From assembly GCF_000208865.1 (NCBI RefSeq), contig NC_018390.1, positions 5,412,270 to 5,476,269 of the forward strand: 64,000 bases of DNA, written 5' to 3'. A program made the position numbers and the translations under genes. The DNA is from Neospora caninum Liverpool. Its lineage: Eukaryota; Apicomplexa; Conoidasida; Eucoccidiorida; Sarcocystidae. Positions 1 through 64,000 of this stretch are shown here, piece after piece. Each line of letters starts with the position of its first letter. Position 1 is the stretch's first letter. The notes under the pieces are model-generated. The model saw only the letters and a list, made by a program, of their open reading frames with translations. It was not told where the DNA came from and did no database searches.

Positions 1-71
1 TCATCGGAGGCGAGAAAATCTTCGTCCGACTCGGGACGGTCTTCCAACACCGTCGGATTCGGATTTTCCAT
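1..71 (-). CDS. N-terminal fragment of an acidic protein, cut by the window edge
   Basis: Reading the minus strand from 71, an ATG opens a frame that stays open to the edge of the window, giving 23 codons that begin MENPNPTVLEDR and continue with an Asp/Glu/Ser-rich stretch (PESDEDF). The start is supported by its context (A at -3 and G at +4, ACC-ATG-G), which is favourable in coccidians. The fragment has no recognisable domain, so no function is proposed. It lies downstream of the RNPS1-like gene on the same strand, about 2 kb away, and is its own transcription unit. A chance ORF cannot be excluded with so little sequence. Confidence 0.45.
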   Translation of the reverse strand, partial: MENPNPTVLEDRPESDEDFLASD

Positions 72-2092
72 GGTTGCCGCGTTGATTCGTCGGCATGCCC
101 GAGTACAAACGACGCTATAGACAGCCGGTGCGACACGCGGGAAAATGTTCGAGACGAAACGGAGCGCTTCGGGGGCAATTTCAATCGTTCAAAATGGGGG
201 AAAACGGCCGCCGAAGAAGGCGGGACTCATCGCAGACGCGCGCAGAGCGGAGGAAGGCCGGGCTGGACTCAGGGAAAAGACACGATGTTTGGGAGACGAA
301 GGAAACACGACACGAAGAAGAACGGAGGAATGATGACCAGAGTGAATTACCGACACACACAGAGACAACAGAGAGAAAGGACAAGAAGTCAAGCGACGGG
401 CAACCGGAGAGGAAGCCGAAGTGACACGGAAAAGTCTTATCTAGAAAAGGTCCGGAGACGCCCTTCACGCTTCAACCGCCAATATCGATGGAGCTGAAAA
501 AGCATCTTTGCCTTGAAGTTCTGAGTCTGAGCCACGGACATTTTTCGGGAAACGTTTGATACAACGACCCGAGACGAGACGTCGCGGGCAACATGCATGC
601 GCGCGTGCATTTCCAGCTGATGCTGCCGTGGCCGACACAAACTGGAGGAATTCCACTTAACCTGTCAGACGTTCACTCCAACACACATAAATACAAATTC
701 TGTGTGATGGAACTAGGCTTTTCGAGATGCATGCGTACACCAGCAAAAAAATTTATCCTCGAATTAAAAGCAAAAATTTGCTGAAAAGATTAGTATTTTT
801 ATACAATTTGAATCGGTAATCTGACACCACTCGCCAGTGAGCCGTCCGGAGCCCAACCAGAGGGGCTGTCTTCGCGAAACAGACTCTCCTCTAGGGTGTA
901 AGAAAATACTTTGGCAGGCTCTGTCTCTCCCCAGCAGATTGTTTATGCCAGGCACCGTTTTTTTGATGGAGGGTACACGCAAAGTTGATTCGTTACCCTT
1001 TCAAGAATTCGGAAATCAGATACAGTTCCCTTGCCACCCTCATACAGACTAGGAGGCGTCAGCAAAGCCAGCGCTTCGGTTCCCCGTACACAAATTCAAC
1101 CGCCACCAGTCACCGTGAAACGTTCATGGGGATTTGCGAGGTATCGCTAAGGGGTTGCTAACACCTCTAATCTTTGGTAGGTTGGCTGGGGCAAACTGCG
1201 ACCTGTTCTCGAGTCTCATGTTCTCCGTCGTGTATTTTCGGTAATACTTTGAATACTGTTACCACGCGTGACGAGAGAAAGCTGCTCAAATCCTTCAACT
1301 CTGCGCAGACATCTCCGTAAGCATCGTTCCGCCCGAAGTGTGGTCGAGGAGTCTGCTGCTCGGCGAGTAGCTTCTCTGTGTATTTTTAAAGCGTAGGTGC
1401 ACATTGTGTGTGGCTTGCCGATCCGTCACCGGTGCGAGGACACTTTCATTTAGCCTCTCGAGAGGCGCATCGGCCGCCGTGAAACGGGTTCACGTCCAAA
1501 CGCGCGCACCGTCTACCATTGTTTGCACGCGTCTGATCATGTGTGTACTCCTGTGGATATTCAAGCGTAGGTGCACATTGGTGGTGTCGCTTGCGAATCT
1601 GTTGCTTGCAGCCGAGATAGTTTTCTCTTTCGCATAACGCGTTTCTGCGTGTAACGCCCATGTGTATTCCAGGTGATTCCCATGTGTATTCCAAGTTTTT
1701 TTGGTGAGTTGAGGGTCCGGGCCAGTGTCGAACAAGAAAACGTGGAAGGACCGGAGAAAGAGAAGACATCCGTGCACAGCAACACACGGGAGTTGCCGAA
1801 TCAGCACCTGCCGGAAAGATGCCATCCTGCATACGCATCCAGGTCCAGCCACCGTGATATACAAATGAATGTACAGAGTTGCGAGTTTCGGCAGTCAAAC
1901 GGGTGGCTCGGGGTACACATGTCGGCACACATGTATGTTCAGAGAGTGAGAGGTTTCTGCGTAGAATGTTCTTCGCATGCAGACACGTGTCGAGGTTCGA
2001 GGAAATCGCCTGGACCGCCATCCGGAGAAATCGCTTCGCTCTTCCGCCTTCCTCACGGAACAGTCGGCGACAGCGACACACAGACAAAACGC
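72..2092. other. Intergenic region between left-edge gene and RNPS1-like gene
   Basis: No ORF here has a recognisable domain or credible splice pattern. The segment should hold the 3' UTR and terminator of the RNPS1-like gene (higher coordinates) and the 5' UTR/promoter of the left-edge gene. A near-palindrome built from ATGCATGC and GCGTGCAT lies at 593-610. Such alternating TGCA motifs are common in coccidian promoter DNA. Confidence 0.5.
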
Positions 2093-2334
2093 CTATCGGC
2101 TGCGGCTTCGGCTGACTCCGCGCCTTCGACTGCCGCTGCGGCTGTCGTCGCGGTCTCTCCTGTGAGAACAAACGAGCAAAGCTCCCAGTAGAGGAATGTG
2201 CTCCCCTCGGGCAACTTTCGCCCCCCTCTTCAATTCACACGGATCCGTGTCTCCTTACCGCGAAGGCAGTACAAATAAGACGGGGGGGTAGGGACACACA
2301 CACACACACACCTAGTTGCATATCAATATATATG

Positions 2335-2371
<37 letters not shown>

Positions 2372-2838
2372 GTATATATATATGTATATATATATATATA
2401 TATGCCTATCCCTCTTCATCGATGCGTCCATCGATAAACAATAATAAACCTACAAATGTGCCTCGACATAGGGTAGGCATCTACCTGAATATATATATAT
2501 ATATATATAGATAGATATTTTTAGGCATTAGTTAGAAGGAGCATTAACGGAAACGTGTGCTAAGGGTGAATGACGGCGATTCCTTCAAAACGCACAAACG
2601 CCTTTTTCGCGTGAAGCGTCCCAAGGAAGTCCAGCTTTCTGAGAGGAAGGCACTGTACCTGGGCGCACGAGCGTCTCTTTCCGGAGACCGACCACGCGAC
2701 GGAGGGGATATCGACCCTGAGAAACAGCACTCGAATTGAAACTCTGTTTTTCCTCTTCCTCGATATGCACGTATACAAAAAATCAAGCCCTATATGCATG
2801 TACATGTCTACATCACTCTGTGAGCACAGGCACTCATC

Positions 2839-2879
<41 letters not shown>

Positions 2880-3466
2880 GTGCAAACAGACCGACATACC
2901 AGGGTGGCGCTGTCTGTATCTGTATGCATGGGTACCGCTGGGAATGTCTCGGCTAATGCGTCGAGCACGAACGTGGGCATCCAAAAGTCTTACGATTTTT
3001 CCTTCGCGGCGAGAGAGAGTACTCCGGACTCCTCCGCCGATACGACGAACGAGGGAGGCTCCGCTCCCGTCTCGAACTTCCGTTCCGAGGCGGAGATCCG
3101 CGACCGTGTCGCGCCCCCGAAGATGCGGGCGCCCCAGCCGCTGCCGCTCGTGCCTTCTCGGCTGAGACGGAGAAAACAAAAAAGGTCTGGAAAAGAAAAA
3201 ATATTTTTGTTTTTAAAAACACAAGGCGGACCAGCATTCCGAAGTCAAACGTTTCAGAATAGAGAGCGCAACGGCTTCAACCACCGCAACACAAAAACTG
3301 CACGGCGAAAATCTTCCCGCTGAGAGGTCGAGCTACAGCGACGATTTACAGGCAACAGGCAGCGGGGAACGGTCCCCAACACTGTCAACAGTCATTTGTT
3401 CTTCCTCAAAAGGCACATGCACACACATGCTTACAAGCGTACATGCCTGTGTGAAAATGTACATAC

Positions 3467-3512
<46 letters not shown>

Positions 3513-4938
3513 AACTATATGGACATGTGTGGGTACGTAGGTCTAGGCGAGTAGGTACTGACATGTTCCAGCCTTTGCGGTTCCACAGGCGAAATGGGTC
3601 CGTTCGCAAGTTTCAATTCAAAGGCCACACCGAGAACTATGACTCGTGACTCTCCCTCGCCAGCTTTACCTTGTCGCTGCTCCTTGACTTTCGAGCTGAA
3701 CTCGACCTTCATAGCACGACCGTCCAGCATCCCCTGTCCACAAACACACAAAACGGAAAAGCATGACGCAAACAGACCCCTCGAATATATATATATATAT
3801 ATATACATATATCATATATATATGCATGTTTATATCTAAGTAAATGTACATATTTACGGCTGATACGGTATATGTACAAACGCAGCGTATCTGCTATTCC
3901 TACACATACGGGGCGACGGAGAAGGAAATGCAAATGCATGAGCAACAATTTACCTAACATAAATGGCATGTACAGGGCGGACACAGGCCGTACATATCAG
4001 TTGTGTTTGGGAAATCTGTTTGTAGCACGAGAGGGTTTCACTGCGCACGGGACACCTTCCAGTGGAAGGAAGAAGATTGCTCGCCTCCGCCGTGTTCTCT
4101 ACCTCTCTCCGAGATATTCGTAACCCTCCGCTTTACGTTTTCTCGCCCGTCGCGAACCGGGCCCCAACGATCCTCTCTCCTTCATTTTCGTCACTCTACT
4201 CCGGATCTCCACAAATCCCGAACGAGCTTGAGTTCCCTCTCTGTGTCTCCTCGTTTCTCTCTGCCTGCTGCGTTCGCTCCCTTACTCGCTGGCAGTTGCG
4301 CACCCACAGACTTGCGTTCTCTTCCCTCTCTCCTTGTCTTTCTCGTCCTCTGTTTCTCTCTTTCTGTTCCTCTTGCTTCTCTTTCGCTCCTCCATTTTCC
4401 TCTTGTTCTTCTCTCAATCTGTCTTGTTCTCTTTCTCTCACACTGTCTCCCTCTTGCCCTCTTTGTCTCTCTCTTTTTCTCTCTTTCTCTCTATATATCT
4501 CGTTCCCCTCCTCTCTCTCTCTTTTTTTCTCTCTCTTTCTCTCTATATATCTCGTTCCCCTCCTCTCCTTGTCTTTCTCTTCCTCTCGATCTATCTTGTT
4601 CTCTTTCGCTCACTTCCTATCTCATTCCCTTGTTCTCTTGTTCTCTTTCTCGTTCGCTCTCTCTCCTTCTCTCTCTTTCTCTCCCTCTCTCCCTCCTCGC
4701 TTTCTTGCTCTCTCTATCTCTTGCTTACTTGGTTGAGGTGCTCGCGCGCCAGCTCGGCCTCTTGGACGGAGTCGAACTCGACGTACGCGTAGCCCTTTGG
4801 GATTCCTGCGACTTTGTCGACGGCCAGAGTGCAGGAGGTGATCACTCCGTATAAGCCGAAGATTTCCCGCAGGTGTTCCTCCCTGACATTGCGTGTCAGT
4901 GAAGAAACGTTCAGCGTGCACTCCAGAACGCGCTTCAT
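2093..4938 (-). CDS. RNPS1: RNPS1-like splicing factor (RRM followed by RS domain), five exons
   Basis: Five exons (4729-4938, 3670-3733, 2994-3161, 2659-2716, 2093-2159) join in frame into 188 residues. Junction phases agree (0/1/1/2), every intron has a GT donor and AG acceptor, and the start ATG has A at -3. Residues 5-85 form an RRM. The RNP1 motif is KGYAYVEF at 48-55, RNP2 is around 9-14, and the segment TRNVREEHLREIFGLYG is characteristic of RNPS1. The RRM is split by intron 1 at HLNQ/GMLDGR. The tail from about residue 113 is rich in Arg-Ser, SPPR and RSRSR repeats and ends at the stop. RNPS1 is a nuclear activator of splicing that joins the exon-junction complex and the ASAP/PSAP complexes. 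The Ser-rich N-terminal region of animal RNPS1 is missing, leaving a minimal RRM+RS form. Another SR-type RRM protein is the only realistic alternative. Confidence 0.9.
2294..2402. repeat. (AC)n followed by (TA)n microsatellite
   Basis: An AC run (about 2294-2312) is followed by a long TA run interrupted by single G or C bases (about 2326-2402). It lies in the last intron of the RNPS1-like gene. Confidence 0.9.
2842..2876. repeat. (TA)n microsatellite
   Basis: An uninterrupted AT dinucleotide run in the intron between exons 3 and 4 of the RNPS1-like gene. A shorter AT run lies at about 2489-2508. Confidence 0.9.
3469..3508. repeat. (TA)n microsatellite
   Basis: About 40 bases of alternating AT in the intron between exons 2 and 3 of the RNPS1-like gene. 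A further short AT run lies at about 3785-3804 in intron 1. Confidence 0.9.
4320..4728. repeat. Strand-biased CT-rich tract inside RNPS1 intron 1
   Basis: The plus strand is almost entirely C and T for about 400 bases, so the intron in the pre-mRNA is purine (GA) rich directly after the exon 1 donor. The tract contains an internal duplication: the block CTATATATCTCGTTCCCCTC begins at 4491 and again at 4543, a 52-base period. Confidence 0.85.
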
Positions 4939-5162
4939 CGTGGCGAGGAAACCAAAGAGAAAACAACCGAAAACAAAGAGACAGTGGAGGCAGAGCACGA
5001 AGAGAAGGGGAGCAACGGCATCAGACGGCACGAAGGAATACAATACGAAACGACCTACGCATTTATGTGAGTATGCAGACAAATACGCACCATCTACATG
5101 GGGGAGTCGCCAGACCTGCAGCGAGCTGTGTGTTGATTTCCTTGGAATGGAAAAGCCTAGCC

Positions 5163-5231
5163 GACAAGCTGCTCAGAGATCACATGCATGCAAGGCACAG
5201 ACAAGCTGCTCAGAGATCACATGCATGCAAG
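5163..5231. repeat. Tandem duplication (32-base unit, 37-base period) carrying ATGCATGCA
   Basis: A 32-base block beginning GACAAGCTGCTCAGAGATCA occurs at 5163 and again at 5200, separated by GCACA. Each copy contains the self-complementary core ATGCATGCA. The pair sits about 225-290 bases upstream of the RNPS1-like ATG, in the expected promoter or 5' UTR. Confidence 0.9.
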
Positions 5232-5235
5232 AAAC

Positions 5236-5243
5236 CACACACA

Positions 5244-5274
<31 letters not shown>
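5236..5274. repeat. (CA)n microsatellite
   Basis: A CA dinucleotide run with one AAA interruption, immediately after the 37-base-period duplication and upstream of the RNPS1-like gene. Confidence 0.9.
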
Positions 5275-7604
5275 TATCGTAGAAGGAGATAGGGGGATGG
5301 CGCTCTTTTGGCATGCGCATGCAGTTTTGAATGGGTTCGATGCGTGATGGCAGACCGGCGGCTCATGTCAGCAGCGACGGAACGGACTGCAGAAAAGGAT
5401 GCACTCAGCGTAGAAAACTGCCCGGAAGAGGAGGCTGTTTATGCCGAAAGGAGAAGGGGAAGACCAGTTTGCCTGTATTCTCTCCAGAATGTGCGAGACA
5501 TCTCTCCTAGACAACCGGGGAGAAAGAAACAAGAGAAGGGAGGGGAGCAGAGAAGGACGTGGAGGCAGAAGAAAAGTCACGGGGACTTCGAAGAAGGGGA
5601 GAAAGGTGAGACACCGGGAGGCGCCTCGTTTCCCGTCCTAAGGAAGACGAGCAAGTCGGTTCCTAGGAAGAAGGAAGCGCTGACCTCATTTTTCTAAAGA
5701 GGAAAACTCGGTCGCCGAGGAAGGACGTTCGCATGAACAACGCAACTCTGGAGCTGTTCGTACACTAGACAGCCCCCGATACTCCCACGAAGCACGAGGA
5801 AAAGGGGACTCTGTGCAGTAAAAGAAGCCCCGCATTGGGCGTCACGAGACACAGAGAAATACAGGTTCTCTCTTCGAGAAGGGAAACAAAGTCGACCTCA
5901 AGAAAAGAAGCAAAGTCGTAGAACCCTCGCGCTGCCACACAGAGGCGAGACTCAGGCCGTTGAAACGGAGAAAGCCAGTCCACAACCAGCAAGCAGAGGG
6001 CAAAGAAAGCGCGTAGAAAAGCGCAAGCAAAACGGAGGGAAATGCGAAAGAAAGTGAACTTTGGCGCCACCTCTCTCCAGAAAAAACCCATGCGAGAAGC
6101 CGATGACACCGGCAGAACTGCGCCTTTTTTTTCGTAGGGCGGGTGCATGCACGAGAGGCGGCTCGATTCCCCGACGACTCACCGTTCTGATTTTTCCCGC
6201 GTGTTGTACAGCTCGTAGACGGGTGTTCCTTCTCACGGCCTACTGCTTCTCTGTTGTTTCACAGGTGCCCAAGAGTGGAGGGAAAGCGTGTCGTTTCCTA
6301 GAGCCAGCGGGTCCACTCTGAGAATGTTTTCTTCGAAGAATCAGCACTCGCTACGTCAACACATGTACACCGGTGGTTCAGCGCATTGAAAGAACGTGGA
6401 TTTTCCCTTTTTCTGCAAAGTGTGTGTACAAAAAGTATACCAGGAGGATGTGTCTTTCGCAGAACATCGATGTGTCACCGTCCATGCGATGGCGTATATA
6501 TGTCTCACTCTGTACGACCGCTGAGCACAGCTGCATCTACGTTACCGAGCTGCATACAAGCTTATCCACAAATAGACAGATAGGTGCGTCCATTTATATA
6601 TCTACATACTTCCTGTATGCCTACGGTAGAGAGGTAGAAATGGATATATAAATAGCAGGTACCGATCTGGGGCAGTGCACACATTGCTCTCCCATCCTCG
6701 CATTCGTCGTTCTGGCCTTCCTGCTTGGCGTGCTGCGTAAATCCAGAATTTGCTGATCAAACATGCTCGGAGCACATCTCTGCGGGGTAAGGCCCCTCTA
6801 AAAACCGAAGTCGCTTTTCTCCCGTGCCTTGAGTGAAGAAGAACACACGCCGTTGATGTCTCGGGGAACGCGGTACGCCCCCAAGTTCCGCCCGGCAGAT
6901 GATTTCTGAGATAGCGCGCCGGCAGAGACCGATATGTCTCATTCCAGGTCGCGATGTGGCGCATGTGATACTGCCTGAATATGCACCCTTGTTTTGGATA
7001 CTACGCATTGCGAGTTAGACACCTCAGTTTTGTGGAACGCCTCGGTTTTTCATTTGTCAGCTGGGCAGGCTGTTCCCGCAGCACACATTTCCTCTGTTTG
7101 GAGCTTCCACGCGGAACAGATCCTTTCATCTCTCCATTTGCTCGCGTTTTTCGAGAAACTAGGCAGACGAAGCACCGCGAATGTTGCTCTGCAGGTGGCA
7201 CGATGCACACGAGTCTCTGAAGTCGACCGGAGACCGGCAACGTGCTCCGCTGCTCACCACCCGCGTCTTCTACACGAAGAAGATAGCTACAGCGTGCGAG
7301 TATTGAAGCCTCTCCGTGCAAAGTGCGTTCGTCCTTCTCTCTACACGTGTCATGTCTATTCAAAAGATGCGTCCATGACAGCTCGGGACTTCTTCATAGC
7401 ATTCAAGATGCTGTAGCTCGGTAGCGCATGCAAAAAAAGAGCCGAAGTCCCTAAAGGGCAAACATCAATGCGTCCTTCGAGTGGACAGTTTCTTCGACGG
7501 CTGGTTGCCGAGATAACCGTGGCTATTTTTGAGTTCTTCGAGCCGCCTGGGTCTCCTGTCTCTTCGTCACTTGTGTGGATATCGTCAATCGCGCATCTGA
7601 CAAA

Positions 7605-10060
7605 TCACTCGCCCTCGATGTCCTCGTCGTCCGTCCCTCGCCACCAAAAATTGTTGTAGCGGAACATATTGCAGGGGGTTTCCATCTTGGCCCGAAAGGC
7701 CGCCCTTACGCGTGAATCGACGAATCGACAAGCAGACAGCGCGAGCATCAGACAGGCGCGCGTGTCGCTGCTTTCCTCACTCCCCCCCCTCCCTATCGCC
7801 CACCAACCTCCACACGGGCTGGCGTGGCCAGCCCCTGCCACGGCGAGGCCGCTGCGACTCACGCGGCTCGCACGCGCCCCGTGGGCGGCGCTGCTGCCGA
7901 CGCTCCTCTCGAAAAAGCTGCTGACGAGGTCGCCTGAAGAACGAAAAACAGTTGAAATCTCAGTTCCACAAGCAAGTCGAAAGAACGCCGAACTGGAGCA
8001 CCGCCAGCGCAAGGATGCTCCGGAGCGGCCTGGGGCATCGAGCGCTGCCAGGGCCCCACTGTGTTCTCCCGGCGAAGGACGTGTGATGTAACAAGATAAC
8101 GTGGGAAAGAAAGAATTCCTCTCCATCTGTGTGTAGTATCCCCTGCCATGTCACTTCCTCTCAAAGTCTGTGTACCACGCATGTGTCGAACCGCGCAAGA
8201 GACTCTTGCACACCAGACTCGCTGGGCCTTACTGGAAGAAACTTTGAGGTGAAGCTTCCACAGCACCCGCCTTGAGAGGGCTCCGGAGTGTCTGCCGTCT
8301 CTGTACTTGTCTTCTTTTCACGTGTATCCACTCTACCTCTCCTCGCCACCCTCTACCCCTGTCTACCGGTTTTCGTTCGGTGTGCTCACGTCAGTGTCTC
8401 CAGCTAGGGACCTCTTTTGATCTAAACTGCTTTTCGCTCTCTGGAGCTTATCCTAAGGTAGACAAAAGGCAAGCCCTGGCTGCCATTCGTCCACCTTCTC
8501 GCGCGAACTGCCCGACGCCCGCGAAGAAACCTAGTCGGGTCGTGATAGCTAATGGACCATATCAGCTGCAAGCCGCGCATGTGTCCCACTTCCCGTACTC
8601 CTCACTATCACACTACACACCCAACACCCGGACCGCGGCATTTTGCCTCTCCCAGCAGCCGCGGAACCCCTTCACCCTGCACGTGTTCGGTGTCCTTGTT
8701 CACCACAGGAAACAAGGAAACGGCACCTCCACCGCCTCCTGCGTTACACCCTTGACCCCGGGCTTCCCTTTTGCACCTGCGTTTCTGCGAGTGCGTACCG
8801 GTTTGAGGTTCGAGAACGAGACAGATGGCGCCTTCCTTCCGTCCATCTTCTTCCTCACTACAGGGGTCGACTCGCCACTCGCCGTCCTCATCTCCGGCGC
8901 CGCTACTCTGCTGACCTTCACAGCGAGAACCTGCCTGCGAAGCCGGTGAGAGAGCCGAGCCAGTGACGGCGGGACGTTCCTCGCTGCGCTCCAAGGCGCG
9001 AGCCCCGCGCGAGAGCCTCACGAGACTCGCCGCCCAGGCGCGGAAGCGCAGCGCAACACCCGCGTCGATGAGAGCGGCCAAGGCGGCGTTGATACACGCG
9101 CTCTCGGCCCCGCCATCGTCTTGCAGAATCATGAGCGTCAGTTGAATCAGACAGCGGGGATACTCGCCCGGAGCAACCATGTGCTGAAGCAGCGTTTGCA
9201 GCTGGACTTCGATCCACCGTTCGAAGGCCTCGCCACTGTCCCCGCCAGTTCTTCCCTTCCGTCCGCCTCCGGCGCCCGCAACGGCTGAGCAGCTCCCCAT
9301 CGCGGCCGCCGCCCGCGCAGCCGAGAGCGTCGGGGGAACCGCCAAAGGCTTCAGAATGACGTGGAAAACGCACCCCGAGCTGGAAAACTTCCCCGGAGGC
9401 GCTTCGACAGGACCGACGACGAGCGCGATCACGCTCGTCAAACCCTGGCAGAAAGGAAGAGAAAACGCAGGCACACGTGCATAGATAAATGCAGATGTTA
9501 CGTATGCATGCAGATACATATATATATATATATGTTTTTGTATGCTTGTGCTGGGTAAGGAGACAGGACACACTGCAGGGGAAAGAACAGAATGCACCCT
9601 TTCTGCCCTGAAGGAACGGGACGCGTACAGGCAGATGCGGCACAACAAGGCCTTCTTTGTTGGCAGAGAAGCTTTCCACGTGCATCTTTCCGATTCCTCC
9701 TGCGAGGAACTCACTATGAGCGAGCCGTCGCGTTCCTTCTCGAATCGCGTACAAACATCTGCTCGATCTCGGCTGTGTGTGCATGCACGCGTCGCCGCAG
9801 GGAAACAGAATCACGGTTAGCAGGCTCGTAACAACGGAAAGGCCACACGTGTGCAAGAAAGATCCCGAACTGGTTCGTACCTGAGAGACCCGGGCGCTGC
9901 CGTCGGCGGTTTTCGCGAAGCCGAGTTGCACAGAGAGAGGTCTTAGCTCCTGTGCGTGTTCGCGGCCATCCGGCCTCACGAACGCCTCCGTTGTGTGGGG
10001 ACAACTCGCCGGCTGTGCCCCATCGCCGCTTCCTGAAACAGAGTTTGCCTCGAATTTCAT
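7605..10060 (-). CDS. RRP46: Exosome core subunit RRP46/EXOSC5-like (RNase PH fold)
   Basis: The exons are 9881-10060, 8799-9444, 7863-7933 and, tentatively, 7605-7685, giving about 325 residues. Exon 1 carries the family signature RPDGRE...LRPLSVQLG...ADGSA. Exon 2 continues GLTSVIALVVGPVEAP and later YPRCLIQLTLMILQDDGGAES followed by CINAALAALIDAGVALR, the classic RRP46 helix and strand, then VDPCSEEED. Exon 3 has a strong acceptor (TTCTTCAG) and a GTGAGT donor and supplies the closing helix GDLVSSFFERSV. RRP46 is a non-catalytic member of the six-subunit RNase PH ring of the nuclear/cytoplasmic exosome, which threads RNA to RRP44/RRP6. There are low-complexity insertions after the Ala-rich helix and before DPCSEEE. 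The final junction (acceptor CCAAG/ATG) is weak. The intron it removes is a multiple of three with no stop, so it may be retained. The C terminus is acidic (TDDEDIEGE). Confidence 0.87.
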
Positions 10061-13000
10061 TCTGGGTTGCAGCTTTGGTGACAAGCCGACAAGGAAATAC
10101 AGACGGCTCGCAGCTTGACGCTGTGAAGCGTGAATCCGTGCGCGGAGTCCCGGCCCTGGCGCACGGGAAATGTCGTCGCGAGAACCCGCTTTTTCTGACT
10201 GCGAGGAAGAGAAAAAGGATGCTCTAGAATGGGGTGCTTCCGGCGCTTCTGAAGAAGCAGGCTAACCACAAAGGCTTCTGCCTCCTCGGGCGAGGGACCT
10301 GCCGCTGGATGTCGCTCCAGAAACCATGCCTGACCCCCTTTTCTCGGCCAACAGAAATACCGGCTGCCACTACGGAAGACGAGCAACAGTTACACACGCC
10401 GCCTCCGTTGTCGGGTTTTTAGAGGCTGAAAGGTGCCCGTCTTTTTTGTTTTTCTCCTCAACAAACGATAGTTGCGGCGACGTGCGGCGGACGAAATGCA
10501 GCGCAGTGCGGAAACTTCTTGGAAAAGAAAGCGAAAGACTTACACAAGACGGGATCAACCCACTAGTCGTGGCGCGTTTGGAGTCGAACCGAGATCCGCT
10601 AAGAGCTCCTTCATTTCCGATGTGGAGACGATACAATGTCAAAAGAAGGCAGACGGCGTCACCAGACAGCGAATTGTGGAAGACACTCTCGGTAAAGTTG
10701 CACTGAGAGAAGCGACGGTGCCGGCACAGTGCATCGGAGCGTTAGATCCATTTCCGTGCACTTGGCTGCGGCGCCACAAGCGGAAAGTGGCCGTTAGAGA
10801 AACGCGAAAAAAACAGCAGCACAGGCGTGCAGGGGTATGAACGTAAGCATTACAGACAGATTTATGGCTTTTCCGTTGCCCATTGCGGAATACGCGAAAA
10901 GCTCGCGGGCATGCAGCGCGGAAGAAGGAAAACAAAAGAGGAAGAAGGAAAGAGAGAGGAGAAGCAAAGAGAGGAAGAAACGGCACAACAGAATTCGAAG
11001 CGAAGCAGGCACGCTGTGTCTTGTTCCTCGGAGATCCAGAAGGAAAGGGGAGAAAACACAAAGACGCAAACGAGCGACGAAAGCAGTTCCCCAGCCTCGA
11101 AGGAATAGAGGGATATCTGCTCTCCTGATGAAATCTGAAGGAAAACAAACCGTCGACGAAATCGGATCAGATCCTTGCCGCTGGCTCGGGACGGCCGCGA
11201 TGCTGTTTGTGTTCTTGAACTGGGGGAACACTGCACAGATCGACCCACCACAAAACGGAAAGAGACACTGCAGTTCTCGTGAGAAAACTGTGGGTGAAGT
11301 GGAGGCAATCATGGGGGAAAACTCAGGAAAAGCGGCCGAAAAGGTTCACCCTGGGGATTTCGTCCAAAACGAGGCGCAGTCTTTAACTTCGCCGCGCATG
11401 CACAAAATCTTATAAATGCATGGGGCATGCACTGCTGCAGGCACACAGGGTAGAATGAGATGGCGGCGACAAATTACGGACAGCACGAGAATTGAACAGA
11501 GGCTTCTGTTTGAGGGTGCACGGATCTGGCTGCTGGTATTTTCTGTGCATGCGTTGTCAGCAGCGAAGATGCACCCGACCTCTTGTTTATCTGTATATAC
11601 ACCAGGAAGCTTGTGTAGAAGGCCTGCTGTATCTCCAGACGCACAAGGGCGCACGTTTTTGCACATAGTTCTAAAGATATGGAAGGCCGTTAAAAGCGTC
11701 ACACCAAAATGCTACTTTTAGACAGAAAACCATAGTCTGTTTGTGCAGGGGAATATCCAACTTTCAATCTATTACTCTTAGCGAAAGATCAGCCACGTGG
11801 GGCTGCTCAAGTTCGTGGCTACAAGAGACCCACGAAAACTGTGCTGCGTATTTCGAGAGGGCCACCCAAGCACTGTCAGACAGCCGCTTGATTGTCCATG
11901 TGTATATGTAGACAAATATATTTTACCCAAGAATGCATAGCAGCAACTTATCTACTTTAAGAAGTCTGAAAACGGACCCCAGAACGGTGGGGCTGCACGT
12001 GTATACGCATACGCAAGTTGAAACACTTAAAGAGAGCTTGCATCCGGTGTTGGATGCGTACGCGTATGTATACGTGCTTGTAAATGCATGTGTAGACATG
12101 CATACATGGACGGCCAGAGAGGCGGGAGGTGTAGCCTTCGGCTCCGCCGGCTACAGGTACGGCTGGCGGCACGCTATCACTGTCTTTGCATTCGGCTAGC
12201 CACATGAATATGGCACGCTCCGCGCAGCAGTTGCCATCGTGCAGAGTGTACTGTGAGCAGATACACTCCACAGCTCTCGACGAAGAGATCTGTTTTTGTG
12301 TTGTTTAGTTGACTGGTCTGCCGAGCCACAGGATTTCCTAGAGGATGTGTGCATGATGACCCTCCACGAGGTCCATCAGAACGGTAACGTCGGTAGTGTG
12401 AGCTTTTTCGGAGCCCCACATCCTGCTCTGTGCGCCAGAGTAACCTTCTTAGCTATCGGCGCACGCTGCTTTCCAAGGTTTTTTGTTTCCCTCTGGACAG
12501 CGGATAGCCCACTGCATCCCAAAGAACCGCATTAGCCAGAACAGCACACACGCCCGACAACAGCCCAGATGTGGTCACTAAGTTAATGAACCGGGTTCTG
12601 TCGTTCAGTGGTCAATTCGCCACGCTGTTGTGGTGTTTGATCAACGATGATGCAGGAGTATCGCTGGAATGACATTCAAGGAAACCAAACTCTCCACCGG
12701 TCGACGCCTCAGTTTGCTCTGTCCCCCTTCTGTGACCCAACAGCATTTCCTGTCCACCCGCTACATCTCCGCTGAGCGTGGCCCTCCTCAGGTGTCGTTG
12801 TGGACTGCGGGTAATACCGCAATACCGCGTGGGTGTTGATGTGGCGTGTGATGCGCTTCTCCCCTAACCTGCAGTCAGGAACGTGCTATCCTGTCCCTCT
12901 CCCTCGCGCGAGCCGACCGATAGTGTAATTCTAAGATTCGGGGAAGAGAAAGTCTTTCTCATACGGCGGTCAGCTTCCGCTGCTGGGGGGGGAGGGGGGA

Positions 13001-16000
13001 CTTGCTCCACGCGGAACCACGCCCTATGTTGCAGTGTAAAGAACAGGAGCTACACAAACAATGTTAGAGGATGGCTTCAACGGTCGAACGGACGAGTGTT
13101 TCTCTCGTGTGCGCTGGACATCCCTGGCATTTACCCAGTACAGCCACCCCCAGTCACCGATCCTGAGGGCGTACAGCAACTGGATGCCTGTGGGCCGTAG
13201 TTTCAGCGTCCTGATTTCATTTCTTGGCAACGCGGTCTCGATCGGAGAATTGCTGAAACTAAAACCACCGCATTCGCAAGTGTTCCCTCGTCTTTTCGTG
13301 GGTGATAAAAAGCGAAAGTGGAATGGAGGCAGTGTAGGGACGGGACTGCGTGTTTCGGAAGATGGAAGGCTGTGGATCGCGGCTACTTCCGAATGGAGAC
13401 AAAATCTGCGTGCTCACCTTGTGCCAGTAAGTGGACAGAACACCGTGGCGCTACGTCGTTTCCCTCCCGTTCATTCGTCGCTTTACCGTCATCTTCAAAG
13501 GCCAGAACTAAGAGGTGTGTGAACGAATGCAAAAGGGATACGTGTTCCGCCACGCGGGCGCGCCGCTCGGTACCGGCCACTCTTGCATGCAAAATGAAGT
13601 AGCGTGGTGCCTCTGTTTCACTACATTCTTTGTCTGCACAAAAGCGGAATGAAGTCGCCACTCGGTCAGTCGAAGACACACTGTCCAGAACTGGCGCGCG
13701 CCCCTCTGCAAGAGCAGAGCGCTGCAGCGCGCACACTACGACACATTCTGTTCAATCCACTCGCGTCCTATACAGAGACGAACGACACAGGAGGGAATAC
13801 AGGCATAAACAAGATACATGCGCGAGCTTGCGAAACCAGGCAGCAGCAACTTGCCGCCGTCTTGTTGTATGTCATGACAGCCTTGACCAAGGTTCAGGCG
13901 GGGTGCGGGGTAATTCAGACGAACGCGGAAGAGACCGTGACGATATCTTCCTGATGGGCCCGCATGCTCTGTCATCGGACACCGCAGGGCAAATGCGTCT
14001 TCTATCACAGCACAAAAGAAGCCGCCGGAACACTGAAAAATATGAAGGAAGTCAGTACAGGCTACTCATTGCCTGCCGGAAATGCTCGACGGGGACGGGA
14101 TACTCTTCAAATTTCCCAACGAAAAAAAAACGCTTCTGGTAGACACCCCCCCCCCCCTCCCGCGCTTCGGTGATGCTCAGGACAAATGAGACGCATTGTG
14201 TGGCATGGAGCCCATACAGCTCGCCTGTCTACAGCGCAAACGCTGATTGCGCCAGCGCAAAAGCAGCTGCAAAGCTGCTGTCATTACGCGTGCACTAGAA
14301 AATAGAGTCGCACGCGCACTCTGGATGGAGATCGAACCGGCGCATCACGGGGACGTATCTCTCGAGTGTGACCTCCAAGAAAAGGCGAGAGGCATGTAGC
14401 CTACGTCATCACGTGCGAGCGTTTTCGCTGGACATTTTTAGTTCCACGAAAGACTCCCTCTGGCTAACGCTAGGCGCCTCAGTGCCAATACTTTGATACC
14501 CACCAGCAGCCAGCCGAAGCGCCAATCCCACGGCGTAGAAAGGCGAGGGCGAAGAATGGCATAGAAGAGACACTCAGGGCCCTCTAGTGTTTTCCTCTCT
14601 ACTCACATTTTGTTCCCACTTCTCTGACAGATCCCACAAACCCTACGAGTCAATAATACGGTCCCACGGAAGAAGACGAATCGAGTCACAGAGATTCACG
14701 GAGAGAACAGACAGCGAGGGCCTTAAACCCAAGCTGTACACCTACCCATTTGACGTGCAGAAACCCACGCCTTACGTACCCAAAGTGTCAAGCTTCCCTA
14801 TAGAAGACTGAAGCCCGCTGTGGGAGCCCCACCGCGCACAAAAAAGCATTCTCTGAGTCCTGCGAGCGTCAAGTGCTGTTTACGCACCTGCTAGGCCTTT
14901 TCAACAGGCTACGCTTGCCGAGTCAGCCCAGACGTAAATGTTGCAAACAGGAAAAACACAGCCAAACAGACGCTCTTGCCAGCTCCTTGGCGGGGGAGGG
15001 AACCGTTTTCGACACCAGACTCCCCCTCAAGTATCAAGTTATCTTTCTTTACGCTACGAGTTTCTCACACAAGCATGCTGACCGTTACTGCAAGGTGAAC
15101 GCACTCACGCATGGTGTACGACAAACGCACACGGCCCGCCACACCGATATCCTCTCTGAAGTCCCACCGAGCCTCGAAGCATGCGGAGTGAGTGCCGATG
15201 TCACGACTGCCCTCCAAAGTGTTTGAGAGATCCAGCGCCGAGAGCATCGCGGAGTCTTAAAGCCCACGCTGCGCAGCGCGCATCCTCCAGTGCGCAGCAC
15301 TAAGCCGGTGACACTGACGAGACGCAAAGGCTCTGATGGAAGCCGACTGGGGCGTGGCACAGTCAATACGCGAGAGACGAAACATGGATGTGAACCGCGC
15401 AAAACAGGAGACTACGCCTCTCCACTTTATTAAGCACTTCTCCACGCGCGTTGACACGCCCTGGAGCGTTGACAGAAGCCAGTCAAAAAGACAGACTCAT
15501 ACATGCGAAACCGGATCAATTGACACAAAACGGACAGAACAATCGAGGAAGCACAGCAACGCACCCGACGCCTCCTCACCTTCCAAATGTCGATGCTGCG
15601 GCGAAATTTTACAGCAGTCGAAGCGCGTTTCCGCCAGCGTCAAACCAGTGCGAGTTGTTGGCCTTCCACCGAACTTCCAAAATGGGAAATAACGAATAAG
15701 TGACCGCATTTATCACGGAGCCTACTTTACACAAGGTCGTACCGCTGGTTTTCTACACACTGTAGCCAGCCCTTGTCCCAGACACGACTCAAGTTTCATT
15801 CACGGTGCACTCCCTGGAGACCCAGTCGCTGCGCGAGGCTGAACGAAAGTGAAATATAGAAGGAATCCCCTTAATATCGCATGGCGACTGCAACTGCCGT
15901 GGCAGAAGGATCGAAACGCATCCATTACAAGTTCCCCACGGGAAGCGAGGGCTTTTGACTGTCAGTCCGAGGCCTAGCTCCACGAACCGCGCTCTGGAAA

Positions 16001-16659
16001 GAAGCATACCGCGACAGGGTCGGTGACAAGCGCACAGGCGGCTACTCCTGGCGCAACATTTTGGCGGCTGGTCACGGAAAAAAGCTGTCACCTCCTTCGC
16101 TTGATCTCTCCTAGGGACTGCAATCCGCCAAACTTCATGAAAAGCGCCTTCGCGTCCACACGCATACCCGCTCCTCCCAAAACATCACGTCTGGCGTCTT
16201 TCCTTTCACAGGTTCCCCCGGCTTGCTGGGGCGACTTTACCACGGGACCCCGATGCTTCGGGACCGTCCCCAGAGCCTTCCCTTTGCCATCGCAAGGTTG
16301 TCCTCTAGGATGAGCTCCGTCACGAAACAAAGCCGAACGCGTGGCTTCACTGTCGTCCAGCTGTCGACAGCTTTGAGGTCGTGACACTGGAAATCTGACA
16401 CACGCCTCTCGCTGCGGGAATAAACACGAACGTCGCGTGACGCACGAACAAATGCTCCGGAGAAGGCGCGAGACACTGGGCACACGGCCCGAAAGCCCAT
16501 TCTTGGGATGGCTTGCAGTGCTGTGTGCCACGGCCATGCCACGCCCCTCGTGTCGCCTTGTATATACACGGGATCCTGGGGACTGCATACGGCGCCTTTG
16601 GGCGAGGGCCCACCGTCTCGCGCCTGGATAAAACCGGACGTTTCTCAGGCTCGTGTTGC
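10061..16659. other. Long region without a supportable gene (between RRP46 and the ApiAP2 gene)
   Basis: The 6.6 kb contain only short, overlapping ORFs of low coding quality in all frames, and I recognise no protein family. It probably holds the RRP46 promoter and the ApiAP2 3' UTR. It includes purine-rich DNA at about 10900-11100 and a poly-C run at about 14145-14157. A non-coding RNA or a fast-evolving small gene could be hidden here. Confidence 0.45.
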
Positions 16660-19600
16660 TCACGCTGGGCGCTCGGTCCCGTGCACTGCGCTGTCTGGCT
16701 GAGAGAGTCTGGACAGCGTCAGGAGGCGGGTCGCTACGGCGTGCGGGTACAAGAAGCTTCCAGCTTGTCCTGGGCCTTCCGCCGCGCGTGCGGCACTGTC
16801 CTGTTGCATGTGTTGCAGCAGCGCCCGAGCGGCTAGTGAAGCCTCGCTTGGGCACGACCCAAACGAGGGGCTCTTGGGAGTCGCTCGCCCTAGCTCCCGG
16901 TCGCCCTGTACGCACATCTTCTGTGGCTCAAACCCCCGCGCCTGATTGGCCGGTCTTTCGGCGTAAGTGTCCTCTTCTGGTATGCCTCGAGCGATGTCAA
17001 AAAAATTTGAGGCACGCACAATGTGCGACACGGACCGTCCGAACTCTCTCTCCATTTCCCGTCGAGCCTGGATGGCGCGCTGGCGGGCACTTTTCCCGTA
17101 GCGTTTGAGAGAGAAACTCTTCTTCTGGACCTTTCCATTCACTCGCATGTTGGCTGCCCACGCCTGGTTGGTGACGTCGAAATACACTCCCCGGACAGCG
17201 CGGAACGGGCCGTCTTCGGGACCATCTGTCCACGGACCCAGCGCCACGTCCGAACCGAAGTCCCTCCCTGAAGCTCTTTCGTCACTCAGGGCAGCCTGTC
17301 GTGCGCCGTCAGCCGCAAGGCCTCCATTCTCCCGGATCGGGAGGCCAAGCTCTTTGTCACCGAATCTCCCTTCTCCCGCCGGACGGAGCGCCACCGTCTC
17401 TTCGGGGCCCACACGGCAGTAAGGCAGTGGACTGCGCAGTCCCGCGTCGCCAAGCCGGATTTCTCCGCGGGCGCCGCCAGCTGCTCCCTCAGAGTCCGAC
17501 GCCTGTGGCACGTCGCCAAAGCCGCAGCCGACCCCCGCGAAGGGCCGGGCGACGCCAGCGAGCCCCACGCCTGGAGAGCCCGCAGAGCTGTGATTCTGGA
17601 CCGCGCCCCTCCCCAGGACATCGCAGCCGGACTCCGCGCCGCTCGCTTTGTAGGCCGGCCTCTCGAGAAACGCAGCGGCGCGTCGGAAACGCGAAGCGTG
17701 CATCGCTTCGCAAGCTGCAGGCAGAGAGAAGCCGTTGCTCCCTCCAGCCGGAAAACTCCCTTGAACGCCGCTGTAGTCGCCGCGCCCGTTCACGCGCCAT
17801 TCCTCACTCGCGGGCGGTGCGTTCCCCGTCCCGGGGCTGTCCGCAGCCGCGCGAGCGAGGGTGGACTCTAAAAGGTTCAGCAACGAGGCGCGAAAGCCGG
17901 CCCGTTCCAAACGTAGCGCGTTCGTCTGTGCAGGGGATCTAGACCAGAGCGCGGCCGGAGCCGAAGTGTCCAGGTCGCCTCTTCCGACTCCATGATACAC
18001 GTTTGACGCGAAGGCGCCAGGCGAATCGGCCGTCCCGGAGGGCCACCGGTGCGCCGCGCGGTCCGGTCCGGAAGTCGACGGCGCTGCGAGCAGTTGCAGC
18101 AGCAACTGCGCAGCATCCGCTTGGCCGGTTTTCGCCGACTCGGACCGAGTCAGGGAAGAGACGAGGCGCGACAGCCGCCTGTCCTGCATCGAGCCGGAGC
18201 CGTCGGCGTGGTCGCGGCCAGTCGCCAGCGTGGAGAGCAGGGCAAAGACGGGGAGTTCGCGCTCCCCGTCGGCGTGAAACTCCGTTCGAGGAGGGACGTA
18301 GGTGTCTCCGTGTTTCCGCTTTTTGCAGAGCTCAGCTGCGGCGCCGAACCTGAAGCGGGTTGTCATTCCTTCGACAGAGCTTTCAGGTCGGCCACGCTGA
18401 GCCTCATTTTCCTTTCCTACCGCCTGAAAGCCGAGACACCGGGCAGCGTGGTTTGCTCGCTCGTCTGCTCCCGTTCTCTCCGTGGCGTTTGCCCCGCCAC
18501 CCTGAAGCACGGTACGGTACAAAGACCTGCTGAGTGCCGAGAGTGGATCCGCAGCGAATGCTGCTCCGCCTCGGAGATTCTCTGGCAGAGGCTCGCAAGA
18601 AGGCACAGTCTGGCAGCTGCGGATGTTTTCTTTCCCGCCAGGGCTGCTCGCCGCGCTCTCTCTGCTGCCGTCGGCAGTGCTCACGCTGGTCCTGCAAGAC
18701 GCCGCCTGAGCCTCCGAGTCTCCACAGTCGCCCTCAGCCAGGAGGCGATCCCTAGACCTCATCGGGTCTCTGGGCGCCGGCGCCTCCCGGCACTTGCTTT
18801 CTGCGTGGCTGTGCTGTCTTCGCTGGACCTCCAGCAGGCGCTGCTGAAGTCGCACCAGCTGCGCTCGCAGCTGTTCTTCCTCGTCGCCGTCCAAGTCGGT
18901 TTCCTCGCCCTCCGCGGCGTCTTTCAAATCGGAGGCGAAGGTCTCGGAAGCACTGGTGGACGACGCGACCGAGGTGGCCATCGAATCCCTGCTTCTGTCG
19001 CCCACGTCATTTCTCTTCTCCGGCGTGCGGCGCCGTTCGGGAGTCGGCTCCACGCTGGGCGGTTCCGGTGACTGTTCACAGCTCTCTTCGTCGGTGAGTC
19101 CAAATCCGTTGGCGTCTGACGGCTGTGTCTCACTGCCTTCCCACGAGCCCGCAGCCGGGGCGCCCTGCTGACTCGCTGCTTCCGACACCTGCAGATCGCC
19201 GTCTTCCGCGTACGAAGCCTGCGGAGCAGCGCGCTGTCTAGACGGCCTCGTCGCGCCCGTCGGGCCCCGTCCGCCGCGACTTCTGAGCGCAGCGAGCGTC
19301 TGCATGCAGTCAGTTCCCTCCGAACGGCCCTTGCCCGTGGAGAGCCGGTCGGCATCGAGCAAGGCAGAAGCTGGCGAGCGGCCAGTCGAGGACAAACGAG
19401 CTGACCAAACAGGCAATTTGGGTGAAGCGGCAGACGAGCGGATTGTCGGGGAACCCGAATGGCCAGATACACAGTAAGCAAAGCGACGAGGAGTCGAGTC
19501 CGCTGTGTCCACGGCGTCAAAGTGCTGCGGGGTTTGGAGGCGTCCGTCGCCTCGGTCTGCCTCCCCAGAGCCGCGCGTGTGGCGGAGGGCTGGGGTCTTT

Positions 19601-20358
19601 GAGGCAACGTGCAAAACAGAAGTTTGGTGCGGCTCCAGCGGTTCTCGCCTCTCACACCGTCCTGAGACTCGATCTCCTTGAAATTTCTCCGGCCACCTAT
19701 CACCGCTGGTTCTTCGCAGTTTTGCCTCGCGTTTCTGCGGCGTCTCAGAACAGTTGCCAGCGTTGGGGCCCTTCCGGATCTGCCCCGTTTCCGGAGAAAG
19801 CTGCATCGTTTTGTCTTCTTCACTCGCACTGCCGAGGCTCTCCCTGGACGGGCACCGCGTATGGAGTCCGGACGCGAAGGGAGAGTCTGGTAACAGCGTG
19901 CGGTCCATGTTGCCGTCTCTCTGTCTCGTCTGTTCTCTTTCGCGCTCCTCCACCAGTCTCGCCGTGTCTTCCACTGCAGAGAGGCGCTGTACAGCCTCGC
20001 CGTCTACGCCGTCCAAATTCAACTGAAGAGGAGCACCGCCCGTCGGCCCCGAGGGTTCCGGAGCAGCCAGCGTGCTGGGCGACCGCGATGTGAATGGAGA
20101 CAACGCCTTGCAATGGCGTTGCGCCTTCGTTTCGAGCATCTGAGCTGAACGCCGTTCAGTCACCGTGTCATAATTTCGGACACCTTGGGCGGCCTCGCTT
20201 CTAGAAGCATCGTCCACCTTTGCAAGTTCCTGAAGGGGGGGAGACACGCACGCTGGCATCGTAGGATCCCACGACAGCAATTGGGCAAGTATGTCTGTTT
20301 CCAGGCGTGTGCGCTTCAACGAAGCCGAGAGCGTCGCCATGTCCTTAACCACCGACAT
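16660..20358 (-). CDS. ApiAP2-family DNA-binding protein, single AP2 domain near the C terminus
   Basis: A single uninterrupted ORF of 1,232 residues beginning MSVVKDMATLS. The one recognisable domain is an AP2/ERF-type domain at about residues 1054-1108: RGVYFDVTNQAWAANMRVNG, then KVQKKSFSLKRYG and a helix RQRAIQARREMEREF. This gives three strands with conserved GV-F, W-A and a basic strand packed on one helix. ApiAP2 proteins are the main sequence-specific transcription regulators of Apicomplexa and act in the nucleus. The first thousand residues are low-complexity (Ser, Glu, Arg and Ala-rich) with a few acidic patches around residues 470-490, as is usual in coccidian family members. A short conserved-looking segment (SHIVRASNFFDIARGIPEED) follows the domain. 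I cannot say which numbered AP2 this is. The start is the first ATG of the frame, and no introns are needed. Confidence 0.93.
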   Translation of the reverse strand: MSVVKDMATLSASLKRTRLETDILAQLLSWDPTMPACVSPPLQELAKVDDASRSEAAQGVRNYDTVTERRSAQMLETKAQRHCKALSPFTSRSPSTLAAPEPSGPTGGAPLQLNLDGVDGEAVQRLSAVEDTARLVEEREREQTRQRDGNMDRTLLPDSPFASGLHTRCPSRESLGSASEEDKTMQLSPETGQIRKGPNAGNCSETPQKREAKLRRTSGDRWPEKFQGDRVSGRCERREPLEPHQTSVLHVASKTPALRHTRGSGEADRGDGRLQTPQHFDAVDTADSTPRRFAYCVSGHSGSPTIRSSAASPKLPVWSARLSSTGRSPASALLDADRLSTGKGRSEGTDCMQTLAALRSRGGRGPTGATRPSRQRAAPQASYAEDGDLQVSEAASQQGAPAAGSWEGSETQPSDANGFGLTDEESCEQSPEPPSVEPTPERRRTPEKRNDVGDRSRDSMATSVASSTSASETFASDLKDAAEGEETDLDGDEEEQLRAQLVRLQQRLLEVQRRQHSHAESKCREAPAPRDPMRSRDRLLAEGDCGDSEAQAASCRTSVSTADGSRESAASSPGGKENIRSCQTVPSCEPLPENLRGGAAFAADPLSALSRSLYRTVLQGGGANATERTGADERANHAARCLGFQAVGKENEAQRGRPESSVEGMTTRFRFGAAAELCKKRKHGDTYVPPRTEFHADGERELPVFALLSTLATGRDHADGSGSMQDRRLSRLVSSLTRSESAKTGQADAAQLLLQLLAAPSTSGPDRAAHRWPSGTADSPGAFASNVYHGVGRGDLDTSAPAALWSRSPAQTNALRLERAGFRASLLNLLESTLARAAADSPGTGNAPPASEEWRVNGRGDYSGVQGSFPAGGSNGFSLPAACEAMHASRFRRAAAFLERPAYKASGAESGCDVLGRGAVQNHSSAGSPGVGLAGVARPFAGVGCGFGDVPQASDSEGAAGGARGEIRLGDAGLRSPLPYCRVGPEETVALRPAGEGRFGDKELGLPIRENGGLAADGARQAALSDERASGRDFGSDVALGPWTDGPEDGPFRAVRGVYFDVTNQAWAANMRVNGKVQKKSFSLKRYGKSARQRAIQARREMEREFGRSVSHIVRASNFFDIARGIPEEDTYAERPANQARGFEPQKMCVQGDRELGRATPKSPSFGSCPSEASLAARALLQHMQQDSAARAAEGPGQAGSFLYPHAVATRLLTLSRLSQPDSAVHGTERPA

Positions 20359-23300
20359 GCCCTAACCTAAATAGGCCGTTCGGAAGCCGGTGCGCCCGTC
20401 AATATTTTTGAATGGGCCCCGGCGTCCTACAAAAGGTTTCAGGCACCAAAGGCAGGACAACACGCAGGGCAGTCAGAGGAACGGAATTCCAACGCACTTC
20501 CCTCGATCGTTCCACGAACCCGGACGGACGATGTCACTCGAATTTTCGTCCCCCCACTGCCGTACGGGAACGTTTAAGATTCCGTTTCCAAACCATGCAC
20601 ACAACTCACGGTGACAGACGCACAAAACGCCGAGAGTCCCAATTCTGTTTGCTTCGTGTTCATTTGAAGGCTTCAGGAAGAGAATGACAAAACCACTTGA
20701 CGCCCACAACAGCGCAACTGGCTCACGAGTGGTGTGTGCTGTCGTGACAGTGCGGGACCGCCCCTAGCTCGACTGTTGCACTTCGGATGTCCCGCCACGT
20801 CCGGACAGATTTAGCAGGGAAACGTTGATTAGCACTTGATTTTCCCTGTCTGCAGACAGTTCAATTGCAGAACGATACCACTTTTTGCCGTCTCACGTCT
20901 GTGTTTGGCGCGCAGTTCCTCTTACCCGTGCACCTCTTTCCGTGGCTTCGAACTCGTTCCGCCGTGCAGCCGTTCCGTTGTCCGTCCGTCGTTTTCACAG
21001 AACACATGAGGAAATCGGCCAGATCAGTTGTCTGTCCGAGCAGCGAACAGAGAAAATCACTTATTTTCCACGCCTCGTCCACACCTTGTGTCTCTCCATC
21101 CGCTCGTGTGTCGCGCCAAGGGCCCCTAATGTGGTCGAACGGGCAAGAGGGGGGCTAGCGCTGGTGCGGCTGCTGTACGCACATCGCACTGCTGTGGGCG
21201 GCAGTGGCGGAAGTTCGCTCTTCCCTTGAAAAGTTGTCTTCCGCTCCTCGAAGACGTCCCGTCTCTCCGCGCGGACGAATGCACAGAACAAAAAGCTGCA
21301 AAAAGACGTGGGGCAAAAAAGTTCATGTCTGCCAGCGACTCCCCGGAGGTTCCACACACACGGGCGGAGGGAGACGCTGGGGACAAGTGCGACCGCAGCG
21401 CAAGATCCGCGAAGGAGTACACTGAGCGGACGAACACACTCGGAGCTACTGCGTGGCACAAGCGCAGGTACCTGCGCGCCGGAACGGGCCGAAGGGGGGG
21501 GACCGAGCGTCGGCCAACTGCAGAGGGAACAGGGGTAAATTACGCGCAGGAAACGTGGTAACTTCCCCAAACAATCATTCTTCGGCCCTCTCACAAATCG
21601 GGGAGAAGCATGTGGTGTGGACTCTGGTGCTTCTTCTCTCTACTCTCGGCTAGTGTTTACAACACGGCGCCCGCCACACTTCCTGGACAGCAAAAAAGGC
21701 GAAGCCGCAGTTGCGGAGGAAGCGCGAAGTGGCAGAGCTATCAAAATCCCTTCTCGATTCTTAACCCTAAACAAAGCACTTTGACATGAAAACAGAAGCG
21801 CGAGACGTGCTCAGCATAGAAGACTGCTGAACTGTCTCCATCCATCACACTGCGCCGCACGCGATGACGATCTGCAGGGTTTGCACACACGCTTCTTTGT
21901 CGCTCTTTTTCCCACTCTCTCTCCACTCCACCCCCTGCTGCGGCGGCATGCGCGCCTGTTCTCCTGCGCACACCCAGCGCGTACGCCCCGCTGACAAGAC
22001 TTCGGAGCTGAAGGCCTGAAGCGAGTGAATGTGTCCGTCGACTTCCAAGCTAACGTACAGATTTCGGTCTGGGCTCACCCCATGGCAATGCAAACTGGCA
22101 CGACAGAATTCATGTAGAGTTCATCCGACCATTCAAAAACGTACAGAGACACACGCAAAAGGGGGAGTGGCGCGGCAGAGACGGTCCCGTTCCGCTCGAA
22201 ATTTTGTGCGCGAGGTGAGTCCAGAACCTGTTGCAGCCGTCCACATCTGAAAAACCAAGAAGCGCTTACGTAGCTTGGCTCGACCTCCTTTTCCACGGGT
22301 CGGTGACCCAAAAGTTGTCGCGACCCACGCAAGCCGGTGCTCTCTGAGGAAACGAAACTGCGCATCCACACCAGACTGCTCCGCCCCAACACACCGCCAC
22401 GAGTGTGTAGGCGACGCAAAGGACCGCGTAGGTGTCGCCGTAGGGTTACACTCCCTTACCCTGTCCAGTTCTCCCCGTCTCTAATGCAAGTGGTATTGGA
22501 GGTTTTAGCAGCCTGCGTCCTGCGGCTACGGTTCACGCGATAGGGGAAAACGCCGGAATGCAGGGGAAGTTCCAAATCATCAACGGTCTCCGCCGACCGC
22601 ACCGGCCGTTGAGTGGGGCCGGGTTTTCCTCGCTGCCCATGGAAGGCGATAACACTGCCCAAAATGCGGTGGGAAACATGCGCAAAACAAAGCGTTGTAC
22701 ATGGACTCGGGGAAGAAATTGGTGCGACTTTCAAAGCTGTGCAGCACCATACCAACTTTGAAATCAATCAGGGAAGACGGAACCACGTTAGTGTAAAAGG
22801 CCAGGGACGGCTGGTGCGTCGACGAAATCCAGGGACACTTCAGCATAGCAAGGCTGTCGGACGGAGGGACGGGGGAAGGTTGCCGATCCCGTCCCCGTCG
22901 TTGCCAGCATCGAGGTAGCCGCAAGTGTATGCGATGCCTCTGCGCTCCGTCTCCAGAGACGCGCAGCTGCTCCGGTCGTCGCAGCCGCGTTTCTGAGTCG
23001 TCCGGAAGGGAGGGAGGGGGCCAACAACGGCAACGCCAAAGTCACCAGCGGTGAGGGGACGTTGTCATGTGTGCGGCGGCACCCGGCATATCAAAGAAAC
23101 AGTGGGAAGCTGGCACGCGCAAGGGGAGCGAGTCTCCACTATCCCACGTAGTTTCGGGTTCAACGGGGAGCCCTCCTGGTACTCTGGCGATCCTCTTCAG
23201 GCACGCAAATGTGTTTCCCAAGGACCCATAATCTGGGTCACGCCGACATGGCCGAAACATGGCCGGGCCTAGACACCGACACTCCCCCCACTGGGCATAC

Positions 23301-24374
23301 CCTTTCAAGTTCCCGAAACGGTGCTTCCAGCTGGACGCCCGCTGTGTTGCCGCACCCCGCGCGTCTGACACAACACAGTTTCAATTCAGCGACAACTTTG
23401 AGGCGAAAGCTCTCCATCGAAAACATTGTGTGGCCAACCCGTGACGGCTGGTGCCAGGTGCGTGTACTGCATCGCATATATTAGATCGTCACACCCTCCC
23501 GCCGCCACCCAGCGCTGCAACACATGATGCCAGGATTCTCAAACGAAAATGTGGGAATCGTGTCGCCATGTCGCTGCTTTGTTTGCTTGGTGCTACGTCC
23601 GCCGCTGGCGCGGAACTGTGGTCTTTAGAAATTACACCGGGTATGATGTGGCAACGTTCCAGCGACCGCGCGGCGAGCCCGTATCGTCAATGCCTAGGAG
23701 CGCGGCGAGCCCGTATCGTCAATGCCTAGGAGCGCGGCGAACCCGTATCGTCAATGCCTAGGAGCGCGGAAGACCCACTGTGAACGCCGCGAGAGGTGGC
23801 TTCGATGTTCGTCACTCTCCAAATGATGACAACGGCTCCGCGGAGAAAACCACGTGTCTTCTGTCACGACTGCCGCAGTGATACACGCACCGTAGCCTGT
23901 GTCAAACTTTTTGCTCCTTCGGCGCTGGAGCAGCGGTTAGTTCAACGGAAGTGTGCACGGCCCCCTCGTCGTCGACAGGGCACACCAGCAGACCTCTGGT
24001 CTAACATAAATGCAGGGGCTGTGTGATGGGCTTCCAGCTCACTGGCCTTTCCACGAGAGTCCTCGGCGAGGCGCCCAGAATCCAACCTCTCACTGCGCTC
24101 CCACCACGAACAGCACCGACAGCGCCGCAAGCCCTCAATGGCACAGCTGATGGGTGGGACTGCTTCGCTCCTCGTGCCCCTGTCCCCGCAGTCTTCACTT
24201 CCCTCTGTGACACGCCCTACCGCCCAGATGTCAGCGTCTGCCTCGCAGGAGGAGTTTGCTAGCTGTGACGTAAAGCCGCAGCCTCGCGGCGTTGATCGAT
24301 GCAGTGGAACTAAAAACCGGGTTTCGGGGAAGTGACGCAACGACCACGCAACCGGGCTGACTCAGACGGAGCAC
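20359..24374. other. Intergenic region upstream of the ApiAP2 gene
   Basis: The 4 kb contain no gene I can defend. They should hold the ApiAP2 promoter and 5' leader and the TRM61 3' UTR. The minus strand around 21840-22420 has short open segments with a plausible acceptor, but no family match and no consistent exon chain (see rejected items). A three-copy 32-base repeat lies at 23668-23763. Confidence 0.45.
23668..23763. repeat. Minisatellite, 32-base unit in three tandem copies
   Basis: Three head-to-tail copies of a 32-base unit beginning GCGCGGCGAGCCCGTATCGT and ending GCCTAGGA start at 23668, 23700 and 23732. A partial unit (GCGCGG) follows. The third copy has one G-to-A change. There are no spacers, so it is not a CRISPR array. 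Confidence 0.92.
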
Positions 24375-27300
24375 TCAGCACGGTTCGGACAGCTTTCCTG
24401 ACAACGCACGAGTTCGCTGCTTCACAGCCACCGTGAGGTAGCCCGTGTGGCCTCGCAGTGGCAACGGATAATGTGTCGCTTCAAAATCGATAGGAACAAT
24501 CCTGCGCTTTGCCTCCGTCTGTGTTCTGTCGATGCCGATGAATCCTTCCTTTGCGGAAGAAGAGCCGTCAGTCCGCGAGGCGCAACCGCCGTCACGGGGA
24601 CTCTTGCTGGCGCCAGCTCCTTGCTCGCAGTCTCCCTCCTCGCTCTTGGATCCTTCCAGCTGCATTGCAGGTGTCCAGAACTCCTCAGGAACAGACTGAC
24701 CCAACAGCTGACTGATTAACAGGGGAAACGTCGCGAGAGAAACGTCTTTCGCGCTCCCCAGTCCCTGGCATCCGTCTCCGTCGTCGGCGCTCCTCGGCTT
24801 GTTTCTGTTTGCTTTCCGGGACGCCGTCGCCGCAGCTGGTTTCTGTGTCTCCTTCACTTTGCCTTCACCTCCGCTCGGCGGCGGAGGCTGGTTGGGAGCC
24901 TCAGCAGCAGGCGGTTCTGTATCTCCTCTTTTCGGCCGCTTCGCATCCCGAGCGAGGCCTGGCTCGGCTGGGGATTCGCCCTCTCGTGGCGCCAGCGACC
25001 GCGCAGCAGGTTTCGTCGTCCACACGCCCCACGGCTTTCGAAAGACTTCGAATGTTTGAATGCCTGGACAGAAGCGAAAACCGAAGCAACAGAACGGAGA
25101 AGGCTCAGTGGCACATCCGAAAAGAATCGAACGTAGACTCGCCTGGACAGTAGACGTGTGAACCGCGACGACCACGCGGACCTTACCGTGGTAGCCACGT
25201 TCGTGGAGACATTCGCAGACCCGCTGGACTTGCTCGATGCAGGGCGAAAAATTTACGAAGCGGCCACCTTCCTGCGGGCAGCAAACCCAACGCAAAAGCA
25301 GAAGTGATTTTCTCAGCGTCGAATCACAATCGGCTCCACCTGGCAGGGCGAACGCGCATGCGGTACTCAGCAAGAACGGGTAGGGAACTCCCCCCTGCAC
25401 TCCACTTCGCCAGCCGGCGATCTGCACATTCAACCCGGCTACGGCGATGCACCACCACAGGCGACGACCGTAGTCAACACACGGTTTGTCCGCTCCAGCG
25501 AAGCGCAGTCGCGTCGCGCTGCGAGACAGGCTCCTGACTGCGGCTGCGCTGTCGACGTCCTGAACACTGGGAACCGCAGGCACACGTCGCGAACGTGCGC
25601 TTTTGCGAGAGTTCACAAGTTTCCGTTTGGAGAGAGACTGACTCTGAGTGCCGTATCCACGTGGTCTAGGGCAAGCCACGGCGAAGGGACATCGAGGAAA
25701 AGACCGTCGATCGATCCGGCCGCCGGCACGGCCTGCTCTCGCGGGTCGCCGTCGCAAGAGGCGCCGGACGCCGCACGCGCGTCAGATCCCTCGGCGCTTG
25801 CGGCTCCGGCTGCAGCTGGAGAAGCCGAGGTTGCAGCGAGGTCTGCGTACTCGCCCTCGCTTCCAACAGCTGGAACCCTGACGAAGCCTTCCGCACAGAC
25901 GTCCCGGTGGAAGGACGAGAGGTGCGAGGCCAGACCCAGGCGTTTGAAATCCGCCCTGCAGCACACCAACGCGCGGCACGCTCGGAAGTTTTTTCCTCGG
26001 GAGCCCGTGAGGCGGCCGAAAGGGAACCGCCAGCTCGGCGTGTCCGTCGAGTTTGGAGCGAGACAGCCGGAGCCAGAAGCCGCGGCTTCACCTTTTCCTG
26101 GCGGCGCCAGCAGCCGAACGTCCTCGGATAGAACTGCACTTCACCGACTCCCGGCAAAAACGCGAGACGTCTACAGCACGCTTTGAACCGGAAAGAAACG
26201 GATAGACACACGAAAGAGCGTCCGTTGATCAGGACGACTTCCGGTAGATATCGGAGACAAGCTGCGCAGATCCACAGCCGAAGCATCTAGAGAAAGGCCA
26301 CTGCTCACGTTGTGCAGAGAGCATTCACGTCTGGATGAAAAAAAGAGTCTGGCAGGCGAGCACAGGACGCGGTCTACAGGGACGAAGCCTGCTCCGTGCC
26401 GGCGACCCTCAGTCTCCTGGCTTCTTCCTCCGACGCCACCGCTCATTTTTCTCCACACATCCGAGCTTGAAAGACGCCGCTAAGGCCGGTCCCTCGAACA
26501 AGCTTTGGGCAAAGACACTTACTCGGCGTCCAGTTTCCGTTGCCGGTGGAACTCGTAGGTGAAGACGTGTCCCACGGGCGCAACGGCTCTGGCAAGATGG
26601 CACGACAGAGAGCCGGAACCCGTGCCTGAAGAGAAAACCGTCGCCGCACAAGGAAAGCAAAGCGCGACGGACAGCACGCTGCCTGACTTCCAGCATAACT
26701 ACACTTTTAGCCAAGAGGCACGTTGGCGAGAAGCAAACACATAACGCGGAAGTCGGTCTTGTGTCACACTCCAGGACATCGCCCTGGCTGTTCCCTCGCG
26801 GGGTCGCGTCCCGAAACGTCGCAAGAGAGGAAAAACGCCTGCGGCACCGCCTGGAGTAAAAAGAAGAACGAAACCAAGGTCAGGCCATACGTCTACACAG
26901 AGAGAGCGGAAAACGCGCAGGAGAAAAACGAGTCTGAAACCCCACACCCGGCCACTCGAGTTCATTCTTCTGTCTCACCCGCCTCGCAAATGCGTTTGCC
27001 CGGGCATGCGTCGAGCAGCATCAAGACCAGCGAGATGTCTGAGTGGTACTGCAGACTCAGACACACAAACGACGTCCAGTGAAAGATGCGCTCCTGTTGA
27101 CGCAAACGCCACGTACGCTTACACACGTACGATGTAGGTGTACAATGAGTGTTTTACTCATAGACTGGTTGTGCCGCCAGGGTTCGCTGTGCACGCGTCC
27201 GCCTACACACAGGTGAGAATCTGGATGCTCTTGCATCTCTGGACAGAATTCTGGCCACGCGTCTCTGCCTCTCTTCCGCGAGACAGCGCGGCCGTGTCTC

Positions 27301-28522
27301 CTTGCTCTAAAACACGAGAGTCTGTCACTCTGAGTCGACGAACTGGGCGTGCAGATGCATGCAGAAGCGTGCGTGTGTCTCGACGCTGCAGAACGCATGT
27401 AGCGGGGCAAAGCCCCGGCAAAAAAAGCGCCTCACAACGCACGCACAGTCGCCAGCGTACGAGTGCCGCACTCGCCTGAAGGCAGGGTCAGGGAAAGACT
27501 CTGTGGTTTCGCACGGACGCTACGACGCGCGTATTCTCGGCAAATACAAGGATTCAGTTTCCTCGAAACTGCCTCCGAAAGGGGGTAGCTGCAGTCGCTG
27601 CTCTTACGAGAATTTGCGTCCGATGTGTGAGCGCGAGAGAGAAGAGGTCGGGCGAGGGGTGTAAGACGACGAGCCATCGTTTCGACTTGCGGTCTTGGAC
27701 CTGCGAACAACACGCAAACATGCGGCAAGCATAACGGATTCCGCTGCGGCTTCGCATGCGGGTCGCCCTGCCTTGACACCTTGAAAGAAACCCTCAAGAG
27801 AGAGAGAAGACAGAAGGAGAGACACGGACGCCCGCGTCGGAGCGTCTGAATCCGCGGTGCTCGCACAGAAATTCAGATGAGAAAACCGCAGGAGAAAAAG
27901 ATGGAAAGCCGTGCACACACGCTCGCCCCTCATCTCTCCAGGGAGGACACGATTCTTCGTAGGCGTCTTTGTCGAAACTTGAAGATGGTTACACCGATCT
28001 ACGTACAGGCAGACAAGCACGTGCGCATGTAACTTTCCCGCAAGTGTCTGTACGTCTGCCAAAAGCTCTATTTATCTGCTCCCTAGATTTGTACACACAC
28101 AGGTGGAAATACATATACCTACATATGCACCAGTCAGGTTGGAGTACCTTGGATCCATAGGCTGTGGAGACGATGTCGTCGTGTCTGTAGTTCCCGAGTC
28201 GGCTGTTGGAGACGCGGCCTCTTTCGAGAACGACCGGGAGAACGAGCGCGTGGCTGCCGTAGAGAATGACGAAATCGCCGTAGCGGGGGAACTCGCGACG
28301 CGCGATTTGCCCGCCAAGGCCGAGGGGCGAGAGTGGGGATTCCTTTTTGGGAGGCTCAGCGTCGGACTCGGCCTCGGCTTTTCGGCGGAGAGTCGATGCG
28401 TCTGGCATGGCCGCGGTTTGGCCTGTGCCGAGTGGAGAGAGACCTGCTGAGCACGACGAATCGCTTCCGGCAGCCGAGACTGAGTGGACGCCCGACGAGT
28501 GCTGTCCCAGGGCCATCTGCAT
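24375..28522 (-). CDS. TRM61: tRNA (adenine-58-N1) methyltransferase catalytic subunit, TRM61/TRMT61A
   Basis: Seven exons (28148-28522, 27608-27700, 26979-27048, 26523-26625, 25643-25955, 25187-25271, 24375-25063) join in frame into about 575 residues. Their order follows the family: [11 protein letters not shown] and [25 protein letters not shown]; the SAM-binding loop EAGTGSGS (about 178-184); [11 protein letters not shown]; the motif LFLDVPSPW (Asp about 302); [17 protein letters not shown]; and the signature C-terminal end GHTGYLTVA. With TRM6, which is not in this window, TRM61 makes m1A58 in the tRNA T-loop, in the nucleus. Two coccidian insertions are visible: an Ala/Ser/Asp-rich block before LFLDVPSPW and about 170 low-complexity residues before GHTGYL. 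The start is uncertain. 28522 has A at -3, and an in-frame ATG at 28408 would shorten the N terminus by 38 residues. All internal junction phases agree. Confidence 0.93.
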
Positions 28523-30361
28523 GATGGGAGGGAGGCAAAGCGCGTTTTCTAGGGCACAAGAGGCCGCGGAAGAAGTTTTGTAAGAGAGGAAAGCGCCTTT
28601 GGAACCGCCCAAACGCAGGACAACCCCCTCCTCGTCTTTCGACCTGCTTCGTTGCACGGCCTTCTGGACTCGCAAGGCCGGAATCAAGAGTGGAAGCAAA
28701 CAGCTTTGTTTGACACAGAAACAGCCGCGAGAGGGGGACAGCAAAATGGGAACCGAACGACCGCTGGTACGGGGCGACCAGCAGCAGTTGAGGGAGAATT
28801 GAGGGCCGAGAAAAAAAGCGAGTGGAGGAGATGCGAAAGACGGGAGAAACACTGGATGGGAGAGACAAGAACGCAGACGAAATGTCCGTTGTAGGCCTCG
28901 AAAAAGTAACGCGAACACCTTAAAAAAACGAGAGAAAGGCTCACACGACGGCGGTGCCCGTCTACTTTTCCCGCATGCAACGCTGCATGCCGTGCTGATA
29001 TTTAAGCAGGCCATATCAGGACGCCGGCTACACAAGAACCAGTGGGGTAGCCATGCACTTGTGAAGAGGATTCATTGACATATCTATGTCTACTTACCCC
29101 AATGCAGCTGTTTTTTCATTGCATCTTTCATTTTGGGTGTGCTACGAGCGGCTGTCCACGAGCTATGTAGTAACCGCGGCAAGTAACTATCGGCTACTCC
29201 AATTGAACTCCATATATAGACACGTACACAGGATATGCACGTATGGAGGCGAAATCTACGCAGGACCTACATATACATATATATGGGATTTTGGTATGAT
29301 GTTCTCATGCGGCATACGAGTGAATGTGCATCTGAATAGTTCACCATGCGGCCACGTGTGTGGCTTATACAGAGACTACAAAAGGGGGATAGAGAAATAA
29401 GGAGCGGGACACGACCCGCACACTAGCGAGAGACTCGTGTAAGCTTTTCACATACTTCTCTGGCGGCGTTCGCGCCAACCTGCTGGGAAAAGCAGTCCGA
29501 AAAAGCGATGCGTTTCCGATAGATGCGTCGGCAGAGTTACGGTTTTGAATTTGGGGTGTATACAGCGGACTGGTTGGGGCCAGTGACTCGTCTCCGGCGC
29601 AGTTGAAAGTGAAACGGTCTGAAGAGTAAAGTGGGAGCTCGCAAAGAACATTCAGTGCCGGTCTCTAGGCAGTTCCGAGCTTTTCCCACCGTTGATGTAG
29701 TTTTGATTCGTCCCTACTTGCGTTATTTTAAGTGCGCCGATCAGACGGGTCGCCCGATAGACCTTCCGAGAGACTCAGCCTCTCAGATAGACGGATCTCG
29801 CAAGTCGTACACATTTAAGGTACAGCCTCTGAAGCTTCCACCATTCTAGCTGTTGACTTGCGGCAACGCTTCTCCTGTTCGTCCGCACGGCTGCTGGAAC
29901 TCAGCCGTAGTTAAGAGCACCCAGAAGTTTACAGAAACAAACCCCTCATTGCGTAGGTTTTCACATCTTCGGTTCATCCACTTTCGACCTCGGGCGCCGA
30001 GCGCTCGCGGACACTTGCGAACAGTTTTTGTGTGTCGCTCGGTACGGGATATCCCAGCCAGGAGATTTCTCAGCCCCCTGCGCGATCAGTTTCTCCGTCT
30101 CACGTCGCTGGCATGTTCTTATGTGATGGCGTTACGATTCGTGTTACAGCAGCTGCGCTCGCTCAGAAGAAAGACTCGTCCCGCAAGGTCTCTCGTGCAG
30201 AGTGCATGCAAGAAACGGCATGTGTTTTATCTCCGGTAAAACGTCTTCCCGAGGTACGAGACACCGCAGAAGGCGGCGAGGGATGCAGTGTCTGCAGGTG
30301 GGTTTTCGTAAAGCCCGACGCCGGCACAGACATGCAGGCATGCAGGCTCCACCGGTGGCGT
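28523..30361. other. Intergenic region between TRM61 and the SNARE gene
   Basis: This should contain the TRM61 promoter/5' UTR and the SNARE 3' UTR. The frame upstream of the TRM61 ATG stays open for some distance, but its composition (Phe, Leu, Cys and Ser-rich) looks non-coding. Nothing else is recognised. Confidence 0.5.
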
Positions 30362-32349
30362 TTACCGTGGAACGCAAACGAGCACAATGGCGATGACAAG
30401 GAAGAGGAAAATGAACAGACACAGGCACTGAACAAATCGATCTCCCGCAGCATTTTTGGCGAGCGTAATGGCCGTTTTTTTCGCGCGATCGACGTTGTAA
30501 TGTGTGTCGTCTAAATCCTCGTTGGCCCTCTGAAGCTGTTCGGTCTGTTCGTCCATTTTCGTAAGCATCTGGGCGCCCATTTCTTCCATCTCTCCTACCA
30601 GGTGCTTCGTTCGATGAATGGATGCCTGCAGAAGGGCGGAGGAAGCACAACGCTAGCCACAAAGCTCGACCTCCATTGCTTTCACTTGCCTGCGTCTTCT
30701 TTAGGAAAGCAGAAATATGAGGCGATGGACCGTCCAAAAGCACCGCAAACCAACAACTCGTAATCTGCGAGTCGAAGCAGACGCTTGAGATGAGAAATCC
30801 TGTCGCGACAGGACCATGCTGAGTACTCGCCCTCTTTGCTTCTTCTTCACCTAAAAGCGTTTTTTACACTTTACATGCCCGGACCTGCCTTCCACACGCA
30901 TATCTGCAGTGTGCCTGTGCGAGCACCTCAAACTAGTATCTTGTTGGCCAGATGTGATCTCTGGGAACGTACGTGGTATCGTCAGGGACAACAACGCTCC
31001 CTTCGCCACTATCAATGGGCTGCACGTGTTACATATCTACCTATGTACATGGATGCTGGGCATACAAATGTACTCAGACGCATTCTTACAGAGGTTCATA
31101 CATATATATATATATATATGTATTGAGTCGTGTAGATTTGCAGGACGGAGATGCTCACTTGCGTTTTATCTTGAATTTCATCGCCCGTCTGAACAAGCAT
31201 CTGCCTCATGCGCTCGCCACTTAACACCTCTTGGCCGTCTTCATCGGCAGCTGCTCCGTAGGCGAGGAGTTCTTCAGTCGTGAGAGAAAGAAGCGCATTC
31301 TCGTACGCGCGTCCGAGCGAGGCTGCCTGTTGTTGCTTCTGTTGCCTTTGCGCCAGCAAAGACGATCGGTACGCCGGCTTCAAAGACGCTGCAATGCAGC
31401 GAAGTTCCAAGTCCAGTGCCGATAGGTTTGTGTCGATCTAGAGCACGCAACAGAGAGAACGCCAAACCGTCAACCTCGACAGGGAGACACGGCGGAACAA
31501 GGTGTGCATACGAAGAAGAGCCAAAGTGCAGGCGAGCACCCTCGGTCGTCACTTCGCCGAAACTGCACATCGCCACACGCCTGCATCTGTCGACCTCCAC
31601 ATATGCATATATGTATACCTATCTCTCTCTATACATACGTTGATCTCTCTCGCTCGTTGACGGCCCATATATATATATATATGGATAGTCCAAATGGTCT
31701 GTTTTTTCACTGCTTTCTCTTGGGCGTCTGGTCTCACCTCCTGTTGAATTCTTTGGACTTGGACTTGGTGTTTTTTGAGTGCATCTGCGCCTTTCCTCTT
31801 GACCTCCGCGACTTCGTCGACAGCCCGCGCAAGGTTGCCTAGAAGCGCGTCGAGCGCCTGGAGTTGCTGCTCAGCCGCCTCGGCGCAGTTTTCTCCGGCT
31901 TCGTCTTCACTCGCGTAAGAGGCTGCGCTACTCCGTTTGCTCTCTCGGTGGAGGGCGACCTGGGCTTCTCGTTGGCCGTCGGCATTCACCCGAGTACGCA
32001 CCGAGACCGCGAACCCTGCGTCGTCCTCGCTCGCGTCGCCCCGCCGGGACCGTCCACGCTCGTTCTGGCGAGAAGACCATCGCCGAGGGACATCTCCCCG
32101 AGAGGAACGACGGCTGAAGTCTGTGTCAAACGGACCACTCAGGTCCACAGAGTCTGCACTTGGTGCAGAGCGCGGGCGAGGCTGAGAGAAAAGCGACGGA
32201 CGCGCCGCAGGCTCCGTGTCGCTCGGTCGATCACAGTCGGAATCTGCCGAAACGGGAGCGGGGGATAGGCCTCGGCGCGCGTGATTGAACCCCACGAGAA
32301 GGCCTGTGTGACGAGGACGGTCGTCGTTGGTCGTACCCGTACGATGCAT
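30362..32349 (-). CDS. Tail-anchored Qb-type SNARE, NPSN-like
   Basis: Three exons (31738-32349, 31159-31437, 30362-30625), all joined in phase 0, encode 384 residues. Residues 1-130 are Ser/Arg/Asp-rich and probably disordered. About 140-300 are helical and charged, consistent with the regulatory N-terminal bundle of Qb SNAREs. Exon 3 holds the SNARE motif (about 308-358): GEMEEMGAQMLTKMDEQTEQ, with the Gln of the QTEQL segment the likely zero-layer residue, then LDDTHYNVDRAKK. A single hydrophobic segment (about 361-382) ends four codons before the stop, which is a C-terminal tail anchor. The layout and the TEQL...LDDTH pattern resemble plant novel SNAREs (NPSN), a Qb group present in alveolates and implicated in plasma-membrane or cytokinesis fusion. 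Vti1 is less likely. The start ATG has A at -3. The long disordered N-terminal extension is unusual for the family. Confidence 0.87.
31101..31119. repeat. (AT)n microsatellite
   Basis: A short AT run in the intron between exons 2 and 3 of the SNARE gene. Another short run lies at about 31667-31682 in the first intron. Confidence 0.85.
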
Positions 32350-32954
32350 CTTGGAAGTCTGCTTGTCGATCTTTCAAAGTCGAAACCAATAGGTACACAC
32401 AAATATATGTATTTATATTTATATAGATTTATATATACATAAATATGTGCATGACTAGTTTCTTGCAAACGCGTGTTAAATCTGTCGTACATGGACATAT
32501 CAGAAGAGTGTGTACAGATACACACACACACGTGGAGAGAAGAAAAAACACGGGGGCACAGACGGAGAGAGGTTGCCCACGACCGAAAAAAAAACGGCGA
32601 GGTCGACGGGAAGGCTCAAGACGCCAGCAAGACTGGGAGAGAAGTGGGCCGACGGGGACCTGGAAGAAAACGACAAAGAGGAGTTGCGAGCGGAGAGTAG
32701 ACAAGAAAGACGACCACAAGTTCCAGTGAATTCGGGCGCGAAAGGTTGTCGGCGATCGGAGAAGCCAAAGAGCCGCACAGAACACCAGAAAAGTCCGCCA
32801 GTGTCTGAGTGGAAAAGATCCAGAAAAGGTCGCTGCGGCTCGAAGGACTCCGCGTCCTAGGTGAAAACCAACTTCCCAAGGCGAGGCCTGGACAGAAAAA
32901 CTGGGGAGATTCTTTCGGCAATTCGACGGGGAAAAGCTGAAGACTGGGAAAGAG

Positions 32955-32957
<3 letters not shown>

Positions 32958-32984
<27 letters not shown>
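32958..32984. repeat. (GT)n microsatellite
   Basis: An uninterrupted GT dinucleotide run, about 600 bases upstream of the SNARE start codon. Confidence 0.9.
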
Positions 32985-32985
<1 letters not shown>

Positions 32986-34656
32986 GCCCGTGCCGGTGAA
33001 AACAGCGAGGCGTCGCCCACGACGGAAAAAAGTGAGGTCTCCAATGTGGAAAGAGAGAGAAAGACGTTCTGAGAGGCGAGGAAAGAAACGCCGGGAAAAG
33101 CGCTGACGGAAAAAAAAACATCAAAAGACCAACTGGAGCAAGAACAGACGATGTCGTAGGAGTCTCGAGGTCACGTTGGGAAAAACAAGTCCCTTTCTGA
33201 GTCTGCAAGCGTGTGTTCGGGACTCTCTGGATGACCTGACAAAGGCGAAGAAAGATCCAGTCCTTTGGGAGAACGGGTATCGAAGAAACAAGAAACGGGA
33301 AGTCTCCCTGGGTAGCAGTATTTTTTCTTTGCTGGCTCAAAAACAGGAAATCGATTGAGCGGGCTGCAAGAACCCGCGCGAGACATCGGCGCAGGAGCTC
33401 GAAGGCGACAGTCTATCAACAGGTACCCGGAAGGGGAAAGTCATCGATACGCGGAGTCCGTATAACGGGACAATTTTACATGTGTGGAGAGCCAAATCCA
33501 TCGGAGCCGATTACCCTGATTTTGCCCCAGTTTGAGAGGCTCCGCGCACCTGCACACCTCACACGAGGGTGGATAGACAGCTCACAAGAGAAAAACGAAG
33601 CAACCAGAAGAAAAAGAATCGGTGAAGTACAAGCAGGAGAACAGTTGTCTCGCTGGTGGAGGTCAGCGTGCAGATTTGCAGAAAACGCGGCGGCCGTAAT
33701 CCACAACAGGTGATTTTTTGTCCACAGATGGATACGTTTCTTCCATGCAAGTTGACCTGGGAGGTATTTTACCTGTAAACTGAAGCCTCACTTTTCTAGA
33801 GAGTAGATGCAGGCCAGGCAAAGGAAGATGTCGAACCGGCCCGGGCGCATGCGAGAGCAACCGAGAGAGACACGGGGGAACCGCAGAGACACAGCGAAGA
33901 CTGCGAAGAAAAGGAAGACACGTCTGCAGCCTGTCCGCGATCCGCTGTATGAAAAAGTGGAAAGGCGGCAAGCCCCGCCCGTGTTTGTCTTCAGTCTAAC
34001 TACTTCACGGTCACTTTCCGGGAAAAGTTAAGTAGCCTTCTCGTGTTTGCCTCTTCTTCTGCATGGTAGCGTCTTCTTGTTTCGGCCACGCCCAGCGTCC
34101 GTCGGTCGTCGACGGCTAGTGAACCCCGCAAGGACCGTTCGACTCAGACGCGAGCGGGTCAGTCCCATATTCACGAACAGAGCTTTCGTTGCAGCCTTCT
34201 GAATTTACTCCGTGAGTAGGCGGGACGACTCTCTCAATCTCGAGCATCTTGGGTTGCGGGGCGCACGCCAAGTGTGCTACGCGCGCCCCGCCGCAAACAG
34301 AAGGGGGGGGGAGGGGACGCGACACGCACGGGGGATCGGCAGCCAAAGGCACGGAACATTGATCACAGGGGGTGGCTCTGCCATTTTCTGGTGCTTGAAA
34401 TCCAGTGAAATCGCTGTCGAATACCCGTTCCCTTGGCCCGCTTCAACAGAGAACCAGATGCCAGTCGAGAGTGTGCAACACGAACAACCTTCAGAAGCAC
34501 GGGAAACGTGAAAACGACGAAACAACGAGAGCCTGCTGAACAACAAGATCTACTCTCTGTTGACTTTTAAGGTGCTTATAGATATATATATGTATAGGCG
34601 CGTAAGCGCTGCAAAGCATTCACGCATCAGCCTGTCTACGAGGTCTGTCCTCATGA

Positions 34657-34658
<2 letters not shown>

Positions 34659-34692
<34 letters not shown>
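34659..34692. repeat. (AT)n microsatellite
   Basis: An uninterrupted AT run in intergenic DNA. Confidence 0.9.
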
Positions 34693-34695
<3 letters not shown>

Positions 34696-35425
34696 TGTTT
34701 CCAGACCTCTTTGTCTCTCTTTCGATGTAGGAAATGCTTGTGATGATGTGGATCCGAGCCTGGTTCCTTGGTACCACCGTGCTCCGTTGAGTTTGTTTCC
34801 GGATTGTGCGAACAAGTCAACAAAGTGGACATGCGCTCTTCCAGGGGGAGCCTGTGCATGCAATCTCGAAGTGAGCAGCTTGTTATGGCCAGTATGCGTG
34901 TAAAGCTCGATCCCGTCGGAACAGCTTTTCAGCCCCTCGAGGCCCCCTGGCCAGAGCGGTCAGAAACACCGCAGGGTCGACAGTGTGTTCCCTCTTGGAA
35001 ATCTAAGAGTCTCAGGAAAAAACTACCGCGCGCGTGCGCAAAGAGAGTAGGCGATTTGAATGTTTGCCCAGCTCTTCAGGGTTCTAAACGCGTTTCTCCG
35101 ACTGCGCTAGACGCCCTGGCGCGCTCCAGCGTCATTTCTCAGCCTCGCTTTCACTCGCGGTTCTCTCCCCTGCGCTGGCGTTGCAGCTGTCAGAGAGAGG
35201 CACAACACGACTGGGAGCTTTTCTTCTGGAAGTCCGAAATGTGTGTGTCGAAATCACTGGGGTGTTTCTCGTGTCTTGTGAGTGGACCGAGCGCTGTTCG
35301 GCTAACCAGGCCGGACGGGGACAACTGAGAAAAAACTACAATCACCTTCCTCTGCACTCAGCATACGGAAGAGCACATACGGGGTCTTTCCGCCACAACG
35401 TGCGTTCTCTTTCGCCGCTATCCAC

Positions 35426-36593
35426 TCAATAGAAGAACCGATGAAGACCCGAGAAGGTGAACCGGTGTTTCTGTCGGAGCAGAGCCAGTCCGGAGCCCAG
35501 AACGTCATCCACTTTCGCACAGTATTCGGGGTACTCCTTCATGAGGCGGTCGTACTCGGCCGAAGCAGCTTTTGCATGCTCGTCGATATTCGAAACCTTC
35601 TCGGACGCGTTCAGTCCGGTGCCCGCGATGCCTGCTCCGCCACGCCAACGGGAAGGAAGAGACACCACACCGCAAAACAACTGTCTCTCTCTCACGCTGT
35701 GATTCAAGTCTGACAGCGCGCATCGACGTCGACGAAATCTATACGTAGTTACACACACGTCGCACATTCCCGCCTACTATAGCCTTTGCGCGAACCTATC
35801 CGCAAGCAGTCTAGATATCTGTATCCGCCCCAGTTCAGCTGCCTGTCTCACCAGCCGCTCGACTGCCCAGTTCCATCAACTGATTCAGGTGGTCGCGGAT
35901 GTCGGCCAGTTGGTAGAAGAGATCGAAAAGGCGACGCAGGCTCTGCAGCGACGCTTGGACCTGCGACCGTGCAGGCACACACACGCAGCTCCTAAATATT
36001 TTCAAGACGCACAGAGAACTGGGCATCCTTCCGCGAAATCGGAAAGCTTCTCAGCCTCACGTCGGCGCTCCGTGGGGAGGCGACGCCAGTGTCCCACAGA
36101 CACACGAAAGACAGGTGGGCGGCAAGCACAATACAGACGCGAGGTGTTGTGTTCTAAAAAGGGACGACGAATCTAGCGACAGTTCACTGCGCGAAAAGAG
36201 TGGAGAGAGTCCTCCGCGTCTCTCTCTCCTGTGTGAGGACGAAACAGCAGGCGCCTGGGTTTGAGAACGGATGCGCAATCGCTCTCCCCCCCCCTTCCCC
36301 CTGGGCAAGGAAACAACCCCGCAGTTCGTGCGCGAAGCATTTCAGCCGGCTGGTTTCTTCGTTCGAACAGTTCTGGGGCCTCCGTGGAAAGGAGACGGTT
36401 CTACGGCACAACGGGAGCTGCCGTTGTATGTCTCTTTTCCGCGGGGACTTACATTTGCACTGTTCGCGAACGGCTGCGCTTCTTCTTCGATCACGCGCAG
36501 TTCCTCCTCCCAGAAAGGCGAGTCCAGCACGCCAGTCAAGTAGTCCACCCAGTTGGCGCCCAAGAGCTCCGTCTGGAGTCCCGAGATGCGTTT
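35426..36593 (-). CDS. Small helical protein of unknown function, 5' end not resolved
   Basis: Three exons join in frame: 36453-36593 (phase 0, GTAAGT donor), 35852-35960 (phase 1, GTGAGA donor) and 35426-35631. They encode at least 151 residues. The product looks almost wholly helical and soluble: KRISGLQTELLGANWVDYL, then SLQSLRRLFDLFYQLADIRD and HLNQLMELG, then NIDEHAKAASAEYDRLMKEY and a C-terminal basic/aromatic end (RFTFSGLHRFFY). It has no signal peptide or membrane segment and no domain I can name. The pattern recalls small coiled-coil subunits of trafficking or cytoskeletal complexes, but that is only an impression. An acceptor (CTTTGCAG) marks the start of the first listed exon. The frame stays open upstream to about 36953, but that part reads like intron. 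At least one 5' exon with the initiator ATG is therefore missing. Confidence 0.6.
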
Positions 36594-39446
36594 CTGCAAA
36601 GCCGCCTCGGTTTGGAATGGGCGGAGGAGATGGGGGGAGTCGCCCGCCACATCACACGATGTCCCAGAGGTTTTCGTTTCCGCCCGATGCGCAGGACATT
36701 CCGCCTCTCTGCTCTTTGGCACGGTGCACGGGGCAGCAGGCGCCGGGGGCTGGGAGGCCGACGCTGCCGGGGAGATGGCAGTAGAGAAGTGGAGAGAACG
36801 GCCGGTCGGAAAGAAACACACGTTGCCTTTCGCGGAGAAAGACACCGCAAGGGGAAGGCGAGCGCAACGCGGAGAGAAACAAACGCTTCGGCAAAATGCC
36901 CGGAGAGTGGGGGCTGCACGGGCGAAGAGCGGGGCAGGCGTGGAAAGCAACATGGTGTGGCACGCAAGAAATGGACCCGGGGAAAGGGGAAAAGAAAGGA
37001 GATACAGTGAGAAGGAAGTCGGCGCGAAAAAAGTGGAAACACGACAGGCGCCTGAGGAGAGATCCTGCTCAGGTCGACTCTCCGTTACCGGTCAAAACCG
37101 CAGCCGGAGAGACACGTGGAAAAGAGGCGAACGATGCACGCAGAGAGGGCTGTGGCAGCAGCCAACGGAAACAGCCGTTATGGACGGAATCTGGATGCTT
37201 CTCTTCACCCCTCGTGGAAACAAAAGACAGCAGAAAAACGCGAAAAGGCGTAAAAATAATTTGTGCGGGACCGCATGCAGCGGCCGGACAGCCGGAAGAG
37301 AAGCCCGTAGGTGACGACCCTCTCACGCTGCGATCGCCGAAGAAACAGATGCCCGCCAGACCTCAGTTTTGAAATGAGAAATACACCTTGCAGAACCGAG
37401 CATGCGCCGCTGGTCCATTTTGTGCGCTAGGGCTCTTCATTATCAACAAAGATTTGGAGCCTGCATGCTTCAATTATACAACCTCAGGCACCAAGGGATT
37501 GAGGCCAGTTCGCGACGCTGGTCCTTGCCACAGGAAGAGATGTAGTGTACCTGTTCTTGCTGAGTTCGCGTGGGTGAAACGTCTCTGTAACACGGGAGGG
37601 CCTAATATGCGCGCGCTTAAACGCCAAAAAAAGCAATCTCTTTGAAGCAGCAGGTGGTAGACTTCACTAAGAACCGATCTACAGCGCTCGTCACGCCATA
37701 TCACCAGGCCGGGTCAAAAAGCTACAGTAGAACATCACTTTCCATGTGTTTATTGCTCGACATCTGCTGTCAGAGAATCTCTAGTTTCAACAGCACTGCA
37801 GTCCATCGTGCGCTCCACCTTGTTCGTTGTCGTTCACACCTTCTATGTTCTACTCGAGGCAGACGAGTCGATACTTGGCCAGGCAGCCACAGGCGAAAAA
37901 ACTGAGTAGGCACCTGAGGTAGAGAGAGATTGCGACCGCGACGGCTGTGGAACGTTAATACAGGACGATCTGGGGGTAAGGCGACGAGAAAAGGACCGTT
38001 TGCTCTTTTTGGAGGAGGCTCAGCTCAAGGCGCCCCCCTCTCGCATGCACACTGAGGCAGTTGCTGATACTACAGGTTTTTCCCAGAAGGAAAAGCGCCC
38101 GGTTTGCAGTGAAAGTTGGAGATGAATCGGGATCTGCGCTGCTTCAAGGCTTGCAGCGTACACTTTGGAGTTTGGTGCAGCGGTCTGTGAAAAACCATGA
38201 AGTGGGTGAACACGAGCGAGTTTTTGTCACCGGGAGAAGCTGAGCAGGTGACTGTGAGCGCGCCTGCCGCATCGAGACAGCTTGTGTTTAGGTAAGCATT
38301 CTTGACTTTCGGGCTCTGGTCTGTCCGTGCATCTGAATGCCAGCCCAGAATTCAATCGCCTTCTTAAGTCTCTTCACCAGTCCGCACTCGCTTGTTACTG
38401 AAGACTGCCACGACACCTTCATCTAGAGATCTTGCGCGGAAACCTGTGATGGAAGAAAAGGTCGTATCTCGTGGGCAAGCGTCTTTGCCCGAGACGCTTC
38501 TGAGCACTACATATCTGCTCAACTGCGGCTGCCGGCGCTTTTCAGCGACTCCTTTTGTCAGACACCAATGAACAGTGACAAGAAAAAAAATCGTTGCGGG
38601 GAGGCGTTGGACGCGAGAAAGACAACCCATTTTCCCGCGGAAAATCGCGTCTTGTTCGATACAGATCACGTCTTAACCTCTCTTCGAGAGGAGTTCAACC
38701 GGCAAACAAGTTTTGAGACCTTTTGACACACACACACACATGAGTTCCTGTCTGTTTGCCATTCTACGGACAAAAGACGTTTTCAGACGCGCACTCCTCT
38801 TATAAAGAACAAAAACATATTCCGCTACTATCCCCGGAAACGACCGGCTCTCCCGTATTCACAGCACCGCGCATACCCGTCTGTGCTAGCACAAAAGCTC
38901 GCGCGCACACCGTGAGTACTCCCCCCTAGCAACAAACTGTTTGCATGAAAAAAGACAAATCGATGGAAAGAGCAGGAGATGTGCCACGGGCTGCGAAGGA
39001 ACGCGTGTGGCGCGGGCCTGAACACACGTTTTTGCCTTGCGATAAAGAAAAGGGAAGAGCAGTGAACAAGCTACTACAATACAAGGTTCTCTCTTCTCTC
39101 TCCGCCCATGCAGTCCCGTGCCCAAAATCCAGTCGCTGGTTCCGAAGACCTCTCCTCAAAAATGATCCAGCTGTAGCTCCACGCAAAAAAACACACCGCG
39201 CGTCGCTCTTCCAGTGTCCCCCCGCAACGCGTTCCCCCCTTTCCTCCTGTTTTCTTCTCTCCTCTCCTGACAGTCTCTCTGCATGTTCCTCCCCCACCTG
39301 GCTGTTCCACTTGCCGCTGTAACGTTCGGAAACCCACACAGGTATCCCCGACTCGATCCCTACGGTCCCGCCGGATTCGGTTGTTTGATCCCGCCTATGT
39401 AGACGCCGTTTCCCATGAGACCTCTCAAAAAAGTGCAAACTCCAGA
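36594..39446. other. Region between the giant gene and the small helical-protein gene
   Basis: This must contain the unresolved 5' exon(s) and promoter of the helical-protein gene and the 3' UTR of the giant gene. I could not identify the missing exon. No other gene is recognisable. The plus-strand ORFs at 36200-37370 overlap each other and are purine-rich low complexity. Confidence 0.45.
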
Positions 39447-42400
39447 CTACGATTTCTCCTCTCTGCCGCCACTCCCGCACGATCCGGCACTCGCTCCGGA
39501 CTGGGCCAAGGGTGGAAGCCTCGGCAAGCCTCCGGCCCCCAGCAGCGACTCGCCAATTCGGTGCGGGGACTGCAGAGACTGTGTATGCGGGTTCATGTCG
39601 AACGCATGCGCAAGACGCGGATCCGGGGCAGCCTGCAGAAGCGGACGACCGTCGACAGCGCCGTCTCCGCTGCGGGCGGCTCCAAGGCCTCCGGCCACGT
39701 CCGCGGGGCCTCCCGCCGCGCCGAAGCCCCGCGAGGCGAACGGGCGGCCTCGCCCCGCCTCTGTCGGGTCGTTCGCGGACCGGGAAAGTGAAAAGTCGCT
39801 TGCGACTCCAACGCCAAAGATGGGTCTTCCGCCTGCGTTCATGTGCGCCGACGGGAGGTTCCGGCCGCCCAAGAGCGGCCCGCTGTCCCCACTGGAAGTA
39901 GGCGGGAGGTCCGAGACGAAACCGGTCGTCCTGCCTCCGAACGCGCCGTTTCCGTCCGCGAGCGGAAACCCCGGAGCTGCCGACGCCAGGTGGCTGCGAA
40001 GCGACGGATGAATGTGAGCCGGCGGAACGGGCATGTTCCCTGGCGGAGACGGAGACGGACGAGGAGCCGCCCCCGCTCCGGCCGCGCGCGCCGCGCCCCC
40101 GCTGCGCCTGCCTAGCAAGAAGTCATCCATGACAGCCCCTTGTTCGCCCGAGCCGTCTCCGTGGCGACCGCCGCCGCCCACCGCCGCACCGGTGTGCAGC
40201 GACCCACCCGACGCCGCCCACATTTCTGTCCCTCTTCGCTGGTGACTGAGCTCGTGCATCGCGTTCTCTGCGGCCACGGCGGCGCCGTTGCAGTACTGGC
40301 GGCTGAGAAGCGCAGCGGCTGCTCGAGCGGCGAGCGCCGGACCGGTGTCTCCGTCTTCCGTCCCTCGTCGGCCGTCCGTTCCCCGCGCCGCGCTTTCGAG
40401 CATTTCGCGCGCCGCCTTCTGGTGCAGGAACATGATGCTCGGGTGTGGTGGAGCCTCTGACGGCGGGTGCGGGATGTCGACGCGCACACACCACTTGTCG
40501 TTCACCAGAACCTGGCCCTCGCCTTCTCCAGGCGTCTCCGGCGGCGGCGCCCCCTCGGGCGGACTCAGGCTCTGTCCCGGTCGCGTGCCCCCAGAAGAAA
40601 GCAGCGCGGTCGAGGAGGACAACGCCGTCTCCCCGGGAGTCCCGAAACGCCGCTCGCCCACAGCGCCCTGCTGGCCCATCATGAGAAACAACGAAGGCCC
40701 AGCGCCTGCGTGGGAAGATGCCACGGAGCCGGGCTGTCCAAACGGGAGGAGGGGACTCGCCGGGGAGGACGCAGTGGGTAGCGACTTCGCGCTAGGCAAA
40801 AGCCCCGGGGATCCCTGCCAGGCTTCTCGCGGCATGCGCGACAGGAAACCGTCAGGCGCCGCGGACTGGTCCTGCGAAAAGCGCCGTGCTCCTTCGCGGA
40901 GCTCCCCGCCGCCCGGCGCGTCTCTCAACAAGACAGACCGGTCCTCTTGTCCCTGTTGCGGATCCCGTCCCAACGCAGGTCCGAGCGCTTCTTCGTTTCT
41001 TCGTCGCGTCCCTTCCCCCGCGACCCCTGTCTCCTTCGCCCCCGGCGTTGCAGGCCGGCCTTGAATCTTCTGGATCCCCGCGGAGTCCCCGCGGGCGTCG
41101 TCAAGAGACTCAAACGACATTCCGCTCGCGCCGCGATCACCGGTCTCTGGCGATGGGCTGACGGACCCGCCTCCAGAGTGGCCGTGTCCACTAACCGGCG
41201 TGCTCCCCATCATGAAACTCAGGTCCATCAAGTCGCGGATCTCTTCTTCCTGGACCTCGTTATTCGGCGGCGTCGCATCGGCTTGGCCACCCTCGGCCTC
41301 CCACAAGAAGACGAACGGGGCCAGAGGGGCGCTCCCTTCTGGGCCCCGGCGCAGGTCTTCGCGTTCCCCCACACCTTCTGGCCCGGCTCCGAGGCCTCGC
41401 CCTAACGCGTCGTCTCCACTCGGACTGACCGCCACGCCCGTCGTCCCTGGGCTGCCCCAGAGACTTGGCGCCCACGAGGGGCGACTCCCCAGCGCCGACC
41501 CCGGCCCAGACCCCGGCGCAGCTGCAGTGCCTGGGGCCCCAGGGAGTCGCAGGCTCCTCTGCGACCCGTCGAAGCGGCCTCCCGAGTCGAGACGTTCAGC
41601 CAGAGACGGCAGAGCCGGCGGCAAGAACGAGGTCGTCCCGCTCGACGGCTGCGAGAGAAGGAACTGCCGTTCTTGAGGCGTGAGGTCCTGTGCGAGCCTG
41701 GAAGCGAGTCCAGCAGTCGCCAGCAGCGGGGGCTGCGGACACGAATCCGGCGAACTGTGGAAGTCCGGGAGATGCGACGGCGGGAGAACCCCCAGGGGAC
41801 ACGGACCGAGGTTGTGAACGAGCGGGTGGTTGAACTGGAGGTCCGGAGCGCGCATGAGGCCCTGCCGCCGGCACGGAGGCGCGTCACCCACTGGGAGGCG
41901 AGAGGGGAACGCTTGCTTGTCGAATTCGCACTCGCCCAGAGCACGGGAAGCGTCTCCGAATGCGTACTTTCGCCAGGCCTGCATCCGCCACAACGACGCA
42001 GACGACTCCTCGCCGGGTGCGCACTTCCCGCTGGCCTGAAGAGGTCCGCCGCCCACATCTTCTTTGCCTTCGCTCCCGCCTCGTCCCGCGGCCTTCTCGG
42101 CCGCGCCGTGCGGCCGAGCTTCCCGCGACAGCGGCGCGTTCCCCACAGCCCGCGCAAGAGCCGGCGTTGCACACTCGAACTTTGAGAGGTCTCTGAGGGC
42201 TCTGTAAAAGTCGAGGAATGCTCGTGCGTGCGCAACTTGCTGAGGCCCTTGAGCCGTCTGCGATATCTTCTTCAGTTCCGCCGCGTCCTCGTTGAGGAGA
42301 ACGACGAGCACGGCCCGCTTCTCCACATCCCACCTGACGAAGATATCGGCTGGAAAGTGAGCGCCCAGCGAGTCCAGAAGGACTTTCCAGAAGGCGATGG

Positions 42401-45400
42401 AATTCAGCGAGGCGACGTCGGCTGTCTGTGCGTCTTGGACCCCGGCCACGGCGCCCATCGTGGCATCGGAGAAGGAAGGAATCAAAAGGTGCCCGCCCTC
42501 TCGAGCGATCAGTTCGCCTGACCGAGCGTCAAAGGCAATGTACCTGCACATTTGTCTCGCCTCCGTCTCCACTGGCGACCCGCGGGCACGAGGATCGACG
42601 TTTTCTGGCCGAGTCGCAGTGCGGAGGACGTCTCTCTGCAACTCCGAGAAATGCAGCAGCCGAACGAGCGCCCCGAGCGCAGTCTCCAGCAAACGTTCGC
42701 GGTTTCGAGTCAACGCCAACCGCCGGGCTGCGTGGACAGAGCCCCAGTACTGCCGTACTTCTTCTTCTTCTCTCACAGTCGGGAGCGGCACGGCTGTTGC
42801 GACCGCATCGGTGAGACGCCGAAGGCCTGACGCGTCTTCTTCCTTCGGTGGGAGGCGCATGAGGACCGCCAGGTCGTTCGCGAACTCTCGGTACGACCAG
42901 TCCCTCTCTGTTCGGGCTCTGCCCATCACGTCTGCCTCGCCAGCGCCTGCACGCGTCTCTCTCTGTTCTTTGCGTGCGTCCGCAATCGACCAGTCCGCCT
43001 CCTCCAGATAGCGCCTTTTTCGCCAGTCTCCCGCAAAGCCCGTTCCCGAGTCGGACGCTTCCGCCGCGAAAGCGGAAGCGTGCCCGCCTTCGCGCGAGAC
43101 ACTCTCTCCAGTGCGGCGGCCTTCCTCTGCAAAGCAGCCGGGGCCTTGGGCCTCCCGTTGGCCGAGTGCGTCCAGCAACGAGTCAAAAATCCCCGAGAAG
43201 CTCGAAGTCGCGGCAGACGCGAAGGCCGGCTGCGCGGGTTTCGGCTGCGGCGCCTTCTCTTCGCCTGCGGACGCCGGAGACAGAGCTGTCCCCTCTTCCC
43301 GCGCGGACCGCGGCTCCACAGAGAGAAGTGGCGGCTGGTCGGAAAAAACGGGAGTCCCTCCCGGCTGCTGGCCGTCTGCGGGTGATGGTTTGGCCGTTTT
43401 TTCCGCGTCTGGCGCTCCCTCTTCTTCTCTCTGTTCTTCATCTCGTGCGTCCAGCGCTCTTCCAGGAAGCGTAACAGGCGCAGGCTCGCCGGCTCTCTGC
43501 GGCTTCTCTGAAGAGAGGATAACTGGCGAGGACTTTGACGCGGGCGGGGATGCAGGCGCCTTGTGCGAAGCCGCAGCTGCCGAGCCGAGGAGGGGGGCCC
43601 GGGAGTCTGCATTTCGCTCCGGGGGCGAAGTCGAGGGCGACGAAGGCGTCAAGCGTCCGTCGGCGGCCAGGGCCGAAGGTCCGAGCGGCAAGAGCGGCGG
43701 CGACGAAGAGACGCCGCCGGCTGGCCACAGCGCAGTGCAGCGCGAGGACGAGGGCGACGCCGCCGCGGGGAGAGCAGAGTACCCCGGCACCGACCCGTCC
43801 GGGGGGCCGGTCGGATACGAAACGACCAAGTGTCGGAACTCCTTCTTGACTTGTCCCGTCCGATCCAGCATGTCCGCAGTGATTTGCGAGTAGTCCTCGA
43901 GACACACCAACTCGTTCTCTAGAGCGGCGAGCAACTCGGTGGCGAGGGGACAAACGACTCGCACGTGCTGCGTCTCGGTCTTGTCGGGGTTGTCGAATTC
44001 GAGCACCGCAGAGTGGAGGAACATGCGGGCGCACCACGAGCGGTCCACGGTGCACTTGTACAGGTCGCAGTACTTTGTGTCGCCGACGAGGGGATGGCCG
44101 ATGTGGCGGAAGTGGACCCGAATCTGGTGCGTGCGTCCCGTGTGGATGCGCACCCGACAGAAGGAGAATTCCTGCGAATACGAGAAATCCTTCTTGGTTG
44201 CCGTGGCTGCGGCGCTCACTGGACTGCCTTTGCCACTGCCTGCCGTCTTGGCGCCCGCGGCCGGCGCGGAAGCTCCAGTCCCCCTCGCGCGGTCGGAAGA
44301 GGACGACGAGGACGGAGACGCCGCGATCCGAGCGGCAACCGACATGGCCGCCTGGATCTTGCGGTGAACGGGCTGGCGGAGCCCAAACACTCGGACGACT
44401 TGATACTCCGTTAGAGCCTCGTCGCCACCTTCATCCGGGCCGACGACCTCGGAGAAGTGGGACTTGGACCGGCTCGAGTCAAAGTCGCGCGTCGCAATGG
44501 GGTGGTCGATCCGCGCATGCAGCTTGTCCAGGCGGCCGTGACAGAGCAGCAGGTACTCCTTGTGGACGAGGCGCTTGCGGAACTGCTCAAAGATCGACTC
44601 GCGTGCGCGCCGGGTCTTCGCAATCAGGAGCGAGCCGGAGGTCTCCAGGTCAGTCCGGTGGCAGAGGCCGCACTCCATCTCCTCCCACCGGCGCACGGTC
44701 TCGAGCCGAGGGTACTTCTTCATCATGTACAGGTGGAAGCTCTCGATTTTCCCACTGCTGATGAGGTCCTCGAGCGTGATGTGCGCGAGCGCTTCATCGA
44801 GCTCTTGCGGCGTCGCCACGCGGGGCACAAAGACCGGACGGTCTCTCCCAAAGCCCGAGCAGTGCCAAAACGCAGGCTTGTACAGGACCATCCACGTCGT
44901 GCCTTCCTCCACGACGTACGGGGCCGCTTTCTTGAAGACGCGGCGACTCAGGGCCTTCCCGCTGCCGTACAAGCTCTGCTCACCCACCAGGAGTTCTTCT
45001 TCTTGGCTCGACTGCAGATCGGCAGGTTCTTCCTCCTCTTCTCGGTACGCCCCCTCGTTCTCGTCCTCGCTGTCTTCGCGCTCGTCCAGAGCGACCAGCT
45101 TCCCGGGAGCGCCTGCAGCGGGCGAAGTCGGCGAGGCGCCTATCACGCCAGCGCCTTTGGCGAGTTGCATTCCCACCAGCAACGGACCCTTGCCCGAAAC
45201 GCCCTTCCCGAGACCCCGGCCTGGCCCGGAACCTTGGCTGGCCTCGCCAGCCGCTGCGCCGTCGCCGGTCGCCAGGGGACTGGTCGCGCCTTCGGGGCTC
45301 TTCGCTGGCGCCTGCGAGGCCCGCTGCGAAGCGCCCTTCTTGCCTGCCTCCTCCAACCCAGCCTGGGACGACGCGGAGCTCTCTGCAGGTGTGCTCGCAC

Positions 45401-48400
45401 TTCCCCAGCTCGAGGGACCCGACAGAGCCGGTCCTCCCGCTGAGACTGACGCAGACAGCGGCGGGAGCAGAAGACCGCCGCCGACGCCGCGCCCTGCGTT
45501 CAGAGGCTTGCCCCCATCTCTGCCAGCCGCACTCGCCGCGTCAACGCCGAGAGTGTCTCTGCTCACGCTTCCAGGCGGGGTCTCTCCCGCTGTCCCTGCG
45601 CCCGGTCCGCCCGCGGCCAAGACGCCCGCGCCAGTGCCCCACACACTCGGAGGCGACGCGACCGGCGCCGTCAGCGCCTTGCTCAAGAATGCAGACGGGA
45701 GCTGGATCTGCTGGAGGACTGTCAGCACATCGTTCTGGCGCGGAAGCGCTAACTGGGAAGCCCGCGAAAGGTGAAACACTTTCAAGAGAATCCCTGCCGC
45801 CCACGCGACGAGGGCCACCGGGTCTGTCTGGGTCGCCCCTGCGCGCTGGCCGGAGCCGAGAAGGGAACCGCCAGCGGTCGGAGACGAGAGCAAGGCCGAA
45901 GGGAAGGTCTGTTGAAGCTGCAGCGCCATAGCGATCCGCTGCTGGAAGAAGTCAAAGATCTTCCTCAGGCCCCCGTCGATGAACCGCCGACCTTGCTGGC
46001 TGTCCCCAAGCTTGCAAATCAGTCGGGGCCCCAGGAACAGCCACATCAGGACCACAGAGGCAACGCCCAGGAGTGCGGCAGACGAGACAGAGCTGTCGCC
46101 GGCCGGGTCCTTGTCCAGCGCTGCCAAGCAGTACTGCGCAACGAGTTTCCGCGTGACCAACTGGCCTCCACGTGTGACGGAAAGAAGCACAAAGAGCTCG
46201 GACGCTGCTCGGCGCCGGCATGAGAACAGCCGGTAGAATGCCGCCAGCCGCGCGTCGCTCACCGACGCCTCTTGAGCTGGCGAAGACTTCCCAGCCGCCA
46301 CGCCTGAGTAGAAGCCTTCCTTCTTGGGTTTGGGCGCGGCTGTCGCTGCGGCTCCCTTCCCCTTCTCACTTGGCAAGTCGCCCTTGCTCGCGCCCGTAGC
46401 TCCAGCCGCGCGTTTGTCGGCCTCTGCGTCTCCCGCTTGCCCGTGAATCTCCTGGTCCAGCAGCAGCTGGATCTCCTTGATGAAGATTGGACGCTGTTGC
46501 GTGGAGAAGCACGTCGAGCAGATCGCTTCCAGGGCCTCCGCGCATTCGGAGATCTCGTCGACCGCGACGCTTCCTATTCCGGCCCCCGCCAGCGCAGCCC
46601 AAGAACCCACGGACGAGCTCGCAACCCCTCCAGCTCCCGAGCCTCCCGCGCCACTCTCGCTAGTCCCCAGAGCTTCTCCCAGGCCAGGGCCCTCTGAACC
46701 TTCTTTCTTGTGGCCGCTGTCGCCGGCAGACACCGCGGCGTGCCGGTATATCTGGCTGACGCGGGACAGGAATTCATCGACGAGGGTCGCTGCAGCTTCT
46801 CGCAGCAGAGCCGGAGACACCACGTGCTGCTTGTCAGACACGCGCTGCAACAACTGCTGAGCCGCCGGGGAGATGCGGGCCTGAATGGCGCCAGGCAGCG
46901 CCACGAGGCTGAAGGAGGACCCGCGCGAGATCGTTGACGAGGCCGGCGACAGAGGCGGTGACGAAGCAGCCATGGAACCCGGCGGAGCTGACGCAGGCCA
47001 GACAACGCCAGCGCCACTCCCCAGAATGCCTGTCTCTCCAGTCGTCTCCTCGCGCTTGTCTTCATCTGCCCCAGGACCGGTCACACCCTCGTCGCTGGCT
47101 GTCTTCGCGCTGGGTGCGGGCCCAGCGGCCCTTTTCCCCTTTTTCGACCCCGCAGCCGCGACCTCCGCACCAGCCGAGGCCTCGCCGTTTCGGAGCGCCG
47201 CGGCGGACGAACTGCCTTTCGGGCCTGTACTCGGCGCCCGACCGCTCTGGCTGTTTGCCTGCTTCTCGCCCGTCTCTCTTTCGCCCTTCTCGGAAGGCGC
47301 CGCACCCGAGGTCGTCAGGCCCGTGGCGCTCCTCTGTTTTCCGTCCGCTGCCCCAGCGGCGCCTCCAGTGGCTTTTCCTGACGCTGCAGACGCCCCGGTC
47401 GCCGCCCCTTGGCGCCCCACCTCTTTCTGGGCTGGAGGCGCGAGCGTTTGAGTCGGCTTGGAGCGGTCAAGTCTGGATGCGTCCTCAGGCGGCGCCTTTT
47501 TCCCTCCCTTCCCCACCTTGGCCGTGAGCGCTGCCGCTCCCAGGTCCTCTTCTTCCTCAGAGACCGCCGCGCCGCCGGCTGCGCTCTTCTTTTTCTTCTC
47601 GCTCGCCGCAGGCGACGCAGTGGCGAGGCCTGTGCCCGTGGTCGCCGCAGAAGACACCGACTGGAGGGCCGAGCCGTCTTCTTGCGAAATCGCGTCCTTC
47701 TCCTGGTCCTTGGCTGCCGCTTTGAGGAGCGTCGTCTCTTCTCGTCTCTGGTCCTCCGCCAGTCGCGCAATGACGCTTTTGCGGTTGCTGGGGATCGCTG
47801 CCCGCGGGAGGGCCTTCTTCTGTTTCTTTTTCTTCTTCTTGCCCCCGCCGCCTTCTTCGCCTTCGCCGTCGTCCAGACTGTGCAGGTGCGACGCATACAG
47901 CACGCCCCGTTCGCGGTCGGTCGCTCCAGCCGCGCCGTCGGGAAGCAGCGTAAGAATGTCGGCGTTGCCTTCGAGCAAAAAGTCGCCACTTCCTGCGCCG
48001 GACACCGTGGACGCGAGGGGAGGCAGCGACGAGGTGGCCACGCCCTCGCCCAAGTCGAACTCGCCTGCGGCTCCGTCGCAGTGGTGACTAACCTCGTACA
48101 GGCGCACTTTCTCCAGGAGCGCGGAGCTCTCCCGGTACCGAATCGACGCGGGGCTCTCAATCAGACCCTTCTTCTGGACAATGATGACGTCGCCGCCTCG
48201 CTTGTTGATTTTTCGGATTGCGCAGCTCCACCGGCGAATGTTTTGCACCGTCCGCAAATGGCACTCTTCCAACACCAGGAAGTTGTCCGCGTCGTCCTTC
48301 GCGCTCGACGGCAGCGGGGACAGGTAGCCTCGCGCCCTCACTTGGGGCACCAGCCAGTCCAGAATGTACGTCTGGAGTTGCTGCTTCGCGTCGCACACCA

Positions 48401-51400
48401 GCGCGCCGACGCAGAAGAGGTCCACCGAGTCTGCAGAGAACCACTTGAAGACGAGCAGCGGAAACTCGTCGGCGTCCTCCAGCGGAAACGTAAGCGCTGG
48501 CGGCGGGAGAACGACCCCCGGAACCGACGACGCAGCTGCGTTCGCCACGGCGGAGGAAAACGCCGAACCCTTCAGCCACGCCGAGGCCTCCGAGCAACAT
48601 CTCTGCGGGGCCGCGACGAGCAAGATCGTGATATCTGGAGCCGTCGCGTCGGCCAGCTGCCGCTTGGGGTCTGCGTAAATCTCCAGGTCGTCGAGCGGAT
48701 CCATGTACACGAACCGTCTTCGGCCTTTGCGGGTCGGGTCCGGGTCCGGGCGTAGCGCGTAGAGGAGAAACGCGTCCCGCGGCGTCGGAAGCCACCACAG
48801 CTCCCGCTCGCTCTGTTGGTTCAGCAGCGTCAGCTGCTGCTCGTACGCCTTGGCAGTTGCAGGATTCTTCGCCTTCCCGGTCCCGGCCGACGAGGAGCCG
48901 CCCGCTGCTCCGTCGCGGGCACCCACGTCGCGCTCTTCAATTTGAGCGTGGAGCAGGCGACGGAACGCCCAGTAGAGCCGCTGAACGGTGAGGGGCTCGG
49001 AGACCGCAGAGGGCGTCTGGGTGGCCGCGTTCGCGTTCGCCACGTGGAGCGCGGAGACTCCAGAAGGCGACGGCGAAGCAGAGGACGGAGACGAGACCGC
49101 CGGCGTGAGGGGACTCGGTCCTGCAGAACTGGCAGCGAGGCTGCTCGCTCCAGTGGGAGTCAGGACACTCTTTCTCACGAGGAGACGCGCGCGGATCGGC
49201 AGGTTGTCCTCGATGGAAAAGCCCTCGAGGCCCTTGAGGTCTTCAGCCAGGAGCAGACCCACCTCCAAGCCGTGGTAGCGGATCCGCCGGCAGACGCTGC
49301 TCCCCGCCAGAGACGCGTTTCCAGCGCCGTTCAAGCTCCTGGTCGCGATCGAGCCGCACGCCGGGAACGGCACCACTCCGGCGTCGCCGAGCCCCAACAG
49401 CTCTCGCTCCAGCACCGCCACGTTCGCACCTGCCGGGCACGAGTTGGGAAAGGCAGAAGCAAAACTCCCCGCGTTCGCCGCTCCCGACTTTGCAGCGCAC
49501 GCCGCGTCGCTGGGTATGTCGGCGTAGGCCGGCGTCCCAGAGCCACCCGTCGGCGAGGCCAGCGCGCACGACGCGCGCGGCGAAGGCGCGAAGGAAGACA
49601 AAGACGATGAGACAGCCGCGGGACAGAGAAGGAAGACTCCCGGATCGGCTGCTGCCGCGACGCGCTGTTCGAAGTTTAAGCGAGGAAGCACGCGATCCAA
49701 GACGGGCACAACTTGCGTGGGATCGCCCGGGCTTGAACTGCTCCCCCCCCCGGATCCTCCAACTCTCCCTTTCTTTTTCCCGCATTTTCCGCCTGCACCG
49801 GAGGCCTGGGCAGACCGGTCCCCAGGCGCGGACAGAGGCAGCGTCAGCGGAATCTTGTGAACCATGGCTAGCGGGGATCGGTAATCGGGTGTCTCCGCGC
49901 CCGACACCGCTTGTTGGGCTCCACCCGCCGCGGAGGTTTCAGGCGGCGAAGGGACATGTGGAGCACCTGGCGTGGAGGCTTCAGGTGAGCCGCCAGCCGA
50001 CGCCTGTCCGCCAGAGGAACTGTCGCTCTGGGACGAGGCCCCGGTCGGCGGCATAGCAGCCGTCGGAGAAGCGAGATCTGGGCAGTCGTGCTCCATGGCT
50101 CGCAGGATCGCCGAGACATCTGCAGCGACGCTCTTCCGAATATCTTCGCCCCACAGCGGGTCCGCAGTCTCTGAGGGGAGTATGTCGCCTGTGGGCTCCT
50201 GTTTTGCTAAAGCCGCGTGAGACGACTCCACACCTGTCGACTCGTCTGGAGACTTTGCCTTCTTCTCCTCTTCCTCTTTCACGCCCTTCTTTGGTTTGCC
50301 CTTCTTCTTCGATGCCGCGCCACTACCACCGTCCGAGCCCCTGCCGCTCGCGCCGCTCTTCCGGGCAGCAGTCCCGTGCTTCTCTCTCTCGCTCGCTTCC
50401 CCGGCGTCCTTCTCTTTGGGCTCTGCCTCACCCTCCAGGCTCCGCCGCTCGGGTTTCGCCCGGCCGCTCGCCGGTCCACACGCGAGTGCAGTGACCAGCA
50501 GGTGGAGCAGCACGGAGCTGACGGCTCTGCTGAGTTGGAAGCCGCGCGACGCGCTCTGTACGGCGACGACGGCGGGGACCGACGCGTCGCCCCAAATGGC
50601 CGACGCGTCCTCTGGTTGGAAGGCTGCCTCGCACCAAGTCACGTTGTACCCGTGGTCCTGGAGAAACGAGGGCAAATGCACTTCGGGTCGCGCAAGCGCG
50701 AGGTACGCTCGAATCAGTTCGTGGGGGCGAATGCGCTCAAAGACCACGTGCCGCCGGTCACGCAGGAAGCGCCGCATGGTGCGGAAATCCGGCAGGAAGA
50801 AGGCCTCCGCCAGAAACGCAACGAGCTCGACTGTCTCGCCGACTGGCAAGTCGTACTCGTGGCCGAGATGATCCAGAGCCCCAGCAGCGCTGCGGCATGA
50901 AAACGCCGAGCTGTCAACGAACTCCGTGGACGGATCCGAAGCCGGCACAGAGGGCCGGAGAGGACATGGAGCTTCGTTCGGAGCGGCCGACGCGACGTCA
51001 CCCCCGCAACGCCCTTCTCGCTCATCACCTGCAGTTCCGCGGCTCCTGGCGTCTTCCCACCCGCGCGAATCGCCCCCAGATCCGGCCACGGCGGACGCAT
51101 CCTCAATGTTCGCTTCCGACGCTCTGCCCCCGCCATCGGCCTCTGGCTCTGCAGCGGAGCAAGTCCGCAGGCGCTCGACAGTGTATTTGGAGAGGATCTC
51201 TTCGCTTTCCTCCACGCACGCGCGACAGCAGGCCCAGAGATCAGTCAGGCGTTCGGTGACCGCCTGCCTGAGCTCTGCCAATGCTTCGGGTTCTGCAACG
51301 TCTTCTGTCGAGGCCTCGCCCTTCTCACCTGCCTCCGCTTGGCCTTCTTTCCGCGACGCGGAGACAGACACCGAGGGGTCGACCGGCGATTGCTTGCCAG

Positions 51401-54400
51401 TCGACTCGGCTTCTCGGCAAGATGCCTCCGGAGCGGCGGCGGCGCTGCCCACGCGATACAGCAGAGAGCGGCTTCTTCCTTCTCGACAGAGAATCTCGAC
51501 TTCGTGGCGCAGAGTTGAAATCTTGTCCACAAGCCGGTAAAGCGGGTCCTTCAACAGCGTTCCCAGCTCGTCCACCAGCAGACGCCCGTTGTCCGACAAG
51601 TGAGTGCGCGTCCAGTGAGCGATGACCTCTGCAGCCTCTCGGTGCCCAAAATGCACGGGTGACGCGAAGCTTCTCTTCCTCTCTCGCTTTTCCTTCGGGC
51701 TGCCCGCTGATCCATCAACGTCCTCCACAGACTCGGTTCCGTTCCCCTGACGTTTCTCCGCGCCAGTGTCCATCTCTCCTCTCGAATCGGGAGATATGGA
51801 CCCGGCAGAGGACACCTTCTCAAGTGTGCCGGGGCCAAACCTCCCCCCAGACAGGGCTGACGCAGCCGCTGCCGCTCCTCCCTCCTCGTCATCGCGGAAG
51901 AAGAAGGAAATCGCGACGGAGAGTTTCTCTCCTCGCAGCGCCTCCTCTTCTGCGTCGACAGCCCCTGCGTCCTCGTTCTTCGTCGTCTCCAGCGCCTTCA
52001 CCTCGGCCTGGGCGTTCTTGGACGCGTGAGCGACGCACGGCGTCACGTAGTTCGCCAGCCACTCATCGTAGAGCACCTCGCATATGGCGTGTCGGAGCTC
52101 GAGGAGCAGGATTTTCTCGAGGTACTGCATGCGTAGGACAAACCAGTAGTGGTTTTCGACCATCTCCGGCGAGTTTGCCGAAAAAACAACTGCCTTCTCG
52201 ACGGCGACTTCGAAGATCCACTTGATCACAGGAGCGAGGACCGTGTACCGTCTCTCTTCAGCCAGCGATCGCGGCCTCCAGGCCGACTCGAAACTCTCGT
52301 ACAGCATGTTGTTGTCACCTTCGAAGAACGGCGCGCCGCCTGGCACGCCGGAGACACTTGAGGGGACAGCAGAGAGGCCGCTGGCGGGGCTGGGATCCAA
52401 AACGAATCCAGCCCCGGTGGCTGCCCCGCCCGTTCCGCCCAACCGAGAAGAGCCGACCGACTCTGTCTTGCCACCGCCTGAAGCCGGTGGGATCCCGGGC
52501 TTCTGTTCGCCTTCCGCAACGTCTCGCTTTTCAGGCATCTCCACGTGTCGCTCACTTCCCACAGGGAACGCAGGCGTCCCCCCGGCCGCCCCACCCGTTC
52601 CGGCGCCGGCCGCGGGGGACGAACACGCCGACGGGGGTGCTGCAGCCACCCCATTCGAGTTGTTCGACAGATTGATCCACGGTCGCTTGATTTCCGCCTC
52701 TGTCACGCCGAGATCGTAGAGCGTCCGGTAGTAGAGCCACGGATTGAGCTCCAAGAGGTCCCCCGAGAGATCCACGTCTCCAGCCTGGACCGCGTCGATG
52801 TAGTCCTCCGCGATGTAGACTGCCCCCGCGCAGAAGAAGTCCCGATGGCACTTCCACTCAGTGAAGTCTACCTTGCTGCTGAGCCTCTCGACGCGTCCGT
52901 CTCCGATTCGGAACCAGGGTCCGTCCTCCTCGGGGCGCAGAAGAAGGTAATGCGAGGTCTGGGCGCCACACCCGTCTCCACGGCTATCCCCTTCGCGAAT
53001 GAAAAGCGCAAAGAGAGAAAACCACTTCTCTTGGTTCCCCCCACTGCCCGAACTCGCGCCGTTGCTCGACCCCCCGACAGGCGTCGGTCCCGCGCCCTGC
53101 GGGGGCGTCTGGCCCGAGCCGGGTGGGACCTGAGGGGACGCCTGGCTGCCCTTGCCCGCATCGCCCTTGCCTGTGGCGCTCTTCCCACTGTCTCCTTGAG
53201 TGCTCGCCACGTCGTCTTCATCACTGATTGCGAGTTCTTCGTCTTCCGTCATGTCCGACTCCTCTTCCTGCGCGTCGCGCGACACTTTATTCCCCTTTCT
53301 CGATTGTTGCAGCTTCTTCCGCAGCCGCCGTCGCTGTTTCTCCCGATCCACCACGCCCGTCGTCGAGCCGCTCCCTTTCTCGCCGCCCGTCCCTTTCGGA
53401 TTGCTGTCGGTATGTCCCGCGTTCTCGTTGCGCTGCTGCCGGAGCTGGAGAAGTTTGTGGGCGTCCAGCCGCAACGGTGCGTCGAAAAGTTCGCCCTTCT
53501 TGCACTGCTTCACCGACTGCAGGTAGACAAAAAGGACTTCCGGGAAGTGCTGAAGGACCTTGCCGCAGGACTCCAACGCCTTCTGCAGAGAGTGAACATG
53601 CTTGCATCGCGTGAACCCCGCAGAGATATCCGGCACGCCGTCTGCATTCAGAAGCCCAGTCGAGCGGTCCGAGGAGGAAAAGAGCTCATGGCACGTCGCC
53701 TCGAGATGGTCGCAGGACGTGAAGGCGACGCCATCCACGTCGGTCCAAACCCCCGCCGAAGGACCCCCCGGGACGCCGCCCGGCGGCAAGGGAAGGCTCT
53801 CCTCGCCGTCTTCCGCCCGGCCTCCAAAGGACGAGAAGGCAGGAAACGTCGAACCTGCAGCAGCCGCCACCGCGCGCGCTTGGTACTCGTGGACCTGGTG
53901 CGTTTCCAACTTGGCTTTGGCCAGCTCTCGCATCAAGAGAGAAAAGAGCTCGGTGTGGACCTTGACCAGCGGGTCGGGGACGTCCATCTTTTGCACGTCG
54001 TGCATGTGCAGGGCCTTCAGCACCGCCTTGATGTTCGGCTGCGGGGGCATGTCTGCCATCGCCTCGGGGTAGCGGTCCATGAGGTCGCAGCACAGACACG
54101 TGTCCCTCTCCAGCTTCATTTGTTTAAGAAGCAAGTCGGGGTCCTCGCCGCCGCTGGTGCCTCTGCTGTTCCACCCGTCTTCATCGCCCTTCCTTCCGGG
54201 CCCCTCGCTCGGTGGCCCAGCGCCGGCCGGCACGAAGGGCGGACTCGACGCTGCCGCGTGGTACGCAGTCGTCTTGCATCGGCAGCAGCACGTGCAACGC
54301 TTGCAGAGCGTGCAGAAGGCGAGGCGCGAGGCAGCCGCAGAGAGAGGCGGGGGTGCTGGCCTCCGCGAGGGCGAATTCTTGGGGAACAGCTCCGCTCCAT

Positions 54401-57400
54401 ACCACTTCCATATTTCACTGGCACAGATTTCCTTTCGGCTCGACGACGAGGAGGCAGCCAAATGCTGGAGACGGCGACACGCAACCGTCACGGGCCACAG
54501 CTGCATGTACGCGAAGGTCTGCTGGAGGGCACCGATGAGCGAGCCGTCGGCGAACGGGGGAATTTGGGCAGCGAGCGACGGGTCCTGGGCCAGTTGCTCC
54601 GCTGTCGGGGACTTGATGAAATCGCTCTTCCACATGTAGATGTGTTTCCGGAACTCACAGAGGTGGAAGAGACAGTGGACAAAGAGCGCCACGTAGTCCG
54701 CGCCGAGCGACGAATCTAGCGTGGGCACAATAGGATCGACGTACGACAACAGAGAAGCAGTGGGGGTCTTCAGTCTCGGCAAACCTCCAGCGAGTGCCGT
54801 GGAATGGGGTCCCGCGACAAGCATGTTGTTTGCATTCGCCGCACTCGTCGCGTTGTTCGCGTTCGGGCCACTTGTCTGCATGGACGCGCTTGCACCGGTG
54901 AGCGCGGCCGCCGCCGCACTGCAGGAGGAGGAAACTTCTTCCAGGGCCTTGGCAGCTCTCTCCGGTATGTACTCCCAAATCCGGTGGGGTCTGTACACCG
55001 GCCCACGCGACCAGAGCGAGGCAAACGGCGGCTCAGCCTTACCACGGACCAAGACCGTCCCGTCTTCGTCCATGAACCCGGACTGCTTGTTGAGGCGTGC
55101 ATGGCTGATCATCTTCTGCCACCCTCGACTCGTCGCCTCGTTGCTGAAGCTCCAGTGCGCCCACGAGGTCACCGACTGTTTCGGGTCCTTGAAATTCACC
55201 ACCGTCAACTCGAAACGGACATTCGGGAAGATCCAGTCGTCCGGGTACCAGTCTTGCCGGATGGCTTCCAGAAACACACTCAAGTGACTCGCTTCCGAGT
55301 CGGTCCCCGTCGTGCCGCGCGGATGGAGCAGCAGGCGATACACGAAGCCGCGACAGTAACCCTGGGTGGGACTCTCCAGGTCGTTTTGCGTCTTCGCGAC
55401 TTTCCAGAAACTGCGAACGTAGAAATCAACTGACTGACACTCCTTCCCAGCTCCCCCGCGATCTCGTGCCGATGACTGGTGGCTGCCGCCCCCGCCCCCG
55501 CCCCCGCCCGGGCCTCCTCCCTTCTTTCCCGCGCCGCCGGGGCCTCCTCCGGGGCCTCCTCCAGGGCCTCCTCCGGGGCCTCCTCCGGGGCCGCCGCCCT
55601 TTCCTGGGCCAGCGCCTCCAGGCCCCCCTCCTTCCGCGCCGCTGCCGCCCGGTGGAGAGTGAGAGAAAGATCCTCCAATTGAAGGCCCCGACGACGCGTT
55701 ACTCGGAAGTGCTCCTGCGCCCGCCGAAACGCCCGAGGCAGGACTGACGGCGAGGGCAGAAGACGGCTGAGTGATAGCTCCACCCGCTGCCCTCACCATG
55801 GCACCGGCTGGCGCACATTTTGCAACAGCACACGATGGCAAATGGGAACAAGGGGGATCCCTTGGAAGGACTGGAAGACCATTGCTACTCGCACTGCTGA
55901 CATTCCCACCGCCTCCGTGTCCACGCGAACAGCCCCCTTCCTCGCCTTCACGTTTTGGGAAATGCAGAGGGACGCCTGCAACTGTGCCTGCTCCGGATGT
56001 GACGCCACCGCCTCCCTCGCCTCCCGAGGTAATCTGGCAGCGACGAGCAGCAGGACTACACGTCTCTTCTTCGCTTGCCGTCGCGTGTTTTTCTCTCTCT
56101 CTTACACGCGCGGAAAGAGAGGACACACCACTCACCTCCTTCGGCGCCTCATTTCGCCCTCCACAGTTGTCCCCTTGACGGCCTCCCCTCTCTGAATCCT
56201 CCGCCCATACGTCGGCGCTCCACGACCCTCCAGCTTTGTTTCTGTTGGCCGGAGCTAAATGGGGGGCGACGGGAAGGGGAAGGTGCGCAAAATTCTCTGC
56301 ACTGTGTCTACGTCTCTCTTTGACATGCGCGTCGTCCTCGTCCTCACTTCGCTCCGGAAATGGGCTACTGTCCTCTTGACCGGGCGAGAAACTCGTGCGA
56401 TGCTTCCCTCTCTTTCCCAGGAACGCGTCGTTGTGTTTCTCCATGCGCTCCCTAGGCGTCTCTTCACCCCGCTTCTTCAATGGCCAGCTGCCTTTCTCGC
56501 ACGCCAGCGCGAGTTCCTGTACCGGCGCCGAACTTCTGGATCGTGAATGCAAGCAGCAGCGCGGGGCATCGACCGGTGCTGTTCCCTCAAACAGGGTCGC
56601 CGAATTTGTGAGAAGCCTCGTCCCTCCGCCAGGATTTCTACTTCGAACAAGACAGGAGCACCCTGACGCACCAGCCGCAGCGGAAAGCGCTGAGGCCGAC
56701 CCCGGCGCTGGGGCACTCGAGAAACCGGCTGCGTTCGAAAGCTTCGTGCCTTCGGAGCACGCACAGGAGAGACCACAGTGTCCGACTTGGTTCAGTACAT
56801 CCCGGTCGCCCTCCGCCCTCGCAGCCGAAGTCGGAAGCGCTCGGCATCGAGGCGCCGTGGACACGCAGAGCGGGGCCAAATGCTCATGGCAACACCGGTA
56901 ACAAACTGCAGGCATGTCGCCGCCCTCGTCTGTCTTTGAAACCGCCAACGCACGAGACGCTGCGGCAGTGGCGAGGCCGGAAGACCCATGCACCAGCACT
57001 TGATTTCCAACTTGTTCGGCAATTCCTGTCGTCTCCGCAACGACTTGGCCCACGTGCACTGCGTCGCTTGGCGAAGGCAAAGACGCAAAAAGAGCAGGGA
57101 ATGGCCTCCCTGCTCCTGTGGAAGAAGCCTCCACCAGACACGATCTGCCGCGCCGGAGTCCGGGCCCGCAGTCATCGGTGCCTCCAGCAGACGCAGTCAA
57201 GGCAGAAGCCGAAGCAGCCGGTTCGCCGTACGACGACCCGCGCACGAGGAGTGGTGCGGTGTGCGAGCCTACCCCACTCTCACCGGGACCTGTCGACTTC
57301 CCGGGAGACGAGGCAGAGCCGTTTGCCCCATGTTCACAGGCACGGTGGAGGCAACATGCGCCGGGCTCACGTGAGCCTTGAGGGAGCGCGGGTTGTAAAA

Positions 57401-58988
57401 TGGCGCTGGATAACGGAGACAGCACGAATCCCCGACTCTTCTGCGACATGGGGGCCACTCCAGACGACAGAGAGCCTTCAAGAACACCTGACCCTGAAGG
57501 GTTTTTCGAGGTCGCCGAAATCGCTGCGGTCGCAGAGCGTCCTCGCCCCCGACTGCTTCGCGTACTGCTTCCTCTGCCTCCGCGTAAGCTTCCCGTTCCG
57601 CCTGAAGGCCATGCAAACGGATGAGGCTGGGGAGGGGGGGTGCTGGCCGTTCCAATGTGTCTGCCGCGAGTCTCCCCTCCCTCCTGCTCCAGTTCGGAGA
57701 ACGCGCGTCCCTTCTGACTGTCTCCCGCCTCGGCGCACGGCTGCGGGTCGCCTGTCTCCGCCACCTTCACGCTTGCCACCCCCCACGGGACTGCCTCTCC
57801 CAGCTGGGCAGTCCCTGTGAGACCGCCGGAGACGAGGGGCTCGTGCACGCATCCGGCTAGCCGAGCCACGATCTGACCGGGCTCGGGAGCTCCGGTCGCC
57901 CCTCCTGCTGTCGGGTGAACAGCGGGACAACCGAGGCAGGCAGGGGACAGAGGTAAAACGGCCTGAGCGGGTGACAAGGTGGTATTCACCGCATGAGCCC
58001 CTCCACTGGACGCAGGAAGAAGAAAGAGGTGATCGGAAAGACGGACAGCAGAGTTCTTCGTTCCCTCCGCCGCTCCGATGGCGGGGCTCCCAGTTACGAG
58101 GCTCGACCCACTTCCGCCCGTGCCCCCGGAATGGAGAGTACACGTCTCGTCGTCTGAGAGGGATCGAGGGTCCCCTCCCTGCCTCATGGCCTCCAGCAAG
58201 TACCCACGTGCAGACCGAGCAAGATACGTCGATATCGCTTCCCTGGAGAACGTAGCCGCAGGGAAACCTGAGACGAGACAGCCTTCGCCTCCAGCCGCTC
58301 TGTCCGCCATCGGAAGAGAAGCGTCGCCAGAGAGATGGTCCTGTCGCCCCTTTCGCAAGGCAGAGCCGACAAGTAAAGAGGCAGGGCCCCCGTTTTCTCC
58401 TGCGCAGCTCGCCGCTCCCGGCCAGAGCACTCCGTACACCATGTCCGAACCCGGCGGAAGACACGAAATCGCCTCTAAATTCTTCTCCGTCAGCGCGTAG
58501 AAAGCTGCCTCCGGAATGAGAGTGGTGCCACTGTGGGTGCATTCTGGCGACCGCCCAAAAGCCGATGAGGAACGTGACGATCGGCGAGACGGAGGGTGCG
58601 CTGGACAGGACGAACAAGGCGAGAGCGAACCGGTAAAAGATGAAGGCCACGGAGAGAGATACGGAGGTTCCGACCGCGTTGACGAGGGAGGAGGGGGGAC
58701 AGCAGCGTCTGACACGGCAGGAAGAAGTGGGAGCGGAAGCGGAAGACTCTTCAGTGTGCGACTCGGCGTCGCTGAAATCTTCGGGGAATCAACGGAAGAG
58801 TAACAGAATGCCTTGTCCACAGGAGTTGCAGGCGCCTTCGCCTCACATGCAGTGCGGAGACGCGAGGAGCGGCGTCCAGAAGCCGAAGAAAGAACTGCTG
58901 ACGAAGAAACAAAAGGAGATCCATGAGGTGCTGAAGCAGGACCATCCAGGCCTGCGCCCCCGGGAGGGGCGGACACCCCGTTTCCCAT
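39447..58988 (-). CDS. Giant protein: MATH domain + USP7-like pseudo-deubiquitinase + RluA-type pseudouridine synthase
   Basis: One uninterrupted ORF of about 6,513 residues. The first in-frame ATG gives MGNGVS, an N-myristoylation consensus. After about 1,100 disordered residues and a Gly-Pro tract (about 1109-1169) comes a MATH domain (about 1187-1322; FWKVAKT...SWAHWSFSNEA). A USP7-like peptidase fold with long insertions follows (about 1410-2080). The helix ADYVALFVHCLFHLCEFRKH matches the USP Cys box but has Asp1431 where the nucleophile Cys belongs and Ser for the oxyanion Asn. The sheet VLFVYLQSVK and the His box SHYLLLRP (His2013) are present. Residues about 3500-3555 could be a degenerate ubiquitin-like part. 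Residues about 4690-5050 are an RluA-type pseudouridine synthase with HRTDLETSG (Asp4780), RTHQIRVHFRHIGHPLVGD and CARMFLHS. The rest is Ala/Gly/Ser/Pro-rich. The likely roles are ubiquitin/substrate docking and RNA uridine isomerisation. The upstream start and hidden introns need transcript support. Confidence 0.88.
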   Translation of the reverse strand: MGNGVSAPPGGAGLDGPASAPHGSPFVSSSAVLSSASGRRSSRLRTACEAKAPATPVDKAFCYSSVDSPKISATPSRTLKSLPLPLPLLPAVSDAAVPPPPSSTRSEPPYLSPWPSSFTGSLSPCSSCPAHPPSRRSSRSSSAFGRSPECTHSGTTLIPEAAFYALTEKNLEAISCLPPGSDMVYGVLWPGAASCAGENGGPASLLVGSALRKGRQDHLSGDASLPMADRAAGGEGCLVSGFPAATFSREAISTYLARSARGYLLEAMRQGGDPRSLSDDETCTLHSGGTGGSGSSLVTGSPAIGAAEGTKNSAVRLSDHLFLLPASSGGAHAVNTTLSPAQAVLPLSPACLGCPAVHPTAGGATGAPEPGQIVARLAGCVHEPLVSGGLTGTAQLGEAVPWGVASVKVAETGDPQPCAEAGDSQKGRAFSELEQEGGETRGRHIGTASTPPPQPHPFAWPSGGTGSLRGGRGSSTRSSRGRGRSATAAISATSKNPSGSGVLEGSLSSGVAPMSQKSRGFVLSPLSSAILQPALPQGSREPGACCLHRACEHGANGSASSPGKSTGPGESGVGSHTAPLLVRGSSYGEPAASASALTASAGGTDDCGPGLRRGRSCLVEASSTGAGRPFPALFASLPSPSDAVHVGQVVAETTGIAEQVGNQVLVHGSSGLATAAASRALAVSKTDEGGDMPAVCYRCCHEHLAPLCVSTAPRCRALPTSAARAEGDRDVLNQVGHCGLSCACSEGTKLSNAAGFSSAPAPGSASALSAAAGASGCSCLVRSRNPGGGTRLLTNSATLFEGTAPVDAPRCCLHSRSRSSAPVQELALACEKGSWPLKKRGEETPRERMEKHNDAFLGKRGKHRTSFSPGQEDSSPFPERSEDEDDAHVKERRRHSAENFAHLPLPVAPHLAPANRNKAGGSWSADVWAEDSERGGRQGDNCGGRNEAPKEVSGVSSLSARVREREKHATASEEETCSPAARRCQITSGGEGGGGVTSGAGTVAGVPLHFPKREGEEGGCSRGHGGGGNVSSASSNGLPVLPRDPPCSHLPSCAVAKCAPAGAMVRAAGGAITQPSSALAVSPASGVSAGAGALPSNASSGPSIGGSFSHSPPGGSGAEGGGPGGAGPGKGGGPGGGPGGGPGGGPGGGPGGAGKKGGGPGGGGGGGGSHQSSARDRGGAGKECQSVDFYVRSFWKVAKTQNDLESPTQGYCRGFVYRLLLHPRGTTGTDSEASHLSVFLEAIRQDWYPDDWIFPNVRFELTVVNFKDPKQSVTSWAHWSFSNEATSRGWQKMISHARLNKQSGFMDEDGTVLVRGKAEPPFASLWSRGPVYRPHRIWEYIPERAAKALEEVSSSCSAAAAALTGASASMQTSGPNANNATSAANANNMLVAGPHSTALAGGLPRLKTPTASLLSYVDPIVPTLDSSLGADYVALFVHCLFHLCEFRKHIYMWKSDFIKSPTAEQLAQDPSLAAQIPPFADGSLIGALQQTFAYMQLWPVTVACRRLQHLAASSSSSRKEICASEIWKWYGAELFPKNSPSRRPAPPPLSAAASRLAFCTLCKRCTCCCRCKTTAYHAAASSPPFVPAGAGPPSEGPGRKGDEDGWNSRGTSGGEDPDLLLKQMKLERDTCLCCDLMDRYPEAMADMPPQPNIKAVLKALHMHDVQKMDVPDPLVKVHTELFSLLMRELAKAKLETHQVHEYQARAVAAAAGSTFPAFSSFGGRAEDGEESLPLPPGGVPGGPSAGVWTDVDGVAFTSCDHLEATCHELFSSSDRSTGLLNADGVPDISAGFTRCKHVHSLQKALESCGKVLQHFPEVLFVYLQSVKQCKKGELFDAPLRLDAHKLLQLRQQRNENAGHTDSNPKGTGGEKGSGSTTGVVDREKQRRRLRKKLQQSRKGNKVSRDAQEEESDMTEDEELAISDEDDVASTQGDSGKSATGKGDAGKGSQASPQVPPGSGQTPPQGAGPTPVGGSSNGASSGSGGNQEKWFSLFALFIREGDSRGDGCGAQTSHYLLLRPEEDGPWFRIGDGRVERLSSKVDFTEWKCHRDFFCAGAVYIAEDYIDAVQAGDVDLSGDLLELNPWLYYRTLYDLGVTEAEIKRPWINLSNNSNGVAAAPPSACSSPAAGAGTGGAAGGTPAFPVGSERHVEMPEKRDVAEGEQKPGIPPASGGGKTESVGSSRLGGTGGAATGAGFVLDPSPASGLSAVPSSVSGVPGGAPFFEGDNNMLYESFESAWRPRSLAEERRYTVLAPVIKWIFEVAVEKAVVFSANSPEMVENHYWFVLRMQYLEKILLLELRHAICEVLYDEWLANYVTPCVAHASKNAQAEVKALETTKNEDAGAVDAEEEALRGEKLSVAISFFFRDDEEGGAAAAASALSGGRFGPGTLEKVSSAGSISPDSRGEMDTGAEKRQGNGTESVEDVDGSAGSPKEKRERKRSFASPVHFGHREAAEVIAHWTRTHLSDNGRLLVDELGTLLKDPLYRLVDKISTLRHEVEILCREGRSRSLLYRVGSAAAAPEASCREAESTGKQSPVDPSVSVSASRKEGQAEAGEKGEASTEDVAEPEALAELRQAVTERLTDLWACCRACVEESEEILSKYTVERLRTCSAAEPEADGGGRASEANIEDASAVAGSGGDSRGWEDARSRGTAGDEREGRCGGDVASAAPNEAPCPLRPSVPASDPSTEFVDSSAFSCRSAAGALDHLGHEYDLPVGETVELVAFLAEAFFLPDFRTMRRFLRDRRHVVFERIRPHELIRAYLALARPEVHLPSFLQDHGYNVTWCEAAFQPEDASAIWGDASVPAVVAVQSASRGFQLSRAVSSVLLHLLVTALACGPASGRAKPERRSLEGEAEPKEKDAGEASEREKHGTAARKSGASGRGSDGGSGAASKKKGKPKKGVKEEEEKKAKSPDESTGVESSHAALAKQEPTGDILPSETADPLWGEDIRKSVAADVSAILRAMEHDCPDLASPTAAMPPTGASSQSDSSSGGQASAGGSPEASTPGAPHVPSPPETSAAGGAQQAVSGAETPDYRSPLAMVHKIPLTLPLSAPGDRSAQASGAGGKCGKKKGRVGGSGGGSSSSPGDPTQVVPVLDRVLPRLNFEQRVAAAADPGVFLLCPAAVSSSLSSFAPSPRASCALASPTGGSGTPAYADIPSDAACAAKSGAANAGSFASAFPNSCPAGANVAVLERELLGLGDAGVVPFPACGSIATRSLNGAGNASLAGSSVCRRIRYHGLEVGLLLAEDLKGLEGFSIEDNLPIRARLLVRKSVLTPTGASSLAASSAGPSPLTPAVSSPSSASPSPSGVSALHVANANAATQTPSAVSEPLTVQRLYWAFRRLLHAQIEERDVGARDGAAGGSSSAGTGKAKNPATAKAYEQQLTLLNQQSERELWWLPTPRDAFLLYALRPDPDPTRKGRRRFVYMDPLDDLEIYADPKRQLADATAPDITILLVAAPQRCCSEASAWLKGSAFSSAVANAAASSVPGVVLPPPALTFPLEDADEFPLLVFKWFSADSVDLFCVGALVCDAKQQLQTYILDWLVPQVRARGYLSPLPSSAKDDADNFLVLEECHLRTVQNIRRWSCAIRKINKRGGDVIIVQKKGLIESPASIRYRESSALLEKVRLYEVSHHCDGAAGEFDLGEGVATSSLPPLASTVSGAGSGDFLLEGNADILTLLPDGAAGATDRERGVLYASHLHSLDDGEGEEGGGGKKKKKKQKKALPRAAIPSNRKSVIARLAEDQRREETTLLKAAAKDQEKDAISQEDGSALQSVSSAATTGTGLATASPAASEKKKKSAAGGAAVSEEEEDLGAAALTAKVGKGGKKAPPEDASRLDRSKPTQTLAPPAQKEVGRQGAATGASAASGKATGGAAGAADGKQRSATGLTTSGAAPSEKGERETGEKQANSQSGRAPSTGPKGSSSAAALRNGEASAGAEVAAAGSKKGKRAAGPAPSAKTASDEGVTGPGADEDKREETTGETGILGSGAGVVWPASAPPGSMAASSPPLSPASSTISRGSSFSLVALPGAIQARISPAAQQLLQRVSDKQHVVSPALLREAAATLVDEFLSRVSQIYRHAAVSAGDSGHKKEGSEGPGLGEALGTSESGAGGSGAGGVASSSVGSWAALAGAGIGSVAVDEISECAEALEAICSTCFSTQQRPIFIKEIQLLLDQEIHGQAGDAEADKRAAGATGASKGDLPSEKGKGAAATAAPKPKKEGFYSGVAAGKSSPAQEASVSDARLAAFYRLFSCRRRAASELFVLLSVTRGGQLVTRKLVAQYCLAALDKDPAGDSSVSSAALLGVASVVLMWLFLGPRLICKLGDSQQGRRFIDGGLRKIFDFFQQRIAMALQLQQTFPSALLSSPTAGGSLLGSGQRAGATQTDPVALVAWAAGILLKVFHLSRASQLALPRQNDVLTVLQQIQLPSAFLSKALTAPVASPPSVWGTGAGVLAAGGPGAGTAGETPPGSVSRDTLGVDAASAAGRDGGKPLNAGRGVGGGLLLPPLSASVSAGGPALSGPSSWGSASTPAESSASSQAGLEEAGKKGASQRASQAPAKSPEGATSPLATGDGAAAGEASQGSGPGRGLGKGVSGKGPLLVGMQLAKGAGVIGASPTSPAAGAPGKLVALDEREDSEDENEGAYREEEEEPADLQSSQEEELLVGEQSLYGSGKALSRRVFKKAAPYVVEEGTTWMVLYKPAFWHCSGFGRDRPVFVPRVATPQELDEALAHITLEDLISSGKIESFHLYMMKKYPRLETVRRWEEMECGLCHRTDLETSGSLLIAKTRRARESIFEQFRKRLVHKEYLLLCHGRLDKLHARIDHPIATRDFDSSRSKSHFSEVVGPDEGGDEALTEYQVVRVFGLRQPVHRKIQAAMSVAARIAASPSSSSSSDRARGTGASAPAAGAKTAGSGKGSPVSAAATATKKDFSYSQEFSFCRVRIHTGRTHQIRVHFRHIGHPLVGDTKYCDLYKCTVDRSWCARMFLHSAVLEFDNPDKTETQHVRVVCPLATELLAALENELVCLEDYSQITADMLDRTGQVKKEFRHLVVSYPTGPPDGSVPGYSALPAAASPSSSRCTALWPAGGVSSSPPLLPLGPSALAADGRLTPSSPSTSPPERNADSRAPLLGSAAAASHKAPASPPASKSSPVILSSEKPQRAGEPAPVTLPGRALDARDEEQREEEGAPDAEKTAKPSPADGQQPGGTPVFSDQPPLLSVEPRSAREEGTALSPASAGEEKAPQPKPAQPAFASAATSSFSGIFDSLLDALGQREAQGPGCFAEEGRRTGESVSREGGHASAFAAEASDSGTGFAGDWRKRRYLEEADWSIADARKEQRETRAGAGEADVMGRARTERDWSYREFANDLAVLMRLPPKEEDASGLRRLTDAVATAVPLPTVREEEEVRQYWGSVHAARRLALTRNRERLLETALGALVRLLHFSELQRDVLRTATRPENVDPRARGSPVETEARQMCRYIAFDARSGELIAREGGHLLIPSFSDATMGAVAGVQDAQTADVASLNSIAFWKVLLDSLGAHFPADIFVRWDVEKRAVLVVLLNEDAAELKKISQTAQGPQQVAHARAFLDFYRALRDLSKFECATPALARAVGNAPLSREARPHGAAEKAAGRGGSEGKEDVGGGPLQASGKCAPGEESSASLWRMQAWRKYAFGDASRALGECEFDKQAFPSRLPVGDAPPCRRQGLMRAPDLQFNHPLVHNLGPCPLGVLPPSHLPDFHSSPDSCPQPPLLATAGLASRLAQDLTPQERQFLLSQPSSGTTSFLPPALPSLAERLDSGGRFDGSQRSLRLPGAPGTAAAPGSGPGSALGSRPSWAPSLWGSPGTTGVAVSPSGDDALGRGLGAGPEGVGEREDLRRGPEGSAPLAPFVFLWEAEGGQADATPPNNEVQEEEIRDLMDLSFMMGSTPVSGHGHSGGGSVSPSPETGDRGASGMSFESLDDARGDSAGIQKIQGRPATPGAKETGVAGEGTRRRNEEALGPALGRDPQQGQEDRSVLLRDAPGGGELREGARRFSQDQSAAPDGFLSRMPREAWQGSPGLLPSAKSLPTASSPASPLLPFGQPGSVASSHAGAGPSLFLMMGQQGAVGERRFGTPGETALSSSTALLSSGGTRPGQSLSPPEGAPPPETPGEGEGQVLVNDKWCVRVDIPHPPSEAPPHPSIMFLHQKAAREMLESAARGTDGRRGTEDGDTGPALAARAAAALLSRQYCNGAAVAAENAMHELSHQRRGTEMWAASGGSLHTGAAVGGGGRHGDGSGEQGAVMDDFLLGRRSGGAARAAGAGAAPRPSPSPPGNMPVPPAHIHPSLRSHLASAAPGFPLADGNGAFGGRTTGFVSDLPPTSSGDSGPLLGGRNLPSAHMNAGGRPIFGVGVASDFSLSRSANDPTEAGRGRPFASRGFGAAGGPADVAGGLGAARSGDGAVDGRPLLQAAPDPRLAHAFDMNPHTQSLQSPHRIGESLLGAGGLPRLPPLAQSGASAGSCGSGGREEKS
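55479..55660 (-). repeat. Glycine/proline-rich coding repeat (GGPGGG units)
   Basis: The coding strand of the giant gene repeats near-identical 12-base units encoding Gly-Pro-Gly-Gly, giving a flexible tract of about 60 residues immediately before the MATH domain. It is likely to be length-polymorphic and hard to assemble. Confidence 0.85.
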
Positions 58989-61900
58989 CAGAACGCGCCA
59001 GACCGACGCGCGGGCTCGATCAGTGGACAAAACCCGACGGGAAATTGGAAATCTCGAGCGACTGAAAAACCAACTCTACGAACCAGTAGACTGGTATGGA
59101 GTTATCTGGGCGTGAAAGTTCCATCAAAGCCGCCTCGTCCCCCACACAGTCCTTGAATCCTTCGCCTCAAGCGCATGAACGCAGTCGAATTCAGACGACG
59201 GATCAACCGTTTTCAATTCCTCCTCACGAAGAACGAGGGTAAAACCCGTTGCGTAACACGTAAAGATCGTCAGTTTTTCGCCTGAGCGAGGAGGAAAACT
59301 TCGGGATGATTGGGTGTGCCGAGGAGAGCGGAAAACCCGCAGGAAGGGTGCCACCACCCGTAGACACTACAGCTACCAGAATCCGAACGTCGAAGGCCTG
59401 CGGTCGGCACCCTGCAAGCATAGTAGAAAAGGAGGGGAGATGCACGGCACGTTGAAGATCAAATGAAGTGCACGGGGGAACCGAAAAGCGAGGGCAAGGT
59501 CTCACGACGGCACACATAAAAAGGTACTTCACTCGACTCTCTACAAGACCCAATCCAATTTGAGAAGCTGTGAACGCGTTCCCGACCGTGGGCACGCGCG
59601 GTCTCCTCCAGGGTGGAAAACACCCAGCAGACACCGCCTAGACAGAGGCGCTAGCAGCGTAAAGAGAAATACACAACAAAAAGAAAGTGACACAGCAGCT
59701 AGCTGGTGCGCCCTTGGAACATCGCCCGGAAAGTCGCCGGAGCGGAATCACGGGGGGAGACGGCAGACGATCTCCAAAGTGGGCGACGCCCACCTGTTCC
59801 TAAAGAAGCAAACAGGTGAGCCATCGAACCTCGAGCACAAAAACACAAAATGTTTGTTGCACCCACGTGGGCATGTTTACACCGGCATCTGCCGAGTTAC
59901 CCGGGCGAATGGGAGCCGAGCCTACCTTTCCGCGTCGTGCGTTTTGCCCTCGTGGTCCTGCGTTGCATGTGCGTTTGGAAGACGAGAAACCGAAAGGAAG
60001 AGTATTTGCAGCACCGACAGGGGGAAAGCTCGAGTAACAACTGATTTTTGCCTGGGTCGACACCGTTCAGCTTGAGGAAAAGGTTTGTGGGGAAAGAAGC
60101 CATTGCAACATGCTGACGACGTCGATTTGAGTACCCCAACTGAGAGCTACGCAGCCAAAAGATGAGACGGGTCAAAAAAGAGGCAGAAAAGGGAGAAAAG
60201 AAAGCAACGCAATTTGGGATGGCAACAGGGAATCAAAGGATGGTTCAGCCACCTGCCGAACATCGAAAAGACGGACGGGTAAAGGGGGCTAGCTTTGGAA
60301 TGAAAGGAGAATGTGTCAGAGAGAGAAATAAGAAAACAGAGAAGAGCACAGTCAACTGGGTGTAAGGAAACCAAAAAGTGAAAAGAGTGGAGAAGCAGAG
60401 CACTATGCCAAGGGACCTTTCCATAATTGGACTCTAGGTGGACCCCAACTTGGATTGGCAGCAAAAGGGCGTCGCTTCGTGTCAGAGGGTTCCGCCCCGC
60501 ACGATATTTTGGGGGGAAAATGTCAACGTCACAGAAAACACGGGTTTTTATCTGGACGACGAGAAGTGAGGCAGAATTACGTTTTCCTCAAGCGTCGCGC
60601 AGTGGCCATACGACAAAAGGAGCATCTCGTTGCAGGATTCACAATTTAAGGTCTGTGCCCGCGCGCTGCGGGGCGTCACAAAACTGTACACAGAAAAGAA
60701 ACTTGTGCCCATTCTCTTCAGTGCCCCCCTCTGCATACGGTCCCTCCTAAGTAAGTGACTGGTGAACAGAGGGCTGAAGAGTATCGACGGACGGTTTGAG
60801 GAAAGAAATAGCTAGGGAGAGGGGCATTTCACAAGTAGGCACTTCAACCACGAAAACGCGGCGGGGGGATGTACGTAGCGACCAGAAAACAGGGGAAGGA
60901 GAGGATGAAAAAACACCCGTACAGAGGAAGCTGCCTCCTCTCTCGCCTCTCCCTCCTCTTCCTCCCGCTTTCCTCCTTGCTCATCACGGAGGCGCCCGGG
61001 TTGTTTCTCCCGTTGCCCGTGCTGTTGCTACTGTCAAAAACACGGCGCCCCCTCCCAACCAAAGCGTGCGCTGTGCCATCGTCAATACGCCATACAGGCC
61101 GAAGCTTTGTCGGCCGGTGGCGCACAGCGAAAAGTTGCTCGTACCGACTGCTACTAACGCGTTCTGAGCGAGTCACAAGACTTTCCTTTCATGTTGCATT
61201 TTCTCCCCCATTTGAAGTAGCAGGACGAAGGAGCGGGAGTCCGCACAGACTCGTAATTCTGAAGTAAATTCATTGCCACCACCAACTGAAACAGGATCTG
61301 TGGGAGACACATACCGTAGTGTGCTCCAGTGAGGGACAGGGAGGAGATCACGCCAAAGGGCAGACGGGCGGGTTAAATACCGGTGCAAGGAAAAGTGGCA
61401 ATACTTTCCACAGCGTGGAACAACGGGGATCTTGTTCTGTGCAATCGAGGTGATTGGGCCTATTTTTGGGGAGTGTTAGGCATGAAGAGAGGAGCCTCTT
61501 TTGCCAGTGGCTGTTTCTTCCTGCGCTTCCGAAATTCGGGTTACATGTCCGGACAAACATCGGTACGGACGACGACAATCACTGGCGTAAGGTTGTGTGT
61601 ATTGGCTATCCCTGGGTCTGTTCAAACTTGAGGTAAGAACTTGCTCCCGCGACAATAGTGACGAGCAGAAGGCACGCTGACGTCAAGCTTCTGCAACTTT
61701 TTGTGAAACCGCACCTCACACATGAATGGACTGGATAAAGGACAAGTTCAGAGAAAGAGGATACGCTTCCATAAATCACTGGCACGATAAACGAACCGCC
61801 TGGAGGAGGCATACCCTCTTGAGCGCCTTCGCTCCAGTCCGCAACCTCTTTACGCCATTTTCAAAATATAGACTCTGCTGGTGGTAGGGCGTTGCGGCGC

Positions 61901-64000
61901 AATCCTCAATTTTTTACTTCGTCTTGCAGAGCGTAATTAGACCCGGGTCGGGGGGGAATGATGTTTTCGGTCCTTGGTGTTTGAGACGTCAAGCTCCTGT
62001 GGCCAGGGTTGTCCGTACAGGAAAACAGGTTTTGCCCAGCGGAGGAAGGATATGAGCATATGTGGAGGCAAAGCATCGGGAAGTATATAGCCAGCGATTT
62101 ATGAATACCCCTGATAACAAAATACCAAGAAATGTGTTTACAGGGAAAATTCCTCTCGGATATCTTGCCGTGTCATGTTTGACTGAGCCAGGAACATATC
62201 AATAGCCACGAGCTCACGGTGACTATTGCATCAGGCTAAAATCCGCGGAGCGACAATGAAAATAGAAACCAGTGCTTACTGGTTTTCCCAATTGGTCGTT
62301 TGCCAATCGGCTTACCTATCTGCGCAAACCGTGGTCATGGTATCATTGTTTTGCTATACGAGCTCAGTGTTGCTTCACTTGACAAGACGAAAAGCAGGCT
62401 TGCACGATCAGCTGGTGCGGCAGTACAAAGGAAACTGTATCTGCAGTTCCCTACTTTTCTGTTGCCATTAAATCAGTAGCTAAAAATGCACTTTATCCGC
62501 CTAGGCCCGAGCAAGGAAAACGCTACAACGGACATGTTTAAGTGGTCGGTCTCGTGGACACGTTTAGCTACGGCCACACACGAGTATACTGAATCTACAA
62601 AACGAGTCAAAATTCAGTATCAAATCTGTGTGTACTAGTCCTATCCCACAGCGTTTGTGCTGTTCTGCAACGCTGTGAAAGCAAAGCGAGCCTTTCCGGT
62701 CAGGCGACAGAACGCATGAAGCCAGCACGTGATATATCGTCTGCGCGCACACAGTTGTCAGCTTCGAAGATTGCAGAAATGATTTAAAGCTGGACATTCC
62801 TCGATTACATACAAGAACGGGCAGATTAAGCCGAGGCGTTGACTCGAGAGATTACACCTAAATGACCTCGACTACGGCCTCCGCCGCCGCAGGACGGTTC
62901 TGGAGCATTTCCGCAGGTGTGACCGTACGATGTAAGTGTACGGTCACAGTGACAAATGAACCAGCCTACGAAGATGTTCTATGATTGGCGCACTCATCGC
63001 TTGTGGTCAGCAGGTCTTGTGGATACGATTTTAGGTTGTTGATAATACGAGTGGTAACAATAATCCATACATTACTGGTATAACATAACCGATGTTGATA
63101 ACTTTAGTGGCGTAGGATCTATAGTCTTCAATTTGAGTGAGACCAATGTGAACACAACAGATCATAGTCAACTCTTTTTCTGGTCATGTCGTAAGTACGA
63201 AGTTGTACCATATGACGCGTGTTACGAACCGGTTGCCATGACTGTTAACGCAGGCTTACTCGTGCTTGAACGTTGACCATATTTTCCCATAGTAAGAACG
63301 GAACTGACAAACAAGGGCGACAACTGATGCTCTATCTGTTAAAAATTCCTCAGGGCTCTTCCTCCTGTGCCGCGGGGCAGGAACCGCTCGCCTCAGGTGG
63401 ACCTTGTAGGCGACCCTGTGAGGGTAACGGCCTAAGGCTGCCTTGTTTAGTCGATGTTTCAATCAAAGCAAAGCGCGATCCGTTGAAGAGATGGTGGCTG
63501 GGTCCATTTTGGGCTCTAAGCTCTCACGCTTTCGATTGTGCTTTTCATGTTAGTTTGGTTGTGTACCATACCACATCCACGCAGCTCGCTACAGTGCCCA
63601 AAAGTATGCGCCGAATTTTTGCCTCTCTGCATTGATCAAGCAGGTTAGAACAAAGACTGAAAGAGGTGCTGATCCCTTCGATTCAGTACAGTGGCATAAG
63701 GTGCATACGTTTACAGATGGTTCCGGCGAAGATCAACAACCATTTCTAGAAAGGGGATCCGTCTCGCGAGGACCCACGCGGTCGTGTTACACGTTTAGGT
63801 ATTGCTCCGGCGCTTCGGAAGAACTCCTGATTTTTTTGCATTCAGGCGAAGCGCTGTTTTTCGACTTTCAGTCAAACAGGTGTCTCGTGCCGAGCAAGGA
63901 GTTAAGCCCTTTCTCCTTCGATGACGGGCACCTGAAAGTGGTCCTGCTTCCACGTGCACCCCGCATTTCAGCGTGGAGAGTCCCACAGTCTATACAGGGA
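58989..64000. other. Right-end region without a supportable gene
   Basis: The segment next to 58988 should be the promoter and leader of the giant gene. Beyond about 61.8 kb the DNA becomes visibly more AT-rich and only short ORFs remain. I recognise no protein, tRNA or mobile element. An approximate inverted pair (GTGACCGTACGATG / TGTACGGTCACAG) lies at about 62918-62950. Confidence 0.45.
62918..62950. repeat. Short inverted repeat (hairpin)
   Basis: GTGACCGTAC and GTACGGTCAC face each other across a loop of about ten bases, giving a 10-base-pair perfect stem. It lies in the AT-rich right end with no gene nearby. It could be a terminator, a protein-binding site or a relic of a mobile element. 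Confidence 0.7.

Follow-up and report, generated by a model that had tools for sequence, protein, structure and literature searches.

The window analysed, a stretch of 64,000 nucleotides of Neospora caninum Liverpool (contig 11, 5412270-5476269, of the 57.5-Mb, 14-contig genome that formed the scope of all genome-wide searches), carries on its minus strand a frame at 39447..59030 which encodes 6527 amino acids when counted from a TTG at 59030, taken as residue 1 in the numbering used here, and whose open span from stop to stop is 6542 codons. Residue 15, at 58988, is the frame's first ATG and the likely start, because the Toxoplasma and Besnoitia proteins described below open with the same residues, MGNGVSAP. 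From this ATG to a TAG the frame forms a single ORF at 39447..58988 (minus strand) of approximately 6,513 amino acids, conserved throughout, and this confirmed the unbroken frame of about 19.5 kb, with its upper limit at 58988, that a preliminary description of this DNA had reported. The gene is apparently of one exon and would encode one very long protein. Its opening residues, MGNGVS (58971..58988, minus strand), follow the MGxxxS/T rule for N-myristoylation and form a candidate motif present in all three coccidian proteins. Beyond them lies a low-complexity, weakly conserved N-terminal extension (residues ~21-1199; 55434..58970, minus strand); over residues 15-1199 identity was 0.64 to Toxoplasma and 0.42 to Besnoitia, with just 30 to 105 residues alignable in Selenidium and Cryptosporidium. 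A 12-bp tandem repeat of 4.7 copies (55537..55592) falls in a Gly/Pro-rich coding stretch directly preceding the first recognisable domain, a MATH domain.

Five database proteins were found to align along the N. caninum protein (P0001). The searches took proteins of 0.55 to 1.75 times the query length that shared words with the query, and gave two relatives from 853 scored candidates with the protein, three from 4,609 candidates with the pseudouridine synthase region (P0004 being newly found) and five from 37 candidates with the MATH region (adding P0005 and P0006). P0002 is a Toxoplasma gondii 'RNA pseudouridine synthase superfamily protein' of 6535 aa (75% identity) and P0003 is Besnoitia BESB_018670 of 6719 aa (63% identity); both are full-length relatives by alignment, with no essential difference from P0001 seen. 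The T. gondii id 312370, tried as the gene of P0002 on account of its same annotation name, was set aside as doubtful by chromosome, 312xxx ids presumably lying on another one. P0004 is a Selenidium sequence, P0005 is a Cryptosporidium protein whose record is named 'large having a MATH plus UBC hydrolase plus type I pseurousyn plus hexapeptide', and P0006 is a C. hominis protein. Pfam scans of the whole proteins found MATH and nothing else of the module in P0005 and no MATH, UCH or synthase in P0006, so that membership of P0006 rests on alignment (its MATH identity is 0.65 to P0001 and 0.99 to P0005); it stood outside the UCH and ICP0-binding alignments, which held P0001-P0005. No relatives from Plasmodium, Eimeria or Cystoisospora were present among proteins within these limits of length and shared words, and because of the limits this is not evidence of absence. 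The preliminary description had named orthologues split into separate genes as evidence against a fusion; the five relatives retrieved were all single chains, which for these five favours a real fusion, in searches to which split orthologues are invisible by virtue of the length range.

These alignments bear on whether the frame is an artefact of annotation or assembly, in which two adjacent genes are read through a chance open frame, and we regard this as scarcely credible. Linkers between the domains are indeed poorly conserved in parts, as such a reading would have it. Against it, the 6,542 open codons compare with a longest open run of 558 codons in 200 first-order Markov replicates, and identity to Toxoplasma was 0.43-1.00 in all 100-residue bins through to the C-terminus, so the frame looks coding from end to end; the other two minus-strand frames contain 95 and 88 stops. 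P0002-P0006, from other organisms, align along P0001, and P0004 is apparently transcriptomic: it comes from contig GHVN01002047, whose accession and ORF-name style we take to be those of an assembled transcriptome, and one transcript would therefore span the MATH and synthase halves. GHVN01 accessions are assigned to Selenidium pygospionis in PMC10304595, and this Selenidium sequence speaks strongly against the artefact.

The MATH domain (residues 1205-1326; 55053..55418, minus strand) was matched by Pfam MATH_2 above cut-off (E 7.9e-12), and in a genome-wide profile search made exon by exon MATH_2 matched the genome once, at this domain. It is the best-conserved part of the protein: across residues 1200-1350 all 151 of 151 residues are identical in the three coccidian genera, that is, with Toxoplasma and Besnoitia included, and identity in Selenidium and Cryptosporidium is still 0.65-0.68. 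The related searches were less informative, the PF00917 profile having no match anywhere in the genome, where control matches were likewise absent, and a PDB sequence search with the MATH piece returning no TRAF chain.

C-terminal to the MATH domain lies a USP/UCH-like domain with insertions, a putative pseudo-peptidase (residues 1425-2105; 52716..54758, minus strand), which was recognised with the UCH profile and with hhalign. UCH was absent at E<=1 when a 2500-aa piece was scanned with Pfam, NCBIfam gave no match for the MATH/USP part on pieces of 2,000-2,500 aa, and the P0001 locus was not among the 28 matches of a genome-wide UCH search; cutting the 2,000-2,500-aa pieces down to the module revealed UCH, which in the 911-aa MATH-USP piece of P0001 reached E 4.2e-5 and 23.7 bits (cut-off 23.9), over the His half only. 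All five scanned members, P0001-P0005, were matched (best E 9.1e-8), with the pieces from Selenidium (33.2 bits, profile positions 10-241) and Cryptosporidium P0005 (33.9 bits) above the cut-off of 23.9. A PDB sequence search with the MATH-UCH profile returned no USP chain, and the sole PDB phmmer match to residues 1-2500 was a serotonin-receptor chain (E 0.017) over Gly-rich residues 1121-1186. AlphaFold models of the MATH-UCH part (mean pLDDT 30.7) and of the UBL region discussed below (34.1) were both unusable, and the USP and UBL assignments therefore rest on sequence profiles.

In six of six sequences Asp stands where a USP has its catalytic Cys (residue 1445 in P0001; 54696..54698, minus strand, by alignment and hhalign), the box reading GADYVALFVHCLFHLCEFRKHIYMW in P0001, CADYL... 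in Selenidium and NVDFV... in Cryptosporidium. When four USP domains of this genome were combined into one profile for hhalign, the Cys box aligned in register, Asp 1445 lying opposite the Cys; with single targets, two of these USPs (L025, L026) also set Asp 1445 against Cys, a third (L023) picked the His box and the fourth (L024) a strand between the Cys and His boxes. Probabilities in these comparisons were low, at 2-11%, and no column-shuffled decoy reached the observed score for either the Cys half (0/100) or the His half (0/100). The residue at the place of the catalytic His (His 2027; 52950..52952, minus strand) is conserved in 6/6, as is Asp 2044 (52899..52901, minus strand) in the box matching the USP 'FDDD', where the preceding residue varies between G, I and C; we take the catalytic Asp of USP7 to lie within FDDD, and its first Asp may presumably be the one missing in the P0001 family. 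The USP-type peptidase fold of the preliminary description was thus upheld by homology to the UCH profile, and the catalytic Cys that a working peptidase of this type would carry is absent.

It could be argued from the invariant USP His and one invariant Asp, in a His box that is among the best-conserved parts, that P0001 still cuts ubiquitin as a USP7-type enzyme, by way of an atypical active site, and also bears a pseudouridine synthase. Since Asp replaces the nucleophile in each of the six proteins, and since hhalign sets this residue opposite the Cys of USPs encoded by the same genome, we judge this to be very unlikely: because the Cys position is Asp throughout, the USP part would not be expected to be an active ubiquitin peptidase. 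Another USP of this genome, at 2.68 Mb on contig 11, has intact Cys and His boxes (NHGATCY, GHYY, FDDD), which we take to resemble those of USP7, and therefore loss of cutting in P0001 need not deprive the cell of the activity.

USP7/HAUSP is built in the order MATH, UCH, ICP0-binding/UBL, and the P0001 family appears to be likewise ordered, with a candidate USP7 ICP0-binding (UBL)-like region at residues ~3400-3625 (48156..48833, minus strand; P0001's own match at 3523-3624). The USP7_ICP0_bdg profile matched all five aligned members at E<=10 (best 3.3e-8); in P0001 it gave E 0.036 and 13.9 bits against a cut-off of 27, and the full-length Selenidium protein scored 27.7 bits, narrowly above that cut-off. 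It had no genome-wide matches, control matches being likewise absent, and a PDB sequence search with the UBL profile found nothing relevant. Unlike USP7, the family has Asp for the catalytic Cys, thousands of extra residues and an added pseudouridine synthase, and USP7_C2 was unmatched anywhere in the genome, in a search without a positive control match. Between the UBL-like region and the synthase is a further conserved stretch, residues 4040-4440 (45711..46913, minus strand), with identities of 0.82, 0.73, 0.24, 0.25 and 0.25 to P0002-P0006 respectively.

The RluA-type pseudouridine synthase domain occupies residues 4700-5045 (43896..44933, minus strand), approximately 2,600 residues past the USP part and so near the 2,700 previously estimated. 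Pfam PseudoU_synth_2 matched residues 4715-4976 at E 7.4e-18 in the long piece, and on the cut-out piece PF00849 gave E 2.1e-19 and 70.7 bits against a cut-off of 26.8. TIGR00005 matched in two stretches (E 3.9e-32; 111.7 bits, below the whole-protein cut-off of 192.7), and solved RluC matched the domain at E 5.8e-16. HRTDLETSG lies at residues 4791-4799 and RTHQIRVHF at 4966-4974, and these positions, together with the MATH_2 and PseudoU_synth_2 matches, bore out the earlier claim that a MATH domain and a synthase core stand in one frame. RluA-family synthases are marked by the Asp of HRxDxxTSG, the Tyr of KxY and RTHQIR; P0001 has all three, and differs from RluA and RluC in that its synthase is interrupted by an insertion and sits inside a chain of 6.5 kaa. 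We take Asp 4794 (44649..44651, minus strand) to be catalytic on the strength of the RluA family. It is Asp in P0001-P0004, and RTHQIR (residues 4966-4971; 44118..44135, minus strand) is intact in the same four; indeed H4791, R4792, D4794, S4798, G4799, Y4826, R4966, H4968, R4971 and H4973 are all the same in P0001-P0004. The domain did not look like a recent copy of another synthase of the genome: blastp matches to ORFs at the five other PF00849 loci were only partial, the match of best E-value being 42% over 90 aa, and therefore recent duplication was not seen. Beyond the synthase, the C-terminal tail (residues 5061-6527; 39450..43850, minus strand) is 0.70 identical to Toxoplasma, 0.57 to Besnoitia and 0.23-0.25 to the other three over the aligned part.

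The two Cryptosporidium proteins depart from this pattern in their synthase. P0005 has the same MATH and USP-like part as P0001 and a recognisable synthase region, and most of the N-terminal extension is without counterpart there. In both P0005 and P0006 the residue at D4794 is Gly and RTHQIR has become NVNKIR, with the first Arg gone, whereas G4799, Tyr 4826 and Arg 4971 are retained; the alignments thus show the synthase motifs intact in the coccidia and Selenidium and the catalytic Asp lost in the two Cryptosporidium sequences. Pfam reported no synthase in either whole protein, and the region was recognised by alignment and, for P0005, through the name that its submitter gave; in a two-sequence blastp comparison of P0005 with the Selenidium synthase domain the best piece gave E 3e-13. 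Identity of P0001 to P0005 was 0.65 for MATH, 0.38 for the Cys box, 0.62 for the His box, 0.43 for UBL and 0.26 for the synthase, and to Selenidium 0.68, 0.36, 0.63, 0.52 and 0.50 for the same parts. Between P0005 and P0006 the synthase was the least alike of six parts (0.73, against 0.86-0.99), and the drift in Cryptosporidium lies mainly in the synthase domain.

This distribution bears on two simpler accounts. P0001 could be a plain RNA-modifying enzyme in which everything derived from USP7 is structural filler and only the synthase matters to the cell; the tested motif residues, all kept in the coccidia and Selenidium, and a synthase 0.97 identical in Toxoplasma and 0.93 in Besnoitia would fit this. 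We nevertheless find it improbable, given that MATH is the best-conserved part and that Cryptosporidium retains the MATH and USP parts though its synthase has lost catalytic residues. Conversely, the persistence of the Cryptosporidium protein without synthase catalytic residues would suit a protein that is scaffold alone, with two enzyme domains that are relics it can do without, the coccidian synthase likewise being inactive on RNA. The coccidia and Selenidium retain the catalytic Asp, Tyr and Arg motifs, which would be unexpected of a relic, and we consider this account quite improbable.

Judged from its sequence, then, P0001 is a derivative of a USP7-type deubiquitinase with an RluA-type pseudouridine synthase on its C-terminal side. 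Our confidence in the predicted architecture and in the missing Cys is high, and the alignments show how the domains are ordered, that this order recurs in another four genera of Apicomplexa and that the Cys is lost in 6/6; that architecture, a dead peptidase and a working coccidian synthase all hold together we consider probable, with some reserve. The fusion is old, and at least one public record already carries a label for it. The preliminary description had known of no family joining MATH and UCH to a synthase, and this did not stand, since the P0005 record is named for the combination and the largest P. vivax protein has been described along similar lines.

For P. falciparum we take PF3D7_0511500 and PFE0570w to be one gene, presumably annotated 'RNA pseudouridylate synthase'. 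The largest protein of P. vivax, like P0001, is reported to have a pseudouridylate synthase domain and a TRAF-like region, a likeness by description only, in a 2024 paper (PMC10993292), and PVX_080660 is named 'RNA pseudouridylate synthase' in another (PMC5552340). In three further sources, PF3D7_0511500/PFE0570w appears in piggyBac mutant lists with 57 percent attenuation (PMC2952599), its piggyBac mutant is scored 'Hyper' in gametocyte development (PMC10269797) and its mutants were included in heat-response screens (PMC5082630). It is a guess that PVX_080660 and PF3D7_0511500 denote this same protein, which would be a candidate orthologue of the fusion.

In open-licence PMC literature we found no account of a MATH domain-pseudouridine synthase fusion, Cryptosporidium included, and none treating a Toxoplasma MATH domain jointly with USP7. 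Within the excerpts of that literature available, no mention of pseudouridine was found in work on apicomplexan ubiquitin, MATH domains or deubiquitination, nothing related was found for myristoyl together with a Toxoplasma pseudouridine synthase, and no report was found of a pseudo-peptidase USP part or of a degenerate Cryptosporidium synthase. As far as these excerpts go, the pseudo-peptidase in 6/6 and the decay of the Cryptosporidium synthase seem to be unreported.

How such a protein might work can be proposed as follows. It would act without ubiquitin cutting, the MATH and pseudo-USP domains serving as a docking scaffold in which MATH would grip short peptides in a partner and the pseudo-USP would perhaps still bind ubiquitin or a ubiquitin-like fold. 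The scaffold would hold the synthase to one set partner, a ribonucleoprotein or something linked to translation, and the synthase would turn U into pseudouridine in RNA near that partner. The coccidian protein would perhaps be membrane-anchored by its possible N-myristoyl group, and in Cryptosporidium the scaffold would function without RNA chemistry, having outlived the synthase. MATH being the most strongly conserved part and the synthase decaying in Cryptosporidium suggest that docking is the constrained job; the docking mechanism is put forward tentatively, as one we would not yet call probable. The tie between ubiquitin docking and RNA modification that was suggested beforehand is likewise one that we infer. 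For the history of the family, a reasonable possibility, still short of an even chance, is an ancestral apicomplexan USP7-derived scaffold that lost its deubiquitinase activity before coccidia, gregarines and Cryptosporidium diverged, and its synthase activity later, in Cryptosporidium. On this view a pseudouridine synthase would have joined a scaffold of the ubiquitin pathway, with docking the conserved task and RNA modification optional.

For annotation, the finding counsels that these proteins should not be labelled active deubiquitinases, nor the Cryptosporidium ones active pseudouridine synthases. That all 151 residues of the MATH stretch are shared by three coccidian genera suggests that its partner is unusually constrained. 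If the interpretation is true, it would mean that docking modules of the ubiquitin pathway are physically tied to RNA modification in each apicomplexan genus retrieved, and that the stepwise death of enzymes may be read in this family from sequence.

Identity among relatives marked out a conserved stretch of the giant protein, residues 4040-4440 (window 45711-46913, minus strand), in which the coccidian giants share an identity of 0.73-0.82 and to which the Selenidium protein and both Cryptosporidium proteins align weakly, with an identity of about 0.25. No Pfam family was matched by these residues in a scan of the giant protein, and, judged from sequence, the stretch may constitute an unnamed domain.

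The ORF listing also contained a plus-strand open frame of 724 aa (52545-54719), antisense to the USP-like part of the giant gene, with further long plus-strand frames within the window at 44457-45774 and 47409-48755. All three are probably shadows of the minus-strand coding frame. The contig that carries the giant gene also contains a separate USP locus, L026 (G000 C11:2681500-2687000), with its Cys, His and FDDD boxes all intact; these boxes are reminiscent of USP7.

Elsewhere in the window, a minus-strand frame of 1,232 aa (16663-20358) contains an AP2 domain close to its end (E 1.3e-8), another frame on that strand (36345-37091) contains DUF6827 (PF20715, E 7.7e-11), and a 32-bp unit is repeated in 3.2 copies at 98% (23668-23769). 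Of two further minus-strand frames, one has an RNase PH domain (8611-9810; PF01138, E 3.7e-14), and the other matches in part GCD14, a subunit of tRNA methyltransferase (24378-25781; PF08704, E 1.3e-8). By this predicted assignment, the latter would be a second RNA-modification gene of the window, beside the giant gene.
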